Below are positions 1-51,390 of a DNA stretch of 51,390 nucleotides, one piece after another. A model generated the notes under the pieces. That model ran no database searches. It saw nothing but the letters and a program-made list of their open reading frames with translations, and had not been told where the DNA came from. Source of the DNA: Planctomycetaceae bacterium (GTDB lineage: Bacteria; Planctomycetota; SZUA-567); NCBI GenBank assembly GCA_021201355.1, contig JAJQFC010000142.1, positions 1-51,390 of the forward strand, given 5' to 3'. How positions within the stretch are numbered: position 1 is the stretch's first letter; each line of letters begins with the position of its first letter. The position numbers and the translations under genes are program-made.

Positions 1-177
1 CGTTGGCTCGTCGATGTGACCCAGACACCGTTCGTCTACTGTGTCCTGACCCGCACCACCCCGCCGTCCGTCGGCGCCGACGGACGCGCTTCCGTGGTCA
101 TGGGGTATGCCGCCCGGAAGTCGTGGCGGGAAAACCGGCCGGTCAAAATCAGCGAAATCTCCGGAGGACAGCCGTGA
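1..177 (+). CDS. C-terminal end of an unidentified protein (5' end outside window)
   Basis: Reading frame 1 is open from the first base to a TGA at 175-177, giving 58 residues. The stop overlaps the GTG start of the next gene in a GTGA arrangement, which is typical of co-translated genes in one operon. The tail ends with AARKSWRENRPVKISEI, which resembles the C-terminal segment of some Gfo/Idh/MocA oxidoreductases. That would make it a tandem partner of the next gene, but the fragment is too short to be sure of the family. The longer overlapping frame beginning at base 3 is arginine-rich and looks non-coding before base 174. Confidence 0.5.
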   Translation, partial: RWLVDVTQTPFVYCVLTRTTPPSVGADGRASVVMGYAARKSWRENRPVKISEISGGQP

Positions 178-1367
178 CCGCCGATATTAATGCCCGCAAA
201 CTCCGAATGGTCATGATCGGTGGCGGGCCCGGGTCCGCCATCGGCGGCGTCCACCGCCGCGCCGCCAATCTGGACGGCCAGTACGACCTCGTCGGCGGCG
301 CCTTCTCGACCGACGAAACGCGCACCCGTTCCATGGGCAGGGAACTTTTCCTCGACCCGGAGCGGGTCACGAATTCCTGGCAGGACCTCCTGGACCGGGA
401 ACGCGCACTCCCGATGGACCGCCGCGCCGACGTCGTCAGTATCGTTACCCCGAACCATCTCCATTTCGAACAAGCCACCGCCGCCCTTCGGCTCGGGTTC
501 CACGTCATCATGGACAAGCCGATGACCATGACCCTGGACGAGGCGTACCGCCTCCGTGACACTGTCCGGGCGAGCGGTAGAATTTTCGCGCTTACCCATC
601 CCTACGCCGCCGGCGTCATGATCAAACTGGCCCGCGACCTTGTCGCCCAAGGCACCATCGGCACCGTACGCCGGGTCGTCGTCGAATACCCGCAGGGCTG
701 GCTCGCCCGCCGCATCGAAGCGGACAACAATCGCCAGGCACTGTGGCGGACCGATCCGGCCCTCGCCGGTTCCGGTTGCGTCGGCGACATCGGCACCCAC
801 GCCGCCAACCTGTCGGAAACCGTCACGGGAATGCGCGTCGTTTCCGTTTCCGCCGACGTCGGCACCGTTGTTGAAGGCCGTCGGCTGGACGACGATTTTT
901 CCGTTCACGCCCGCTGGGAAAACGGCGCCCGGGGCAGCATCCAGGCGAGTCAGATAGCGGCGGGTGAAGGTAACGGCCTCAGTATCCGCGTCTACGGAAC
1001 AGACGCCGGCCTCGAATGGCGACACGATCGGCAGGATTTCCTCTACGTCCGCCATCAGCAGAAACCGTGGGAAAAATATGCGCGCGGCACCGAATACGTT
1101 GCCGCCATAAGCCCCGCCGCCGCCCGCGTCACCCGCACCGACCAGTACCACCCGGAAGGTTATATTGAAGAATTCGCCAACATTTGCCTGAACGCCGCCG
1201 CCGCCATCCGGGCCGTGGAATCAGGCCGCCAGCCGACCGCCCTCGAACTTGACTTCCCGAATGTCCATGACGGCATCCGCGGCATGGCTTTCATCCAGGC
1301 CACCCTCCAATCCTCCCGCACCGCCTCCGCCTGGGTGGAGGTGGAAGGCGGCCCGGGGGCAGAGTGA
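174..1367 (+). CDS. Gfo/Idh/MocA-family oxidoreductase
   Basis: Probable NAD(P)-dependent sugar or inositol dehydrogenase of 397 residues, the usual length for the family. The start is GTG 174, preceded by GGAGG at about 163-167. The frame is open further upstream, but that part looks non-coding. The N-terminal Rossmann nucleotide-binding segment reads MVMIGGGPGSAIGG. The family DKP motif, which holds the catalytic/binding lysine, is at residues 114-116. The conserved GDIGTH motif is at 204-209. The C-terminal half forms the alpha/beta substrate domain. The substrate cannot be read from the sequence. The gene is the last before the prophage and probably shares an operon with the gene ending at 177. 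Confidence 0.9.
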   Translation: MTADINARKLRMVMIGGGPGSAIGGVHRRAANLDGQYDLVGGAFSTDETRTRSMGRELFLDPERVTNSWQDLLDRERALPMDRRADVVSIVTPNHLHFEQATAALRLGFHVIMDKPMTMTLDEAYRLRDTVRASGRIFALTHPYAAGVMIKLARDLVAQGTIGTVRRVVVEYPQGWLARRIEADNNRQALWRTDPALAGSGCVGDIGTHAANLSETVTGMRVVSVSADVGTVVEGRRLDDDFSVHARWENGARGSIQASQIAAGEGNGLSIRVYGTDAGLEWRHDRQDFLYVRHQQKPWEKYARGTEYVAAISPAAARVTRTDQYHPEGYIEEFANICLNAAAAIRAVESGRQPTALELDFPNVHDGIRGMAFIQATLQSSRTASAWVEVEGGPGAE

Positions 1368-1397
1368 TAATGCGGCGGCATTGTGCCGGAGGTGCCC

Positions 1398-1415
1398 CGG
1401 GGGAAAACCTTTTTT
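1398..1415. repeat. Left arm of an 18-bp inverted repeat (mate at 44724-44741)
   Basis: The 18 bases CGGGGGAAAACCTTTTTT are perfectly complementary to 44724-44741, so the two copies flank the whole prophage in inverted orientation. G-run, AAAACC, T-run sequences of this kind are often halves of intergenic terminators. The two arms could be separate host terminators, or the two halves of one host hairpin split by integration. Confidence 0.55.
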
Positions 1416-1418
1416 ACA

Positions 1419-1437
1419 ATTAAGGTCTCCCCTTAAT
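1419..1437. other. Candidate left attachment site (attL core with dyad)
   Basis: ATTAAGG (1419-1425) and CCTTAAT (1431-1437) form a perfect 7-bp inverted repeat around TCTCC, like the paired core sites of a tyrosine integrase. ATTAAGG recurs in direct orientation at 44596-44602, just after the integrase gene, where it is also preceded by an inverted CTTAAT. Seven shared bases are few, so this is only a candidate. Confidence 0.35.
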
Positions 1438-1522
1438 GCGGCAAAAGATTTCCACCGACGCCCCCAGGAATCATCGAGACAAACCGGGACATCCGCTGAC
1501 AAGTCGAGAATATAGCACTTGC

Positions 1523-1555
1523 ACATGGGCTGCACAAAGGCGGCCCATGTTTTTG
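1523..1555 (+). terminator. Intrinsic terminator upstream of the phage RNA polymerase gene
   Basis: ACATGGGC (1523-1530) pairs perfectly with GCCCATGT (1543-1550) over a 12-base loop, followed by a run of five T at 1550-1554. It reads rightward and would stop host or integrase-side transcription before the RNA polymerase gene, 96 bases downstream. Confidence 0.7.
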
Positions 1556-1622
1556 TCCTTTCTGAATCAACTTTGATCGAAGCTGTGTCGGTTGTGTTGC
1601 CGACGTAGACGATATCCATCTC

Positions 1623-1640
1623 CCTTCCATGACTGGAAGG
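1623..1640 (+). promoter_or_regulatory. Hairpin covering the RNA polymerase ribosome binding site
   Basis: CCTTCCA (1623-1629) and TGGAAGG (1634-1640) form a perfect 7-bp stem with a TGAC loop. The only Shine-Dalgarno-like sequence for the ATG at 1651 is GGAAGG at 1635-1640, which is inside the 3' arm. The structure would therefore limit translation of the polymerase until it is opened. Confidence 0.6.
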
Positions 1641-1650
1641 TGGTTCAGAG

Positions 1651-4251
1651 ATGGGTGTCACCTATGATATCGAAGCACTTACTCAGCGTCAAATGGAGAA
1701 CGAAGAAAGGGTTATCGACGGGGGAATCTCGAAATACCGGGAGGCCCTGGAAAAAGCCGCCGCCGCCGGGCAGTTTGCGGATACCGTTCCGGGGCGCTGG
1801 CTGACCTCGAATTTTATCGAGCCGATTGCATGCAAAATCAGGGCATTCGTCCATGAGGTTATATCAGGAAAGTCAGGCCGGTTCACCGGCGGCGCGGCGA
1901 TTCTGAACCGGCTTCAGTATGATGCCTGTGCTTATATCGCCCTCCGGAACATCATCAATTCCATCACGGATTCTAAAGGTTCCCACGAGAAATCCAGCGT
2001 CGTTTCCAGGATATCCCGCGATCTCATGGAGGAGATCCGCCACAACATCATGGCCGCCGAGAAAACCCAGACATACAAATACTGGATGAAGCAAGTCCAA
2101 CGCTCTCCACACAGGGAGACAAAGAAACGCTGCCTCATGCACCTCAAGAAAAACTTCGAAAATCTTCCTGAATTCAAAACAGACAAGGAAAAACAGGACA
2201 TTCTCGCGGCCGCTGAGTTTCTCATCCAAGCGGTAATCAGCGCTACCGGGATAGCCCGCGTCGTCACCCGGGTCAAGCACGGAAAAACCGGCCCTAAGAC
2301 GCCGGATTTCTTGGAACTGACACCTGAATACTTTAATAAGGTCAACGCACTTAACGACCGCGCGGAATCACTGTGGCCCAAGTTTGAACCGATGGTATGT
2401 CCGCCCCGGCCGTGGACCGGTGCATTCGGAGGTGGCTTCGTTGGTAAGCTTGGGGAGCGCACCGTTCTGGTCCGCACCGGCAACCGCTCATATCTGGAAG
2501 ACATTCACAATAACATCGGAAAAATGGACAAGGTTCTCGATGCTCTGAATGCTATCCAGGCCACACCATGGCGTGTCAACACGCGGGTGTATGAGGTAAT
2601 GCAAACCGCTTTCGCTGGAAACGGCCGACAGTATGGGCTGCCGGGAAGTGAACCGCTGCCTTCACCCGTCTGCCCCAAGGATATTACAACGAATAAGGAA
2701 GCAGCCAAACGGTTTGTCAACGATTTGAAAGCTGTCCAGCGCTTGGAAGTAAAACGTGCGTCCCGATACCGGGCAGTCGATTTCCTCATCTCGACCGCCG
2801 GGAAATACAAGGATGAGTCTGCGATTTGGTTCGCTCATAATCTCGACTGGCGCGGCCGGATCTATCCACTGTCTTCTTATCTATCGCCGCAGGGAGAGGA
2901 ACTTTCCCGCGCCTTATTGGAGTTCGCAAACGGACTCCCGCTGGAAACCGACGCGGCTGTCGAATGGCTGGCGATCCATGGTGCCGGATGCTGGGGGTAC
3001 GATAAGGTCTCGTTCGCCGACCGCGTGGCTTGGGTCCGTGAAAACCAAGAGCGTATACTTCAGTCAGCCGCCGCGCCATTGGACTACGGCTGGTGGACCA
3101 AGGCTGATAAGCCGTGGATGTTCCTGGCGTGGTGTTTCGACTGGGTTGGCTACTTGGAGAACGGAAAGGCTCACGTCTCTCACCTGCCGGTCGCCATGGA
3201 CGGTTCCTGTAATGGACTTCAAAACTTCGCTGCCATGTTGAGGCATGAGGGCACGGCCAAGGCTGTCAACCTCATCCCCTCAGAAGTACCGGCCGATATT
3301 TACCAAGAGGTCGCTGACAAGGTGAAGCCGGTGGTCGAGCGTATTGCCGTCAGTGACCCACGGATCGACTCGGAAATTCTCACTGAGGCCGAAGCGCGGA
3401 CCGCAATGGAGTACGCCGACGAGGACAAGACCACCATCAGTAAAGCTGAACGCGACCGCACGGCTGCTTTGTGGGATGTCCTATCCGCCCGTTGGATAAA
3501 GGATCACATCTCTCGGAAGCTGGTCAAGCGAAACGTCATGACGTACCCCTATTCCGTCACCCTGTATGGCATGAGGGATCAGCTTGTCGAAATTCTGCTT
3601 GATATGCACGGGGAGGGAAAGACCAACTACCCCATTGAACACGTCGGGAAAGTGGCGGGAATGCTGAAGACGGTGGTGTTCAAGGCCATTCAGGATACTG
3701 TGGTGGCCGCCGCCAAGGCGATGGAATGGCTTAAGAGCGCGGCCAAGGTCGTCGCCGAGGGAAACCTGCCGGTGAAGTGGGTGTCGCCGGTAGGAATGAT
3801 CGTGATGCAGAATTATTGGAAATCCACAAAGAAAAGAATTAGTGTTGTCATTGGCGGAATCCAGTATCAACCAGCACTTTCTTTCGAGAAGGAGGGGGAG
3901 GTAAAGGTAAACAAACAGGCCGCTGGTGTGGCTCCGAACTTCGTCCACTCATGTGATGCCTCTCACCTCATGTTTACTGTTCTGGCTTGTTGCGAGAAAG
4001 GAATTCGCGACTTCCACATGATCCATGATTCATATGGCACCCACGCTAGCAATGCCTCTGCCCTGGCCCGAACCCTTCGTGAACAATTCATCCACATCTA
4101 CGGAGGCGGTGACGTCCTTTCAAACTTTTATGAGCAGCTGAAGACTCAGGTGGCGGATAAGCCTGAACTCGCCGAAAAAATACCGGCTCCGCCGACTCCA
4201 GATAGCCTTGATCTTTCTCTTGTTTTAAAATCAAAATACTTCTTCGCTTGA
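1651..4251 (+). CDS. T7-like single-subunit DNA-directed RNA polymerase
   Basis: 866 residues (T7 gp1: 883). It transcribes the phage middle and late genes from phage-specific promoters. All polymerase motifs are present: the DWRGRIYP segment, motif A DGSCNG with the metal-binding Asp517 (T7 D537), motif B KRNVMTYPY with Lys626 and Tyr634 (T7 K631 and Y639), and motif C HSCDAS with Asp769 (T7 D812), followed by FHMIHDSYGTH. The ATG at 1651 is preceded by GGAAGG locked in a hairpin (1623-1640). In the circular phage genome the gene would follow the integrase across attP. In the prophage it sits at the opposite end from the early promoters. The gene looks intact, so the prophage is potentially inducible. 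Confidence 0.97.
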   Translation: MGVTYDIEALTQRQMENEERVIDGGISKYREALEKAAAAGQFADTVPGRWLTSNFIEPIACKIRAFVHEVISGKSGRFTGGAAILNRLQYDACAYIALRNIINSITDSKGSHEKSSVVSRISRDLMEEIRHNIMAAEKTQTYKYWMKQVQRSPHRETKKRCLMHLKKNFENLPEFKTDKEKQDILAAAEFLIQAVISATGIARVVTRVKHGKTGPKTPDFLELTPEYFNKVNALNDRAESLWPKFEPMVCPPRPWTGAFGGGFVGKLGERTVLVRTGNRSYLEDIHNNIGKMDKVLDALNAIQATPWRVNTRVYEVMQTAFAGNGRQYGLPGSEPLPSPVCPKDITTNKEAAKRFVNDLKAVQRLEVKRASRYRAVDFLISTAGKYKDESAIWFAHNLDWRGRIYPLSSYLSPQGEELSRALLEFANGLPLETDAAVEWLAIHGAGCWGYDKVSFADRVAWVRENQERILQSAAAPLDYGWWTKADKPWMFLAWCFDWVGYLENGKAHVSHLPVAMDGSCNGLQNFAAMLRHEGTAKAVNLIPSEVPADIYQEVADKVKPVVERIAVSDPRIDSEILTEAEARTAMEYADEDKTTISKAERDRTAALWDVLSARWIKDHISRKLVKRNVMTYPYSVTLYGMRDQLVEILLDMHGEGKTNYPIEHVGKVAGMLKTVVFKAIQDTVVAAAKAMEWLKSAAKVVAEGNLPVKWVSPVGMIVMQNYWKSTKKRISVVIGGIQYQPALSFEKEGEVKVNKQAAGVAPNFVHSCDASHLMFTVLACCEKGIRDFHMIHDSYGTHASNASALARTLREQFIHIYGGGDVLSNFYEQLKTQVADKPELAEKIPAPPTPDSLDLSLVLKSKYFFA

Positions 4252-4294
4252 CCGGCAAAAAATGCCGTCACGATAGTATGCACTTCTAGGAGAA
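4251..4294 (+). promoter_or_regulatory. 44-bp perfect repeat, copy 1: candidate phage RNA polymerase promoter
   Basis: This 44-base sequence begins on the last base of the RNA polymerase stop codon and recurs without mismatch at 37411-37454. It contains a small hairpin (CGGCA-AAAAA-TGCCG) and then GCACTTCTAGGAGAA. Nine of 13 positions of CACTTCTAGGAGA match the T7 promoter core CACTATAGGGAGA. The two sites, after gene 1 and after terminase, correspond to the T7 phi1.1 and phiOR promoters. The promoter function is inferred. Confidence 0.55.
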
Positions 4295-4307
4295 ACACCC
4301 ATCATTT

Positions 4308-4345
4308 GCCCGGCGGCCGCGTGGTCGTCGGGCTTTTTCTTTTTC
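4308..4345 (+). terminator. Intrinsic terminator after the RNA polymerase gene
   Basis: GCCCGGC (4308-4314) pairs with GTCGGGC (4327-4333) with one G-U pair, followed by TTTTTCTTTTT. The position resembles the T7 early terminator TE, which ends host transcription downstream of the early genes. Confidence 0.75.
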
Positions 4346-4371
4346 CTAGGAGTTGCTGCGGAGGAATGCCC

Positions 4372-4719
4372 ATGGTCATGTCGTCGAATGAAAACCACCT
4401 CGATCTCTGTCTGAACTATGCCGACGGGGAATCCCTGTGGCCCGAAGTCACTGAGCGTTTGCCGTTGGTCGAGGAGGACCGCCGTCTGGATCAGGAGGCG
4501 CGGCGTCGGCTGGCCGAGAAACACCCCGACGATTTCGTGAACGGGGAACTCTGTCCGAACAACCGTTTCAACCTCCATCTCCGGATCGACCGTGAGTGGG
4601 ACAAGGCGGTCAACAGGGTTTTCATGGGCCAGTCGTATCGGAAGGTGGCCCGTGATTTCAACTGCGCCATCGGCACCCTCCACAAGCGAGTCAAGGAATA
4701 CAAGCACGTATCTTTTTGA
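4372..4719 (+). CDS. Small helix-turn-helix protein
   Basis: 115 residues from ATG 4372, chosen because GGAGG at 4360-4364 lies seven bases upstream; ATG 4378 is also possible. The frame is open back to 4306, but that part covers a terminator. The C-terminal segment FMGQSYRKVARDFNCAIGTL looks like a helix-turn-helix (repeated alanine/valine spacing with a central turn) followed by a basic helix. The N-terminal half is charged and unrecognised. It lies in the position of the T7 gene 1.x/2 region and could be a DNA-binding regulator. The family is not identified. Confidence 0.7.
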   Translation: MVMSSNENHLDLCLNYADGESLWPEVTERLPLVEEDRRLDQEARRRLAEKHPDDFVNGELCPNNRFNLHLRIDREWDKAVNRVFMGQSYRKVARDFNCAIGTLHKRVKEYKHVSF

Positions 4720-4731
4720 AAGGAGCCATAT

Positions 4732-5454
4732 GTGACACACGATTCGCCACTGCAACGTCTGCCCGACGACGTCCTTGAGAAAGTCGTGGCGGCGTTGCCC
4801 GCAGAAGTGAAAGAAGTACTGTTCGTTTTCCCGCAATTGTTCGTCGCCGGCGGTGCCATCCGGTCCATCCTCGCGGGTGAACCCGTGAAAGACATCGACA
4901 TCTTCACCACCAGCCTGCCCGTCGTCCACCTTGCGGTGCCCCGTTATATCCAGGAGGTCGGTCCCGATGCAGATTGGAAGGAACACCGTACGCCCTGTAC
5001 TCGGTCCATCACCGTTGTGGGTGATTATCCACCTGTGCAGTTCATCAACAATATCGCCTACGAGTCACCCGAGGACTGTGTCCGACGATTCGACTTCACC
5101 ATCTGTCAGGCTGCCATCTGGAGGACGGAGTCCGGCTGGACTTCCTGCTGTTCCCCTGACTTTATCCGGGACGTCGCCGCGAAGCGACTCGTCTACACCT
5201 CTCCCGAACGAGAGGAAGCGCCCGGTGGTTCCCTCTGGCGAGCCATTAAGTTCGTCCAGCGCGGTTATTCGATCACTCAGGAAGAACTCACCAAACTCAT
5301 CGTCAGATTGAACAAGCAGACCATGCGATTCTATCGGGAAATCTACGGCAACCCGTGGCAATACGATGCTGATGATCATGGAGACGTTATTCGTTGGTCG
5401 TTCCACATGCCGTCTACCTGTAAGTGTACTGCCGTTACGGGTGGATATCTTTAA
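4732..5454 (+). CDS. Nucleotidyltransferase-fold (poly(A) polymerase head-like) protein
   Basis: 240 residues. The start is GTG 4732, preceded by AAGGAG; the nearby ATG is immediately followed by a stop. Residues about 36-60 read FVAGGAIRSILAGEPVKDID, which matches the GG...R...G...D-x-D signature of the pol-beta/tRNA nucleotidyltransferase superfamily, with the two aspartates as likely metal ligands. A later RRFDFTICQ segment fits the third acidic strand of that fold. Proteins of this type occur in many phage middle regions, but their substrate is generally unknown. Here it lies just before a candidate phage promoter and SSB. Confidence 0.75.
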   Translation: MTHDSPLQRLPDDVLEKVVAALPAEVKEVLFVFPQLFVAGGAIRSILAGEPVKDIDIFTTSLPVVHLAVPRYIQEVGPDADWKEHRTPCTRSITVVGDYPPVQFINNIAYESPEDCVRRFDFTICQAAIWRTESGWTSCCSPDFIRDVAAKRLVYTSPEREEAPGGSLWRAIKFVQRGYSITQEELTKLIVRLNKQTMRFYREIYGNPWQYDADDHGDVIRWSFHMPSTCKCTAVTGGYL

Positions 5455-5458
5455 GGGG

Positions 5459-5482
5459 ATTTAGGGGTTACCTATAGGGAAA
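5459..5482 (+). promoter_or_regulatory. Candidate phage RNA polymerase promoter upstream of SSB
   Basis: ATTTAGGGGTTACCTATAGG followed by GAAA resembles phage single-subunit polymerase promoters. It shares ATTTAGG and CTATAG with the SP6 consensus and TATAGGGA with T7. It lies in the 75-base gap just before the SSB gene, where T7 has phi2.5. It is only partly similar to the 44-bp repeat (9 of 13 in the core), so the promoter consensus for this phage is not settled. Confidence 0.5.
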
Positions 5483-5529
5483 CCCAAGGTAATAACAACA
5501 TCAATGATCTTTAAAAAGGATCAATAATT

Positions 5530-6174
5530 ATGAGTCAACCCAAGGTAAAAACTGAAGTTACACCTAAAGGTGTTTTCGTCTATCCGTGTCTCAACAGACC
5601 CGACACGAAGTTCGACGATGCGGGGGTCTATTCCGTCAAGCTGAAGCTGGACGCTGACGCTGCTACGCCTCTCAAGACCAGGATCGATGAACTGATCGAA
5701 GCCCAGGTCAAGAAGGTTCAGGACGAACTCGCCGCTGAAGGCAAGAAGAAGAAAGTCAAATGCGCCGACACCCCGTATTACGAGGACGAGGAGACCGGCG
5801 AGGTCACCTTCAACTTCAAGATGAAGGCGTCCGGCAAGCGGAAAGATAAGACCACCTTCACCCAGAAGCCGGGTCTGAAAAGCAGTGTCGCTGATCCTGT
5901 GACCAAGCAGCCTAAGGACATCCCCGAAGATGTCATCATCGGTGGCGGCTCCGAGGGCAAGGTCGCGTTCTCGTTCTCTCCGTTCTACGTTCCGGCGCTT
6001 GGGGCTGGTGTCTCTCTGCGGCTGAAAGCCGTTCAGGTCTTCAAGCTGGTTGAGCCTTCGTATTCCTATGGGTTCGAAGCGGAGGAATGCGAGGAAGAGT
6101 CCGAGGGTGCTGACACTGACGATGCGCCTTTCGACGGTGACACCGATACGGGATCGGATGACGGCGATTTCTAA
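5530..6174 (+). CDS. ssb: T7 gp2.5-like single-stranded DNA-binding protein
   Basis: 214 residues (T7: 232). It coats single-stranded DNA and bridges primase-helicase and polymerase at the replication fork. The N-terminal part fits the OB-fold of gp2.5 (KGVFVYPCLNRPDTKFDD). The last 40 residues are strongly acidic and end in DDGDF, like the T7 tail EDGDF that docks onto gp4 and gp5. The ATG has AAAGGA nine bases upstream. It overlaps the endonuclease gene by 17 bases, as neighbours in one transcript. Confidence 0.93.
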   Translation: MSQPKVKTEVTPKGVFVYPCLNRPDTKFDDAGVYSVKLKLDADAATPLKTRIDELIEAQVKKVQDELAAEGKKKKVKCADTPYYEDEETGEVTFNFKMKASGKRKDKTTFTQKPGLKSSVADPVTKQPKDIPEDVIIGGGSEGKVAFSFSPFYVPALGAGVSLRLKAVQVFKLVEPSYSYGFEAEECEEESEGADTDDAPFDGDTDTGSDDGDF

Positions 6175-6658
6175 GAACCGATATCACGGGATCGCCGCCG
6201 GGTACCGGTCCGGCCTGGAGGAAGTGGTCGCGGAAGACCTGAAGCGCCGTGGTGTCGAAGCGAAATACGAAGCGGTCAAGATCCAGTACACCAAACCAAG
6301 TAAGCCATCGACATACACACCGGACTTCGTCATCGAGAAAGAGCAGAAATGCCCTCAGTGTCGTGGTAGAGGATACTGCAAACATATCACCGGAGAACGG
6401 GACGATTGTTCCTGGTGTGGCGGAACAGGCGTTTATAAAGAAGATCTCATTATTGAGACCAAGGGTCGCTTTGTCACGGCCGACCGCCAGAAACATCTTC
6501 TCATCAAGAAGCAACATCCCGATCTCGACATTCGCTTCCTGTTCCAGAATTCCCGTGCCCGCATTTCCAAGACATCGAAAACCACCTACGCCGACTGGTG
6601 CCGTAAACACGGCTTCATCTACGCCGACAAGGTCATCCCCGAGGAGTGGTTGAAATGA
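6158..6658 (+). CDS. T7 endonuclease I-like Holliday junction resolvase with a zinc-finger-like insertion
   Basis: 166 residues from ATG 6158 (T7 gp3: 149). It cleaves branched DNA and helps degrade host DNA and resolve concatemers. The T7 active-site residues align: Glu21 (RSGLEE), Glu38, Asp56 (TYTPDF), Glu100 and Lys102 (ETKG). Between Asp56 and Glu100, where T7 has about nine residues, there are about 43. They carry two DnaJ-type CxxCxGxG motifs (Cys65/68 and Cys84/87, plus Cys74), probably binding a metal. The DRQKHLLIKKQHPDLDIRF segment matches T7 closely. It overlaps SSB upstream and the amidase downstream by ATGA. Confidence 0.93.
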   Translation: MTAISKNRYHGIAAGYRSGLEEVVAEDLKRRGVEAKYEAVKIQYTKPSKPSTYTPDFVIEKEQKCPQCRGRGYCKHITGERDDCSWCGGTGVYKEDLIIETKGRFVTADRQKHLLIKKQHPDLDIRFLFQNSRARISKTSKTTYADWCRKHGFIYADKVIPEEWLK

Positions 6659-7035
6659 CTCCCGAGGATATCAAATACTTCGTCGTGCATTGCTCGAAGA
6701 CACCTGTTCGTCTCGGCGATGGTTTCAACGTGGTTGAGAGGAAATGTCGCCTGCGGGGTGCCCTGTCGTGTGGGTATCACTACGTCATCTCCCGGGACGG
6801 CGTCGTCGAAACCGGGCGTGGCCTGGATGAAGCCGGCAATCACACCCTGGGCTACAACGCTCAGTCTCTCAGTATCTGCCTCGTCGGGATGCCTGGCCGA
6901 GCCACACCTAAACAACGTGAAGCCCTTCGGACCCTACTGTCGATTCTTCAAGAACAATTTCCTGGTGCCCAGGCTGTCACCCACGCGGAACTTCAACCGA
7001 ATTCCGGAAGGGGCTGCCCTGGTTTCAAACTCTGA
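6655..7035 (+). CDS. N-acetylmuramoyl-L-alanine amidase (T7 lysozyme gp3.5-like)
   Basis: 126 residues (T7: 151) from ATG 6655, which overlaps the endonuclease stop. In T7 this zinc amidase cuts peptidoglycan and also inhibits the phage RNA polymerase. Zinc ligands are visible: His in VVHCSKT, His in VTHAEL and Cys in GCPGF. The GYHYVISRDG and GYNAQSLSICLVG segments match gp3.5. At the T7 Lys128 position, two residues before the zinc-binding Cys, there is an Arg. The short N-terminus (MTPEDIKYFVVH) lacks part of the T7 leader that contacts the polymerase. Confidence 0.93.
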   Translation: MTPEDIKYFVVHCSKTPVRLGDGFNVVERKCRLRGALSCGYHYVISRDGVVETGRGLDEAGNHTLGYNAQSLSICLVGMPGRATPKQREALRTLLSILQEQFPGAQAVTHAELQPNSGRGCPGFKL

Positions 7036-7045
7036 AAGGATGAAA

Positions 7046-7174
7046 ATGATGACAGCCACAGAAATCGGAGAACGTATCGGTGATGCCCTGGGACGTAATT
7101 TCGAGAGATATCTTTTTCAATGCCTCGTAACTCCCGAAGACGTCGCCGTCATGCGAGCCGAGGAGTACACATAA
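7046..7174 (+). CDS. Small hypothetical protein
   Basis: 42 residues, squeezed between lysozyme and primase-helicase. AAAGG at 7035-7039 lies six bases before ATG 7046, and the stop is two bases before the primase ATG. The sequence (MMTATEIGERIGDALGRNFE...) is amphipathic and acidic. No family is recognised. Tight packing and a good ribosome binding site support it being real. Confidence 0.55.
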   Translation: MMTATEIGERIGDALGRNFERYLFQCLVTPEDVAVMRAEEYT

Positions 7175-7176
7175 CG

Positions 7177-8820
7177 ATGGAGCAAGAGCAGAACAGCTGC
7201 TACATCAGCAAGGGGCCGTGCGACGAGTGCGGCTCCTCTGACGCAAACGCATTGTACACCGACGGTCATACCTTCTGCTTTTCCTGTGAGACCTACGTTC
7301 CACCCGAGGGTGCACCGGCGGTTACGCCTAAGAAGAAACCCAAGTTCAACCCCATCCACGGTGACTACATGGACCTCCGGAAGCGCCGCATCAGCGAGGA
7401 GACCTGCCGAAAATTTGGCTACTTCATCGCCCGGCACGACGACCTCGGCCCTGTACAGGTCGCCAACTATTATGACTCCGACAAGAACCTTCTCGGCCAG
7501 CACGTCCGGACTGCGGACAAGGACTTCCGCTGGTGGGGTGAGAAGGACAAGGTCGGCCTCTTCGGGCAACACGCATGGCCGTCCGGTCAGCGCCGGGTGG
7601 TCGTCACCGAGGGGGAGATCGACGCGATGTCCCTTTCGCAGGCCATGGGTAATTCCTGGCCGGTGGTGTCGGTGCCGAATGGTGCCAAGGGTGCCAAGAA
7701 GGCGCTCCTCCGGTCGCTCGAATGGTTGGAGTCGTTCGACGAGATCGTCCTCTGCTTTGACAACGACGAGCCCGGCGAGGAGGTCATCCCGGAATGCGCC
7801 GAGTTGTTCACCCCCGGCAAAGTCAAGGTGGCGACTCTGCCTCTGAAGGATGCCAATGAGATGTGGGTTGCCGGCCGCACCAAGGAAATGCTGGATGCCA
7901 TTCGGTTCCACGCCAAAGTCTACCGGCCGGACGGCATCATCAGCGGCACCGACGACAAAGTCAAAGACTACGTCATTAACTTCGTTCCTCATTCCGACGC
8001 TCACTACCCGTGGCCGAAGCTGGACAAGCGCCTCTACGGGATGCGCCGGGGTGAAATCGTGGTGCACACCGCCGGCACCGGCATCGGGAAGTCTACCATC
8101 TGCCGGGAAATCGCCTACGACCTTGGGGTCAATCAGGGAGAGAAGGTCGGCATCGTGGCGCTGGAGGAGTCGGTCGGGAAGTACGCCCTTCACCTCGCAT
8201 CCATCTCGGCGAACCGGCGGCTTCACCTGAGTGACGGCGGGTTAACCAAAGAGGACCGGGAACGGCTGTTCTACCAGACGGCCGGCAACGGGAACTATTT
8301 CCTCTACGACCACTGGGGGTCTCTCGAATCGGAGAACCTTCTGTCCAAGCTGCGGTATATGGTCCGGGGCTTCGGATGCAACTGGATCATCCTTGACCAC
8401 ATCTCCATCGTCGTGTCCGGCATGGAGGACGACAACGAACGGAAGTCCATCGACGTCCTCATGACTCGCCTGCGGTCCATGGCCGAGGAGTTGCACTGCG
8501 GTATTCACCTCATCAGCCACCTGTCGAAAAAGAAGGGGACCAGCCACAAAGAAGGCGGACAGATCAGCCTGAACGATCTTCGCGGTAGCCACGGCATCGC
8601 CCAGATTGCTGACATCACTCTTGGCTACGAGCGGAACCAGCAGGACAACGAGAAGGGAAACCTCATTACCGTGCGGGATCTCAAAGACCGCTATTCCGGG
8701 GAGACCGGGCTGGCTGGAACGCTGGAGTACAGCAGGGAAACCGGAAGGGTCATGGAGGTCGACGCGGTGGCCGACATATTCGCACAAAATAAAACCGACG
8801 ATTCCGAGAGGGATTTCTAA
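7177..8820 (+). CDS. T7 gp4-like DNA primase-helicase
   Basis: 547 residues (T7: 566). It primes lagging-strand synthesis and unwinds DNA as a hexameric ring. ATG 7177 was chosen because the protein then begins like gp4; an in-frame extension to 7120 is arginine-rich and overlaps the previous gene. Domains in order are: an N-terminal zinc-binding domain with CDECGSSD and CFSC, a TOPRIM primase domain with VVTEGEIDAMS and CFDNDEPG, and a RecA-like helicase with Walker A AGTGIGKST (Lys305), Walker B NWIILDHISIV and DLRGSHGIAQ. The acidic tail ends in ERDF, like the T7 tail that binds polymerase. Confidence 0.97.
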   Translation: MEQEQNSCYISKGPCDECGSSDANALYTDGHTFCFSCETYVPPEGAPAVTPKKKPKFNPIHGDYMDLRKRRISEETCRKFGYFIARHDDLGPVQVANYYDSDKNLLGQHVRTADKDFRWWGEKDKVGLFGQHAWPSGQRRVVVTEGEIDAMSLSQAMGNSWPVVSVPNGAKGAKKALLRSLEWLESFDEIVLCFDNDEPGEEVIPECAELFTPGKVKVATLPLKDANEMWVAGRTKEMLDAIRFHAKVYRPDGIISGTDDKVKDYVINFVPHSDAHYPWPKLDKRLYGMRRGEIVVHTAGTGIGKSTICREIAYDLGVNQGEKVGIVALEESVGKYALHLASISANRRLHLSDGGLTKEDRERLFYQTAGNGNYFLYDHWGSLESENLLSKLRYMVRGFGCNWIILDHISIVVSGMEDDNERKSIDVLMTRLRSMAEELHCGIHLISHLSKKKGTSHKEGGQISLNDLRGSHGIAQIADITLGYERNQQDNEKGNLITVRDLKDRYSGETGLAGTLEYSRETGRVMEVDAVADIFAQNKTDDSERDF

Positions 8821-9445
8821 TGCGTAGATGTGTTCTTTCTCTCTGTGATTATACGGGCGTCATGATCGAGCCTTGGATTGTGGCTGGTTATGATGCGCTC
8901 ATCGTCGACCTTCAACACCGTCCCGGCTACGACAATGCCGTCACGAAGAACGGATTGACCGTTCAAAGCTGGGGTGGGGATGTTCGAAAGTTCCTGCCTC
9001 CGCTGACAGAATATGCGGCTGTCTTCGCATTTCCCCCATGCACCCACCTTGCCGTTTCAGGAGCCAGATGGTTCCCGAGTAAAGGTCTGGACATGCTATG
9101 TGACGCACTGTCGATTGCGGAGTGGTGTAGAAAAATCTGTGAGTGGTCCGGCGCTCCTTGGTTTCTGGAGAACCCTGTCTCGACCATTTCTTCCTACTGG
9201 CGCAAGCCGAATTTCCTCTTCGATCCGTGCGAATATGCGGTTATCTCGAAGATCCATCTTCCGAAGCATACACGAAGAAAACCTGTCTGTGGACCGGCGG
9301 TGGTTTCAAGATGCCAGAAAAGAAGCCTGTCGATGCGGTGCTCGGCTCCGTGATGCATAAGCTGCCGCCATCGGAGGATAGGGGGAATTTACGGAGTGTA
9401 ACCCCTGCCGGATTTGCACGAGCAGTTTTCGAAGCTAATCAATAA
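8820..9445 (+). pseudogene. Phage DNA cytosine methyltransferase-like gene broken by a -1 frameshift
   Basis: The frame from ATG 8820 begins MRRCVLSLCDYTGVMIEPW and carries FAFPPCTHLAVSGARWF, in which Pro-Pro-Cys is the cytosine-methyltransferase nucleophile motif, and LENPVS. At about 9234-9237 this frame loses the family sequence. The frame one base back then continues with CGYLEDPSSEAYTKKTCLW and ends HKLPPSEDRGNLRSVTPAGF before a stop at 9445. Together the two frames give a protein of about 208 residues. No classical slippery heptamer is visible at the join (GAATATGCGG), so a one-base deletion or a sequencing error is likelier than programmed frameshifting. The start overlaps the primase stop. 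Confidence 0.8.
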
Positions 9446-9459
9446 AAGGAGAGTCACGA

Positions 9460-9708
9460 ATTAAAACAGCAATCGTCTATTCCATCTCCGGGTGTCCCCA
9501 ATGCGAAAAAGCCAAGAACGCCCTCACCGCGCTTTCCTACGAGGTGATCGAGCGGGACGGCGATGCTCTCGCCCAGGGGAAAATACACGACATCGAAGCG
9601 ATGTCAGAACTCACGGTCACTGAAGTGTATCCCGTCGTCATCGTTGAAGGCCGGGCGGTACGCGAAGGTGATGAACTCTATCGACTCATTCAGGAGTACA
9701 AAGAATGA
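9460..9708 (+). CDS. Glutaredoxin-like protein with a non-canonical ATT start
   Basis: 82 residues. The sequence has SGCPQCEKAK, the CxxC redox site near the N-terminus of a thioredoxin fold, then VYPVVIVEG with the cis-proline loop, and a C-terminal helix. It probably supplies reducing power for nucleotide synthesis or repairs disulfides. No ATG, GTG or TTG exists in frame between the upstream stop (9436-9438) and the CxxC motif. AAAGGAGAG at 9445-9453 places the likely start at ATT 9460, read as initiator Met. The stop overlaps the next ATG (ATGA). Confidence 0.75.
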   Translation: MKTAIVYSISGCPQCEKAKNALTALSYEVIERDGDALAQGKIHDIEAMSELTVTEVYPVVIVEGRAVREGDELYRLIQEYKE

Positions 9709-10088
9709 TAACGAAATATATTAAATGGATTGCGCTAAATGCGGAAGACCTGTGTATCGTCCTCTTGTTGCTTTTGGGGCTTTGTATGACAACAATATCG
9801 GTCGGCGTGGGTATGGCCGGTTGCGCTACGTCATACAAACATATGAAAGCTGTCGAAGCTGAAGCCTCTGCCAACGCCATCCCGGCAGCCATCCAGTCCT
9901 ACGAGGTTCCCATTGCGGACACCTCCACCATCCCCGACATGCTCTACCTGCGGTCCGGCCAATCGGCGGTCCTTCAGGAAGATATTGTGGGTGTCGCCCG
10001 TATTCCTGCCCAGGGGGATGAATTATATACGGGATTGGTGGTGATCCAGAGGGGTAGCGTTGTGATTAAACCCAAGGCGGAACCGTGA
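9705..10088 (+). CDS. Putative membrane-anchored protein or lipoprotein
   Basis: 127 residues with one hydrophobic N-terminal segment (residues about 16-38, LCIVLLLLLGLCMTTISVGV) that ends in MAGC, which could be a lipobox. The rest is a mixed beta-rich domain expected outside the inner membrane. The function is unknown. It overlaps the glutaredoxin gene and is co-transcribed with it, which may hint at a periplasmic role. Confidence 0.65.
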   Translation: MITKYIKWIALNAEDLCIVLLLLLGLCMTTISVGVGMAGCATSYKHMKAVEAEASANAIPAAIQSYEVPIADTSTIPDMLYLRSGQSAVLQEDIVGVARIPAQGDELYTGLVVIQRGSVVIKPKAEP

Positions 10089-10110
10089 CAGCAGACGATG
10101 AAAGGGACAT

Positions 10111-10608
10111 ATGAAAAGGAAACTCCGGTTTCTAGATGAAGAATATCTAAAAGCGCGTGATTTCATCAAACGATTCTGTGCTCATAAAGATGCGGTGAGT
10201 GCCAAGGATATAGGCTTTATTGCAAGCCGTATCTGCCACCAAAGGGGTGTGAAGCGTCGACGAGAGCAAACCTATATCGGTACTCATTGGTGGGATGATA
10301 GGTTTGTTTATCTATATCCGACCAGCATTCTGAAAGAGGCGGAAGCACTCTGTAGCGCCGGCTGCATGGAGGAATTCAGGTGTTCTTCCATCTTTGATTA
10401 TCTCAAAAATAAACCACCTGTCGACTACAGAGAATACGAGAAAGAACTGCTTTCTTATACCAACATTCATAAACTACCGCTGAAACCTCTTTACGTTCAA
10501 GTAGAGAAGTACATGGACTTCAAGTCTGAGCAGCGAGGTTGGCGGTTTTCAAAATGTGCGTTGGATGCTGTTTACGCTAAGTTAACGCGCGGTTCCACGC
10601 AAAGATGA
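10111..10608 (+). CDS. Hypothetical protein
   Basis: 165 residues, basic and rich in aromatic residues (THWWDDRFVYLYP), without membrane segments. The ATG at 10111 follows GAAAGGGA. The base composition is clearly lower in GC than the flanking replication genes, suggesting a later arrival. The stop overlaps the DNA polymerase start by four bases. No family is recognised. Confidence 0.65.
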   Translation: MKRKLRFLDEEYLKARDFIKRFCAHKDAVSAKDIGFIASRICHQRGVKRRREQTYIGTHWWDDRFVYLYPTSILKEAEALCSAGCMEEFRCSSIFDYLKNKPPVDYREYEKELLSYTNIHKLPLKPLYVQVEKYMDFKSEQRGWRFSKCALDAVYAKLTRGSTQR

Positions 10609-12449
10609 TCCTCTTCGACATCGAAACGAACGGCCTCCTCGATCCCAAACGTAACAAAGACGGTTCCATCACTCCGCCCCTCTCCAAAGTCCACTGCCTC
10701 GTCACCCTCGATACAGCTACAGGCCAAACCCGGCGCTTCCGAGGCGATGACATTGCAACCCACGGGCTTACCTATCTTGCCAGCGCACCGGCCATCGGCG
10801 GCCATAACATCATCAAGTTCGACCTTCCGGCTCTCGAAAAAGTGTTCGGCTGGAAATATAACGGCGACATCTACGACACCCTTGTCGTCTCCCGTCTCGC
10901 CTTCGCGGACATCAAGGACAACGACCATAAGCAGTTCAAGAAGGGTGTCCTGCCCGGCGGACTGATTGGTTCCCACAGTCTTAAAGCGTGGGGTTACCGG
11001 CTGGGATGCCTGAAGGGAACCTACGCGGAAGACACGGAGGACTGCTGGGCGGAATGGTCGGCGGAGATGGAGGACTACTGCGAGCAGGACGTTCAGGTCA
11101 CGTTTAAACTTTGGAAAGTTCTTCAGAAGAAAAGCCTCTCTCCCTTATCCGTCTGGCTGGAACATGAGTTCTGCAAGGTAATCGCTCGGCAGGAACGCCG
11201 CGGCGTCGCCTTCGACATTGATGCCGCCGAGGCACTTCTGGTCGACCTCTTGGACCAGCGGGAACAAGCCGGACGAAAGCTGAAGGAAATCTTCGGCTCG
11301 TGGCAAGTCGAGTTAAAACCGCTGATTCCCAAGAGGGATAACAAGAAGCGCGGCTACAAGGCCGGCGTCCCGGTGCGAAAGTTCAAGACGGTGGAGTTCA
11401 ATCCCGCCAGCCGAGACCATATCGCCAACCGGCTCATTCATCTACACGGCTGGAAGCCGACAGAGTTCACCGACGGCGGCAAGCCCAAGGTGGACGAGAA
11501 GATCATTTCCAAACTGAAGTATCCCGAAGTTCCCATGATTCTCGACTACCTGCTTCTCGACAAGCGCCTCGGGCAACTCTCCGAGGGTGATAACGCATGG
11601 CTGAAGCTGGCGCGGGAATGCGGACGTACCAAACAAGGACGGCGTATCGCACGGATTCACGGCTCCGTCAACACCGGCGGCGCGGTCACCGGCAGGTGCA
11701 CCCATGCGTACCCGAATCTTGCCCAGGTGCCGAAAGTCGGGTCGCGCTTCGGGAAGGAATGCCGGTCCCTGTTCATTCCCTCGGACGGTATGACGCTGGT
11801 CGGCTGTGATGCGTCCGGTCTGGAGGCCCGTTGTCTCGCCCATTACATGGCCCGCTGGGACAAAGGCGAATATGTGAAAGTGATCCTAGAGGGAGATATT
11901 CACACGGTCAATCAATTGGCCGCCGGCCTTCCCACGCGTGACAGCGCGAAGCCATTTTTCTACGGATTTCTCTACGGAGCCGGTGACGAAAAGCTTGGTT
12001 CCATTGTTGGTGGTTCAATTCAAGAGGGCAAGAAGCTCCGTGCCAAATTCCTTCGGGGACTCCCCGCTCTCCGATCCCTTATCGATACCGTTAAGGCGAC
12101 GGCGAGAGAGCGAGGGTACCTGCGGGGGCTGGATGGCAGGAAGCTTCACGTTTGGTCGTTACACGCGGCCCTCAATACACTACTGCAATCTGCCGGGGCG
12201 CTCGTTATGAAGCTTGCTCTGGTGATTGCCGACTGGCTACTTCAGGCTGAGGGGCTGGTTCCCGGTTTGGACTATGAGTTTGTTCTGAACATACACGACG
12301 AATTCCAGGCCGAGGTTGTGCCGCATCTGGCGGAAAAGGTGGGCGAGTGTCTTGCCTCCGCCATTCATGCGGCAGGTCAGTTCTTCAATTTCAGGTGCCC
12401 GTTGGCTGGCGAATATAAAGTCGGTGCCAACTGGGCGGAAACCCATTAA
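10605..12449 (+). CDS. T7 gp5-like DNA polymerase (family A)
   Basis: 614 residues (T7: 704). It is the phage replicative polymerase with 3'-5' proofreading. The exonuclease motif MILFDIETNG carries Asp5 and Glu7. Polymerase motif A is CDASGLEARCLAHYM with Asp402. The O-helix RDSAKPFFYGFLYGAG has Arg445, Lys449 and Tyr453, the last equal to T7 Tyr526. Motif C is HDE at 564-566. The 90-residue deficit relative to T7 may include part of the thumb region where thioredoxin binds, but this needs an alignment. The ATG overlaps the preceding stop. Confidence 0.96.
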   Translation: MILFDIETNGLLDPKRNKDGSITPPLSKVHCLVTLDTATGQTRRFRGDDIATHGLTYLASAPAIGGHNIIKFDLPALEKVFGWKYNGDIYDTLVVSRLAFADIKDNDHKQFKKGVLPGGLIGSHSLKAWGYRLGCLKGTYAEDTEDCWAEWSAEMEDYCEQDVQVTFKLWKVLQKKSLSPLSVWLEHEFCKVIARQERRGVAFDIDAAEALLVDLLDQREQAGRKLKEIFGSWQVELKPLIPKRDNKKRGYKAGVPVRKFKTVEFNPASRDHIANRLIHLHGWKPTEFTDGGKPKVDEKIISKLKYPEVPMILDYLLLDKRLGQLSEGDNAWLKLARECGRTKQGRRIARIHGSVNTGGAVTGRCTHAYPNLAQVPKVGSRFGKECRSLFIPSDGMTLVGCDASGLEARCLAHYMARWDKGEYVKVILEGDIHTVNQLAAGLPTRDSAKPFFYGFLYGAGDEKLGSIVGGSIQEGKKLRAKFLRGLPALRSLIDTVKATARERGYLRGLDGRKLHVWSLHAALNTLLQSAGALVMKLALVIADWLLQAEGLVPGLDYEFVLNIHDEFQAEVVPHLAEKVGECLASAIHAAGQFFNFRCPLAGEYKVGANWAETH

Positions 12450-12533
12450 CCATTGTGAAAGGAAGGCGGCAACAGGACACCAAAGAGTGCACCACAGCAC
12501 TGTAAAGTTGTTAAAGGAAAAACTGGTGTAAAA

Positions 12534-12857
12534 CTATTCCAGCTTCTCTGTACTTAATTTAAGTTCCGTTGAAATACTCTGGTATGAGAAATCACGGTAC
12601 TTAAAGTTTCTTTCAGTTTTGCGCCAAGTCGCTACTTGGTGCGGTTGTACATTGTTTTTTGCCTGTTGTATCTGAGGTGCGATGACCAAAAATCCCATGA
12701 CGTAGTCGGTTAACTTATCCGTCCAACCTATTGCGGCAAAAAGGAACAATAGGGTAGACACCCACCATCCAAAGAAATAGCCGAGTATCAGGTAGAGACC
12801 GTACTCGACTAATCTTTTGACGGCTTCTCGGGTAATGCAGTTCAACAAATACGTCAC
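12534..12857 (-). CDS. Antisense small membrane protein, possible lysogenic-conversion gene
   Basis: 107 residues on the strand opposite to all core phage genes, in the 555-base gap between the DNA polymerase gene and the next gene. The GTG start at 12857 overlaps the stop of a 15-codon leader (ATG at about 12903) that has AAAGGAGG in front. The remaining frame could also begin at a TTG nine bases earlier. Residues about 20-60 (LYLILGYFFGWWVSTLLFLF, then further apolar residues) form one or two membrane segments, followed by a polar tail. The region is AT-rich. A host-type promoter is visible upstream (12965-12991). No family is recognised; the placement suggests a prophage-expressed gene such as an exclusion factor. 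Confidence 0.5.
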   Translation of the reverse strand: MTYLLNCITREAVKRLVEYGLYLILGYFFGWWVSTLLFLFAAIGWTDKLTDYVMGFLVIAPQIQQAKNNVQPHQVATWRKTERNFKYRDFSYQSISTELKLSTEKLE

Positions 12858-12964
12858 GTGTAACAATCACCGCGACAGGGAATGGTTTTATGTTTACCCA
12901 TGCCCCTCCTTTAAAAAGAGAAGTGAAAACACGCACTCTCTCCTGTACCGCCTTCCGACCACAC

Positions 12965-12991
12965 TTTATATCAATCTAATCAACACGTCAA
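12965..12991 (-). promoter_or_regulatory. Candidate sigma-70 promoter for the antisense gene
   Basis: On the minus strand TTGACG (12991-12986) and TATAAA (12970-12965) are separated by 15 bases, slightly short of the usual spacing. It points at the antisense membrane gene and its leader. Confidence 0.4.
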
Positions 12992-13004
12992 TTGAAAGGA
13001 CTAC

Positions 13005-13817
13005 ATGCTTTCAACCGAAGTTTATTATCTCAAAAACAGTAGTCTCCGTGGCTACTGGTGGTACGCCATCATTGAACGCGGCCATCTCGGCCAAGTCATC
13101 GAACGCTTCACCAAACGCCCGTGTGCCAACAAGAGGGACGCCTACAGGCTTGCCCGCGTGGCACTTGCCAAGGCCCAGGGGAACGCGATGCGGCTTAACC
13201 CTTACGTCACCGTCCTGATTTCCCTCTCGATACTCCTCGGCGGCCTTATCCTCTTCACCGGGTGCCACAAGTCTCCCACCGCGCCGCCGCCGGTGCCTCC
13301 GAAGGATGCCGTCACGGCAAAGGAGGCGGTCCCCGTTGCGACCGACCCTTTTCACGACGTCGCAAGAAAAACCGCCGCCGTCATCGCTGACACGGCCCGG
13401 GAACAGCCCTCCATCATCTCCACCGAAAGCCTGGAACGGCTCCACATCTCCGGCCTTGCTTTACTGTTCGTCGCCATCGCCGCCCGGTTCCTGTTCGGAC
13501 GCTGGAAGGACGCCTACATTGCCACCGGCCTCGGTGTCATCCCGAGCGTCCTCGCCGTCCTCCTCACGGAATACTCGCGGGTGGTTCTTCTCGTTCCCCT
13601 CTGTGGGTTGGCGCTTCTGACGCTCGTCGTCTACCGGCGGCTGGCCGAGTGGCGCACCAAAGCCCAAGGCTTCGACGCCGCATCCACCGTCATTGAAAAG
13701 GCGGACACCGGGCCGAGCTCCCTTGGGCAGCTTATGAAGGATCGTATTGCTGAGACGCCGGTCGCAGGAATCGTCGACAAGGCGCTGACCTATATGGAGA
13801 AGTTATGGACAAAGTAG
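13005..13817 (+). CDS. Multi-pass membrane protein with a lipobox-like segment
   Basis: 270 residues. A soluble basic N-terminal part (1-61) precedes a hydrophobic segment with LILFTGC, then a proline-rich linker (SPTAPPPVPPK). Two or three further membrane segments lie around 145-165 and 175-215. The ATG at 13188 could start a separate lipoprotein whose lipobox cysteine is near residue 26; the listed frame would then be two genes read as one. GAAAGGA precedes the ATG at 13005. The function is unknown. Confidence 0.6.
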   Translation: MLSTEVYYLKNSSLRGYWWYAIIERGHLGQVIERFTKRPCANKRDAYRLARVALAKAQGNAMRLNPYVTVLISLSILLGGLILFTGCHKSPTAPPPVPPKDAVTAKEAVPVATDPFHDVARKTAAVIADTAREQPSIISTESLERLHISGLALLFVAIAARFLFGRWKDAYIATGLGVIPSVLAVLLTEYSRVVLLVPLCGLALLTLVVYRRLAEWRTKAQGFDAASTVIEKADTGPSSLGQLMKDRIAETPVAGIVDKALTYMEKLWTK

Positions 13818-14302
13818 TGGACGCCCGCTGTATTCCGTCCAGAACGACCACGTGGCTTACACCACGATGGATACTGGATGCCCTGGGCGAGTTTGATCTG
13901 GACCCGTGCTGCCCTCCGGAAATGCCCTGGCGGACCGCCCGTAACATGATCTACTATCCGAAGCAGGATGGTCTGCCTGCATGTTGGACCGGACAACGTG
14001 TCTGGCTCAATCCACCGTACGGTCGCGACATGGGGCTATGGATGAAGAAAATGGCATACCACTGCAACGGCACTGCCCTTGTCTTCGCCAGGACTGACAC
14101 CAAATGGTTTCACCATTACGTTGTCGGTCACGCGCTCTCAATTCTATTCCTGAATCGACGGGTTCGCTTCTGTCGTCCCGACGGTACGCCCGGCGGCAGC
14201 CCGGCGGCTCCGTCGATGCTTCTGGCCTACGGTGCCCGGGATTATGACATCCTCTACGACCTCGCCTACAACCACGGCTGGGGAGCACACGTCTGCCTCT
14301 AA
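13805..14302 (+). CDS. Phage DNA N6-adenine methyltransferase (Dam-like)
   Basis: 165 residues, matching the short phage DNA N-6-adenine-methyltransferase family. TPRWILDALGEFDLDPCC is the typical N-terminal recognition segment, and VWLNPPYGRDM contains the NPPY catalytic motif of adenine-N6 methylation. It probably protects phage DNA from host restriction. It overlaps the membrane protein gene by 13 bases. Confidence 0.88.
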   Translation: MDKVVDARCIPSRTTTWLTPRWILDALGEFDLDPCCPPEMPWRTARNMIYYPKQDGLPACWTGQRVWLNPPYGRDMGLWMKKMAYHCNGTALVFARTDTKWFHHYVVGHALSILFLNRRVRFCRPDGTPGGSPAAPSMLLAYGARDYDILYDLAYNHGWGAHVCL

Positions 14303-14321
14303 AAATCTTAAAGGATACGTA

Positions 14322-15203
14322 ATGGTCACAATTACCAAACACGTTGGCAAGAACGCCAGCGTGACGAAATACGTGTTTGATTTTGAAACCGCTGTCGCCG
14401 AAGCTGTTCTTTACAAGTACCCCTCTTTTAAAGAGCGCACGGTGGTATGCTGTTCAGTACAAAGCGGGTGTCCGATAGGTTGTATCTTCTGTGGAACGGG
14501 TCGAAAGTTCATTCGCAACCTTACCTGCACCGAAATTCTACAGCAGATTCACCATTGTTTTTCAGACAACGCAATCGACGCTGAGAAAGTCGATAGGCTC
14601 CAGATCATGTTTATGAGCATGGGCGAACCATTGCTCAACATGCCCAACCTATCTTTGGTCTTACGCAACCTAACATGGAGGTTTCCGAGATCCGAACTTC
14701 TTGTCAGTACCATGGGGCCAAAAACTCCAGGTTGGCAAGAGTTCTTCGAGATTTCTGAGTACATCAATAATCTGGGGTTGCAATTTTCAGTGCATGAAAC
14801 TGTTGATTTCAAGCGAGATTCCCTCATCCCCTACGCCAGTAAGTTTAATCTCGCAGAAATTGCTGATACTGGCCTTCTATGGCATGAGTTTACCGGCAGG
14901 AAGCCTTTCATCAATTATTGTGTCAAAGAGAGCAACTGCTCCCATGAAGATGCTAAGCGGCTTCTAAGCCTTTTTCCGCCGTCGGCTTTTAATTACACAC
15001 TTTCTGTGGTGTGTGAAAAGAATGAAACGGTTAAAGCGTCAGTAGAAAGACAGCTCCTCCTGATCGCGGATTTCAAGGGCAAGATCATGGCCCTTGGTGG
15101 TCCTGCATGCAGAATCTTCAACCCGGCCGGCCAGGATGATATCGGCGGCGGCTGTGGGCAGCTTTGGCATACGCAGAAGTGGATGCAGGAACATGGTGTC
15201 TAG
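14322..15203 (+). CDS. RlmN/Cfr-like radical SAM methyltransferase
   Basis: 293 residues from ATG 14322 (after AAAGGA); longer upstream frames overlap Dam. The radical SAM cluster motif CPIGCIFC has Cys50, Cys54 and Cys57. Cys43 lies seven residues before, as RlmN Cys118 does. The sequence has MGEPLLN, the SAM-binding GEP motif. Cys278 in GGGCGQLW matches the RlmN Cys355 that forms the methyl-enzyme intermediate. The N-terminal helical domain of RlmN (about 90 residues) is missing. The family methylates C2 (RlmN, 23S rRNA A2503 and tRNA) or C8 (Cfr) of adenine. The gene is markedly more AT-rich than its neighbours, which suggests acquisition. The phage substrate is unknown. Confidence 0.87.
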   Translation: MVTITKHVGKNASVTKYVFDFETAVAEAVLYKYPSFKERTVVCCSVQSGCPIGCIFCGTGRKFIRNLTCTEILQQIHHCFSDNAIDAEKVDRLQIMFMSMGEPLLNMPNLSLVLRNLTWRFPRSELLVSTMGPKTPGWQEFFEISEYINNLGLQFSVHETVDFKRDSLIPYASKFNLAEIADTGLLWHEFTGRKPFINYCVKESNCSHEDAKRLLSLFPPSAFNYTLSVVCEKNETVKASVERQLLLIADFKGKIMALGGPACRIFNPAGQDDIGGGCGQLWHTQKWMQEHGV

Positions 15204-15981
15204 GACCACACTTCTTATCGACGGCGACGTGGAAGCCTTCAAGGCAGCCACCGTCAACCAGGAGGTCATCCCGTGGGATGACGAAATACCGACAACCGAA
15301 ATTAACCCGAAGGGGGCGGAAGACTATCTGGTCTCCGCCCTCGAACGTTATCGGGACACCCTGAAGGCCGACCGGATGATCGTCTGCCTTACCGCGCCGG
15401 ACAACTGGCGAAAGAAGCTATGGCCCGACTACAAGGTCAATCGGAGCGACAAGGACCGTCCCGTCCTCCTCGGGCACTGTCATGGTTTCCTCTCGACTCA
15501 TTACGAGACCGCCCGCTGGCCTCGCCTGGAGGCGGACGACGTCATGGAGGTTCTTTCCCAGACAATCGACGGTAGCGTCATCGTGTCCGTGGACAAGGAC
15601 ATGCGGACTGTGCCGTGCCGGCTCTACAACCCGGGGAAACCCGAGGACGGAATCGTCTGGATTGACGAGGTTATGGCCCACGAGTGGCACATGATGCAGA
15701 CCCTCACGGGTGACGCTGTGGATGGCTACAAGGGCTGTCCCGGCATCGGCCCGAAGAAGGCCGAGAAGGTTGTCCGGGAGGTGTTCGACCGGGTTAATCC
15801 CATTCAAAACTATTCTAAATGGAGAATCGAATTATGGAATGCTGTTGTGAAAACGTACGAGGAAAAATCCGTGCCTGCCAGCGAGGCGTTATTGAACGCG
15901 CGTTTGGCGTACATTCTACGGCACCCGAGCGAGTACAACCGGATGACGTCGAAGTTGAAACTGTGGCGACCTCCGACCTGA
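15193..15981 (+). CDS. T7 gp6-like 5'-3' exonuclease (FEN family)
   Basis: 262 residues (T7 gp6: 300). It removes primers and degrades host DNA into nucleotides for phage synthesis. FEN landmarks are TTLLIDGDVEAFKA with the first metal-binding Asp, RLEADDVMEVL, VIVSVDKDM, and the helix-hairpin-helix GDAVDGYKGCPGIGPKKAEK. ATG 15193 was chosen since it overlaps the RlmN-like stop by 11 bases; upstream codons are not family-like. Confidence 0.93.
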   Translation: MVSRTTLLIDGDVEAFKAATVNQEVIPWDDEIPTTEINPKGAEDYLVSALERYRDTLKADRMIVCLTAPDNWRKKLWPDYKVNRSDKDRPVLLGHCHGFLSTHYETARWPRLEADDVMEVLSQTIDGSVIVSVDKDMRTVPCRLYNPGKPEDGIVWIDEVMAHEWHMMQTLTGDAVDGYKGCPGIGPKKAEKVVREVFDRVNPIQNYSKWRIELWNAVVKTYEEKSVPASEALLNARLAYILRHPSEYNRMTSKLKLWRPPT

Positions 15982-16568
15982 TCATCGGGCTTGGGCACCG
16001 GAAGCGCGTCGGAAAAAACACGTTCGCGGAAATGCTGGAAGAGGAACTGACCGAACGCGACTACGACGTCTACCAGATGGCGTTCGCACATGATATGAAG
16101 GCTATTGCCCATGAAATGTTCGGGGTGTACGGCCTCCGCGACGCTTTCCATTACGAGGTTAATCCCAATCACCGCGAACAAGTTCTGGACGGGTTCCCCA
16201 AAACGCCGCGCCAATTGTGGATTGAGTTCGGAAATGCCGTGCGAAACATCGCCCCGGACATCTGGGTTGATCGTGTCCGCAACCATATCGAAACCATCAC
16301 TCTTTACAACAAGCTGAATCAGCGCGGCCCTGCGGCTTTCATTATCACCGACGTGCGGTTCCCCAACGAAGCCGACGCCATCAGGTCGTGGAGAGGCCAC
16401 CTTGCCGTCATCCATCGCTGCGCCGCACCCATCGCCGACGATCCTGCCGAGACGGCCCTTGACCGTTATCATGGCTGGGCATGGACGGTTCGCAACGACC
16501 GCACTTTCGAATACCTCGCTCAGCAGGCGCGGAACTATGTCAATTTTCTCACTTCACCTAAAGGTTAA
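15963..16568 (+). CDS. Deoxynucleoside monophosphate kinase-like P-loop protein
   Basis: 201 residues from GTG 15963, where the protein begins MATSDLIIGLGHRKRVGKNT, a P-loop of the type seen in T4 gp1 dNMP kinase (GxxxxxGKxT). It has DVRFPNEADAI later, as in that family. It likely phosphorylates the dNMPs released by host DNA degradation. The same frame is open to ATG 15819, which would add 48 residues overlapping the exonuclease gene by 163 bases. That extension is cysteine- and arginine-rich and looks like a shadow, but no clear ribosome binding site precedes the GTG either. Confidence 0.82.
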   Translation: MATSDLIIGLGHRKRVGKNTFAEMLEEELTERDYDVYQMAFAHDMKAIAHEMFGVYGLRDAFHYEVNPNHREQVLDGFPKTPRQLWIEFGNAVRNIAPDIWVDRVRNHIETITLYNKLNQRGPAAFIITDVRFPNEADAIRSWRGHLAVIHRCAAPIADDPAETALDRYHGWAWTVRNDRTFEYLAQQARNYVNFLTSPKG

Positions 16569-16570
16569 AC

Positions 16571-16777
16571 ATGAAAAAGAAAAATGTACCCAGTAATACT
16601 AAACCTGTCGAATCCCTCAAAGCCCGCTGTGCCCGCCTCCGGGATGAGGCCGAAGCCGTCAACGACGACGCCAGCGCCATGTTCTACACGGCAATGTTTC
16701 AGGCGCTCTCCCTCCGTATCCCTGAGGAATTGAAAGGGGCTAACCTGTTCCTCCTTCTGGATCGGAAATTTGAGTAA
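16571..16777 (+). CDS. Small hypothetical protein
   Basis: 68 residues. The basic N-terminus (MKKKNVPSNTK) is followed by a helical, alanine-rich segment. The ATG lies two bases after the kinase stop, and the gene overlaps the phosphoesterase start by eight bases, so it is part of the same transcript. AAAGG in the kinase tail serves as ribosome binding site. No family is recognised. Confidence 0.65.
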   Translation: MKKKNVPSNTKPVESLKARCARLRDEAEAVNDDASAMFYTAMFQALSLRIPEELKGANLFLLLDRKFE

Positions 16778-17531
16778 AGGCGGTCTAAAGCTTCTGGCCT
16801 TTGGGGACGTGCATTTTCCCCAGCAGGACGACAAGGCCCTGGAGGCATTCAAAAAGGTCGTCCAGGATACCAAACCCGATATAGTCGTCTGTCTCGGCGA
16901 CGTGCTGGACTGCAAAGCATTCTCCACCCATGCGCCGGACACCGAGGACGACACTCCCTACCAGCAGGAACTCGCCCAAGCCAATGCCCTCTTCGACTTC
17001 ATCCAGAAATATTCCAAGAAGCTGGTCATGGTCGAGGGGAACCATGAGTACCGCGTTATCCGTTACGCCGCCCGTGAGCGGGCCGGACAGGCGACATTGT
17101 CAATGCTGTCGCCCCGGAAGAATCTCGGCAAGGGACGCCGCAATTTCCAATACGTCCCTTACGACGGCAACGAGGGCATGTACGCCCACTATGCCATCAG
17201 TCCGAATCTCGTCGCGGTTCACGGCTGGTCATTCGCTCAAGATGCCACCCGGCAGCACCTCCGCATGTCCCAAGGCCGTTCTATTATCCACGGCCATACC
17301 CACCGAGCCGATCATGTGATGTCGCAAAAGGTCTGGGGATCGGGAACTGTCGAGGCGATGTCCGCCGGGTGTCTCTGTAAGCTGATTCCGACGTACTCCG
17401 TCGGTAGCCCGGTGACGTGGGTGAACGGGTTTATCCAAGGATTCATCGGGTCGAAGTCTCACACGCTGTACTTCGTGCCCATCGTCGACGGCACCTGTGT
17501 TTTGCCCTCGGGAAAGGAGGTGGCGACGTGA
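16770..17531 (+). CDS. Metallophosphoesterase
   Basis: 253 residues from TTG 16770. All calcineurin-like phosphoesterase motifs are seen in order: FGDVHF (metal-binding Asp, His), LGDVLD, GNHEYR, VHGW and HGHTHRAD. Such enzymes hydrolyse phosphomonoesters or diesters with two metal ions. In phages they may trim nucleic acid ends or recycle nucleotides, but the substrate is unknown. It lies between the nucleotide kinase and virion genes, overlapping genes on both sides. Confidence 0.9.
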   Translation: MSKGGLKLLAFGDVHFPQQDDKALEAFKKVVQDTKPDIVVCLGDVLDCKAFSTHAPDTEDDTPYQQELAQANALFDFIQKYSKKLVMVEGNHEYRVIRYAARERAGQATLSMLSPRKNLGKGRRNFQYVPYDGNEGMYAHYAISPNLVAVHGWSFAQDATRQHLRMSQGRSIIHGHTHRADHVMSQKVWGSGTVEAMSAGCLCKLIPTYSVGSPVTWVNGFIQGFIGSKSHTLYFVPIVDGTCVLPSGKEVAT

Positions 17532-17737
17532 CCATGTTCTATGAGGCGATGCCTCAAGAAGAGGATTCGATCCCGGCCGACACCGAGGGGTTCCTCCGCT
17601 GGCTTCACCGGCGCTGGCCCCACCAGTGTCCGAACCCGGGCGAACCGCTGGAGGAAATCCACAGATACGCCGGGGCGCGCGCCCTGGTCGACGCAATGAT
17701 GTACCGGGTTATTGGCCCGGATAAAAGTGATTGGTAA
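17528..17737 (+). CDS. Small hypothetical protein
   Basis: 69 residues from GTG 17528, which overlaps the phosphoesterase stop (GTGA); ATG 17534 is an alternative. It contains GFLRWLHRRWPHQCPNPGE and ends in PDKSDW. It is tryptophan-rich, with no membrane segment. The function is unknown. It is the last gene before the virion block. Confidence 0.65.
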   Translation: MTMFYEAMPQEEDSIPADTEGFLRWLHRRWPHQCPNPGEPLEEIHRYAGARALVDAMMYRVIGPDKSDW

Positions 17738-17775
17738 CTCTTTGAAAGGAGAACAATGAAAGGAGTGTGTTCCTA

Positions 17776-18060
17776 ATGTGCGGTGCAGCGCTCATCCCTG
17801 TCGCCGGCCTCGTGAGTTCGTTATTCGGCGGCCGCAGTAGCAACCAGGGCGTCCAGTCGTACACCCCGCAGGAAATCGAAATGACGCCGAATCATCCCGA
17901 CCCGACGCCCCAGGAGCCGACCCTCGGTGTCGACAACTCGGACACCAGCGGTAAGCAGGCGTCCCAGGGGAAAGGTTCATTAGTTATTACGAAGCGTAAC
18001 CCGGGAGTGACTGTCGGTGGCGCAGCCGGCGGGTCCGGCGTCAACGTAGTGGGTCGTTAG
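17776..18060 (+). CDS. T7 gp7.3-like virion/tail protein
   Basis: 94 residues from ATG 17776. It occupies the place of T7 gene 7.3, directly before the portal gene. It ends in a glycine-rich segment (GKGSLVITKRNPG, then GGAAGGSGVNV) like the T7 end GKKSLSVARSSGGGINI. In T7 this protein is ejected into the cell envelope and is needed for adsorption and tail assembly. The N-terminus MCGAALIPVAGLVSSLFGG is hydrophobic with Cys at position 2. Good ribosome binding sites precede it. Confidence 0.75.
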   Translation: MCGAALIPVAGLVSSLFGGRSSNQGVQSYTPQEIEMTPNHPDPTPQEPTLGVDNSDTSGKQASQGKGSLVITKRNPGVTVGGAAGGSGVNVVGR

Positions 18061-18063
18061 CAG

Positions 18064-19695
18064 ATGACCCCGGAACGCCAGCCGGGGCCGGTCCAGTCTC
18101 GCTATCAGCGTCTTTCGGTAAGCCGCCAGCCGTTCCTTGACGAGGCGAGGGAATGCGCCAAGTTGACCATTCCCTCCCTTTGTCCGCCCGCCGGGTTGTC
18201 GAACGGGGCCAAACTGGCCGAACCGTATCAATCCCTCGGGGCGCACGGCGTCAAGAATCTGGCGGAAAAGATCCTCATGTCCCTCTTTCCGCCGGGCCGG
18301 CCGTTCTTCAGGCTGTCCATCAGTCAGTTCGATATGGACCGACAAGTGGCCGAGATGTCAGCCGTCATGGCACAGCAGCAGAATGTTGACCCGGAGGTCG
18401 GCCAGCAGTTCGTTAACAAGCTTCGCCGGATGGTCACCTCCGAGGTGGAGAAGAATCTCGCCAACGTCGAGCGCGCCATCATCCGGGATTTCGAGATCGA
18501 GGACATCTGGTCCACCGACTCGGAAGTCGTGAAGCACCTCATTAACGACGGCAGCGTCATGCGGTATTGTTCGCAATCTTCGGACGAACGCCCGCGCCTC
18601 TACGACCTCGATCACCATGTGGTCAAGCGAGACCCCGACGGCACCGTCCTAGAAATGATCACCCGGGAAGGCGTCACCGCCGTCACCCTGGAGCCGGACA
18701 TCTGCGAAGCCTGCGGGATCGAGATGGACGACGACCAGGACGTCGGCGAACACGAATACGATTTGTTCACCCACATTCACCGCGAGGGAAATCGCTGGAT
18801 GGTGGTGCAGGAGTTGAACGGCGTCACCGTGCCGGGGAGCGAAGGGTCGTATCCCATCGACGCCTGTCCGTGGATGCCGCTCCGCTGGACCAAGATTGAC
18901 GGTGAGGACTACGGCCGTAGCCACGTCTCCGATTACCGGGGGTCGCTCCGGTCGCTTGAAGGTTTGACCAAGGCTCCCGTCGAGAACGCTGCCGCCGCCG
19001 CCCGTACCCTCGGGTTTGTTAATCCGAACAGCCAGTACGGCACCCGGTTGAAGGACATTGCCGGTGCGGAGAACGGGGCCATCCTCACGGGGAACGCGAA
19101 CGACGTCACCTTCCTTCAGGTCGGCAAATATCACGACCTCCAGGTTCCGCTCCGGCAAGTCCAGATGCTTTACCAGGAACTCGGGCAGGCATTCCTTCTT
19201 AATTCTTCGGTTCAGCGGGATGCCGAGCGGGTTACTGCCCGGGAGATTTCCCTGCTGGCCCAGGAATTGGAGATCGCCCTAGGCGGCGTCTACTCGACCC
19301 TTGGGAAAGAGTATCAGCTTCCCATCCTGCAAAACCTCATGGCGAAGATAAAGAAGGCCGGCAGCCTTCCGCCGCTTCCCGCCGAGGTCAAACCCACCAT
19401 CATCACCGGCATGGACATGCTTGGCCGGAACGCCGATCTGGAAAAACTGGCTCAGTACGGGCAATTCCTCCAGATGTTCCCGCCGGACATCGTCCGTTCA
19501 TATCTCCGTTTCTCCGACATCTTCAAGCAGGGTGCGGTGGCAATCGGCATCGACACCGAGTCCATCCTCAAATCCGAGGAGGAGGTCGAACAGGAACGGC
19601 AGCAGGAAATGCAAATGGCTTTGGCGCAACAGGCCATCGGCCCGGCCATCAACGCCGGTGCCCAAACTGCGGCGCAACCGCAACGACCAGTATAA
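18064..19695 (+). CDS. Portal (head-tail connector) protein, T7 gp8-like
   Basis: 543 residues (T7: 536). It forms the dodecameric DNA gate at one capsid vertex and joins head to tail. The N-terminal RYQRLSVSRQPFLDEARECA and LFPPGRPFFRL segments are characteristic of podovirus connectors. A CEACGIEMDD stretch around 215 may be a small metal site. The C-terminus is a glutamine-rich helix (EVEQERQQEMQMALAQQ). It begins three bases after the gp7.3-like stop. Confidence 0.95.
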   Translation: MTPERQPGPVQSRYQRLSVSRQPFLDEARECAKLTIPSLCPPAGLSNGAKLAEPYQSLGAHGVKNLAEKILMSLFPPGRPFFRLSISQFDMDRQVAEMSAVMAQQQNVDPEVGQQFVNKLRRMVTSEVEKNLANVERAIIRDFEIEDIWSTDSEVVKHLINDGSVMRYCSQSSDERPRLYDLDHHVVKRDPDGTVLEMITREGVTAVTLEPDICEACGIEMDDDQDVGEHEYDLFTHIHREGNRWMVVQELNGVTVPGSEGSYPIDACPWMPLRWTKIDGEDYGRSHVSDYRGSLRSLEGLTKAPVENAAAAARTLGFVNPNSQYGTRLKDIAGAENGAILTGNANDVTFLQVGKYHDLQVPLRQVQMLYQELGQAFLLNSSVQRDAERVTAREISLLAQELEIALGGVYSTLGKEYQLPILQNLMAKIKKAGSLPPLPAEVKPTIITGMDMLGRNADLEKLAQYGQFLQMFPPDIVRSYLRFSDIFKQGAVAIGIDTESILKSEEEVEQERQQEMQMALAQQAIGPAINAGAQTAAQPQRPV

Positions 19696-19706
19696 GGAGA
19701 TTATAA

Positions 19707-20063
19707 ATGGCTAAACGAGCCACCAGTAACAAAGACGATATCGAAAACGTTGACACCCCCGCCGAGACGGCGGAAGCCCCCACGGAACCGGCCGGCGCTC
19801 AGGCCGCCCCGACCCTGACCCCATAGGAAATGGAGGAGGCGGTCAAGAAGGCGAACTTCACCATCCAGGAGAAGCCGGAAAAGAAGGATGCGGTGCCGCC
19901 CGCGATGATGTTCGACGCGGACACCAAGGTCACCCCGGCCATGATCCTGAAGCGCCTGGAGGACGAGGCGGCGAAAAAGGAAGCCGCCCAGAGTGAAACC
20001 AAGAACATCGGCCCCCGGACGGAAACCCGCGCCAACGGCCGCCGCATTATCAGGCACAACTAA
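19707..20063 (+). pseudogene. Head-region protein gene interrupted by an in-frame amber codon
   Basis: From ATG 19707 (after AAGGAG) the frame reads 39 codons, then TAG at 19824-19826, then continues in the same frame to TAA at 20061-20063. The 39 residues are acidic and alanine/proline-rich and end APTLTP. The continuation is EMEEAVKKANFTIQEKPEKK and a charged C-terminus ending GRRIIRHN. TP-Q-EMEEA would be natural, so CAG to TAG is the simplest origin. Alternatives are readthrough, suppression, or restart at ATG 19830 (77 residues), which lacks a clear ribosome binding site. Other genes here end in TAG with no sense continuation, so TAG is not generally recoded. The function is unknown. It overlaps the scaffold start. 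Confidence 0.75.
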
Positions 20064-20872
20064 TGGCCCAGGCGACTATCACCCCCGAGCCGACCGGCGC
20101 TGAGGCTCCGCAGACGCAGACAGCGCCCGAACAGAATCCCGCATCTACCGCCGCGCCGACCGGTGAGCGCCCCGCGTGGTTGCCGGAGGGCTTCGACACG
20201 CCGGAAGCCCTGGCCGCCGCTTATGCGGAAATGACGAAGAAGACATCCGGCGAGACCGACAAGCCCGATCAGACCGACCCGCAGTCCACCGACAAGCCCG
20301 CCGCGGCCACCGACGAATCCGTTGCCGAATTTGTGCAGGATACCGGCCTGGACCCGGCGGCCCTTTCCCAGGAGATCGCCACCACCGGCGACATCAACGG
20401 CGAAGCCAAAACCGCGCTTGCCCAGAAATTGGAAAAGGCCGGGCTGCCCCCGAGCATGATCGACGAATACATTTCCGGCCAGAAGGCTGTCATGGAAGCC
20501 ACCGTCCGGGACATCAAGGCCGTCGCTGGCGGCGAGGAAGGTTATAACCAGATGGCCGAATGGGCCAGGGAAAACCTCTCCGAAGCCGAAATCCAGGCGT
20601 TCTCGAACATCATGCTGAACGCTGACGTCAACACCGCCAAACTCACTGTCGGCAACCTCTACGCCCGCTATAAGGGTAGCGCCGCCATCCCCGGCAGCCG
20701 CGTTCGTGGCAGTACCGGCACCGGTGGCGGGGACGTCTTCCACTCGATTCAGCAGCAGGTTGATGCCCAGAGCGATCCCCGCTATGCCAAGGACCCGGCC
20801 TTCCGTCGGGCCGTCGAGGAGAAGATTGCCCGCACCCTCAAGGCCGGCGGCTACTCGCACAGCAACCGCTAA
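20063..20872 (+). CDS. Scaffolding protein, T7 gp9-like
   Basis: 269 residues. It guides capsid assembly and is removed before maturation. It is acidic, rich in Ala/Pro/Thr and helical, and its RPAWLPEGFDTPEALAAAYA segment matches the RPEWLPEKFKSPEDLAKAYA-type element of T7-group scaffolds. The C-terminal helix is basic, as needed to bind the capsid protein. ATG 20063 overlaps the preceding TAA. A terminator follows. Confidence 0.9.
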   Translation: MAQATITPEPTGAEAPQTQTAPEQNPASTAAPTGERPAWLPEGFDTPEALAAAYAEMTKKTSGETDKPDQTDPQSTDKPAAATDESVAEFVQDTGLDPAALSQEIATTGDINGEAKTALAQKLEKAGLPPSMIDEYISGQKAVMEATVRDIKAVAGGEEGYNQMAEWARENLSEAEIQAFSNIMLNADVNTAKLTVGNLYARYKGSAAIPGSRVRGSTGTGGGDVFHSIQQQVDAQSDPRYAKDPAFRRAVEEKIARTLKAGGYSHSNR

Positions 20873-20900
20873 ATCAATTTCTAACACCAGCATTTCTACG

Positions 20901-20931
20901 CCCCGGCCATGCGGTCGGGGTTTCTTTATTT
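20901..20931 (+). terminator. Intrinsic terminator between scaffold and capsid genes
   Basis: CCCCGGCC (20901-20908) pairs with GGTCGGGG (20913-20920) with one G-U pair and a four-base loop, followed by TTTCTTTATTT. Confidence 0.75.
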
Positions 20932-20961
20932 CTACACAGAAGGAGTATTTGAAACACATCT

Positions 20962-21891
20962 ATGCCGAACGCTGATCTAAACCGCCTTGGCCTGCGCCAC
21001 GGTGGTACCGAAGTCGATGAACTGTTTCTCACCAAATTCACCAGTGAAGTCATGTCCGCCTTCCAGACCTCCTGCAAGTTCAAGGATATTGGCTACACCC
21101 GAACCATTACCGAAGGCAAGTCCGCCCGCTTCGACGTGCTTGGCGAGGCGACCGCCCGCTACCGTACCGCCGGCGAAAACCTCGCCGAATCCGGCCAGCA
21201 GATTGCCGCCGATGCCTTCGAGATCAAACTCGATGGCCCGCTCATCGCCAACGTCATGGTCGACGAATGGGATGAATTCCTGAACCACTACGATGTTCGC
21301 GGCCGGTTCGCCCAGAAGCTTGGCTACTCGCTGGCGAAGCGTTATGACCGGAACGTCGCCACCTGCGGCATTAAGGCGGCCCGTTCGTCCGCCCGCATCC
21401 CCGGCGGTTATGGCGGCTCCGTTATCACCGATCCGACCTTCGCCACCGACGCGAAAGAACTGGCCGGCGGCATCTACGAGGCGGCCGAAATTCTTGACGA
21501 CAAGGACGTCCCGGAGGAAGGCCGCTGGTGCTTCGTGCGTCCGAACGCCTACTACCGGCTGGCCCAGAACCTCGACCTCATCAACAACCTCTACGGCGGC
21601 TCCGGCTCCGTGCGGGAAGGCGAGATCATCAAGGTCGCGGGCATCACCCTGGTCAAGACGAACACCCTTCCGAATTCCGTCATCGACAACGATCTCGACA
21701 AGTGCAACGGCGATTTCACCAAGACCGTCGCCCTCGTCATGACGAACGAGGCTGTCGGCACTGTCAAGCGAGTCTCCATGCTGACCGCTGCCGATTGGCT
21801 GCCCGAGTATCGGTCGACCCTCCTGGTCTCCGAGTACCTTGTCGGTCACGACTACTTCCGCCCCGAATGCGCTGTTGAACTGACGGCCTAA
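20962..21891 (+). CDS. Major capsid protein, T7 gp10-like
   Basis: 309 residues (T7 gp10A: 345). It forms the icosahedral shell. The N-terminal GGTEVDELFLTKFTSEVMSA and ENLAESGQQIAADAFEIKLD segments, followed by EGRWCFVRPNAYYRL, are typical of T7-group HK97-fold capsids. AGGAG lies 16 bases before ATG 20962, unusually far. A TTG-started nine-codon leader (20949-20975) overlaps the start and could couple translation. The gene is enclosed by two intrinsic terminators. Confidence 0.95.
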   Translation: MPNADLNRLGLRHGGTEVDELFLTKFTSEVMSAFQTSCKFKDIGYTRTITEGKSARFDVLGEATARYRTAGENLAESGQQIAADAFEIKLDGPLIANVMVDEWDEFLNHYDVRGRFAQKLGYSLAKRYDRNVATCGIKAARSSARIPGGYGGSVITDPTFATDAKELAGGIYEAAEILDDKDVPEEGRWCFVRPNAYYRLAQNLDLINNLYGGSGSVREGEIIKVAGITLVKTNTLPNSVIDNDLDKCNGDFTKTVALVMTNEAVGTVKRVSMLTAADWLPEYRSTLLVSEYLVGHDYFRPECAVELTA

Positions 21892-21911
21892 TCGGTACCC
21901 AATTCATTCCC

Positions 21912-21945
21912 GGGGAGATCCTTTGTGGTCTCCCCATTTTTCTTT
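21912..21945 (+). terminator. Intrinsic terminator after the capsid gene (T-phi equivalent)
   Basis: GGGGAGA (21912-21918) pairs perfectly with TCTCCCC (21929-21935) over a ten-base loop, followed by ATTTTTCTTTT. It is at the same place as T7 T-phi, which reduces transcription downstream of the capsid gene. Confidence 0.85.
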
Positions 21946-21960
21946 TCATAGGAGGTTTTA

Positions 21961-22551
21961 TTGGCTGAAGCGATTCTTAACGAACTTGGCGCGGTCAACC
22001 AGATGCTCCTCACCATCGGGGAACAGAAGGTCAACTCGCTCGAATCCACCGGCGTTCTTGAGGTGGAGATTACCAAGACCACCCTCCAGGAAGTCTCCCG
22101 GACGGTCCAGGGCGAGGACTGGTATTTCAACATCGAACACAGTATCCGCCTTATGCCGGAAAACACCGGGTACATCATGCTTCCCCACAATTGCACCAAG
22201 GTATGGCAACCGCCCCGTTCGACACCCATGGTCGTCCAGCGTGGCCGGCGGCTCTACAATATGACCAACCACACGTACACCTTCGACCGGCCGGTCACCG
22301 TCTCCATGCGGTATTTTCTGGACTTCGACGACCTCATCCCCTCGGCTGCCCACTACATCGCCCTGCGGGCCAGTCGGCGCTTTCAGGAACGGATTACCGG
22401 CTCGCAGGTCACCGAAGAGTTCCTGATTCGTGAAGAAGTGGCCGCCCGTGCGGTCCTCGTGGCCGACGATGCCTCCCTGGCCGGGTTTAACATTCTCACC
22501 GACAACCAGCCTACGAGGAGCACCGTGGGCCGCGACAGATGGCTTCGGTGA
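21961..22551 (+). CDS. Tail tubular protein A, T7 gp11-like
   Basis: 196 residues, exactly the length of T7 gp11. It forms the gatekeeper ring between portal and nozzle. The start is TTG 21961, after GGAGG. The N-terminal AILNELGAVNQMLLTIGEQKVNSL matches the family pattern (repeat of Leu/Ile around AVN.ML..IGE.PV.SL), and EDWYFNIEHSI follows. Confidence 0.94.
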   Translation: MAEAILNELGAVNQMLLTIGEQKVNSLESTGVLEVEITKTTLQEVSRTVQGEDWYFNIEHSIRLMPENTGYIMLPHNCTKVWQPPRSTPMVVQRGRRLYNMTNHTYTFDRPVTVSMRYFLDFDDLIPSAAHYIALRASRRFQERITGSQVTEEFLIREEVAARAVLVADDASLAGFNILTDNQPTRSTVGRDRWLR

Positions 22552-22554
22552 CGC

Positions 22555-24924
22555 ATGTCCGGAAACCGAGTCAATCAGGCAGTCCCGTCGTTCATCAACG
22601 GGGTGAGCCAGCAGCCGCCGACCGTGCGCCTCGCTACGCAATGTGAACTTCTCGAAAACGGTCTCCCCACCGTCTCCGACGGCCTGCGGAAGCGTCCGCC
22701 GCTCCGGCATCTGGCGAAACTCTGGCCCGGCCGCATGGACGATGCCTACACCCACGCCATCAACCGGGATGAAATTGAACAGTACATGGTGTTCATTTCC
22801 GGCGGCGACCTGAAGGTTATCGACCTCCTGGACAACGGCAGGGAAATCCCTGTAGCGTTCCCGGACGGCAAAGCCTATCTTAAAGCCGCGTTGCCCCGGG
22901 ACAGCTTCTCGTCGGTCACCGTCGCGGACTACACTTTCATTGTCAACAAGAACGTCACCGTCGCTCTTCTGGATGAGGTCACCCCCGATCCGACCCCGGA
23001 GGCGCTGGTCTACGTTAAACATAATTATTCCAGCACAACGTACAAGGTCATCGTGGACGGGCAGGAAGCCACCCACACGACAGCCGGATCGGACACGCAA
23101 CCGAATTCCCAGAAGATTGCCGCAGCACTGAAAACGCAGCTTGAGAGAAGCGGTGGCCTCACCGTGGACATCACCGGGTCAGTCCTCCGAATATCAAAAA
23201 CGGACGGCTCCGACTTTACCTTCTCCGTCACCGACTCGTGGGGCGAACAGGCCCTTGTCGGAATCAAGAAGCAGGTGGCGAAGTTCACCGACCTGCCGGC
23301 CAAGGCGTTCGACGGTTTCAAGGTGAAGGTCACCGGCGAGTCGAAGGGCGAGGACGACGACTACTACGTCTGCTACGATTCCGAAGGCGGTACCCGGAAC
23401 GGCACCTGGGACGAATGCCGGGGCTGGGGCGTCCAGTCAGACTTCGATCACGCCACCATGCCGCATGTCCTTATCCGCACCGAGGACGGCACCTTCGTGT
23501 TCAAGCAGGCCAACGGCGCGGAACCTTACGAGGTAGCGAGCTGGGAAAGCGCCAAGGTCGGCGACGATAGTTCCTGTCCGCCTCCGTCGTTCATCGGCAA
23601 GACAATCTCCGGCATGGTATTCTTCAGGAACCGCCTCGGCATCCTGGCGGGCGAGAACGTCGTCCTGTCCCGGGACGCCGAATTCTTTAACTTCTGGCCG
23701 AAGACTACCAGTACCGCCGTCGCGACCGATCCCATTGACTACGCATCCAGTCACGAGAAGGTATCCATTCTTCGCTTCGCCGTGCCGTTCCAGGACTCGC
23801 TGGCCCTGTTCGCCGATCAGGTGCAATTCCAGCTTGGGAACGGCGGCGCTTCGGCATTCTCGCCGGAGACGGTCCGTCTGGACATCTCGACGCAGTTCGA
23901 TTGCTCCCCGAAGTGTGCCCCGGTCGCGGCTGGGCAGAACATCTATTTCGTGGTGGAGAACAAGGACAACTCGGCGGTGATGGAATACTTCGTTACTACT
24001 GACGGCGTCACCCTCGACGCCACTGAGGTCACCGCGCACGTTCCCCGGTACATCCCTCACGGTGTCTTCAAGATGATCGCGTCCACGAACGATGACTACC
24101 TCATGCTTCTCTCCACTGCCCAGCGGAACGTCGTCTGGTTATACAAATATTTCTGGATTGACGAGGACAAGGTCCAGTCGGCCTGGGGCAAGTGGATTTT
24201 CCCTGAGACGGACACTATTCTCTCCATCGCCGGCATCGGCCCGGACGTCTACTTCGCCATTCAGCGGGACGACGGCGTCTACCTTGAACACTGCAACATG
24301 CAATCCATCCGACCGGACGATGGCCTGGACTTCCAGGTACACCTGGACCGCCGGGTGACTGTGCGCGGTGTCTACGACGAAGCCCGGGACCGGACCACCT
24401 GGACGCTTCCGTACTCCACCGACGGGATGAACCTGTCGGTTGTCCTCGGCGGCGGATTCCCCGGCCGGGGCGGTCGGGAGTTGAAGCCGGTTGTGGCCGG
24501 TAACAGGGCGGAGTGTGAAGGCCGGTACGATGCGGCGGACTGCTACTGTGGGCTTCCGTATGTGTTCCGCATACGGATCTCGGAGCAGTTTGTTCGTGAG
24601 TCGAAGGACATCGGCGCTCCCGTTATTGCCGAGGGGCGCATCCAGCTTCTCAACTTCGTTGTCCTCCACCGGGACAGCGGCTACTTCCGTTCCGAAGTCA
24701 CAGCGAAGGGCCGGGAGACAATCACCAAGCCTCACCTCGGCACCATCGGGGACGGCGGGTTCCGCATCGGAAAATCCGTCATCGACTCCATCCCGCATCG
24801 CTTTACCGTTCTCGCCCGGTCCAGTCAGGTGTCCATCGACATCGTTAACGACCGGCATTTTCCTTCAAACCTGCTGTCCGCCGAATGGACCGGCCTGTAC
24901 AGCCTCGATTCACAAAGGGTGTAA
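22555..24924 (+). CDS. Tail tubular protein B (nozzle), T7 gp12-like
   Basis: 789 residues (T7: 794). It forms the hexameric beta-propeller nozzle at the tail tip. The opening NQAVPSFINGVSQQPPTVRL is the family signature (INGVSQQP). The FKQANGAEPYEVASW and PPPSFIGKTISGMVFFRNRL segments follow as in T7 (the SF.G..I....F..NRLG element). It starts three bases after the gp11-like stop. Confidence 0.96.
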   Translation: MSGNRVNQAVPSFINGVSQQPPTVRLATQCELLENGLPTVSDGLRKRPPLRHLAKLWPGRMDDAYTHAINRDEIEQYMVFISGGDLKVIDLLDNGREIPVAFPDGKAYLKAALPRDSFSSVTVADYTFIVNKNVTVALLDEVTPDPTPEALVYVKHNYSSTTYKVIVDGQEATHTTAGSDTQPNSQKIAAALKTQLERSGGLTVDITGSVLRISKTDGSDFTFSVTDSWGEQALVGIKKQVAKFTDLPAKAFDGFKVKVTGESKGEDDDYYVCYDSEGGTRNGTWDECRGWGVQSDFDHATMPHVLIRTEDGTFVFKQANGAEPYEVASWESAKVGDDSSCPPPSFIGKTISGMVFFRNRLGILAGENVVLSRDAEFFNFWPKTTSTAVATDPIDYASSHEKVSILRFAVPFQDSLALFADQVQFQLGNGGASAFSPETVRLDISTQFDCSPKCAPVAAGQNIYFVVENKDNSAVMEYFVTTDGVTLDATEVTAHVPRYIPHGVFKMIASTNDDYLMLLSTAQRNVVWLYKYFWIDEDKVQSAWGKWIFPETDTILSIAGIGPDVYFAIQRDDGVYLEHCNMQSIRPDDGLDFQVHLDRRVTVRGVYDEARDRTTWTLPYSTDGMNLSVVLGGGFPGRGGRELKPVVAGNRAECEGRYDAADCYCGLPYVFRIRISEQFVRESKDIGAPVIAEGRIQLLNFVVLHRDSGYFRSEVTAKGRETITKPHLGTIGDGGFRIGKSVIDSIPHRFTVLARSSQVSIDIVNDRHFPSNLLSAEWTGLYSLDSQRV

Positions 24925-24928
24925 CACA

Positions 24929-25435
24929 TTGTTAAAAATAGATTGTGATGGATTTGTCAATACAAAGCACTTTCGGGCCGCGCCGGCCGGTCCCGATGAG
25001 ATTCCCCATCTCGCCGCCCACCTCCGGGAAGGCGACCGCCTAGAAATCGAACGCGGTTTCAGTGGTACCCCCGAGGAGGTTCTTAAGGAAAGCCTCGGTC
25101 GCTCCGTTCTGGCCTGGACGGCATTCACCTTTGACGGCGTTCCGGTCGCCATGTGGGGCGCGGCGAAGTTTCCGCAGGATTCCCATTACGGCGTCCCGTG
25201 GCTTCTCGGCACCGACGACATTGGTCAGTCATATCCAGACTTTCTCCGGCTTTCCCGATTCTTCGACAATATCATGAGCCGCTGGTTCTGGGGTCTCGCC
25301 AATATGGTCGACGTGGAATACGACGGGGCAATCCGCTGGTTGGAATGGCTGGGATACCGGCGGGACAGCGTCGTCAAAACCTCCAAGGGTTACGACTTCG
25401 TCATTATGGCAAAGAACACCGCCCATGTGTGGTAG
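24929..25435 (+). CDS. Internal virion protein A / GNAT-like protein (gp13 position)
   Basis: 168 residues from TTG 24929. The position between nozzle and gp14 is that of T7 gene 13. The sequence WLLGTDDIGQSYPDFLRLSR and the end YDGAIRWLEWLGYRRD follow an acetyltransferase-like (GNAT) pattern seen in many podovirus gp13-position proteins. Catalytic activity is not established. It overlaps the gp14-like gene by 11 bases and ends in TAG. Confidence 0.75.
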   Translation: MLKIDCDGFVNTKHFRAAPAGPDEIPHLAAHLREGDRLEIERGFSGTPEEVLKESLGRSVLAWTAFTFDGVPVAMWGAAKFPQDSHYGVPWLLGTDDIGQSYPDFLRLSRFFDNIMSRWFWGLANMVDVEYDGAIRWLEWLGYRRDSVVKTSKGYDFVIMAKNTAHVW

Positions 25436-26015
25436 CGTTGGATTTCAGGGCGTCGGCGGCTACCAGATGCTCTCAGCCTTCACGAACTCCATCGCCCAAC
25501 AGCAACAGGCGCAGGCCCAAGCGGCCGCCCAACAGGCACAAATCGAAATTGGAAAACGGCAGGCTGACGACCTCTATAAACGGCGGGTGGCGGAAGCCAT
25601 TTATGAAATGCAGGAAGCCGACCTCGCCCAGCGGCAGGCCAATGACGCCGCCACGCAATCCAAGTCGGAGATCGCCCGGGAAATGCTTCGGGCCAAGGAG
25701 GAAGCCAAGGCTGCCGCGTCCGCCGCCGGTGTGACCGGGAATTCCCTCAACCGGATGCTCACGGACATTTCCTTCACGGAACAGCAGAAGATGGCTGTCG
25801 TGGACACCAACAGGGACAACATCGTGAGCACCCAGCAGCTTCAGAAGCACAAGGCTATTCAGTCCACGAAGGCGTCACCGTTCTATTACACCGAACCGAG
25901 CAGCGGCGGCGGGATCTTCAACAGCATGTTCTCGGTGATTCCCTCGTTGTTCTCCGGGTTGAGTTTCAATACGTCATATTGTTCGACCCCGAAGACAAAA
26001 AGCAAATGCAGCTAA
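25425..26015 (+). CDS. Internal virion protein B, T7 gp14-like
   Basis: 196 residues, the same length as T7 gp14. The short hydrophobic start (MCGSVGFQGVGGYQML) is followed by a long helical region rich in Gln/Ala (QQQQAQAQAAAQQAQIEIGK) that is likely a coiled coil, then GVTGNSLNRMLTDISF, conserved in this family. In T7 the protein is ejected and forms a pore in the outer membrane. Confidence 0.9.
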   Translation: MCGSVGFQGVGGYQMLSAFTNSIAQQQQAQAQAAAQQAQIEIGKRQADDLYKRRVAEAIYEMQEADLAQRQANDAATQSKSEIAREMLRAKEEAKAAASAAGVTGNSLNRMLTDISFTEQQKMAVVDTNRDNIVSTQQLQKHKAIQSTKASPFYYTEPSSGGGIFNSMFSVIPSLFSGLSFNTSYCSTPKTKSKCS

Positions 26016-26020
26016 TTCGT

Positions 26021-26039
26021 AAAAGAGGATCGAGTGGGA
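26021..26039. repeat. Left inverted repeat bracketing an antisense gene
   Basis: AAAAGAGGATCGAGTGGGA is the reverse complement of 26331-26350 except for one extra T there. The pair encloses about 290 bases that contain the minus-strand gene at 26100-26270. Confidence 0.65.
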
Positions 26040-26099
26040 ACCCAATCAGTAAACAAGTGCCCTAAATAAGGGCGGGAAGAGAGCCGGAATTCTATGTCG

Positions 26100-26270
26100 T
26101 CATAACAAGTCCTCCGGCCTCACCACCATCACGTTTTCCGAACGGCGGGAATGTGCGTCCAGCCATTTGGCAAGATGGTAAACTACCACTGCGTCAACCA
26201 CAAAACTAACTACCGAGAAAATTGCCCAGAGATAATTCCCTGCGGCAATGTGCTCAACTGCGTTATACAA
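26100..26270 (-). CDS. Antisense single-pass membrane protein, possible cargo gene
   Basis: 56 residues on the strand opposite to the virion genes, in the 362-base gap between the gp14- and gp15-like genes. TTG 26270 was chosen because AGGAG lies five bases upstream; the frame is open to another TTG at 26315 (71 residues) without a ribosome binding site. Residues about 9-33 (LWAIFSVVSFVVDAVVVYHL) form one membrane helix, followed by a basic polar tail (DAHSRRSEN). A 19-20 bp inverted repeat surrounds it. No family is recognised. It may be a small inserted cargo gene expressed in the lysogen. Confidence 0.45.
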   Translation of the reverse strand: MYNAVEHIAAGNYLWAIFSVVSFVVDAVVVYHLAKWLDAHSRRSENVMVVRPEDLL

Positions 26271-26330
26271 TCCGCTCCTGCATAGTAAATCCCTTACTTG
26301 CCAGGAGTAAAACAACTACAAAAAACGAAC

Positions 26331-26350
26331 CATCCCACTTCGATCCTCTT
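26331..26350. repeat. Right inverted repeat bracketing an antisense gene
   Basis: TCCCACTTCGATCCTCTTTT, mate of 26021-26039 with a single inserted base. It lies 28 bases before the gp15-like start. Confidence 0.65.
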
Positions 26351-26377
26351 TTTAAATGTTAACGGAAAGGAAATCGA

Positions 26378-28378
26378 TTGCCAAAAGCAAATCGTAAACG
26401 GGTCGCCCAGCGCGGCCAAGTAGAACTCAACACCAGTATCGGCTCCTCGAATGTCCCCGCCGCCGTCAGGTCAAACGCGGCGGCACCCGGGGGCGGTCGG
26501 GGGATTGTCTCCTCGAATAACTACAGCAGCAGCATATGGGCGAGCATGTCGGGGACGTTCGCGGAACTAGCCCGGCAGGTGGAGAAGGCTCAGGATAAAG
26601 CTGAGGCGGAGGCTACTTATCAGCGCCGCCGTGCCGAGCAGAAGGCGGATCAGGCTGCGAGAGATGCGGAGGCCCGTGAAGAGGCGAAGTTAAATGCATT
26701 GCAGGCTGCCGCTGGTAGAGGCGCGGGTATGGAATGGGCGTACTCGGCGCTGAATAAGCTGCACTCCGGAACGTATTCGAACGGTGACGAACCCATTGCC
26801 GACTTTAAAAGTAAGATAGCGGAAATTGGCGACGAGAATGCCGCCTTCATCCGGGCATTCACAGAGACGGCCGGGAAGCATCTCGAATCCATATCTTACA
26901 ATCTAACCACAGATTTAAGTGATCGTACCACGAACAATCTTCTTGGTACTATGATGCAGTCCCAAGGGCAACTCTTTAATAACCTCGATAACATTTCAGA
27001 TGAAGAGTTTGTCGAATTTCATCTTAAAACTGTAAAAGACGCCGAAGCTGCTGGAATACCTTCTCATTCCATTGAGGACGCCTTGGTATCTGGAGCCACT
27101 AACCAGTACATAAAAGCGACACAAACCGATCCAGCATTGGCGGGAAAGTATTACGATTACATGAAAGCGTGGTCCAAGCATCTCACGAACCGGACGTCGA
27201 TGGATAAGCTTTCCGCCACGTTCCACGCCGGATTATCGGCGACAGAAGCCACAGCAAAACGTCTGGATGCCGAGTCGGCTAAGGCCGAGGAAAAACGTAA
27301 AAATACCGAGTATTCTTACATATTCGGCCGTGTCGTTCAGCATGGCGACCCAGCAAAGCTGACCGCGCAGATAGCCGCTCTGGAAGCCAATTACAATTCC
27401 GTTGAAGAAAATATAGGACCAGACCTCGCTGCCAAGTTAATCCAAGACGCGCGCTCCCAGTTAACCTTCTTGGAAAACCGTGGGGAACATGAATGGCGAC
27501 TGAAAGAAGCCGAGGGTAAACGGGTGCTTGGGGAATATTTCGAGCGAATGCTCAGTGGTGACGAACTTCCGTCCCTTTATGATCTTCAAAACGATGACCG
27601 CCTCCTCCCATTTCAAAAGGCTGATATGTGGCAGCGAGCGGAACAGTATAGGGCAATGATTGATGGACGCCTCGCTGAGCCTATCGAAAACGCACTGACA
27701 TCATTAAAAGAACGGTATCCGCGAGAAAGCTCTTCTCAAGGTGGATACGTTGAACACGACGGCATCATCGAGTTTGACCCCAATCTCATCGGCTACTTCC
27801 GTACTCAGTTAAAAAAGGCCGCCTTCGATGCTTATAGATCTATAGCGCCGAATGACGCGGACAGTGAATATAAACAAATGATGGCAGTCACGGAAGCGGT
27901 AAAATACACTTCGGAAAATCTCCTGAAAAACACCCATCAAGCGCCGGTGAAGCTTGATAGTGCATTCCAAAATAGTACCGGAACTCTTCGCCCGAAGGTT
28001 ACAGAGATGGTCGACCTCGGCCTTTATCCGGAACAGAGGGATGATATCGAGAGAGGATTATTCTCAGCGAAGACTGGAATTGCCAAAGTTCGCAACGGGA
28101 CCTGGGGTAGAATTTCGACAGACTTTAATGTCAATTTTTACCGTTCCCTTACTCCAGAAGGTCAAGCCGTCGCTAACGAACTTCTTATTACTCGAGGTGT
28201 TGACGACTATATTAAGCGCAAGGAAGCTCATTACAAAGCCGGCAACTTTGCAGGTTTCATGCACGTTATCGCCGGGCCTTCTGTCGATCCTGGAATTCTC
28301 CATCGTGACTCGAATTCACTTCTATATAAGAATCAGAAATATGACCTGGATCTCACTGAAGATTCGCTTGAACAATAG
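26378..28378 (+). CDS. Internal virion protein C, T7 gp15-like
   Basis: 666 residues (T7: 747). It is part of the internal core and ejected as part of the periplasmic DNA-transfer channel. It starts at TTG 26378 after GGAAAGG. The N-terminal 55 residues are low-complexity, followed by a charged coiled coil (QVEKAQDKAEAEATYQRRRA). The rest is alpha-helical with no catalytic motif. Identification rests on length, helical nature and position between gp14- and gp16-like genes. The second half is more AT-rich than the surrounding genes. Confidence 0.8.
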   Translation: MPKANRKRVAQRGQVELNTSIGSSNVPAAVRSNAAAPGGGRGIVSSNNYSSSIWASMSGTFAELARQVEKAQDKAEAEATYQRRRAEQKADQAARDAEAREEAKLNALQAAAGRGAGMEWAYSALNKLHSGTYSNGDEPIADFKSKIAEIGDENAAFIRAFTETAGKHLESISYNLTTDLSDRTTNNLLGTMMQSQGQLFNNLDNISDEEFVEFHLKTVKDAEAAGIPSHSIEDALVSGATNQYIKATQTDPALAGKYYDYMKAWSKHLTNRTSMDKLSATFHAGLSATEATAKRLDAESAKAEEKRKNTEYSYIFGRVVQHGDPAKLTAQIAALEANYNSVEENIGPDLAAKLIQDARSQLTFLENRGEHEWRLKEAEGKRVLGEYFERMLSGDELPSLYDLQNDDRLLPFQKADMWQRAEQYRAMIDGRLAEPIENALTSLKERYPRESSSQGGYVEHDGIIEFDPNLIGYFRTQLKKAAFDAYRSIAPNDADSEYKQMMAVTEAVKYTSENLLKNTHQAPVKLDSAFQNSTGTLRPKVTEMVDLGLYPEQRDDIERGLFSAKTGIAKVRNGTWGRISTDFNVNFYRSLTPEGQAVANELLITRGVDDYIKRKEAHYKAGNFAGFMHVIAGPSVDPGILHRDSNSLLYKNQKYDLDLTEDSLEQ

Positions 28379-28395
28379 AAAAGGTGTGCAATAAC

Positions 28396-31300
28396 ATGGA
28401 AGGTTTCAATCCGTATCTCCCCGGCGATTCCCTCGTCACTCCCTTTGACGGAAGTCTATTAAGCGCCTATTCTCGCGATAATGCAGTGCTTCCCTACCTT
28501 CGCAACAACGAAAAAATCAAGCAGGACGAATCCCTCACCTGGGGGGAAATGTTCGATGCGGCCTGGACCGGCACCAAAACCGGCATCGGGTCGTATGCTC
28601 CTGAACGTTTCTACCGCGCCCTTCGGACCGTAGGGAGCATTATCGGCTCCGATTCGCTCCAGGAATGGGTCGCCGAGGGCATTGAGGAAAATGTCCGGGA
28701 GCGTACCGAAGATCCGTGGTACACCCCCGACGAGTCCTGGATGAACAAAGAATGGGGCCGTGCTCTCTATGAAGGGTTCGCCAACCACGCCGCCAGCCTA
28801 ACGACGATGGCCACCGGAGCGGCCTTATCGCTCCTCGCCGCACCGATCTCCGGCGGTGCCAGCCTGGGTGCCTTGCTCTTATCCCGAGGCGCAATGTACG
28901 TGAAAAGTGCGGCATTCAGTAATGTCCTTATGGGCTTCTCGGAATTCGATTCCTTCGTCGACGACGCCTATGCCCAGTTGTCACGGAATGATCCTACAAT
29001 CACCCGGGACACAATCCGTTCAGAAAAATGGTGGCAGGCTGTCCTTTCAGGTCTTGCCGAGGGCGGCATCGGCATGACTTCGGATGTCGTCGGCGGCTTC
29101 CTGACCGGCATTGTTAGCAAAAGTACAGCCAAGGAAGCCGGCCATCTGGTCACACGTCTCATCCGGAACACGTTCTCCAATGTCGCCACCGAAATGGGGG
29201 AGGAAGCCGCTACTGCATACATCCAGGACTATGCCAGGGAAATCGCCGACCTCGACTATGAGGGCCGCTGGAAAGCGATCCAGGACATAATCAAGCCGAC
29301 CATCGTCGCCGGGATTCTCGGCGGCGGCACGAAGACAGCCATCAGCGCCCTTCAGGGAACCACGCAGGATGCCAAGCCGGGCGTCGTCATTGATGCCGAC
29401 ACCGATGGGATGATTCGGCGGCACCAAATGGGAAAAGCGCGGGAGACGCTATCCGATCACGGATATCAGCTTCTCGAATCCCTATCGGCAACCGACGGGC
29501 TGGACCACCAGACCGCCCTCGCCACGACCACCGCACTTGAAGCCCTGGCGAATCGCATTGCCAGCGAGTCCGGCGAGGACGCGGCGGGGATTTTCAAGAG
29601 CCTCGACCCGCGTGATCCTACGCTTCACCGCCTGGTCCAGGCAGTCCAGAACAAGGACGCCGACCTCAACACCGTCACGGCCGAAGCCTTCGAGTTCCTA
29701 CACAACCGACTCCCACCGGAAGCCCAGCAGGAATTAGCGGCTCTGTTCCCGGGGGATAATCCGGACGCGGCGCTGGACGGCTTCCGGCAGTTCCTTCGCG
29801 ACGGTAACGCTGAAGCACTACCTGAAGGTGCGGCCCCCAGCTTTACAGCGATGCAGGATGTTCTCTCGGACATCGTCAGCGCCACCGGCAGGAACTCCCG
29901 GCTGAAGGTCAATCCGGAACTCGATAAAGCTCTTCGACGTAATGGTGAAGCACCAGCGGCACCGACCGCGCCAGCCATTGCCCGGGACGATCAGGCATTA
30001 CAGCAGATAATCGCGGAGAGTACCGATGCAGACCCGTCCAGGCTGGCCGGAGCGGTCACCTTTGACAGTCTCACCGGTAACGGCCCCAGAACCGCCGAGG
30101 CGCTTTTCCTTCAGTGGGACCGCGCCCTGTCTCCTTACTTGGAGAAAGTCGCCGATACCAAACGCCGTCGACCGGACGCCAGAGTTCAGAGGGCTGCCGC
30201 CAAAGAAATGGAATCCAGCCCCGGCCTTGGGCGCTTGACCGAATTCTTTGACCAAACCTACGGCGGTGATAAGTCCGTGGTTGTCATGGACAAGATTCTT
30301 GACGTCGCAGGTTCCAAGGTGGAAGAATTGGCAGCACGCTACGAGATGGACGCGTCGCTGGAGAATGCCCTTAATTTCGCCGTCATGGTTGAGCAGTATC
30401 AGGTCATGAAGGATCTTCGGAAGGGGGCCGCTTCCGAGATCGGCCGCATGCTTCGGATGCTGGGGATTTCCCGTAGAGACCCCCGATACGCCGATAAGAT
30501 TGCCGCCAGCATTCAGGGTCTCGGGGGTGCGAAGAAGCTGGAGAATCTGGCGACAGCGCTGGTCAATGCCAAGGCTATGGACTTCAGCCGCGATATGATT
30601 ATCGAAGCGGCTTCCAAGTCGAAAACGTCCGACATGTTCGTCGAATATGTCACCTCCGGTATGCTTTGGTCACCGGCAACGCATTTCGTTAACGCCATTT
30701 CGAACGCAGCCAATGTATTTAAAGGCGTATTCGAAAAGTTCTATGCGGAGAAAACCAATACTACTGGCGAGGGCATCGCGGCAGGTGAAACTATGGCATA
30801 CATTACCGGCCTGTGGAAAGCCGCCAACGGCCTAAAACAGATGTGGGGAAAGCACCGCGCCGAACAGGGCGGCCTCGTGTCGTCCATCCGGAACCTCGAT
30901 TCCATGTGGCAGCACAGTGAATACGGGTTCACCGAAATGAACAACTCCGGAGAAATGCACCGGGCAATCACCGGCAAAAACCTTGAAGCTGCCACCAACC
31001 GGGGACTCGATAGGATCGGTATGCCCAATCACCATTGGAAAATGAGCGATGGATTTTCTGGAGTCGTCGATCTCTTCGGGCGGCTCTTAAATCTTCCCTT
31101 CGACGCCCTTGAACACTCCGACAAGGTGTTCAAAAATCTTACCTATGTCGCTGAACTCCATGCCCAGATCCACCGGGCTGCCGAAGGTGACGCCGCTACG
31201 AAGAACCGCATGCTTGCAAATCCGCCGGCCGACCTGAAGGCGCTCTCCATGCAACACGCCAAGGAGATGACCTTCCAGCAGGACATGGGCAAGATCGGGA

Positions 31301-32460
31301 ACTGGATCAACGAGGCGCGGGTGGAAATGCCCATGCTTCGCATCTTCCTGCCCTTCCTGAAAACGCCCATTAACATCTTGAAGGAAGGCATCAGCATGAC
31401 GCCGTTCGCTCATAAGCTTCTCGGTGAGTTCCGGGACAAACTCCGGAGTAACGACCCCGCCGTCGCCCAGATGGCCGAGGCCAAACTTATGACCGGGCAA
31501 CTCCTCTGGGGCACGGCGGTGATGCTGGCAAGCGCTGGCTTCCTCACCGGTCCCGGCCCGGAAGACCCGGACGAACGCCGGAAGCAACTCGCCACCGGGA
31601 AGCGGTTCAACGCTATCAAGATTGGCGACACCTATTACCAGATCGATCGTCTTGACCCGCTGGCGGCCGTGTTCAACAGCGCCGCGTTCATCAGCGAGGT
31701 CACCGACCATCTCGATCAGGCCGACTTCGGAAAGGCAATGATGATGGGCCTCGGTCAAACCATGCGGCTCTTCACGAACAGAACCTACGTGGAGTCGTTC
31801 GGGGACATCGTCGGTATCCTCATGGAACCTGAACGGAACGCCGGCGATTTCATGCGTCGGCTCGGCGGGATGCTCGTCCCGGCGTCGGCACTCGGCCGCA
31901 CCCTGAACAGAAACGATCCGTTCCTGCGGGAAGCGCGTGATTTTCAATCCGCCGTGATGCAGAACATCCCCGGCCTGTCGAAGCTTCTGCCGGAACGCCG
32001 GGACTTCCTCGGGCAGCCCATCAAAAACGCCGAGTACCTTGGACCGACCTACCTGTCACCGTTCCAGACCGGCAGGGAAAACAAGGACAAGGTCTACCAG
32101 GAAATCAACAGGCTCCACGGTCTTGGCCTCTCGGCCGCGCCGATGCCCGGTCGTCACTTCGTTCGGAACGGCTTGCGTGTCGAATTGGAGCCGGCGGAGT
32201 ACGCCGAGTTCCTGAATCGGTACGGAAATAAAACCCAGATCAAGGGTAAAACCCTCATGCAGTGGATTCGCGGGTTTGTCTCCTCGTCGGAATACAAGGC
32301 GATGCCGGATGAAGAAAAAGCCAACCGGATAAGCCTGACGACCCGGAAGTACGCCTCCCAAGCCCGGGATGAAATCTTCCAGGCATCAGCGAGGATGCGT
32401 AAGCAGTTCGGAATCAAGAGCCAGGGCTGGGAGTACCTGCTCGGGAACACATTTAGATAG
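28396..32460 (+). CDS. Internal virion protein D, T7 gp16-like
   Basis: 1354 residues (T7: 1318). It is the largest ejected core protein; it spans the envelope and draws in the DNA. ATG 28396 was chosen (AAGG 11 bases upstream); GTG 28384 is possible. A hydrophobic stretch lies at about 133-165 (MATGAALSLLAAPISGGASL). Unlike T7 gp16, no N-terminal lytic transglycosylase motif (catalytic Glu in an ESRF-type context) is seen, so wall cutting at entry must come from elsewhere or from an unrecognised domain. Position and length support the call. Confidence 0.85.
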   Translation: MEGFNPYLPGDSLVTPFDGSLLSAYSRDNAVLPYLRNNEKIKQDESLTWGEMFDAAWTGTKTGIGSYAPERFYRALRTVGSIIGSDSLQEWVAEGIEENVRERTEDPWYTPDESWMNKEWGRALYEGFANHAASLTTMATGAALSLLAAPISGGASLGALLLSRGAMYVKSAAFSNVLMGFSEFDSFVDDAYAQLSRNDPTITRDTIRSEKWWQAVLSGLAEGGIGMTSDVVGGFLTGIVSKSTAKEAGHLVTRLIRNTFSNVATEMGEEAATAYIQDYAREIADLDYEGRWKAIQDIIKPTIVAGILGGGTKTAISALQGTTQDAKPGVVIDADTDGMIRRHQMGKARETLSDHGYQLLESLSATDGLDHQTALATTTALEALANRIASESGEDAAGIFKSLDPRDPTLHRLVQAVQNKDADLNTVTAEAFEFLHNRLPPEAQQELAALFPGDNPDAALDGFRQFLRDGNAEALPEGAAPSFTAMQDVLSDIVSATGRNSRLKVNPELDKALRRNGEAPAAPTAPAIARDDQALQQIIAESTDADPSRLAGAVTFDSLTGNGPRTAEALFLQWDRALSPYLEKVADTKRRRPDARVQRAAAKEMESSPGLGRLTEFFDQTYGGDKSVVVMDKILDVAGSKVEELAARYEMDASLENALNFAVMVEQYQVMKDLRKGAASEIGRMLRMLGISRRDPRYADKIAASIQGLGGAKKLENLATALVNAKAMDFSRDMIIEAASKSKTSDMFVEYVTSGMLWSPATHFVNAISNAANVFKGVFEKFYAEKTNTTGEGIAAGETMAYITGLWKAANGLKQMWGKHRAEQGGLVSSIRNLDSMWQHSEYGFTEMNNSGEMHRAITGKNLEAATNRGLDRIGMPNHHWKMSDGFSGVVDLFGRLLNLPFDALEHSDKVFKNLTYVAELHAQIHRAAEGDAATKNRMLANPPADLKALSMQHAKEMTFQQDMGKIGNWINEARVEMPMLRIFLPFLKTPINILKEGISMTPFAHKLLGEFRDKLRSNDPAVAQMAEAKLMTGQLLWGTAVMLASAGFLTGPGPEDPDERRKQLATGKRFNAIKIGDTYYQIDRLDPLAAVFNSAAFISEVTDHLDQADFGKAMMMGLGQTMRLFTNRTYVESFGDIVGILMEPERNAGDFMRRLGGMLVPASALGRTLNRNDPFLREARDFQSAVMQNIPGLSKLLPERRDFLGQPIKNAEYLGPTYLSPFQTGRENKDKVYQEINRLHGLGLSAAPMPGRHFVRNGLRVELEPAEYAEFLNRYGNKTQIKGKTLMQWIRGFVSSSEYKAMPDEEKANRISLTTRKYASQARDEIFQASARMRKQFGIKSQGWEYLLGNTFR

Positions 32461-32471
32461 AGAGGAGGTAG

Positions 32472-33632
32472 ATGTACCTCACAGTAGCGACCTACATGGC
32501 GGATGGCGTCCAGCGGGAATTCGCTGTGCCATTCACCTACATCAAGAAAGATTATGTAAAAGCGTACAGTGAGGAATTGGATACCAAGGGGCGTGTCGTT
32601 GGAGAACGGCAGCCCCTTTCCTTTTCTTGGCTGAACGACGGCTGGGTGCGAATGGACACCATCGTCCCGGTCGGACACCGACTCACCATCGAGCGGGAGA
32701 CCTACGCGGATAAGCCGCTCGTGGACTTCCAGGACGCCGCCATCGTCACAGAGCAGGATCTCGACCTTGCCACCTTGCAATCGCTCCACGTCGCCCAGGA
32801 GGCCCGCGACAGGAACGGATACGAGATCCTGGAGGCTTCCTACAATGTCATGCTGGCGGTCGACGAGGTAAAGGAATACGCCGAACGGGTCGAGGACGCG
32901 GCAGCCGACTCGGAGTCGAACCTTCAGGAATGTGAGGAGTTCGCCGCTTCCGCCGGCCGCGCCCGGGATGCAGCCCTTGAGGCCAAACGGGAAGCCATCG
33001 AGTTCTGCGACAAGGCGACCGCCGAGGCCGGGGAACTGCTCGAACTTGCCCAAAACAGCACCGAGCAAATCACCCGAGACGTCGAAGCGTTCAACCAAAA
33101 GGTCGAAGAGGGTACCCAGCGTCTTGCCGAGGCCAAGGAGTTGGTGGACGAAGTCTTCTCCAACGCCACCGAGATGGCCGAGCAGGTTGAATACCACGCC
33201 ACCGACGCCTACCTTAGCGCCCAGAAGGCGCATGCGGACATGCTCTCGGCCCGTGCCGATGCCATCCAGGCAGAGACGGCCAGGGACAGGGCTGTCGCCG
33301 CCAAGGACGTCGCGGTCACCATGCGGGACGCCGCTCTCCAGTCCGAGGTCAAAGCCAAGGAATGGGCGGACAATCCCCCATGGCAGGAGGTCGAACCCGG
33401 GAAGTATTCGGCGCGACACCATGCGGACCGAGCGGCGGCGACCGGAGATTTGGCCGGCCACGTTGCCGCAGAAGACCCGCACCCGCAGTACATCCGCCGG
33501 GAAGAAACGAACGGGGATTTCTTCAGGTTCGACGAGTTCGGCGACATCACGATGTGCGAAGAAATTAAAGAGGACGCCTATCATCCCATGTTTCATCTGG
33601 ACGCCTGGGGTGACATGGCCTTGAACGCATGA
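32472..33632 (+). CDS. Tail fibre protein, T7 gp17 N-terminal type
   Basis: 386 residues. It attaches to the tail and carries the receptor-binding part. The first 110 residues match the T7 tail-fibre N-terminal domain (YMADGVQREFAVPFTYIKKDYVKAY, DFQDAAIVTEQDLDLA). Residues about 115-310 are a long charged coiled coil rich in Ala/Glu. A short C-terminal domain contains HVAAEDPHPQYI, a common fibre/knob hinge. It has no large receptor-binding tip, which the next gene probably supplies. Confidence 0.92.
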   Translation: MYLTVATYMADGVQREFAVPFTYIKKDYVKAYSEELDTKGRVVGERQPLSFSWLNDGWVRMDTIVPVGHRLTIERETYADKPLVDFQDAAIVTEQDLDLATLQSLHVAQEARDRNGYEILEASYNVMLAVDEVKEYAERVEDAAADSESNLQECEEFAASAGRARDAALEAKREAIEFCDKATAEAGELLELAQNSTEQITRDVEAFNQKVEEGTQRLAEAKELVDEVFSNATEMAEQVEYHATDAYLSAQKAHADMLSARADAIQAETARDRAVAAKDVAVTMRDAALQSEVKAKEWADNPPWQEVEPGKYSARHHADRAAATGDLAGHVAAEDPHPQYIRREETNGDFFRFDEFGDITMCEEIKEDAYHPMFHLDAWGDMALNA

Positions 33633-33642
33633 AAGGAGTTTA

Positions 33643-34821
33643 GTGAAAAGAAATTTCAACCCCAGCGAGGACAATGCCCAGAGTCTTGGCCGCAGCGGTC
33701 GTAGCTGGAAGGAACTGCATGCCGCGAAGTGGGTGTATGGTCCGAATGAGGTAACACCTGAGATTGTTGTGAACATGCAGGATAGGCAGGACACGCTTGA
33801 TGCGGAGTTACTGACCAAGGCGGATGCCGGACATGAGCATCGCGCGGCGGAGATTTTCGGACTCCAGCAGGTTGTTGACGAGACCGTCGATGAAGCGATT
33901 AACGAACCGCTTTCTGCTCTTAAAACAAAAATTGAGGGATTGCAAGCAGTCGACGAAGCCTTAAATACGTCTATATCAAACATCCAGAGTCAACTGACAG
34001 AAAAAGCCGACGGCGCTTCGCTGGCAAACGTTTATGGTGTTTTGAACTCAAAAGCTCCGCTGGCCTCACCAAGCTTTACTGGTACACCACAAGCCCCAAC
34101 GGCAACGGCTGGCACCAACAACGAACAGCTTGCCACGACCGCGTTCGTTACGACTGCTGTCACCAACGGGACGTCTGGCAAGGCGAATTCTGTTCATAGT
34201 CATAGCATCACTGACGTAAGCAACCTCCAAGCCATTCTGAACTCAAAGGCTCCCCTCGCGGATCCTTCGTTTTCCGGGATTCCTATCGCGCCCACACCGA
34301 TTACATCTACAAAGACTAAACAGCTTGCCACTACTGAATTTGTTCATAACCTGCTGGAGCAAAAGGGGGAATCCACTAGCGCAGTAATTATACCACAGTC
34401 TTCCATATACACTATTCCAAGTTCAGGGGTTTATTATATTATCGTAGTTAGTGGTGGATGGGGTGCATATAAACAGGTTGCCAATGGCCAAATTTGGCAA
34501 GGCGCACACGGAGGAGTTGCGAGCACCTTCGCATGCCTGGAAAAATCATCACAAATTCAGTTCATTATTGGCGCGGGCGGTATGGCTAATCAAAAAGGCC
34601 TTTCCGACGACGCGCCCTATCGACCGGGCACTTCAAGCGCCTCGTGCAACGTATTTAGCATTGAAGCATCTGGTTTACCATATGGAAGCCAGATCTCTCC
34701 TCATGATTATTTATTGTCAGAATCACCACATATGCAACTTCCAGGCTCATATGGAATAGGGGGCGGACCGGGAGTGTATGTGGAGGGGAACCCTGGTTGT
34801 GGAGTTGTAATTAAATATTAA
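33643..34821 (+). CDS. Second tail fibre / receptor-binding protein
   Basis: 392 residues from GTG 33643 after AAAGGAG. A helical N-terminal part is followed by two copies of a fibre repeat, at about 134-169 and 199-234. Each begins LNSKAPLA and continues PSF.G.P.AP, with T[TN]..QLATT.FV near the end, as in phage fibres. The C-terminal 130 residues are glycine-rich (GIGGGPGVYVEGNPGCGV) and encoded by clearly more AT-rich DNA. This is a mosaic pattern expected of a host-range tip that is exchanged between phages. Confidence 0.88.
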   Translation: MKRNFNPSEDNAQSLGRSGRSWKELHAAKWVYGPNEVTPEIVVNMQDRQDTLDAELLTKADAGHEHRAAEIFGLQQVVDETVDEAINEPLSALKTKIEGLQAVDEALNTSISNIQSQLTEKADGASLANVYGVLNSKAPLASPSFTGTPQAPTATAGTNNEQLATTAFVTTAVTNGTSGKANSVHSHSITDVSNLQAILNSKAPLADPSFSGIPIAPTPITSTKTKQLATTEFVHNLLEQKGESTSAVIIPQSSIYTIPSSGVYYIIVVSGGWGAYKQVANGQIWQGAHGGVASTFACLEKSSQIQFIIGAGGMANQKGLSDDAPYRPGTSSASCNVFSIEASGLPYGSQISPHDYLLSESPHMQLPGSYGIGGGPGVYVEGNPGCGVVIKY

Positions 34822-34829
34822 GGAGAAGA

Positions 34830-35162
34830 ATGAGCGTATACGTTTCACCAATAGGAAATGCAGAAGTTTGGGCGTTAAAGCCTGATGGGTATTACGATTT
34901 GGCTGAATGGTTGGAAATGGGGGTACCCGGTGAAGTAATCAAGAATCACGAACCAATCCGTCAGCAAGCTTATAAAAATGAGGCTGATGATATATTCAAG
35001 CATGCACAGTATTACGCGGCGGAGGCCGAGGGATTTCGCTTGCTCGGGAATGCTGAGAGTGCCGCCGTAGCGGAAGAAAAAGCTCAGATGTATTTGAAAG
35101 AATACGCTGCTAAAAAGCAGGAGATTCGCGAACTTTACCCAGACACGGATGTTGAATCTTGA
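34830..35162 (+). CDS. Putative tail fibre assembly/chaperone-like protein
   Basis: 110 residues directly after the fibre tip and with similar AT-rich DNA. The first 45 residues include WALKPDGYYDLAEWLEMGVPG, and the rest is helical and charged (AEAEGFRLLGNAESAAVAEE). Small proteins after fibre genes often help fibre folding, which is the basis of the call; no motif proves it. It overlaps the next gene by four bases. Confidence 0.5.
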   Translation: MSVYVSPIGNAEVWALKPDGYYDLAEWLEMGVPGEVIKNHEPIRQQAYKNEADDIFKHAQYYAAEAEGFRLLGNAESAAVAEEKAQMYLKEYAAKKQEIRELYPDTDVES

Positions 35163-35440
35163 CCCCGCCAATGAACCCCTCCACCGACCACGACCTCCTT
35201 CTGGAACTCAACACGAAATTCGACCTGCTATACGAAGAGTTCCGCCGCACCTCCAACGGCACCGGGTTTCCCCGTTGTGTATCCCGGCTGGAACGCCTGG
35301 AGGGCCTGGAGTCTACCGCCAAGGCCGCCCACAAGCGCCTGGACAATCTCAACAGCAAATGCTGGTGGGCATTCACCGTCATCTCGACATCCATCCTTGG
35401 ATTGATTGCGGCAGCTTTGAAAGGACATTTAGGACTTTAG
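35159..35440 (+). CDS. XhlA-like membrane protein, probable lysis accessory or holin
   Basis: 93 residues from TTG 35159 (TTGA overlap with the preceding stop); ATG 35171 is an alternative. The N-terminal helix LLLELNTKFDLLYEEFRR and RLERLEGLESTAKAAHKRLD are coiled coil. One C-terminal membrane segment follows (WWAFTVISTSILGLIAAALK). This is the layout of XhlA-type hemolysin/holin partners. It is located where T7 has its holin (17.5), just before the terminase genes. Confidence 0.75.
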   Translation: MTPPMNPSTDHDLLLELNTKFDLLYEEFRRTSNGTGFPRCVSRLERLEGLESTAKAAHKRLDNLNSKCWWAFTVISTSILGLIAAALKGHLGL

Positions 35441-35444
35441 AAAA

Positions 35445-35747
35445 ATGGCATCAAATAAGAAAACCAAGACCGCAGCCCTGGACGCATTGTTCAGGGCTGT
35501 TTGCGGTTACTTCGGTAACGCCTTTGAGAAAGGAACCGCCACGACCGCCGATGTGAAGAACGCTATTCAGTTCCTAAAGGACAACGGCATCAACGCAATG
35601 CTCTCTGAAGAAAACCCCGAGGCACCGCTGAACAAACTCACGAAGGCAGCCGAGGAGTCCGGGACTATTCAATTCCCGTTCCCCGTGGTGTCATCCAATC
35701 TTCTCGACAAGGATGACCCCGCAGTGAAAGCCGCCGGCAGCGAATGA
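35445..35747 (+). CDS. terS: Small terminase subunit, T7 gp18-like
   Basis: 100 residues (T7: 89). It recognises concatemer DNA for packaging. Charged and helical, with ATTADVKNAIQFLKDNGI as a helix-turn-helix-like element and FPVVSSNLLDKDD near the end. It overlaps the large subunit by four bases (ATGA), as in T7. Confidence 0.88.
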   Translation: MASNKKTKTAALDALFRAVCGYFGNAFEKGTATTADVKNAIQFLKDNGINAMLSEENPEAPLNKLTKAAEESGTIQFPFPVVSSNLLDKDDPAVKAAGSE

Positions 35748-37393
35748 GCGTCCGCGAAAGTCTCGCGTCGGAGTTCCGGAACTGTCTATGGTTCATCTGG
35801 AAACACCTCAATCTTCCCGACCCGACGCCGGTCCAGTACGATATGGCGTCCTTCCTGGCCAACCCATCGCGTGACCGCATTATCATCGAGGGATTCCGAG
35901 GGGTCGGCAAATCATGGATCACAGCCGCGTTCTGCATCTGCCTGTGGCTCAAAAATCCGAACACCCGAATCATGGTCGTCTCGGCGTCGAAATCCCGTGC
36001 CGACAAGTTCGCTCAGTTCGTCCGCCGGCTCATATACGAGATCCCCGAGTTCCGCTACCTGAAACCTCGAAAGGGCCAGCGGGACGCCATCAACGCATTC
36101 GACGTTGGCCCCTCGGCGAACCATCAGGCACCGTCCATGACGTCCCTCGGCATCACCGGCCAGCTTGTCGGTAACCGCGCCGACGTCATCATCGGTGACG
36201 ACGTGGAGACGACGAATAACTCCCTCACCCAAAGCGCCCGGGATGCCCTGCGGGAAGCCGTCAAGGAGTTCGAGAGCATCATCACCCCGGGCGGCCGCAT
36301 CGTGTACCTGGGCACTCCCCAGTACGAAGCCAGCCTGTACAACGAACTCCGCCGGCGTGGCTACGTCTGCCGCATCTGGCCCGCGCGGTTCCCGTCAGCG
36401 AAGCAGGTGGACGGATACGAGGGTGCCCTTGCGCCGACCATCTTGGAAGCCCTCCGGAACAACGAACGCCTCGCCGGACAGCCGACCGACCCTAAGCGGT
36501 TCAACAACGACGACCTCATCAAGCGTGAGGCGTCCCTCGGCCGGTCGACCTTCCAGCTCCAGTTCATGCTGGACACGACGCTGTCGGACCAGGAGCGGTT
36601 CCCGCTGAAAATCAGTGACCTGATTCTTCACCCATTGGCACCCGAAAAGGGGCCGATCTCGCTGGCGTGGTCGTCATCCCCGCAGTACATCGCCAACGAC
36701 GTCCAGTCCGTGGGATTCGCCGGTGACGTCTGGCGGCGGTCCATGTTCCCCGACGAAGAACGCATCCCGTACTCCGGGTCGGTCATGGCGGTGGACCCTG
36801 CTGGGCGCGGCGGCGACGAGACTGCCTACGCCGTGGTCAAGCTTCTGAACGGACGTCTGTTCCTCACGGCCGCCGGCGGGCTACCCGGGGGCTACGCCGA
36901 GGACAACCTAAAGACTCTCGCCCTCATCGCGAAGTATCAGAACATCAACATCCTCCGCCCCGAGGCGAACTTCGGCGATGGCATGTTCGCCCAACTTCTC
37001 CGGCCGATCCTCGCCCGAGTCCACCCGTGCACCATTGAGGAAACGCATTCGACCACCCAGAAGGAACGCCGCATCATTGACACTTTGGAGCCAGTCATGA
37101 ACCAGCACCGGCTCATTGTGAACGAGGAGGTCGCCCTGAACGACTATCAGGCCAACCGCGACCACCCTGAGAGGCAACTCTTCTGGCAGATGACCAGGAT
37201 CACCCGTGAGCGAGGGTGCCTGGGGAAGGACGACCGTATCGACGCCTTGGCTTCTGCCGTGGCGTATTGGGTGGAGGCGATGGCACGGGACGCCGACAAG
37301 GCCACGGAGGACGCGAGACAGGAACTAATCGATGAAGAAATCAGGAGAATTGAGGAATCTTGGACGGGATTTTCGAGGCCAAAACCGTCGTGA
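35744..37393 (+). CDS. terL: Large terminase subunit (packaging ATPase/nuclease), T7 gp19-like
   Basis: 549 residues (T7: 586). It pumps DNA into the procapsid and cuts concatemers. The Walker A motif GFRGVGKSW has Lys56, and Walker B is VIIGDD with Asp152/Asp153. The C-terminal RNase H-like nuclease has VMAVDPAGRGGDETAY with Asp351, then RPEANFGDG and a late KDDRIDALA acidic site. It ends 18 bases before the second 44-bp repeat. Confidence 0.97.
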   Translation: MSVRESLASEFRNCLWFIWKHLNLPDPTPVQYDMASFLANPSRDRIIIEGFRGVGKSWITAAFCICLWLKNPNTRIMVVSASKSRADKFAQFVRRLIYEIPEFRYLKPRKGQRDAINAFDVGPSANHQAPSMTSLGITGQLVGNRADVIIGDDVETTNNSLTQSARDALREAVKEFESIITPGGRIVYLGTPQYEASLYNELRRRGYVCRIWPARFPSAKQVDGYEGALAPTILEALRNNERLAGQPTDPKRFNNDDLIKREASLGRSTFQLQFMLDTTLSDQERFPLKISDLILHPLAPEKGPISLAWSSSPQYIANDVQSVGFAGDVWRRSMFPDEERIPYSGSVMAVDPAGRGGDETAYAVVKLLNGRLFLTAAGGLPGGYAEDNLKTLALIAKYQNINILRPEANFGDGMFAQLLRPILARVHPCTIEETHSTTQKERRIIDTLEPVMNQHRLIVNEEVALNDYQANRDHPERQLFWQMTRITRERGCLGKDDRIDALASAVAYWVEAMARDADKATEDARQELIDEEIRRIEESWTGFSRPKPS

Positions 37394-37410
37394 ATTCACC
37401 GTCCGTAGAC

Positions 37411-37454
37411 ACCGGCAAAAAATGCCGTCACGATAGTATGCACTTCTAGGAGAA
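37411..37454 (+). promoter_or_regulatory. 44-bp perfect repeat, copy 2: candidate phage promoter (phiOR position)
   Basis: Identical over 44 bases to 4251-4294. It lies just after terminase, where T7 has the promoter phiOR near the right genome end. It would drive leftward-arm transcription across the genome junction in concatemers or circles. Confidence 0.55.
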
Positions 37455-37512
37455 CAACGTTTCTCCGGGGGCTAAATCCGAGCAGATCGAAAGAGTAAAG
37501 TATTCGATGCTG

Positions 37513-37582
37513 GGACGCTCCTCTTACTCTCTGCGGTTTTCTCCACGGCTCAACCTGTGGATGGGGGGTAAGGGGGGCGTCC
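37513..37582. other. Large stem-loop in the probable genome-end region
   Basis: Fifteen bases at 37513-37527 pair with 37568-37582, with two G-U pairs. Inside, TCCAC and GTGGA form a second stem. Neither arm is coding. Strong structure beside the concatemer junction could mark processing, packaging or an origin. Confidence 0.6.
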
Positions 37583-37599
37583 AGCTTCCCTCTGGGTAA

Positions 37600-37720
37600 A
37601 GCATATGGGTTTATACCCATAGGTAAACCTAATGGTACCTGTAGGTTATACTATTCTTTACCTAAAGAGATACCTATACAACATCAGCCATAGCTGATTT
37701 CTTTTATAAAGATAGTTTAA
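37600..37720. other. AT-rich dyad and short-repeat region, probable virus genome end
   Basis: It contains perfect dyads TATGGGT-TTAT-ACCCATA (37604-37621) and ATCAGC-CATA-GCTGAT (37683-37698). It also has several variants of ACCTATA/ACCTAAAG/GTAAACCT. T7 carries CCTAAAG heptamers next to its terminal repeats. The location between terminase and the early genes is where a T7-like linear genome begins and ends. Nothing coding is seen in 37394-37807. Confidence 0.5.
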
Positions 37721-37807
37721 AGGCTCCACAAGGCACCTGACGGTTCAATCAAAGCACTTGCCTACAGGGTACCTCTGAATGCCGTCAGCGGCCTTCTGTG
37801 GCCCATT

Positions 37808-38110
37808 GTGGGCATCATAGAAAGGAGGAGAGACGACGTCATAAATAGAATCAGTAGAGTGAAGATTCGAGGCCGACCATGGTCAGTGAAATGGCCCAAG
37901 GAAATCTGCGGTGGAACCTGCTACGGAATCTGTGAGTACGACGGCAACGTCATCCGCCTTGAGAGAAAGCTTCAAGGAAGACTTCTGCTCACAATCGCGA
38001 TCCATGAAATGCTCCATGCTGAGTTTCCCGAGGCGACCGAAGAGATAGTCACCCAGGCCGCCGAGGACATCGCCGACGCTCTTTGGCGAATAGGGTTCCG
38101 CTGTACTTAG
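37808..38110 (+). CDS. Putative phage metallopeptidase-like protein
   Basis: Up to 100 residues. AIHEMLHAEFPEATEEIV carries an HExxH-type zinc site followed by the conserved PE..EE element found in a family of small phage proteins. The end is ADALWRIGF. The activity is unproven. The start is unclear: the GTG at 37808 is open, but a strong AAGGAGGAG lies inside that extension (37822-37830) and points to the non-canonical ATA at 37841. GTG 37859 gives the most family-like N-terminus (MKIRGRPWSVKWPK). It is the first gene of the virus left arm. Confidence 0.75.
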   Translation: MGIIERRRDDVINRISRVKIRGRPWSVKWPKEICGGTCYGICEYDGNVIRLERKLQGRLLLTIAIHEMLHAEFPEATEEIVTQAAEDIADALWRIGFRCT

Positions 38111-38119
38111 AACTATGTG

Positions 38120-38172
38120 TGGACCGAACAGTGAACCCGTGGGCATCCGCCCCGGCGCTCTCGTTCGGTCCA
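38120..38172. terminator. Ten-base-pair hairpin after the metallopeptidase-like gene
   Basis: TGGACCGAAC (38120-38129) pairs perfectly with GTTCGGTCCA (38163-38172), followed by TAACATTTTCTC. The long internal loop contains a GC-rich stretch. It may be a terminator or a structured RNA. The rest of 38173-38627 contains no convincing gene. Confidence 0.5.
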
Positions 38173-38432
38173 TAACATTTTCTCAAGGTGTGCCAGTAGG
38201 TTAAATGAATAGTGGTTGACTAAGAAGAACCGGTCGGTAAACTGAAAAGTGCTTCGTGCAGGGTGGCCTGAAAAAATACCCGGAAAAATTCGTGTGGGTT
38301 AGCGTGACGTTTATTGCGCTGTTTTCCCCGTAGGGGGTCACGCGGTGTATCAAGCGGAGGCGATTGATCGTCGGTCGTAACCTATTAAGTGACACAATGG
38401 GCGCACACCTACATTATAAGTGGCAGCTGTCG

Positions 38433-38461
38433 TTGACTTTGCGCTTTATTGAAATGTTAAT
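38433..38461 (+). promoter_or_regulatory. Candidate sigma-70 promoter for the lysogeny-side operon
   Basis: TTGACT (38433-38438) and GTTAAT (38456-38461) with a 17-base spacer point toward the genes at 38628 and 39115. Confidence 0.4.
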
Positions 38462-38510
38462 GACGCGTGTGTAGAGGCGGTGAACGGGCGGTCGGCGGGG
38501 AGACTGGAGT

Positions 38511-38526
38511 GTTACCGAATGGTAAC
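38511..38526. promoter_or_regulatory. Perfect palindrome, possible operator
   Basis: GTTACC-GAAT-GGTAAC lies about 50 bases downstream of the candidate promoter and 100 bases before the next start codon, a plausible repressor site. Confidence 0.4.
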
Positions 38527-38627
38527 GAACGGGCTTTCGCCGTTTAGACTGGCGTGGTGCTTTGGTTTAGGTTTTAAACTTCCTTTTTAGTTGCCTTGTT
38601 GGAACCAGCTGTTGGCGAGGGGATTCG

Positions 38628-39104
38628 ATGCGGATTGTTCTATTGCTTTTAGTATCGGCGGCATTCGCGACAATGGGGCTTCCGGCCGTTGCGAGCGATT
38701 TTTATTCTCAGCGTCCCACCGATGACTACAGAGATTATAGAGATCGCGTACCAGACTCACGATTTACCAGCAACCCTGAACAAAATGAGGCATACGAAAA
38801 GGGGATGTCGATAAATGCGCTCCGTGCGTGGAAGGCTGAAAAAGCAGCACACGATAAAAGGTCGGATCGACAGGCTCTTATTATCGGTGGCGGTGTTGCA
38901 CTTGGTGGTTTTTTTATTGCGGCGTCACTGTTTCTGTCGCGGCGCAGACGGTTAAATAAGGTCTCCAATAAAAAAGTAAATCCGACCAAGACAAGCATCT
39001 CAGTGAATAGCAGCAGGTCGAACACCTGCGAGAATACAAAAACTAGACTGGAAGAGTTAGAGGAACGCGCGAAAGCAGATTCTGAAAAATATACATTTTC
39101 ATAA
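38628..39104 (+). CDS. Secreted, membrane-anchored small protein, possible lysogenic-conversion factor
   Basis: 158 residues. A clear signal peptide (MRIVLLLLVSAAFATMGLPAVAS, cleavage after about 23) is followed by a polar Tyr/Arg/Asp-rich part. A membrane helix at about 84-104 (LIIGGGVALGGFFIAASLFL) and a basic, serine-rich cytoplasmic tail follow. The DNA is AT-rich compared with the phage core. It lies ten bases before the ribbon-helix-helix gene and probably shares its transcript, so it may be made in the lysogen. No family is recognised. Confidence 0.65.
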   Translation: MRIVLLLLVSAAFATMGLPAVASDFYSQRPTDDYRDYRDRVPDSRFTSNPEQNEAYEKGMSINALRAWKAEKAAHDKRSDRQALIIGGGVALGGFFIAASLFLSRRRRLNKVSNKKVNPTKTSISVNSSRSNTCENTKTRLEELEERAKADSEKYTFS

Positions 39105-39114
39105 GGTAGGTATC

Positions 39115-39309
39115 ATGCCAGCACCTAAAGGAAATAAAAACGCAATGCAGGGTACAACTAAGAAGACGGCAGGATACCGCCTTTCAATGACGCCGGAGAA
39201 CCATTCAATTCTTGTAGCGATCTCTCAATCACAGAAAATATCCCTCGCGAAAGTCATTGAAAACGCACTGGTTAAAGCATATCCAAAAGAGTTCAAAGAT
39301 AAATTTTAA
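39115..39309 (+). CDS. Ribbon-helix-helix DNA-binding protein, candidate lysogeny repressor
   Basis: 64 residues. A basic N-terminal arm (MPAPKGNKNAMQGTTKK) is followed by a beta strand and two helices (YRLSMTPENHSILVAISQSQ, then ISLAKVIENALVKAYP) in the Arc/MetJ pattern. Such dimers bind tandem DNA sites. A strong promoter with two 22-bp direct repeats begins 20 bases downstream, which makes it a candidate repressor of that promoter. AAGGTAGG precedes the ATG. Confidence 0.7.
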   Translation: MPAPKGNKNAMQGTTKKTAGYRLSMTPENHSILVAISQSQKISLAKVIENALVKAYPKEFKDKF

Positions 39310-39329
39310 AAAACCAGCACAAATTCAAC

Positions 39330-39358
39330 TTGACTAACACCGTTTGAAATGATATTAT
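39330..39358 (+). promoter_or_regulatory. Near-consensus sigma-70 promoter in the lysogeny region
   Basis: TTGACT (39330-39335), a 17-base spacer and TATTAT (39353-39358). The -10 is inside the first of two 22-bp direct repeats. Transcription would run right into the hairpin region and the early genes. Confidence 0.7.
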
Positions 39359-39363
39359 AACAA
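39342..39363 (+). repeat. 22-bp operator-like direct repeat, copy 1
   Basis: GTTTGAAATGATATTATAAC plus AA. It matches 39396-39417 at 19 of 22 positions and overlaps the -10 element. The copies are 54 bases apart, about five helical turns. Confidence 0.6.
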
Positions 39364-39395
39364 AGTCGGCACGCAAGCCGCGTTCTTTTTTCATA

Positions 39396-39417
39396 GTTTG
39401 AATTGATATCATTACAA
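39396..39417 (+). repeat. 22-bp operator-like direct repeat, copy 2
   Basis: GTTTGAATTGATATCATTAC plus AA. Between the copies lies a small CGGC-ACGCAA-GCCG hairpin (39366-39379) followed by TTCTTTTTT, an attenuator-like element right after the promoter. Confidence 0.6.
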
Positions 39418-39449
39418 CAGGAGGACCCCACACTCAAATATTTGCAATC

Positions 39450-39587
39450 AGCGCCACCGGGTTAACCGCTTGATCCTGCCCTCCGGTGACGCTCCCGGTA
39501 CCAAAAGAAAAAACCCATGGCGGCAACCATGGGCAAACGAGAAGGGCCGGAAAGGTAAGGTGCTGGGCAAGCCCGAACAACCTTTCC
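39450..39587. ncRNA. Candidate structured RNA: three consecutive hairpins
   Basis: The 320 bases between the ribbon-helix-helix gene and the tiny ORF at 39631 hold no gene but three strong stems. They are 39450-39460 with 39483-39493 (11 pairs with one G-U), CCCATGG with CCATGGG (39514-39533), and GGAAAGGT with ACCTTTCC (39549-39587) enclosing GGGC-AA-GCCC. They lie downstream of the promoter at 39330. The strand and function are inferred. Confidence 0.45.
39503..39534 (-). terminator. Intrinsic terminator for minus-strand transcription
   Basis: On the minus strand CCCATGG-TTGCCG-CCATGGG is followed by TTTTTTCTTTT. It would end a leftward transcript coming from the early region, although no minus-strand gene is recognised there. 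Confidence 0.65.
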
Positions 39588-39630
39588 GTATCTTTGAACT
39601 ACACTGTCATTCTACAAGGTGATAACCACT

Positions 39631-39744
39631 ATGTCAAACCGTAAGAAAAGCCAGCCTACGCAATCCCGGAAGGGCCGCAAGGATCACTCCCGGATACGTC
39701 AGGCAAACCGAAAACCGCACGTCAACAAGTATAAGCCCCAATAG
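39631..39744 (+). CDS. Tiny highly basic protein
   Basis: 37 residues: 15 are Arg or Lys, with many Ser/Gln (MSNRKKSQPTQSRKGRKDHS...). AAGGTGATAA precedes the ATG. The composition suggests nucleic-acid binding or inhibition of a host enzyme, as for small early phage proteins. No family is recognised. It ends in TAG. Confidence 0.5.
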   Translation: MSNRKKSQPTQSRKGRKDHSRIRQANRKPHVNKYKPQ

Positions 39745-39857
39745 GCAATATCGAGTAACTCACCATTAAAACCAAGCGTCACCCACGATGTTCCGGCGAT
39801 GATGACCGGCGTGGGGACGCTGTGTATTTCGGAACCAGAGAACGCAAAGGGGAAGCC

Positions 39858-40046
39858 ATGTCCGCCAAACTCACGAAAACCACCCTCACGAACCTTCAGG
39901 GCGTCTCAGTCAACCTTCAGGAAATGCGCGGGAAGATCGAGCGTTGTATTGACTCCTTCGATCCCTCCGAGATTCACGGCATTCTGTTCGAAGTGTTGGA
40001 CGTCGTGAGCGGAACCGAGGCGGGGATTTCTCAGGTTTTGCAGTAG
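39858..40046 (+). CDS. Small hypothetical early protein
   Basis: 62 residues from ATG 39858, preceded by AAAGGGGAAG. It is helical and amphipathic (LQEMRGKIERCIDSFDPSEI), with no membrane segment. It is part of a run of short co-directional genes in the virus left arm, where T7-like phages carry host-takeover proteins. Confidence 0.65.
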   Translation: MSAKLTKTTLTNLQGVSVNLQEMRGKIERCIDSFDPSEIHGILFEVLDVVSGTEAGISQVLQ

Positions 40047-40057
40047 GGGGTAAAGCC

Positions 40058-40297
40058 ATGAAATCCGAACGCGGCTACTACACCATCTACACGGCGACCG
40101 CCTTTTCCCGAGAGGAACACGCCACAACGTCCGACGCCGCCATTCGCAAGGCGTGCAAGATGTTCGAACGACTTAAACGTGTCCATACCGTTTTTATCAC
40201 GGTTGACCGGGGGCGCGGTAAAACAGCCAGCAAGGTCTTTTGCTATGGTCGCATTCTTAGGCATCCGGACGGCGGCTATGCCTTTGTGAAAGCCTGA
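40058..40297 (+). CDS. Small hypothetical early protein
   Basis: 79 residues, basic, with a beta-rich opening (GYYTIYTATAFSREEH) and one helix. It starts 11 bases after the previous stop. No family is recognised. Confidence 0.65.
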   Translation: MKSERGYYTIYTATAFSREEHATTSDAAIRKACKMFERLKRVHTVFITVDRGRGKTASKVFCYGRILRHPDGGYAFVKA

Positions 40298-40309
40298 AAG
40301 GAGTCGAAC

Positions 40310-40612
40310 ATGCTCTTACTCCGCAAACGCCCGAAGAACTTTGTCTATCCGTCCGCCCGCAGGAAAACCAGCCTGTTTTACCGCGAGTACACCGGCGGTT
40401 GGGAAGTCTGGGGACACGAGTACGACGGCGGATACTGCCTCTATCACGGCAAGCGATTCGTCGCCTTGCTACGTGGTTGTCGGGACATCTTCGAGGCTCA
40501 CAGGCTGGCCTTGTCGTACATCATCGGCCACCACCAGGGAACACTCGGGAAACCGGATATCTGCGGCCGGGTGTTGCTGGCCGGTGGCGACGTCATTGTC
40601 AATTTCATCTGA
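40310..40612 (+). CDS. Small hypothetical early protein
   Basis: 100 residues, basic and aromatic, with EYTGGWEVWGHEYDGGYCLY in the middle. GAAAGGAG precedes the ATG. No motif is recognised. Same small-gene cluster. Confidence 0.65.
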   Translation: MLLLRKRPKNFVYPSARRKTSLFYREYTGGWEVWGHEYDGGYCLYHGKRFVALLRGCRDIFEAHRLALSYIIGHHQGTLGKPDICGRVLLAGGDVIVNFI

Positions 40613-40627
40613 GAAAAGGGAACTATC

Positions 40628-40960
40628 ATGTACCCTGTCGAAGAATACCCGGAAGGCGTCATCGACGACACCGAAGCCGTGACCTTCGAAAAATGGTTCG
40701 AAGAAAAAGCAGTCTGTATCGTGAACGGAGCGGCGGGCATTTACGTTCCGCAGGAATTCGCCGAGGGGCGCACGATGGACGAATGGCACGTCGATCCGGA
40801 AGACGCCACGATCCTGCTTGAAGGCCCGGAACACAAGTACTATTGGGACGTGTGGGACACCGTCCTGAGTAACGCCTACTGCGTCAATCCGAAGGATGGC
40901 AAGACCCACAGACTCCACCAGGACGACGACCTTTTTGCCGTCCCGGACATGCCGCAGTAA
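40628..40960 (+). CDS. Acidic hypothetical early protein
   Basis: 110 residues with a strong excess of Asp/Glu (MYPVEEYPEGVIDDTEAVTF; later VDPEDATILLEGPEHKYYWD). Proteins with this pattern occur in other phages without known function. High acidity in an early T7-like gene recalls DNA-mimic antirestriction proteins, but nothing here shows that activity. Confidence 0.7.
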   Translation: MYPVEEYPEGVIDDTEAVTFEKWFEEKAVCIVNGAAGIYVPQEFAEGRTMDEWHVDPEDATILLEGPEHKYYWDVWDTVLSNAYCVNPKDGKTHRLHQDDDLFAVPDMPQ

Positions 40961-41062
40961 CACGCCACAACACCAACCGCCCGAAAACCCTGTCTGTCCT
41001 TCCTCTCCGATTCTCTTGGATTCGGCAAGGGGGAAATGTAGAAAATCGAAAGGAAAACAACC

Positions 41063-41611
41063 ATGAATACCGAACAGAAAACCCACTTCGATGAACTGTG
41101 CGAACAGGTCGAGATCATCTTTCCGCGACCACTTGAGAAAATGACGGTACCGGCCCGTGCGGGCTTTACCTATCGCGTCATGGAATACCCGAAAAACCTT
41201 ATCGGTGACGTCCAGACGCCGCGTGAGGACATCGACGAATGGCACAAGCAAGCCGTCGGGATGCGGCTGTCGGTCAGATACAAGGGCCGTGAATACGCCT
41301 TTGATTACTGGATGGGGATCGCTCACCTCGATGTCGCCAACGGCCGACCGAACCGGGAGAACACCGTCACCCTGCGCCTGAAGCCCGACGCCATTACGCC
41401 CGGTTCCCTCATGTTTTCCCTGTTGATTGACCATTACAGCGCTGACGATGACTTCGAGGAATTTTGCGCCGAATACGGTTACGATACCGATAGCCGCCGC
41501 GCCGAGAGAATCTACAGGGCCGTACAGGAACAAGCCCGGCAGATGCGCCGTCTACTCGGTGACGACCTTCACGCCTTCCTTGAAGCCCTTCAGGAACAAG
41601 AACGCTATTAA
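41063..41611 (+). CDS. Hypothetical early protein
   Basis: 182 residues, soluble, mixed alpha/beta, with EYAFDYWMGIAHLDVANGRP and a charged C-terminal helix. GAAAGGAAA precedes the ATG. No catalytic motif is recognised. The 100-base gap before it holds nothing clear. Confidence 0.7.
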   Translation: MNTEQKTHFDELCEQVEIIFPRPLEKMTVPARAGFTYRVMEYPKNLIGDVQTPREDIDEWHKQAVGMRLSVRYKGREYAFDYWMGIAHLDVANGRPNRENTVTLRLKPDAITPGSLMFSLLIDHYSADDDFEEFCAEYGYDTDSRRAERIYRAVQEQARQMRRLLGDDLHAFLEALQEQERY

Positions 41612-41693
41612 CCCGTAAACCCTCATTCACCGCCCTATCGCTCACCGCGTCGGTGAGCACAGGGACACTTTGTCTAAACCGAAAGGAAACATC

Positions 41694-42422
41694 ATGAAAT
41701 TATTTGATCCAACACCGGAGTACTTTGGCCACAAGATACGCGTCTTGATCGACGAACTGAACGACCGTGCGCCCTGGTTTGCTGTTGTTGATCTTTGCCA
41801 TGCCATAGGTATCAACGATAATGCGACGGTTGCAATCCGGAAGTTGGACGCCGCCGACGTTACCCTATATTCAATACAGGGGAATCGTGGGGGCCGCAAA
41901 ATTAACTTCGTGTCAGAGTCAGGCTTTTATGAATTGGTTCTTGGTTCCCGCAAGCCCGGCGCGGTCGCCTTCAAGCGTTGGGTATGCTCCACCGTCCTGC
42001 CGTCCATCCGCCGTCATGGCGAGTACGTCGCCTACGCCGACGACAGCGGCAACCCTATCGACGTCCCTGTCGAAATGGTCAGTCTCGCCCTTACGTTACC
42101 CTCCGGCACCATCACGGAGACCGCCCCGCGCATCCGCGTCGGGGAGTACTGCGAGGTGAAGGGGATGGACAGCCTCGGCCAGCAACAACGGGCGGCGCTT
42201 GGTAAGATCGCCCGCCGGTTACTCCTCACTCATGACCTTCCGATTCTCCATAAATGGCAATCGTTCCGCCGAAGAGACGACGAAAAAATCCGGAAAGGGA
42301 ACGTCGGTACCTACCCGGAGGCGATCCTTGACCTTGCTTACCAGGAATCCTTAAAGGTCGTCGCGATTGATAGTTACGCAGCACGAAAAACCGTTTACTT
42401 ATCGTTCACACAAAATGGATAA
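41694..42422 (+). CDS. BRO-N domain antirepressor-like protein
   Basis: 242 residues from ATG 41694 after GAAAGGAAA; a TTG at 41670 would add eight. The first 110 residues match the BRO-N/antirepressor pattern: WFAVVDLCHAIGINDNATVA, then VSESGFYELVLGSRKPGAVA and FKRWVCSTVLPSIRRHGEY. The C-terminal half is basic. Antirepressors of this type bind or displace a prophage repressor, so it may help trigger induction. It lies between the early cluster and the excision/integration genes. Confidence 0.88.
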   Translation: MKLFDPTPEYFGHKIRVLIDELNDRAPWFAVVDLCHAIGINDNATVAIRKLDAADVTLYSIQGNRGGRKINFVSESGFYELVLGSRKPGAVAFKRWVCSTVLPSIRRHGEYVAYADDSGNPIDVPVEMVSLALTLPSGTITETAPRIRVGEYCEVKGMDSLGQQQRAALGKIARRLLLTHDLPILHKWQSFRRRDDEKIRKGNVGTYPEAILDLAYQESLKVVAIDSYAARKTVYLSFTQNG

Positions 42423-42529
42423 ATCCTATATCTTTGTGGGTTCATTACTTAAAAATCCACTTGCAATTAAGGAGTAATACTGTACATTTGAGCGGGTATA
42501 ACCAAGACCGCATAGGAGACCGAGCACCG

Positions 42530-42772
42530 ATGACCGCGCGCGAAAATGATCTAACTACTGAATATCGTTTACTTAACAAAGATGAATTCGCGGGTCTCCT
42601 CGGGTGCACTATACGAACAGTGGATCGGATGATATCCGCTCAACAGGTACCGCCAAGTATTATCGTGAAAATCCCTACAGGCGTTAAAGGAAAGGCGAGG
42701 ACTCGGTTCATCTGCGGCCGGGCGGTCGCGTGGATCGAAAGCCTCGCCGGAAAGAGCATGGAGAACAACTGA
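42530..42772 (+). CDS. Excisionase/AlpA-like DNA-binding protein
   Basis: 80 residues from ATG 42530 after ATAGGAG. LLNKDEFAGLLGCTIRTVDR and a later ICGRAVAWIESLA match the winged-helix MerR/AlpA layout used by excisionases. Close to the integrase, it probably directs excision over integration or regulates int. The stop overlaps the next start (ATGA). Confidence 0.75.
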   Translation: MTARENDLTTEYRLLNKDEFAGLLGCTIRTVDRMISAQQVPPSIIVKIPTGVKGKARTRFICGRAVAWIESLAGKSMENN

Positions 42773-43233
42773 TGAAGAAGACCGACGAATGGTTGGACAC
42801 GTTCTTTGAAAACCAATTCCTGAAATTTGAAAGCCGCCTCGATAGTATCTACTCAATTGCGGAAAATTACGACAAAACGAGACAAATCGAGCCAAAGCTA
42901 CGCGCCATGCGTCGCTATATCGAAAGTCTCCTCGGTGAGCGTGACGACTGCTGCGACCTGCTGCCTGATGCGCTCCACAAGGCCCCCGCGTTCTGCCGCC
43001 GGGAATGCGCCGGGCAAGGTCCGGATTGCGGCGGATGTGACCACGGCGGCTACGGCCCCGACAATTACCGCACGTTCAGGTCGAACGTAGACGCTGTGGA
43101 TTACCAGAGCGACATCATCGAGCGGGAAATTGACACTCTCGTTCACATGGCCCCCTCGAAGGTCACCGTCGCACGTCTAAAGAAAATCCAGGACTACGTC
43201 ACGCAGATGATAAAAAGGGAGACCAGCGCATGA
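42772..43233 (+). CDS. Cysteine-rich hypothetical protein
   Basis: 153 residues. Helical flanks surround a cysteine cluster (CCDLL, then CRRECAGQGPDCGGCDHGG at about 80-100) that could bind zinc. The family and function are not known. Overlaps of four bases on both sides show that it is translated in series with the excisionase-like gene and the next gene. Confidence 0.7.
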   Translation: MKKTDEWLDTFFENQFLKFESRLDSIYSIAENYDKTRQIEPKLRAMRRYIESLLGERDDCCDLLPDALHKAPAFCRRECAGQGPDCGGCDHGGYGPDNYRTFRSNVDAVDYQSDIIEREIDTLVHMAPSKVTVARLKKIQDYVTQMIKRETSA

Positions 43234-43478
43234 ACAAGTATATAGTCGAGATCACCGCCGATATCCCATACCCGTGGCCGAGGTCGTATCGCGAGGAAGC
43301 CACCAACGAAGGCGCGGCCATCTCCCGGGCACTCCGCCAATACCGCGCGGACGTCCGTAATCGGACCGGCAGGGGGAAGCAGATCAAGTCCGCGTCGGTG
43401 AAGTTCAGGAACTGCGGCCGGGTCGTTCAGGAAGCCGAGGAGGCCATGACGGCCGGGGAGGAGGTGGCTAATGTCTAA
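43230..43478 (+). CDS. Small hypothetical protein before the integrase
   Basis: 82 residues, basic, with the pattern YREEATNEGAAISRALRQYR. It overlaps the preceding stop and the integrase start, so the four genes 42530-44568 form one compact operon. No family is recognised. Confidence 0.65.
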   Translation: MNKYIVEITADIPYPWPRSYREEATNEGAAISRALRQYRADVRNRTGRGKQIKSASVKFRNCGRVVQEAEEAMTAGEEVANV

Positions 43479-44568
43479 GGCAGCGAATACTCCGCGCGGC
43501 CTCTACAAACGCGGCGATGTCTGGTACTCCCGCATTGCCGGTCCCGACGGGCGGCTCATTCGGAAGCGCCTGTCCGCCGACAAGCAGACGGCGATCCTTA
43601 TGCTGAATGAGATGCGGAAGACAACCGAACTCCAGAAATTCGGCGTCCTCCCGAGGAATGTCCACAAGGAAATTAAGGACTGCGCCACCCTGAAAAACCT
43701 GTTCTTCGAACGGCTCAGAACCCGGGGCCGACGTAGCAAAACGATCATGATCTACGAGTTCGCTTGGAAGTACGTCATCGAGGACAATAACATCGTTTCC
43801 ATTGACCAGATCACCATGAGCAAGATTCAGGAACTCGTCAAGCGGCTGAAGGCGAAGGGAATGCGCGCGCAAAGCATCAACATATACGTCGGCGTGGTCA
43901 AGGCTGCGCTGGCCTGGGCGAGAGATTTCGAGTACATTAAGACGAACCCGCTGGCTCGCTGGGAAAAGCTGAGTAAAGATCCATCCCTCAAGCGCCGGGA
44001 TTTCACGCTGGACGAGGAGCGGCGTTTCCTGGCGGCGGAGACCAACCCGGAGTACCACCTGCTGTGGCTCTTGTACTTCCGCACCGGTCTTCGGGCCGAC
44101 GCCGGGCTGGCCGCCGAGTGGTCCTGGATTTTGTGGAATGAACAGGCGATGATGCTGCCGGAGGAGCATAATAAATCCCGGAAGGATCTCTGGATTCCCC
44201 TGGATTCCGAACTCTTCGAGGATCTAAAGGAACGGCACGCCTCGCTTCCTGAAGAGAAAAGGCAGGGACGAATCTTCCGGCCGATATCGCGCACCCCTCT
44301 TCGCAAACGGTTCAAGAGCGTCTGCGAGGCGGCGGGTATTGACAGCGAGGGGCTTTGCCTGCATTCTATCAGACACACCTATGCGACGGCCTCGTATGAA
44401 GCGTCGGGCAATAATGTAAAGGTGGTTCAGGAACTTTTAGGCCACGCCCACGGCTCGACGTCGATGCTGTACATCCACGCGACCAATCAGCAGAAGCGTG
44501 AGGCAGTGGAGCAGAACGCCCTCCGCCGACTCAGGAACGCAGGCGAAGAACTTCGTATCGCGGAGTAA
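43471..44568 (+). CDS. int: Tyrosine-type site-specific integrase
   Basis: 365 residues. It integrates and excises the phage. The catalytic set is complete: Arg208 (TGLRADAG), Lys235 (NKSRKDLW), His298-x-x-Arg301 (HSIRH), His325 (LLGHAH) and the nucleophile Tyr334 (SMLYIH). The N-terminal part is an arm-binding domain (RGLYKRGDVWYSRI) with a core-binding helical domain at about 75-165. The stop lies 27 bases from the candidate attachment core. In the circular phage it is upstream of the RNA polymerase gene, as in other integrase-bearing T7-like phages. Confidence 0.96.
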   Translation: MSKAANTPRGLYKRGDVWYSRIAGPDGRLIRKRLSADKQTAILMLNEMRKTTELQKFGVLPRNVHKEIKDCATLKNLFFERLRTRGRRSKTIMIYEFAWKYVIEDNNIVSIDQITMSKIQELVKRLKAKGMRAQSINIYVGVVKAALAWARDFEYIKTNPLARWEKLSKDPSLKRRDFTLDEERRFLAAETNPEYHLLWLLYFRTGLRADAGLAAEWSWILWNEQAMMLPEEHNKSRKDLWIPLDSELFEDLKERHASLPEEKRQGRIFRPISRTPLRKRFKSVCEAAGIDSEGLCLHSIRHTYATASYEASGNNVKVVQELLGHAHGSTSMLYIHATNQQKREAVEQNALRRLRNAGEELRIAE

Positions 44569-44585
44569 CGAGGGAAAAGAGAGTA

Positions 44586-44602
44586 CTTAATTTTTATTAA
44601 GG
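44586..44602. other. Candidate right attachment site (attR core with dyad)
   Basis: CTTAAT-TTTT-ATTAAG, with ATTAAGG at 44596-44602 shared with 1419-1425. It is 18 bases after the integrase stop, a normal attP distance. Confidence 0.35.
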
Positions 44603-44604
44603 AT

Positions 44605-44637
44605 GCAGGCGGGTATTTCGAAGGGAGGCCCGCCTGC
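44605..44637 (+). terminator. GC-rich hairpin after the integrase
   Basis: GCAGGCGGG (44605-44613) pairs perfectly with CCCGCCTGC (44629-44637) over 15 bases. Only a weak T run follows (CAAAGTTT), so termination is possible but not certain. Confidence 0.55.
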
Positions 44638-44692
44638 CAAAGTTTGAGAAGAGGACGCTACTGACACATCGGTTGCCATCCTGTTTGTAACT

Positions 44693-44783
44693 CTTGGTGC
44701 CTGAAGGGGACGTCATAATTTACAAAAAAGGTTTTCCCCCGAACCCCTTTTCCAAAAAATCCTTCTCCTCCCAGGCACCCAAG
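44693..44783. other. Intergenic inverted repeat upstream of the XylR-type gene
   Basis: CTTGGTGCCTG (44693-44703) pairs with CAGGCACCCAAG (44772-44783) with one bulge, enclosing AAAAAAGGTTTTCCCCCG. It looks like a host terminator structure. The remainder of 44638-44979 has no gene; a second AAAAAAGG/CCTCCCCC-type sequence is at about 44885-44906. Confidence 0.5.
44724..44741. repeat. Right arm of an 18-bp inverted repeat (mate at 1398-1415)
   Basis: AAAAAAGGTTTTCCCCCG, exact reverse complement of 1398-1415. See the left arm for interpretation. Confidence 0.55.
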
Positions 44784-44979
44784 ACTCGTTACATTCTCCA
44801 ACCTCCGGTATACTGAAACGGTTGTTGAGCGCTTACGAGAAAGCTTTTTTTAGAGGAGGGGGGTGCTAAGAACGAGTCTTTTTGTAAAAAAGGCTCCTCC
44901 CCCGATTGGCTACGACAGATTGTCGGCCGATTCTTACTCCGTCTTCGAAACGCCTTTTCACCTCACTCAGGAGAAGGCT

Positions 44980-46116
44980 ATGCGGGTGGCGTTGTATTTG
45001 AATATGGCTCAGGTGCATCATCAGGGAATTGCCCAGGGAATTATCGAGCATTTTCAGGGGCGGGATAATTGGGAGTTGTTTGGGGCGTATTGGCCGATGA
45101 GTGAGGTTGGCGATTTGGAGTATTGGCAGGGGGACGGGATTATCGCCGCTGTCGAATCGGAGACCGAGGGGTTTATGCTGGTCGCTTCCGGGCTGCCGGT
45201 GGTGGACGTATCCGGCGGCTGGCGGCATCCGGAGGCGTCGCTCGTTTCCAACGATAATGTCGATATCGGCGCGATGGCCGGGGACTATTTTTTGGGTAAC
45301 GGTTTTTTGCATTTCGCCTGCTGCCACGCCGACGGGTCGGGGTGGTCGGCGGACCGGCTGCGGGGATTCAGCCGGGCGACGGAGGCGAAGAAGCTGGGGG
45401 AACTGAGTGTCTTTTCGCGGCCGATGTCCTGGTGGCACAGTCCGGAATTCTCCCGTGAGCTGGCAGACTTTCTGGCTGCGCAGAGGCGTCCTCTGGCGCT
45501 TTTCGCGGCCAACGACATTATCGGGTTGAACGTGGTCGGGTCGTGCCGATTGGCGGGATTGAGGGTACCGGAGGACGTGGCGATTGTCGGGGTCGACAAC
45601 GAAGAACTCCTGTGCAATCTTTCACGGCCGGCCCTGTCTAGTATTGCATTTGACCGCCACGAAATCGGCCGGCGGGCGGCGCGTTGTTTGGAGGAATTGA
45701 TTGCGTCGGGAAACGGCAAACCGAAAACGATACGAATCCCTCCCGTGCGGTTGGTTGAACGGGCATCCTCGGCCATTGTTCCGGTGGCTGACCCGCTGAT
45801 CATTCAGGCCTTGTCCCTCATTCGTCGCGAAGCGGTAAAAGGCTTGACGGCGAGCGACGTGGTACAGGCGCTGTACACGTCCAGACGCAACCTGGAGCGC
45901 CGTTTTTCCCGGGCGATGGGCTGCTCCATCCTTGCCAAAATCCACAAAACCCGCATCGAATACGCGAAAACGCTTCTACGGGAAGGCGATTTACCCATTG
46001 TCAAAATCGCCGTCCAGTCCGGCTTTGCCTCGGTCAACCGCTTTACTGCCGCTTTTTCGAAATATGTCGGCATGCCGCCACGAGATTATCCGAAACGTTC
46101 TGCCGCACGGCCTTGA
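44980..46116 (+). CDS. XylR-type transcriptional regulator (sugar-binding domain plus AraC HTH)
   Basis: 378 residues from ATG 44980 after AGGAG; a longer TTG-started frame lacks family character. Residues about 1-265 form a LacI/periplasmic-binding fold that senses a sugar (ALYLNMAQVHHQGIAQGII at the start, ALFAANDIIGLNVV, VPEDVAIVGVDNEELLCNLS). The C-terminal 100 residues are a double helix-turn-helix of AraC type (PIVKIAVQSGFASVNRFTAA, FSKYVGMPPRDY). No N-terminal LacI HTH is present, as in E. coli XylR. It probably controls carbohydrate genes, perhaps including the oxidoreductases on the other side of the prophage. Confidence 0.92.
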   Translation: MRVALYLNMAQVHHQGIAQGIIEHFQGRDNWELFGAYWPMSEVGDLEYWQGDGIIAAVESETEGFMLVASGLPVVDVSGGWRHPEASLVSNDNVDIGAMAGDYFLGNGFLHFACCHADGSGWSADRLRGFSRATEAKKLGELSVFSRPMSWWHSPEFSRELADFLAAQRRPLALFAANDIIGLNVVGSCRLAGLRVPEDVAIVGVDNEELLCNLSRPALSSIAFDRHEIGRRAARCLEELIASGNGKPKTIRIPPVRLVERASSAIVPVADPLIIQALSLIRREAVKGLTASDVVQALYTSRRNLERRFSRAMGCSILAKIHKTRIEYAKTLLREGDLPIVKIAVQSGFASVNRFTAAFSKYVGMPPRDYPKRSAARP

Positions 46117-46196
46117 ATCCTTGACAAATTCATCGCTGGCTCTCAATGAGTGGTGGTTATTATTGAAGAATGCAGACGGTTAAACGCAGGATAAAA

Positions 46197-46236
46197 AGGA
46201 GGGAAGGTAGGCCGGGCCTAACCCTCCCTTTTTTAT
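46197..46236. terminator. Bidirectional intrinsic terminator between convergent genes
   Basis: AAGGAGGGAAGGTAGGCC pairs imperfectly with GGCCTAACCCTCCCTT and is followed by TTTTTT. On the other strand a T run also follows. It separates the regulator from the convergent chemotaxis gene. Confidence 0.75.
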
Positions 46237-46271
46237 GCCACATGAGCGATTTTACTGCTTTCATGCCCTCC

Positions 46272-48215
46272 TCACCAATCCTCCTGCATCGGCAGCGTGA
46301 AAACGTTCCGGTTCGGCGCTTTTTCCAGTGTCATGTCGGGGGCGGTCTGGACGTCGCCGATGCCGCCGCCAGAGACGCGCATGACGTCGTTCGCCGCCTT
46401 GCCGTCCACCAGGGCGATGAGGTCGTCCACCATGTCTTTAAGTTGATCGGCCTGGGCCGACAATTCTTCCGCCGCCGAGGCGGATTGTTCGGCCGAGGCT
46501 GCGTTCGATTGGGTGACCTTGTCCATCTGCGCCACCGCCGTGTTGACCTGATCGACGCCGGAGGCCTGTTCACTGGTGGCGGCGGAGATTTCAGACAGGA
46601 GATGGCCGACGTTCCGCGTCGCTTCCTCGATATTGGTGAAATCTTCTGACAAGCGCTGGATATTCTCGGAACCGGTCCGCACCCGTTCAACCGTGCCGTG
46701 GATGAGGTCGGACGTGTCCTTGGCGGCCTGGGCCGACCGCATGGCGAGGTTCCGCACCTCGTCCGCCACCACGGCGAACCCTTTTCCGGCCTCGCCGGCG
46801 CGGGCGGCTTCGACGGCGGCGTTCAGGGCGAGGAGGTTTGTCTGGAAAGCGATTTCCTCGATTGTCTTGATAATGTCACCAATCTTCTCGGCCGACTCGT
46901 TAATCTCTTCCATGGCGACGGTGACGTTCCTGACCGTCTCTGTGCCGGTGGTGACGAGCTTCAGGGTCGAGTCCATGGTCTGGCTCGTTTTCGAACTGTT
47001 GTCCGCGTTCTGCCTGGTCATGGACGCCATTTGTTCAAGGGCGGACGAGGTCTGTTCCAGGGACGCCGCCTGCTGGGTGGCGCCTTCCGCCAACACCTGG
47101 GAGGAACCGGAAATCTGGCCGCTCGCGTTGAAGACCCGGCCGGAACTGTGACCGAGGTTTTCGATTATCCGTCCCAACTTGGTGACGACGTTCGAAATGA
47201 CCCGCCAGGACAGAATCGACATGACCAGGATGCCGATGGCGCTGACGGACAGCATGAGAACGAGGGAGCGGCGTTCGATGCTGGCGGTAAGGGTCCGGGC
47301 GTTTGCCTGGCTTTCCGTAATCTTGTCAAGGAATTCGCCGGTGACGTTCTGCATGGTGATGCGGGCCTGACGGGTCGGGCCGACCATCTGGATGGTGGCG
47401 AGGCCGTTACTGTTCCGGTCGACCAGGGTGAAAATTTCCTGAATAATGGCCTTTCCTTTTTCCTCAAGCTTTTCCGTATACAGCCGCCGCGCCATCAGGC
47501 CGCCGCGTTCCGGCGGGACCGTGGCGATTACTTCCTGAAGAATGCCGTCCACCGATCCCACCACCTTCTGGATGTCCTCCTTGTTCCGGGCGGCAACCCG
47601 TGGGTCGAGTTCGTGCATGTACTTGACGAGGATGAGGCGGAAGCGCATGAGTTCGGTGCGGGCGTCGGCGGCGCGTTTTCCAAGCATTTTCACCTCTTCA
47701 CTCTCGTCGTCCAGAAGGACGTCCGAGAGGGCTATCAGGTCTTCGTCGACGCCGTTCCAGAAATCGACGCTCTCCTCGTTCAAGCGGGCCGCCCGGTTGT
47801 TGGTGTTCTCGAGGGCGAGATCGCCGACCCGATGCGACTCGACGACAAACTTCTCCCAAAGCGAACCCAACTGGGCGGTTGTCTGGCGCATGGCTGGTTC
47901 GGCGTCGGCCGGTATGTTCTCTTCGTACACCTGAAGATACAAGGCGACGTTATCCTCCGTCTCCTTGAACCGATCACGTATCAGGGCGGCCATGGTCTCT
48001 TCGTCGGTGGCGGAGTTGATTTCCCTCGTTATGATGGTCCGGTCGAGAATGGCCTTGTCGATATTGTTGAGGGCGGCGCTCCGGTTCCCCAGGGCGACCA
48101 TCTCCTCCACCAGGTTGGAGAGGGTGTTGATGCTGCTCAGGGCCAGACCCATAATGACGACGGCCAGGAGAATGAGCAGGGCAACCACCCCGTAAATTTT
48201 CTTGGATATGGACAT
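46272..48215 (-). CDS. Methyl-accepting chemotaxis protein
   Basis: 647 residues from ATG 48215 (GAAAGGGG upstream); a 56-residue extension of the frame is not protein-like. It is an inner-membrane receptor that controls CheA. Membrane segment 1 is at about 8-30 ([20 protein letters not shown]). A periplasmic helical sensor domain of about 280 residues follows, then membrane segment 2 at about 314-333 ([17 protein letters not shown]). The cytoplasmic part has the signalling tip [20 protein letters not shown] and [20 protein letters not shown]. No CheR-binding pentapeptide is evident at the C-terminus (MQEDW). The ligand is unknown. Confidence 0.95.
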
Positions 48216-48726
48216 GATCGTCCCCTTTCTGGCAGCGAGTGCCGGAAGTTGTGCCGCCGCGCTGCATTCGGCCAGAACGATTGGAACAAAATAGTATGGA
48301 AAACAAACCGGCCGGACGGTTTCTGTCTCTTCTAGTATTGTATCCTCTATTTTCTTCGGCGCTTCGTTAGGTTTTGGCAACATACCAAGGGTCGCGAGGC
48401 ATTGCCTATGCGGTGTGGCATTTATTATGTTTGGAAAAGGGTATCCGCCATGGTGAGGAAAGATCCATGCCCGAACGTCGGTTCAGGAGACGCCTAACGG
48501 CCCATCGTTCGGCGGGGCCTGCCCTTGGGAATCAGCGGGCGAATCGGCGGGCGATACGGTTAATTCGATTAAAAAATGGCCGAAGAAAATGCCGGAGCAG
48601 CGGCGGAGAAAATACCGTAAAAAAAACGTGAAAAATTAATCGGTTATCGCGTCGGAGCCGTTCCGCATCGTGCCACGGAGCGAAGTTCACCACCCTCCCG
48701 CGGTCGGGTAAAAGGGTCACAGATGT
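48216..48726. other. Intergenic region without a recognisable gene
   Basis: The region holds the upstream part of the chemotaxis gene and the 3' side of the flagellar genes. Short open frames on both strands are arginine-rich and lack ribosome binding sites, so no gene is called. Confidence 0.5.
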
Positions 48727-48757
48727 AAAAAAACTCCCCGCCATTGCGAGCGGGGAG
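48727..48757 (-). terminator. Intrinsic terminator of the flagellar operon
   Basis: On the minus strand CTCCCCGC and GCGGGGAG form a perfect 8-bp stem with an eight-base loop, followed by TTTTTTT. It lies downstream of flgN. Confidence 0.85.
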
Positions 48758-48789
48758 CGCACTGTTTTTAGTGATGGAAGGCCGACCGC

Positions 48790-49308
48790 TTAGACGCTCC
48801 GGTCGATAATACTGGGACCGCCGCCGGCGCGTTTCCCTTGTTTGTTATAAATGGCATCTTTTTGAATCGCGTCGTTCAGGCTCTTCATAAACAATTCGAC
48901 ATGCTCGATGCTGGCCTTAAGAAGTTCCGCATTGTGGCGGGTTTTCAATTGGCACGATTCAAGCAGGTCCTTCAATTGGTTCCGGACGGCCATAAGGCGG
49001 GACTTTTCCGGTTCCTCGAGATGCTCGATAACGTCGACGATCTTGACGACGTCGTCGCCAAGGCCGAGGCCCTTTTTTACCAGGGGCATGACGGCCAGGC
49101 GTTTCTTTTCTTCCTCTTCAATACGGCCGATGAGTTTTTTCTCTTCAGCCACCGTGTTTTCGAGAAGGGCGATATCGCCCTTGATAATGCTGTCCTTTTT
49201 GGCGTCGGCGACGACGAGCATTTCCTTGTGGACTTCGATCTGGCGTTCGAGAATGCCCTCGAGCATGCCGACGGCGCGCTTCAGGGCCGCTTTCGCTTCG
49301 TTGTCCAT
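48790..49308 (-). CDS. flgN: FlgN-type flagellar export chaperone
   Basis: 172 residues, all helical and charged, with the FlgN pattern: KRAVGMLEGILERQIEVHKE near the start, then DIALLENTVAEEKKLIGRIE. FlgN escorts the hook-filament junction proteins FlgK and FlgL to the flagellar export machine. It follows flgJ by 42 bases in the same direction. GAAAGGT precedes the ATG. flgK and flgL, often next, are not downstream here; a terminator follows instead. Confidence 0.82.
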   Translation of the reverse strand: MDNEAKAALKRAVGMLEGILERQIEVHKEMLVVADAKKDSIIKGDIALLENTVAEEKKLIGRIEEEEKKRLAVMPLVKKGLGLGDDVVKIVDVIEHLEEPEKSRLMAVRNQLKDLLESCQLKTRHNAELLKASIEHVELFMKSLNDAIQKDAIYNKQGKRAGGGPSIIDRSV

Positions 49309-49350
49309 GATCGTCCACCTTTCGTAAAATGTACCGGTTCGCCCGGTCGG

Positions 49351-49824
49351 TCACGCGTCGAGGCCGGCGACTTCGCCGACGACCGGCGTCGGTTCGACGG
49401 GTTGCCCGGCGTTCCCGTTAGTACTGTCCCCGGCGGCCGAACCCGCCTCCGAAGACCGCACCCGGTAGCTGGCCATCATCGACTCGTAGATGAGGTCGGT
49501 CAGGCCGTAGCCGCTTCCCTGCGCCAGCGTTTTCGACTGCTCGGTGTCGAGCATTTCCTGGAAGAATTTTTCGCCGTTGTCGCCGTGCATCGCCTCGTTC
49601 TCATTGACCGTGGCCCGCATCGACTTCATTACCTGGTTCATGAAGACGGAGACGAAATCCTGGGCGACGCCCCGGACCTTTCTCTCCAGTTCGTCCTCGT
49701 CCGATACGGTCTGGCCGAGCTTAAGGGCTTCCGCCCGTTCACTGGCGCGGTTTTCCCGGCTCTGCTGGAAGGCGGACATCCCGCCGACTTTCGGACCCAT
49801 GCCGATTGCCTCAAGTGCGTTCAT
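49351..49824 (-). CDS. flgJ: Flagellar rod-binding protein (FlgJ N-terminal domain only)
   Basis: 157 residues. FVSVFMNQVMKSMRATVNEN and EKFFQEMLDTEQSKTLAQGS match the rod-capping domain of FlgJ. The peptidoglycan-hydrolase domain found in enterobacterial FlgJ is absent, as in many other bacteria, so wall opening must be done by a separate enzyme. AGGAGGA precedes the ATG. It lies between flgI and flgN. Confidence 0.88.
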   Translation of the reverse strand: MNALEAIGMGPKVGGMSAFQQSRENRASERAEALKLGQTVSDEDELERKVRGVAQDFVSVFMNQVMKSMRATVNENEAMHGDNGEKFFQEMLDTEQSKTLAQGSGYGLTDLIYESMMASYRVRSSEAGSAAGDSTNGNAGQPVEPTPVVGEVAGLDA

Positions 49825-49924
49825 TATACCTTCCTCCTGCGTTCAGTTGCTACGGGAAAACCATCGCGGCTATTCGTTTTCCCGTGACAAAGGTGTGACT
49901 CAAACCGTACCTGCCGCCCGTCAC

Positions 49925-51058
49925 CTACTGATTAATCAGCTTCGCATTGATGGCGCCGGAAGCGAGCAATTGTTCGAAGATGGTGATTACCTGTTCCGTC
50001 GTCAAACCCATGGCGTTGAGTGTATCAATGAGGGTCTGGAGATCGGCGTTCGATCCGGGACCGCCGAGTTCGACGACGTTCCTGGGCGTATCGTTTTCGA
50101 GGACATAGGCGGCCGGTTCTTCCGGCGTTTCCGGTCGGACCCGGACGGTCTTGTCCTGAAGGCTGACGGTGGCGTCGGAGACCCGGACGTCCCCGGTGAT
50201 GACGATGGAATTCATCGCCCGGTTCACCAATATCGTCGCCGGCCGGTCCACCGCGACCGGGACGTCGAGAACGCTCGCGATATAGCGGGTCGTTTCGTAA
50301 CGGTAGCGGTCGGGAATTCTCACTATCACCTGGCCGGGGTCTTTGGCGATGGCGACCGGCACGGTGGCGGTGTTTTCCGCAAACATCGTCACTTCCTGAA
50401 GGTTCGGGTTGAGGGACGGCGTTTCGTTGATGCGCCTGGCGATGTTGGCGGCGTCGTTGTAGTTCGGGCGGTTCAGGTTGAGGCGGAGAAGCATGTCGTC
50501 CGAGACCACCATGCCGAAGGGGTAGGTGGCGAGTTGCATCGCCCCGGAGTTCTGGCCGGACGGGATGGTCCCCCGGGTCAGGATGCCGGCGCCGGCGATG
50601 ACGCGGCCGGTGGCCCGGGCCATCAGTTCCTGTCCAGAGAAGAGGTCGCAGGACAGGAGTTCGCCGCCTTCCAGGCTTTTCGCGTCGCCGATACTGGTGA
50701 CGCTTACCGGAAAAACCTGTCCGGGCCGGGAAAACGCCGGCATCTCGGCCTTGACCCGGACGATGGCGATATTGCCGGTGGCGAGGCTCGCCACATCGAA
50801 GTCGAAATTGCTGTTCCCCATGTATTTTCTGAGGAGGGTGAGGGCGGCCTCCTTCTTGTCGCCGGTGTTTGCAAGGCCGGTGACGATGCCGATGCCTTCC
50901 AGGGGAATGGACGGCGCGTGGTGGAGCGTCACGAGATCCCGGACCAATTCCGCCCTGGCCGTCCCGCCGATGGCGAGGGCGAACAGGCAGGCGAGGAGCA
51001 GGCGCCCGATAGTGCGTGTTGGTGTCGGTCTCTTGTCCCCTGTGGTCACGGTCTCCAT
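49925..51058 (-). CDS. flgI: Flagellar P-ring protein FlgI
   Basis: 377 residues from ATG 51058; the frame opens further upstream, but this start gives a proper signal peptide (TIGRLLLACLFALAIGGTARA). FlgI forms the periplasmic P ring around the rod, so the host has an outer membrane. Family landmarks are LVRDLVTLHHAP, the region IGIVTGLANTGD, FPVSVTSIGDAKSLEGG, and the end LGLTTEQVITIFEQLLASGAINAKL. The start of the ring operon (flgA/flgH) would lie beyond the window. Confidence 0.95.
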   Translation of the reverse strand: METVTTGDKRPTPTRTIGRLLLACLFALAIGGTARAELVRDLVTLHHAPSIPLEGIGIVTGLANTGDKKEAALTLLRKYMGNSNFDFDVASLATGNIAIVRVKAEMPAFSRPGQVFPVSVTSIGDAKSLEGGELLSCDLFSGQELMARATGRVIAGAGILTRGTIPSGQNSGAMQLATYPFGMVVSDDMLLRLNLNRPNYNDAANIARRINETPSLNPNLQEVTMFAENTATVPVAIAKDPGQVIVRIPDRYRYETTRYIASVLDVPVAVDRPATILVNRAMNSIVITGDVRVSDATVSLQDKTVRVRPETPEEPAAYVLENDTPRNVVELGGPGSNADLQTLIDTLNAMGLTTEQVITIFEQLLASGAINAKLINQ

Positions 51059-51163
51059 CACTTCACACGGGCGAATCGGGACAACGCCGTCCCTCCCTGT
51101 TTGTGGAGGGAAAGGGCCGGATGTTACGGTGAATCCCGGCCCGAACCGGCTTTTTTCCGTCAC

Positions 51164-51390
51164 ACTGGCGAATGGCCGTCACGATGACGCGTCCCACTCG
51201 TCCTTACTACAACTTATATCGGACATTCCCGCCCGCCTCTCCACTTTTTCCGGAAATAACGGCGGACAGGGCCGGCGCCCGGGGGGGCCCCGCGCCGCGT
51301 ACGGGGGGGGCGGTGTTAGGGGTGTGTGGCGTTTTAACAAATCCGAGCCCCCCCGACAACTCAGGGTGGGGGGTTGGGTGTTCTGCTTGA
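51164..51390. other. Window end with low-complexity G/C runs, no recognisable gene
   Basis: The region upstream of flgI should contain flgH/flgA-type genes but shows none in any frame. The last 120 bases carry runs of G and C and end in TTCTGCTTGA, which equals the end of a common Illumina adapter. This may be a poor-quality contig end. Confidence 0.4.

Follow-up and report, generated by a model that had tools for sequence, protein, structure and literature searches.

A T7-like prophage in a Planctomycetota genome whose integration separates the RNA polymerase gene from its early region

T7 serves as the reference case for a phage that is strictly lytic, which raises the question of how temperate T7 relatives stay quiet. 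In a window of 51,390 nucleotides, the whole stretch of DNA analyzed, we found a 43.3-kb prophage of the T7-like (Autographiviridae) type, temperate and apparently complete, inserted in a Planctomycetota MAG. As the best explanation for its arrangement, held with moderate confidence, we propose that integration separates the RNA polymerase (RNAP) gene from the early region and that a terminator-like hairpin helps to keep it silent. The DNA itself shows the gene order, an att pair, this hairpin, located between attL and the RNAP gene, and a promoter-like element in two identical copies. If geometry and terminator suffice to silence the polymerase, this would be a simple switch. Few phages have been described for the Planctomycetota, to which this element adds a temperate T7-like prophage; it also suggests that attP stays in its position when the integrase is exchanged.

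Gene content and order of the prophage

All features are on the + strand unless stated otherwise. The first phage gene encodes a T7-like single-subunit RNAP of 866 amino acids (1651–4251; PHROG_414, E = 2.7e-241; PF00940, E = 1.1e-108), the last one a tyrosine integrase of 365 amino acids (43471–44568; PF00589, E = 1.3e-17). Downstream of the large terminase gene (TerL), the early genes begin at about 37.8 kb. This is the gene order of the original prediction, and so is its consequence, i.e., after integration RNAP and the early region sit at the two opposite ends of the prophage. Between RNAP and TerL, the genes for replication and virion proteins are collinear with Desulfovibrio phage ProddE, a Bro-N match being the sole exception to this collinearity; together with terminase they lie on one strand in a T7-like order. 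Identities with ProddE were 33% for the single-stranded DNA-binding protein (gp2.5-like, 5530–6174), 45% for the primase/helicase (7120–8820), 47% for the DNA polymerase (10605–12449), 38% for the portal protein (18064–19695), 41% for the major capsid protein (20962–21891), and 52% for TerL (35744–37393), which has 55.5% identity with that of phage RHEph01. All named genes for replication, packaging and the virion have open frames, free of internal stops. In a phylogenetic tree, the RNAP fell inside the T7-like set on a long branch, its placement within the set being without resolution. By analogy, the ends of a linear virion genome would fall near 37.4–38.6 kb, and the prophage would hold one copy of the direct terminal repeat.

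Host DNA is present at both prophage ends; the left flanking gene matches the same-genus genome G001 at 86% and the right one at 80%. The source assembly is a MAG, 83.5% complete and in 372 contigs, and the prophage junctions rest on one contig. An Rfam search gave zero matches, and a tRNA was found neither at the integration site nor elsewhere in the window.

The early region encodes several candidate regulators. An ORF of 64 amino acids (39115–39309) is, by our reading of its sequence, a possible ribbon-helix-helix regulator; it had no Pfam or NCBIfam family above cut-off, and its single-sequence model was coil-helix-helix (pLDDT 68), compatible with this fold but not proof of it. A Bro-N antirepressor-like protein (41670–42422; PF02498, E = 4e-16; PHROG anti-repressor families) is followed by a weak excisionase/Cox-like HTH protein (42434–42772; PHROG_66, E = 0.0025), which matches the corresponding protein of the same-genus genome G006, itself PHROG_66 at 2.3e-6, with 37% over 67 amino acids.

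The nearest relative of the integrase, at 42%, was also found in G006, and there were no integrase relatives in viral contigs. In the integrase tree, both proteins clustered with non-T7 phage integrases (97/97), and constraining them to the T7-like integrases, themselves an unclean group in this tree, was rejected (p 0.022). For this tree, 9 of 32 rows (TRX32, CRP125, S2B, G305, and five host integrases) were left out because of long branches and near-copies, a choice made after seeing a first tree. By this phylogeny, the integrase is from a lineage other than that of the T7-like integrases.

A proposed palindromic host site at the prophage ends

As att core we propose the direct repeat TTTACAA, at 1413–1419 (attL) and 44719–44725 (attR). 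The pair is centered in an 18-bp inverted repeat, of which the left half (1398–1415, host side of attL) has its exact partner on the minus strand at 44724–44741 (host side of attR). The whole assembly has two exact copies of this repeat, the next best match having 2 mismatches; the reading of GGGGGAAAACCTTTTT as a common host repeat was rejected because the assembly search gave just the two flanking copies. The longest inverted match between the flanks was 18, whereas 500 shuffles reached at most 12. When the host flanks are joined, they yield a 38-bp palindrome with a dyad of 18/19 pairs, compared with at most 14 in 1000 shuffles, and the best among 92,250 38-mer pairs share one diagonal, 43,306; this att statistic was devised once the pattern had already been seen. 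Of 8 7-mers shared by the flanking intergenic stretches, TTTACAA was the only one whose joined flanks gave a strong dyad. As a 20-base direct match alone, the core scored 8, equal to the shuffle median maximum of 8. From the dyad and direct-repeat statistics together, we propose that the integrase recombines attP with a palindromic host site.

The proposed pair delimits a prophage of 43,306 bp. Its core at 44719 and 1413 sets attP between int (43471–44568) and RNAP (1651), where the original prediction had located it. Two details of that prediction had to be revised. Its att word ATTAAGG (1419 and 44596), another of the 8 shared 7-mers, was at chance level with a score of 7 against a shuffle median maximum of 8, and its right end at 44602 moves about 120 bases further to the right, since the supported core lies at 44719–44725. 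Also rejected as att was a match of 12 bases that pairs 1637 with 44419; it falls within int, ahead of the catalytic tyrosine region, and about 0.07 such matches are expected by our estimate.

The source assembly had no excised or empty second copy of either flank. An empty site was not found in the same genus either, where the right-hand synteny of G001 is lost beyond the regulator; both G001 contigs break off within these flanking genes, and a real empty site was hence not seen. Among GTDB 220 contigs, the right-hand regulator had a single close match, on a contig of 25,098 bases.

The RNAP leader, promoter-like elements and a proposed switch

On the phage side of attL, a terminator-like hairpin of 11 pairs (1523–1550) is followed by the T-run TTTTGTCC. 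Its folding energy is −21.5 kcal/mol (z −3.33), and 0 of 200 shuffles were equally good. Because of this position, it also stands between int and RNAP when the phage is free, and so intervenes in the open path from int to RNAP that had originally been predicted for the free circle. A strong promoter between attL and 1651 would speak against the predicted switch; it was sought by the sigma-70 consensus only, from which promoters of planctomycetes may deviate, and no site of at least 9/12 was found on the + strand of 1413–1650. The promoter-like core of the phage itself, TCAC.ATAG, has zero copies between attL and 1651. The RNAP leader (1575–1665) is strongly folded, with the start codon in a stem (−39.6 kcal/mol, z −4.56). 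This is the lowest folding z among 43 gene starts, yet in start accessibility it ranks only 10th lowest. RNAP leaders of other phages are less folded, and for both reasons we do not claim a translational lock.

Immediately after the RNAP stop, we found the first copy of a 44-bp exact repeat (4251–4294) with the T7-promoter-like core TCACGATAG; the identical second copy follows the terminase stop (37411–37454). TCAC.ATAG occurs at 4268 and 37428 only, and a third, weaker copy of the element lies at 42834 (3/16 mismatches). The +1-like G of the first copy is at RNAP stop+25, compared with stop+26 for T7 phi1.1A. By resemblance only, we regard the two 44-bp repeats as candidate phage promoters. 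A further terminator-like hairpin, 11 pairs and then a T-run, follows RNAP at 4308–4333 (z −4.53). The best sigma-70-like early promoter candidate is at 39330–39358 (10/12, TG before the second hexamer); in 36–46.2 kb there were 10 such sites, against 5.3 (sd 2.4) in shuffles.

In the proposed model, RNAP would be silent in the lysogen because, once integrated, it would have lost all the promoters seen upstream of it. Both the phage-type element at 37.4 kb and the early promoters of host type near 39.3 kb would end up on the opposite arm, and the hairpin would shield RNAP from transcription of the co-directional host gene. Upon infection or excision, int and RNAP would adjoin again, and some early transcripts may leak past the terminator to RNAP. 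The first RNAP molecules would then fire the element after RNAP, towards the late genes, and the element after terminase, towards the early region, int, and then RNAP; this positive loop would close solely as long as the phage is not integrated. The early promoters probably still require a repressor, since in the lysogen the early genes and int stay linked to these promoters.

Temperate relatives and alternative explanations

The order int-attP-RNAP is not new: as judged from their genomes, two Rhizobium phages (Paadamvirus), RHEph01 and vB_RleA_TRX32-1, carry attP at the same location and share int, attP, terminator-like hairpin and RNAP in this order. RHEph01 has attP at 4848 and its hairpin at 4913–4932, the same relative place as in TRX32-1 and in our prophage. 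TRX32-1 is described as induced from a lysogen (PMC8631192). Its record begins exactly at the 12-bp att word, so in its prophage, too, RNAP comes first and int last. Both phages differ from the prophage in their att site, a 12-bp word in tRNA-Leu, and in an integrase of another lineage. Moreover, RHEph01 has a MarR regulator, a family for which Pfam gave no match in the early ORFs of the prophage, and in 3/3 Rhizobium phages examined, unlike here, a T3-promoter-like word (2 mismatches) precedes RNAP. The RHEph01 att 12-mer was not found in positions 1–6000 of RHEph21. Unusual in the prophage are the foreign-lineage integrase, the palindromic landing site, and the lack of a recognizable repressor and of a phage-type promoter before RNAP.

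Int was upstream of RNAP in 19/19 integrase-bearing T7-like phages, in line with the original prediction, although this count from a hand-chosen set is biased because the phages were picked for carrying an integrase. In 10 of these 19, a MarR-type regulator is annotated as the upstream neighbor of int (with a tRNA between in LUZ100), another regulator or DNA-binding protein upstream of int in 3 more, and hypothetical proteins alone in 5; ProddE has CI between int and RNAP. Against our reading, only six of 16 temperate-type phages had a terminator-like hairpin between int and RNAP, i.e., RHEph01, TRX32-1, RHEph21, LUZ100, ProddE (weaker ones) and P-SSP7. It was not found in BB8, YIMV22061, S-TIP37, CRP-114, CRP-171, CRP-125, HTVC119P, HTVC120P, HTVC019P and S2B, and in phage Pasto a hairpin follows int, but the stretch that leads up to RNAP had none. 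The temperate T7-like phages of Boeckman et al. 2022 (Virology 568:86-100) are reportedly of the same kind, by their title and the description given by the LUZ100 authors.

Pseudomonas phage LUZ100 likewise has int upstream of RNAP, and a terminator (T4) separates the two (PMC10134795). Its long reads are described there as transcripts that mostly end after int, with some reading through, and the authors propose read-through to RNAP; a stable lysogen was, by the same account, not obtained (PMC10134795). LUZ100 differs by its MarR regulator and by the mapped phage-type promoter phi1 directly before RNAP, which stays with RNAP. For the phages of Boeckman et al., the LUZ100 authors state that MarR was proposed to repress RNAP (PMC10134795). 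ProddE (MZ666938) shares the collinear genome and int upstream of RNAP, but a CI-type repressor gene (PF07022, PF00717) lies between the two on the other strand. The cyanophages P-SSP7 and S-TIP37 share int upstream of RNAP, and attP is described downstream of int (PMC8776855); they differ by a tRNA-Leu site and by integration reported without stable lysogeny (PMC8776855).

Regulators in relatives with the same order lend tentative credence to an ordinary repressor, encoded by the ORF at 39115, the Cox-like gene at 42434 or an unrecognized early ORF, that silences the prophage and is relieved by Bro-N (41670); the distance between int and RNAP would then be a by-product of the attP position. 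In a further Planctomycetota genome, G305, MarR-type ORFs, int and RNAP lie side by side on a 26-kb contig (a terminator between int and RNAP was not found there), and the prophage does contain a Bro-N antirepressor. However, no MarR, CI or other repressor family exceeded the Pfam cut-off in its early ORFs, whereas the same library detected MarR in RHEph01 and G305 and CI in ProddE as positive controls. Several early ORFs are without known family, and a repressor may therefore sit there unseen. Of the simple physical switch in the original prediction, we keep the separation by integration; the hairpin speaks against an open path from int to RNAP, and the regulators of same-order relatives, as well as the LUZ100 promoter that stays with RNAP, speak against separation alone.

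We consider it very improbable that the inverted-repeat halves are the phage's own, i.e., that attP was a perfect intrinsic terminator (A-run, stem, T-run), placed between int and RNAP and split by integration at a core CCCCG (1395 and 44737). The joined prophage ends do give a textbook terminator-like palindrome (34 bases, dyad 17/19), and a terminator of similar form exists elsewhere in the host assembly, but the shared core would have just 5 bases, the best direct similarity of the ends is on the TTTACAA diagonal instead, and attB would then be without dyad (9/19). Least probable of all is a prophage that has decayed or become static, or else an artefact of the assembly, without a working switch. 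The single MAG contig, with no junction or empty site found in the assembly, would agree with it; the open replication, packaging and virion genes, host DNA on both flanks, and a well-formed att pair argue against it.

A stricter form of the separation and terminator model, which we regard as rather unlikely, would have lysogeny maintained by geometry, with no dedicated RNAP repressor. All promoters reaching RNAP would lie on the int side of attP, RNAP would stand alone on the far side behind the terminator and the folded leader, and its feedback loop would need a circular or concatemeric genome. The order int-attP-RNAP would have been kept although an unrelated integrase was swapped in, and would hence itself be selected.

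On one contig of G006, an integrase gene (42% to that of the prophage) is lined up with genes for an excisionase-like and an invertase-like protein and with RNAP. This element lacks most T7 genes in comparison and was therefore used neither for nor against the model. T7-like RNAP genes occurred in 9 of the 392 genomes searched, and RNAP relatives in viral contigs amounted to two distant loci.

Prophage organization and its T7-like relatives

The window is one entire contig (C370, 51,390 bases) of a 3.85 Mb MAG (372 contigs, 83.5% complete) and carries a temperate T7-like prophage of a planctomycete, which we judge to be real and well formed. It is flanked by a host oxidoreductase gene on the left (ORF 3–1367) and a host regulator on the right (ORF 44863–46116). 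The leftmost phage gene encodes a T7-like RNA polymerase (RNAP, 1651–4251), followed rightward by SSB, endonuclease, primase/helicase, DNA polymerase and exonuclease, and then by portal, scaffold, capsid, tail tubular proteins A and B, internal virion proteins, tail fibre and terminase (end at 37393). After terminase come a gene-poor stretch, small early genes, a Bro-N antirepressor, an excisionase/Cox-like ORF and, as the rightmost phage gene, the integrase (int, 43471–44568). The plus strand carries the named phage genes and, by protein comparison, their order is that of Desulfovibrio phage ProddE, with the exception of the Bro-N gene. RNAP reached at most 36% identity among the matches listed from 50,697 phage records; for terminase, the top identity to phage records among the matches listed was 55.5%.

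In the replication region we also found a radical SAM protein gene (14316–15203; PF04055, E 6e-4, under its cut-off), a relative of which (29% over 235 aa) adjoins the T7-like RNAP gene on a further planctomycete contig, G387:C131. A phage Dam-type methyltransferase lies at 13805–14302 and a metallophosphoesterase at 16770–17531, and the ORF directly after RNAP (4732–5454) weakly matches a poly(A) polymerase head domain (E 0.001, under its cut-off).

For comparison, we chose 19 integrase-bearing T7-like phages from search lists. In all 19, int and RNAP share a strand, with int upstream. The gap between them holds no annotated gene in 11 phages (in Rhizobium phage TRX32-1, one miscellaneous feature), one small ORF in three (LUZ100, CRP-114, S2B), a tRNA in YIMV22061, a CI gene in ProddE and several genes in three (Pasto, Lo5R7ANS, S-SRP02). 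The published 12-bp att word of Rhizobium phage RHEph01 (PMC8631192) lies at 4848, between int (end 4736) and RNAP (start 5163), and the record of TRX32-1, induced from a lysogen, begins exactly at this word. Prophages that begin with RNAP and end with int have hence, in effect, been published before, and the architecture is known; what appears new here, judged from sequence, is the integrase, the integration site and the apparent absence of a known repressor.

Integration site and integrase

A tRNA search found no tRNA in the window. The att word of the original prediction, ATTAAGG, was at chance level when compared with shuffles. The 16-base sequence GGGGGAAAACCTTTTT has exactly two copies in the whole assembly, one per prophage edge and in opposite orientations. 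The exact inverted match spans 18 bases (1398–1415 versus 44724–44741), the closest match elsewhere in the assembly has two mismatches, and the longest inverted match in 500 shuffled flank pairs was 12. Joining the flanks at the 7-bp direct repeat TTTACAA (1413–1419 and 44719–44725) gives an empty site that is a 38-bp inverted repeat with this core at its centre. TTTACAA is the only one of eight shared 7-mers with a strong dyad. With a dyad statistic devised after the pattern had been noticed, 18 of 19 positions paired in a joint test of the joined flanks, compared with 14 or fewer in 1000 dinucleotide shuffles. The top six of 92,250 direct 38-mer comparisons all fell on one diagonal, 43,306, i.e., that of the TTTACAA pair. 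The direct match at the core, taken alone, was not significant against shuffles, and attP, obtained by joining the prophage ends, has a weaker dyad with the same centre (13/19). The inverted-repeat halves could also be read as a phage terminator that integration splits in two, but this fits less well, being the poorer of the two readings in the joint att test. The TTTACAA reading points to an intergenic palindrome rather than a tRNA gene as integration site, a departure from the relatives.

In a tree, the integrases of the window and of G006, another genome of the host's genus, grouped outside the T7-like integrases (97/97), and forcing both into the T7-like group was rejected (p 0.022). Although the window integrase seems to stem from outside the T7-like group, its gene is where T7-like phages usually have theirs. 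Contig G006:C217 (12211–18583) lines up genes for an integrase, an excisionase-like protein, an invertase-like protein and a T7-like RNAP; this element gave a 30% match to an internal virion protein and no other T7-like genes in the protein comparison.

The stretch between attP and the RNA polymerase gene

A sigma-70 scan of the plus strand found no site of at least 9/12 in 1413–1650; positions 39330 and 41795 hold the best such sites of the prophage. Right behind the stops of RNAP and terminase there is a 44-bp exact repeat whose core resembles a T7 promoter; it has no other copy in this form and a weaker relative at 42834. Its copy after RNAP is 25 bases from the stop, compared with 26 for T7 phi1.1A. 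We thus recognized no promoter upstream of RNAP on its side of attP. Among 16 integrase-bearing T7-like phages, five have a T7/T3-like promoter core with one mismatch or fewer between int and RNAP (P-SSP7, CRP-114, CRP-171, CRP-125, YIMV22061) and, in addition to these, Pseudomonas phage LUZ100 has an annotated phi1 promoter before RNAP; no such promoter lies there in the window.

A terminator-like hairpin with a T-run is found at 1523–1550, 104 bases past the attL core on the phage side; six of the 16 phages have one between int and RNAP. The RNAP leader behind it is strongly folded, start codon included: among 43 gene starts, its folding z is the lowest, and accessibility of the RNAP start ranks only 10th lowest. 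The start of the first early gene (37808–38110) is strongly folded as well (z −3.68).

The original prediction took the separation of int and RNAP by integration as a simple physical switch for lysogeny. This idea stands in part: no promoter was recognized before RNAP, but the hairpin would bar the path from int to RNAP in the integrated and the free state alike, and relatives have regulators. The sequence shows positions and similarities, from which transcription, termination, promoter activity and excision are deduced. The authors of the LUZ100 study (PMC10134795) propose that RNAP is reached by read-through of a terminator behind int, together with MarR repression. We found no statement of a physical switch in the passages and literature listings covered, to which Boeckman et al. 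2022, the paper of most relevance, did not belong.

Regulators of the early region

Pfam searches found no MarR or CI among ten early ORFs (E up to 10) or in the other scanned early ORFs (E 0.01); the same library detected a MarR match both in RHEph01 and in the planctomycete contig G305, as well as a CI match in ProddE. Some repression of the early promoters likely exists in the lysogen, because integration does not part them from the early genes and int. Candidates, from their sequence and position, are a 64-aa ORF at 39115 and repeats near 39343 and 39398.

On G305:C26, a T7-like phage contig of a Planctomycetota genome, MarR-type ORFs, integrase and RNAP stand side by side, with virion genes behind. 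In the window, two AT-rich words at the early promoters (39343–39363 and 39398–39418), 18/21 alike by eye, may be tandem promoters or operators. The first early gene gave weak SprT-like/metallopeptidase matches (E 0.006 and 0.003, under cut-offs). On the minus strand, 39513–39637 contains an 11/12 sigma-70-like promoter and, within about 75 bases, a strong terminator-like hairpin, possibly giving a short antisense RNA to the early-operon leader. This element had no Rfam match, and 200 mononucleotide shuffles of the sequence of the early region yielded no such promoter–hairpin pair.

Follow-up and report, generated by a model that had tools for sequence, protein, structure and literature searches.

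A short radical SAM protein of a T7-like prophage and its mostly viral relatives: a variant of RlmN and Cfr linked to genes of NAD+ synthesis

INTRODUCTION

The textbook enzymes that methylate an aromatic carbon by radical chemistry are RlmN and Cfr, and the substrates of both are large RNAs: RlmN is the C2-methyltransferase of A2503 in 23S rRNA and of A37 in tRNA, whereas Cfr methylates C8 of the same rRNA nucleotide. The window analysed here, 51,390 nucleotides that make up a whole contig (JAJQFC010000142.1) of a metagenome-assembled genome of a Planctomycetaceae bacterium, carries in a prophage a gene for a short protein of this kind, and the question that it raises is what an enzyme equipped with the RlmN machinery and devoid of its RNA-binding part does for a phage. 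The initial annotation had proposed an adenine methylase of rRNA or tRNA. The comparison of the protein with its relatives, and of the genes that accompany them, points elsewhere, to the metabolism of NAD+.

THE GENE AND ITS PROPHAGE

The features of the window to which the text refers are the following, in order of position:

1651..4251, plus strand: T7-type single-subunit RNA polymerase of the prophage (context)
6050-6658: phage endonuclease I of the prophage
13805..14302, plus strand: Dam-type DNA N6-adenine methyltransferase (PF05869, E 1.5e-9), upstream neighbour, listed as context and not as a functional partner
14310..14315, plus strand: ribosome-binding site AAAGGA, 6 nt 5′ of the ATG, read from the sequence
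14322..15203, plus strand: mini-RlmN ("g1") radical SAM gene, 293 aa, with predicted [4Fe-4S] cysteines C50/C54/C57, predicted proton-abstracting C43 and methyl-carrying C278, and without the N-terminal RNA-binding domain
15151..15981, plus strand: 5′-3′ exonuclease (PF02739, PF01367), downstream neighbour, whose mechanically called reading frame overlaps the end of the mini-RlmN gene (context)
15960..16568, plus strand: deoxynucleotide monophosphate kinase-like gene (PF21448, E 6e-6, a weak match under the Pfam cut-off; context)
43471..44568, plus strand: tyrosine integrase of the prophage (PF00589; context)

Translation of 14322-15203 gives an intact, stop-free reading frame of 293 codons that encodes the radical SAM protein. 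A longer, mechanically called frame starts at 14232 and is superfluous, because AAAGGA stands 6 nt ahead of the ATG. The gene lies between the Dam methylase and exonuclease genes of a T7-like prophage, in which genes for a primase/helicase, a DNA polymerase, portal, capsid and tail proteins and a terminase were recognised by reading the translations, and which is bordered on both sides by bacterial-looking genes. The description of the gene as AT-rich and phage-borne was thus sound, with the refinement that "phage" means here an integrated T7-like prophage with its own T7-type RNA polymerase and integrase: the G+C content of the gene is 47.6%, against 55.8% for the prophage, and its third-position G+C is 54%, against 63-80% in eleven other prophage genes. 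The low G+C of the gene relative to its prophage fits a recent acquisition.

Several other observations concern the prophage itself. Positions 1651-44568 hold a temperate T7-like phage, with both a T7-type RNA polymerase and an integrase; it is integrated next to genes for a regulator of the AraC/XylR type and a protein of the Gfo/Idh type. A search for exact repeats of at least 14 nt found no terminal repeats or attachment sites, and megablast matched the first 25 kb of the window to no known phage. A 240-aa reading frame at 4732-5454, which belongs to no Pfam family, has a marginal match (E 0.001) to phage CCA-adding/poly(A) nucleotidyltransferases.

RELATIONSHIP TO RLMN AND CFR

That the protein derives from the RlmN/Cfr kind of radical SAM enzyme, as had been noted at the outset, is supported by family models, by structures and by aligned cysteines. 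The NCBIfam RlmN model TIGR00048 matches the window protein with an E value of 5.6e-27 and 94.6 bits, well under its cut-off of 290 bits, and matches the relatives described below with 100-122 bits; the Cfr models reach 66-72 bits against cut-offs of 468-550. Chains of RlmN and Cfr in the PDB match with E values from 2e-13 to 2e-10. An AlphaFold model of the protein (mean pLDDT 89.7, pTM 0.89) has RlmN and Cfr as its top eight PDB matches, with TM scores, normalised by the query, of 0.71-0.77 for RlmN, and the lower matches are unrelated or more distant folds, viperin and further radical SAM enzymes among them. In a joint alignment, the window cysteines C43, C50, C54, C57 and C278 fall exactly on C118, C125, C129, C132 and C355 of E. 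coli RlmN and on C105, C112, C116, C119 and C338 of Cfr. The protein therefore has the CX3CX2C radical SAM cluster motif (C50/C54/C57), the equivalent of the resolving cysteine C118 (C43) and that of the methyl-carrying cysteine C355 (C278), so that all the functional cysteines listed in the initial annotation are in place. Its other structural claim, the missing N-terminal RNA-binding helical domain, agrees with the model matches, which begin at about model position 70-80 and never cover the N-terminal part.

Compared with RlmN (PDB 6fz6, 3rf9, 5hr7), the protein and its relatives share the radical SAM fold, the CX3CX2C motif, the resolving and methyl-carrying cysteines and the GEP and CGQL motifs. 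They differ from it in lacking the RNA-binding domain, in the replacement of the residues equivalent to R206, N307 and R344, in a substrate loop, FDPAGQDDIGGGCGQLW, that is one residue longer, in their acidity, in scores under the cut-off of the RlmN model and in their position outside the RlmN clade. The fold and the cysteine set are likewise shared with Cfr (PDB 9p0p), whose Y97 corresponds to Y33 of the window protein; unlike Cfr, the relatives have lost W101, S103, N288, R327 and the RNA-binding domain, score under all Cfr cut-offs and do not group with Cfr. Judged by sequence, the window protein is neither RlmN nor Cfr and is a member of a separate, widespread and mostly viral clade, called g1 here.

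A SEPARATE, MOSTLY VIRAL CLADE

The closest relatives found by tblastn, 44-53% identical, are encoded by phages of Salmonella, Stenotrophomonas, Aeromonas and Vibrio and by a 462-kb uncultured phage. A search of viral contigs with the single protein found no relatives; alignment-based searches found 176-183 viral ones, together with 35 loci from genome assemblies, at least one of which (L144) is an ordinary RlmN. In the first set of 94 non-redundant proteins, which are 284-333 aa long, the five cysteines are invariant (94/94), as they are in the 63 aligned rows (63/63), and the cysteine context includes a GCGQL motif. The alignments place the window protein in g1 by the absence of the RNA-binding domain, the five cysteines and the NYC, SV(I/V)C and FDPAGQDDIGGGCGQLW-type motifs. 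Another family of short radical SAM proteins that descend from RlmN, g2 (L301-L380; for example L016:3854-4642 and L013:3830-4705), is likewise widespread in phages and probably corresponds to PHROG 24834, to go by the best PHROG match of the window protein.

In a maximum-likelihood tree, g1 and g2 stand together on one side of a split with 100/100 support, and RlmN and Cfr on the other; the placement of g2, a long branch nested within g1, is doubtful. The phylogeny speaks against grouping the protein with either RlmN or Cfr. In cells g1 is rare: of 29 genomes of the window's class one has it, and in the families sampled around two other carriers it turned up in 1 of 150 and 1 of 291 genomes. 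Given these numbers, vertical inheritance in cells was considered and rejected. The g1 genes travel on phages and on other kinds of mobile DNA.

Some public records of these genes carry doubtful names. The member in Stenotrophomonas phage BUCTxx99 (L009:4962-5921) is annotated as a "prohibitin family protein", and the ANB28 copy as rRNA methyltransferase RlmN. Very diverged RlmN-like proteins occur in Pseudomonas phage 201phi2-1 and in Bacteroides phage Versailles (L014:3872-4780, L015:3818-4825), and in these the C-terminal cysteine is kept and the resolving one is not.

LOSS OF RNA BINDING

In the structure of Cfr bound to rRNA, the RNA or the target adenosine is touched by the N-terminal domain and by individual residues, R184, N288 and R327 among them (PMC13001441, preprint). 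The counterparts of these three in E. coli RlmN are R206, N307 and R344, positions that show no variation in the aligned RlmN rows. In g1, the position of N307 is occupied by serine in 63 of 63 rows and that of R344 by phenylalanine, again in 63 of 63, R206 is replaced in the same rows, mostly by alanine, and the N-terminal RNA-binding domain is absent throughout. The FDPAGQDDIGGGCGQLW loop, which precedes the methyl-carrying cysteine, is a conserved substrate loop of g1's own. The proteins have a median pI of 5.5, with 90% of them below 7 (the window protein has 7.05), while most of the RlmN sequences examined are basic.

These results bear directly on the possibility that g1 methylates some new RNA target, such as 23S rRNA or the anticodon loop of a phage or host tRNA, that it can bind RNA in spite of the missing N-terminal domain, and that it helps translation or shields RNA from host toxins. 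Descent from RlmN and the full catalytic set are what such an enzyme would have, the g1 members of Stenotrophomonas phages sit in tRNA clusters, and genes for Pth2, CCA-adding enzyme, RtcB or RNA ligase lie within 1 kb of g1 in 10 loci, a mild excess. However, the domain and the residues that contact RNA are gone across the clade, whose proteins are acidic, and the density of tRNA genes around g1 does not depend on distance (0.021 per kb adjoining it and 0.025 per kb at 4.5-7 kb), although that of tRNA-related enzymes falls over the same range from 0.041 to 0.006. In addition, all five genomes tested carry, besides g1, a second RlmN-like gene that scores at the level of an ordinary RlmN, and the window's own genome also carries a full RlmN. 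An RNA methylase would, moreover, leave the NAD operons described below unexplained. We therefore regard this reading as unlikely, and the methylation of rRNA or tRNA adenine suggested in the initial annotation is disfavoured by the 100/100 separation from RlmN and Cfr, by the loss of the RNA-binding domain and RNA contacts and by partner genes that belong to NAD rather than to tRNA metabolism.

GENES OF NAD+ SYNTHESIS AS NEIGHBOURS

Genes of NAD metabolism were apparent near g1 from the first clustering of neighbours. Representatives were confirmed with Pfam and NCBIfam models as nicotinamidase, nicotinate phosphoribosyltransferase, NAMPT, NAD synthase, NadD, an NMNAT-type transferase, a PRPP-synthetase-type protein, NAD kinase, PncC and NrtR. 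In a set of 124 g1 loci, made non-redundant at <85% protein identity, a NAD gene lies within 1 kb in 32 and within 3 kb in 37, nearly all of the close ones on the same strand; the set was drawn from the 80 best loci for each query, not at random, and its members share ancestry. Loci with a NAD gene number 0.132 per kb right beside g1 and 0.012 per kb at a distance of 4.5-7 kb, an eleven-fold drop. The g2 family had been chosen as the negative control for NAD neighbours and proved to be NAD-linked itself, so viral RtcB genes were used instead: only 2 of 60 of them have a NAD gene within 3 kb (Fisher p 1e-5 against g1, a value that overstates independence since the loci share descent).

A count of Pfam families in the immediately upstream and downstream reading frames, made without chosen seeds, led to the same genes. 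The leading families are NAPRTase/NAMPT (8 upstream and 4 downstream), the NAMPT N-terminal domain (7 and 4), Nudix (5 and 2), CTP_transf_like (4 and 3), isochorismatase (3 and 1) and NAD synthase (1 and 2), and one reading frame directly upstream has a NADAR domain. On the tree, the NAD label requires at least 14 changes, 10 of them forced by well-supported branches, and the association is therefore not that of one lineage. In the same count, the reading frame that immediately follows one g1 gene encodes the Thoeris inhibitor Tad3, which hints at a counter-defence locus.

On two cellular contigs g1 is part of an operon. The operon of Ornithinimicrobium murale runs PncB-PncA-g1-NrtR, its genes overlapping by 4 nt, and has integrase- and transposase-like genes nearby. 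On a Bacillota contig, overlapping genes encode a nicotinamidase-like protein (PncA), PncB, g1, NadE, a second radical SAM protein, NadD, PncC, NAD kinase (NadK) and NrtR; the contig, which comes from a metagenome-assembled genome and could be misassembled, also has housekeeping genes, those for EF-Tu and ribosomal protein S7 among them. The second radical SAM protein of the latter operon, between NadE and NadD (L128:9794-10495, the same as L153:4034-4735), is small and belongs to no known family.

The g1 clade is, in sum, genomically tied to NAD+ synthesis, and the link is strong. It is also optional. There is no NAD gene within 3 kb in 70% of g1 loci, and only 4 of 44 viral NAMPT loci have g1 or g2, from which it follows that these proteins are not needed for NAD synthesis. 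No NAD gene was detected in the window prophage, and adjacent NAMPT and NMNAT genes, the mark of a NARP2-like NAD+ supply operon, are absent from it.

Two readings can be weighed on these data. The linkage could be incidental, with g1 a generic auxiliary gene of unrelated function in large phages that pool metabolic genes. Most g1 loci do come from large phages, and the low count at NAMPT loci would agree with it; the steep fall with distance, the RtcB control and the overlapping genes inside the two cellular operons would not, and we think it improbable. The Dam methylase, exonuclease and nucleotide kinase-like genes that adjoin g1 in the window prophage would suit an enzyme that marks phage DNA with 2- or 8-methyladenine, but these neighbours, unlike the NAD genes, do not recur in the clade, which makes the modification of DNA bases a very remote prospect.

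A SISTER FAMILY WITHOUT THE METHYL-TRANSFER CYSTEINES

The g2 proteins, found for example in Pectobacterium phage Arno162 and in Kehishuvirus "tikkala", resemble those of g1 in being short, RlmN-derived, viral, devoid of the RNA-binding domain, NAD-linked and on the g1 side of the tree. A NAD gene lies within 3 kb in 20 of 57 g2 loci, so that the family is as NAD-linked as g1. Unlike g1, g2 lacks the equivalents of both C43 and C278, the resolving and the methyl-carrying cysteine, in 57 of 57 proteins, and its chemistry must differ because both methyl-transfer cysteines are missing. As the two families are equally NAD-linked, the role in NAD metabolism may not need methylation.

This opens the possibility that g1 acts in NAD metabolism without methylating, through another radical reaction that repairs or converts a pyridine or ADP-ribose compound, or that its target is the pyridine ring and not adenine. 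The invariance of C43 and C278 in all g1 proteins examined, together with the GCGQL motif, is what would be expected for methyl transfer, and for this reason the alternative seems rather unlikely to us in spite of the g2 example.

PROPOSED FUNCTION

Our tentative proposal, which may well be right, is that g1 is a radical C-methylase of a small nucleotide of the NAD+/ADP-ribose type, and an optional part of the viral NAD+ supply or of counter-defence. A small nucleotide is suggested as substrate because the methyl-transfer chemistry is kept, the grip on RNA is lost and NAD partners recur. Within NAD+/ADP-ribose metabolism, the adenine ring would be the most likely site; adenine is what RlmN and Cfr recognise, and the simplest guess is therefore that g1 acts on the adenine of NAD+ or of an ADP-ribose compound. 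By analogy with RlmN, SAM would first methylate C278, a 5′-deoxyadenosyl radical would then turn the C278-bound methyl into a methylene radical, this radical would add to an sp2 carbon of the substrate, and C43 would take the proton so that the product is released. The window copy is assumed, from its family membership, to do the same chemistry. In the phage, the enzyme would serve as an optional accessory to NAD+ supply, plausibly by providing a pool of NAD or ADP-ribose compounds that NAD-based host immunity cannot use.

A role in immune evasion is plausible because phage NAD+ supply counters NAD-depleting immunity, and because RyDEP sets a precedent in NARP1. RyDEP, an accessory enzyme that acts on ADP-ribose signals, is encoded within this phage NAD operon (PMC13232231). 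The NAD+ reconstitution operons NARP1 and NARP2 have NAMPT, NMNAT and PRPP-synthetase-like partners of the kind found near g1, as well as optional accessory genes in the operon; in contrast to g1 loci, no radical SAM protein is mentioned for them in the papers searched (PMC12774641, PMC13232231). They differ, too, from the window prophage, which is without the partner genes. A more specific version, that a viral radical SAM enzyme C-methylates the adenine of NAD+/ADP-ribose compounds and that phages and some bacteria thereby live on NAD that bears a chemical mark or put NAD-derived immune signals out of action, is conceivable but doubtful.

CONCLUSIONS

The literature searched, which was that available without subscription and included a survey of NAD/ADP-ribose systems in viruses (PMC9503650) and one of jumbo phages (PMC7824862), does not mention any radical SAM or RlmN-like protein with a NAD role. 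As far as could be checked, g1 is a variant of the RlmN/Cfr kind whose link with NAD+ metabolism is undescribed, and phage genes that public records label "RlmN" or "rRNA methyltransferase" may be misnamed. Methylation of adenine in NAD+ or ADP-ribose compounds, if it takes place, would give the chemistry of RlmN and Cfr a novel class of substrates and would itself be a novel type of NAD modification. If g1 has moved to NAD metabolism, that chemistry would extend to small nucleotides, and the conflict between phages and bacteria over NAD+ would gain an unrecognised component.
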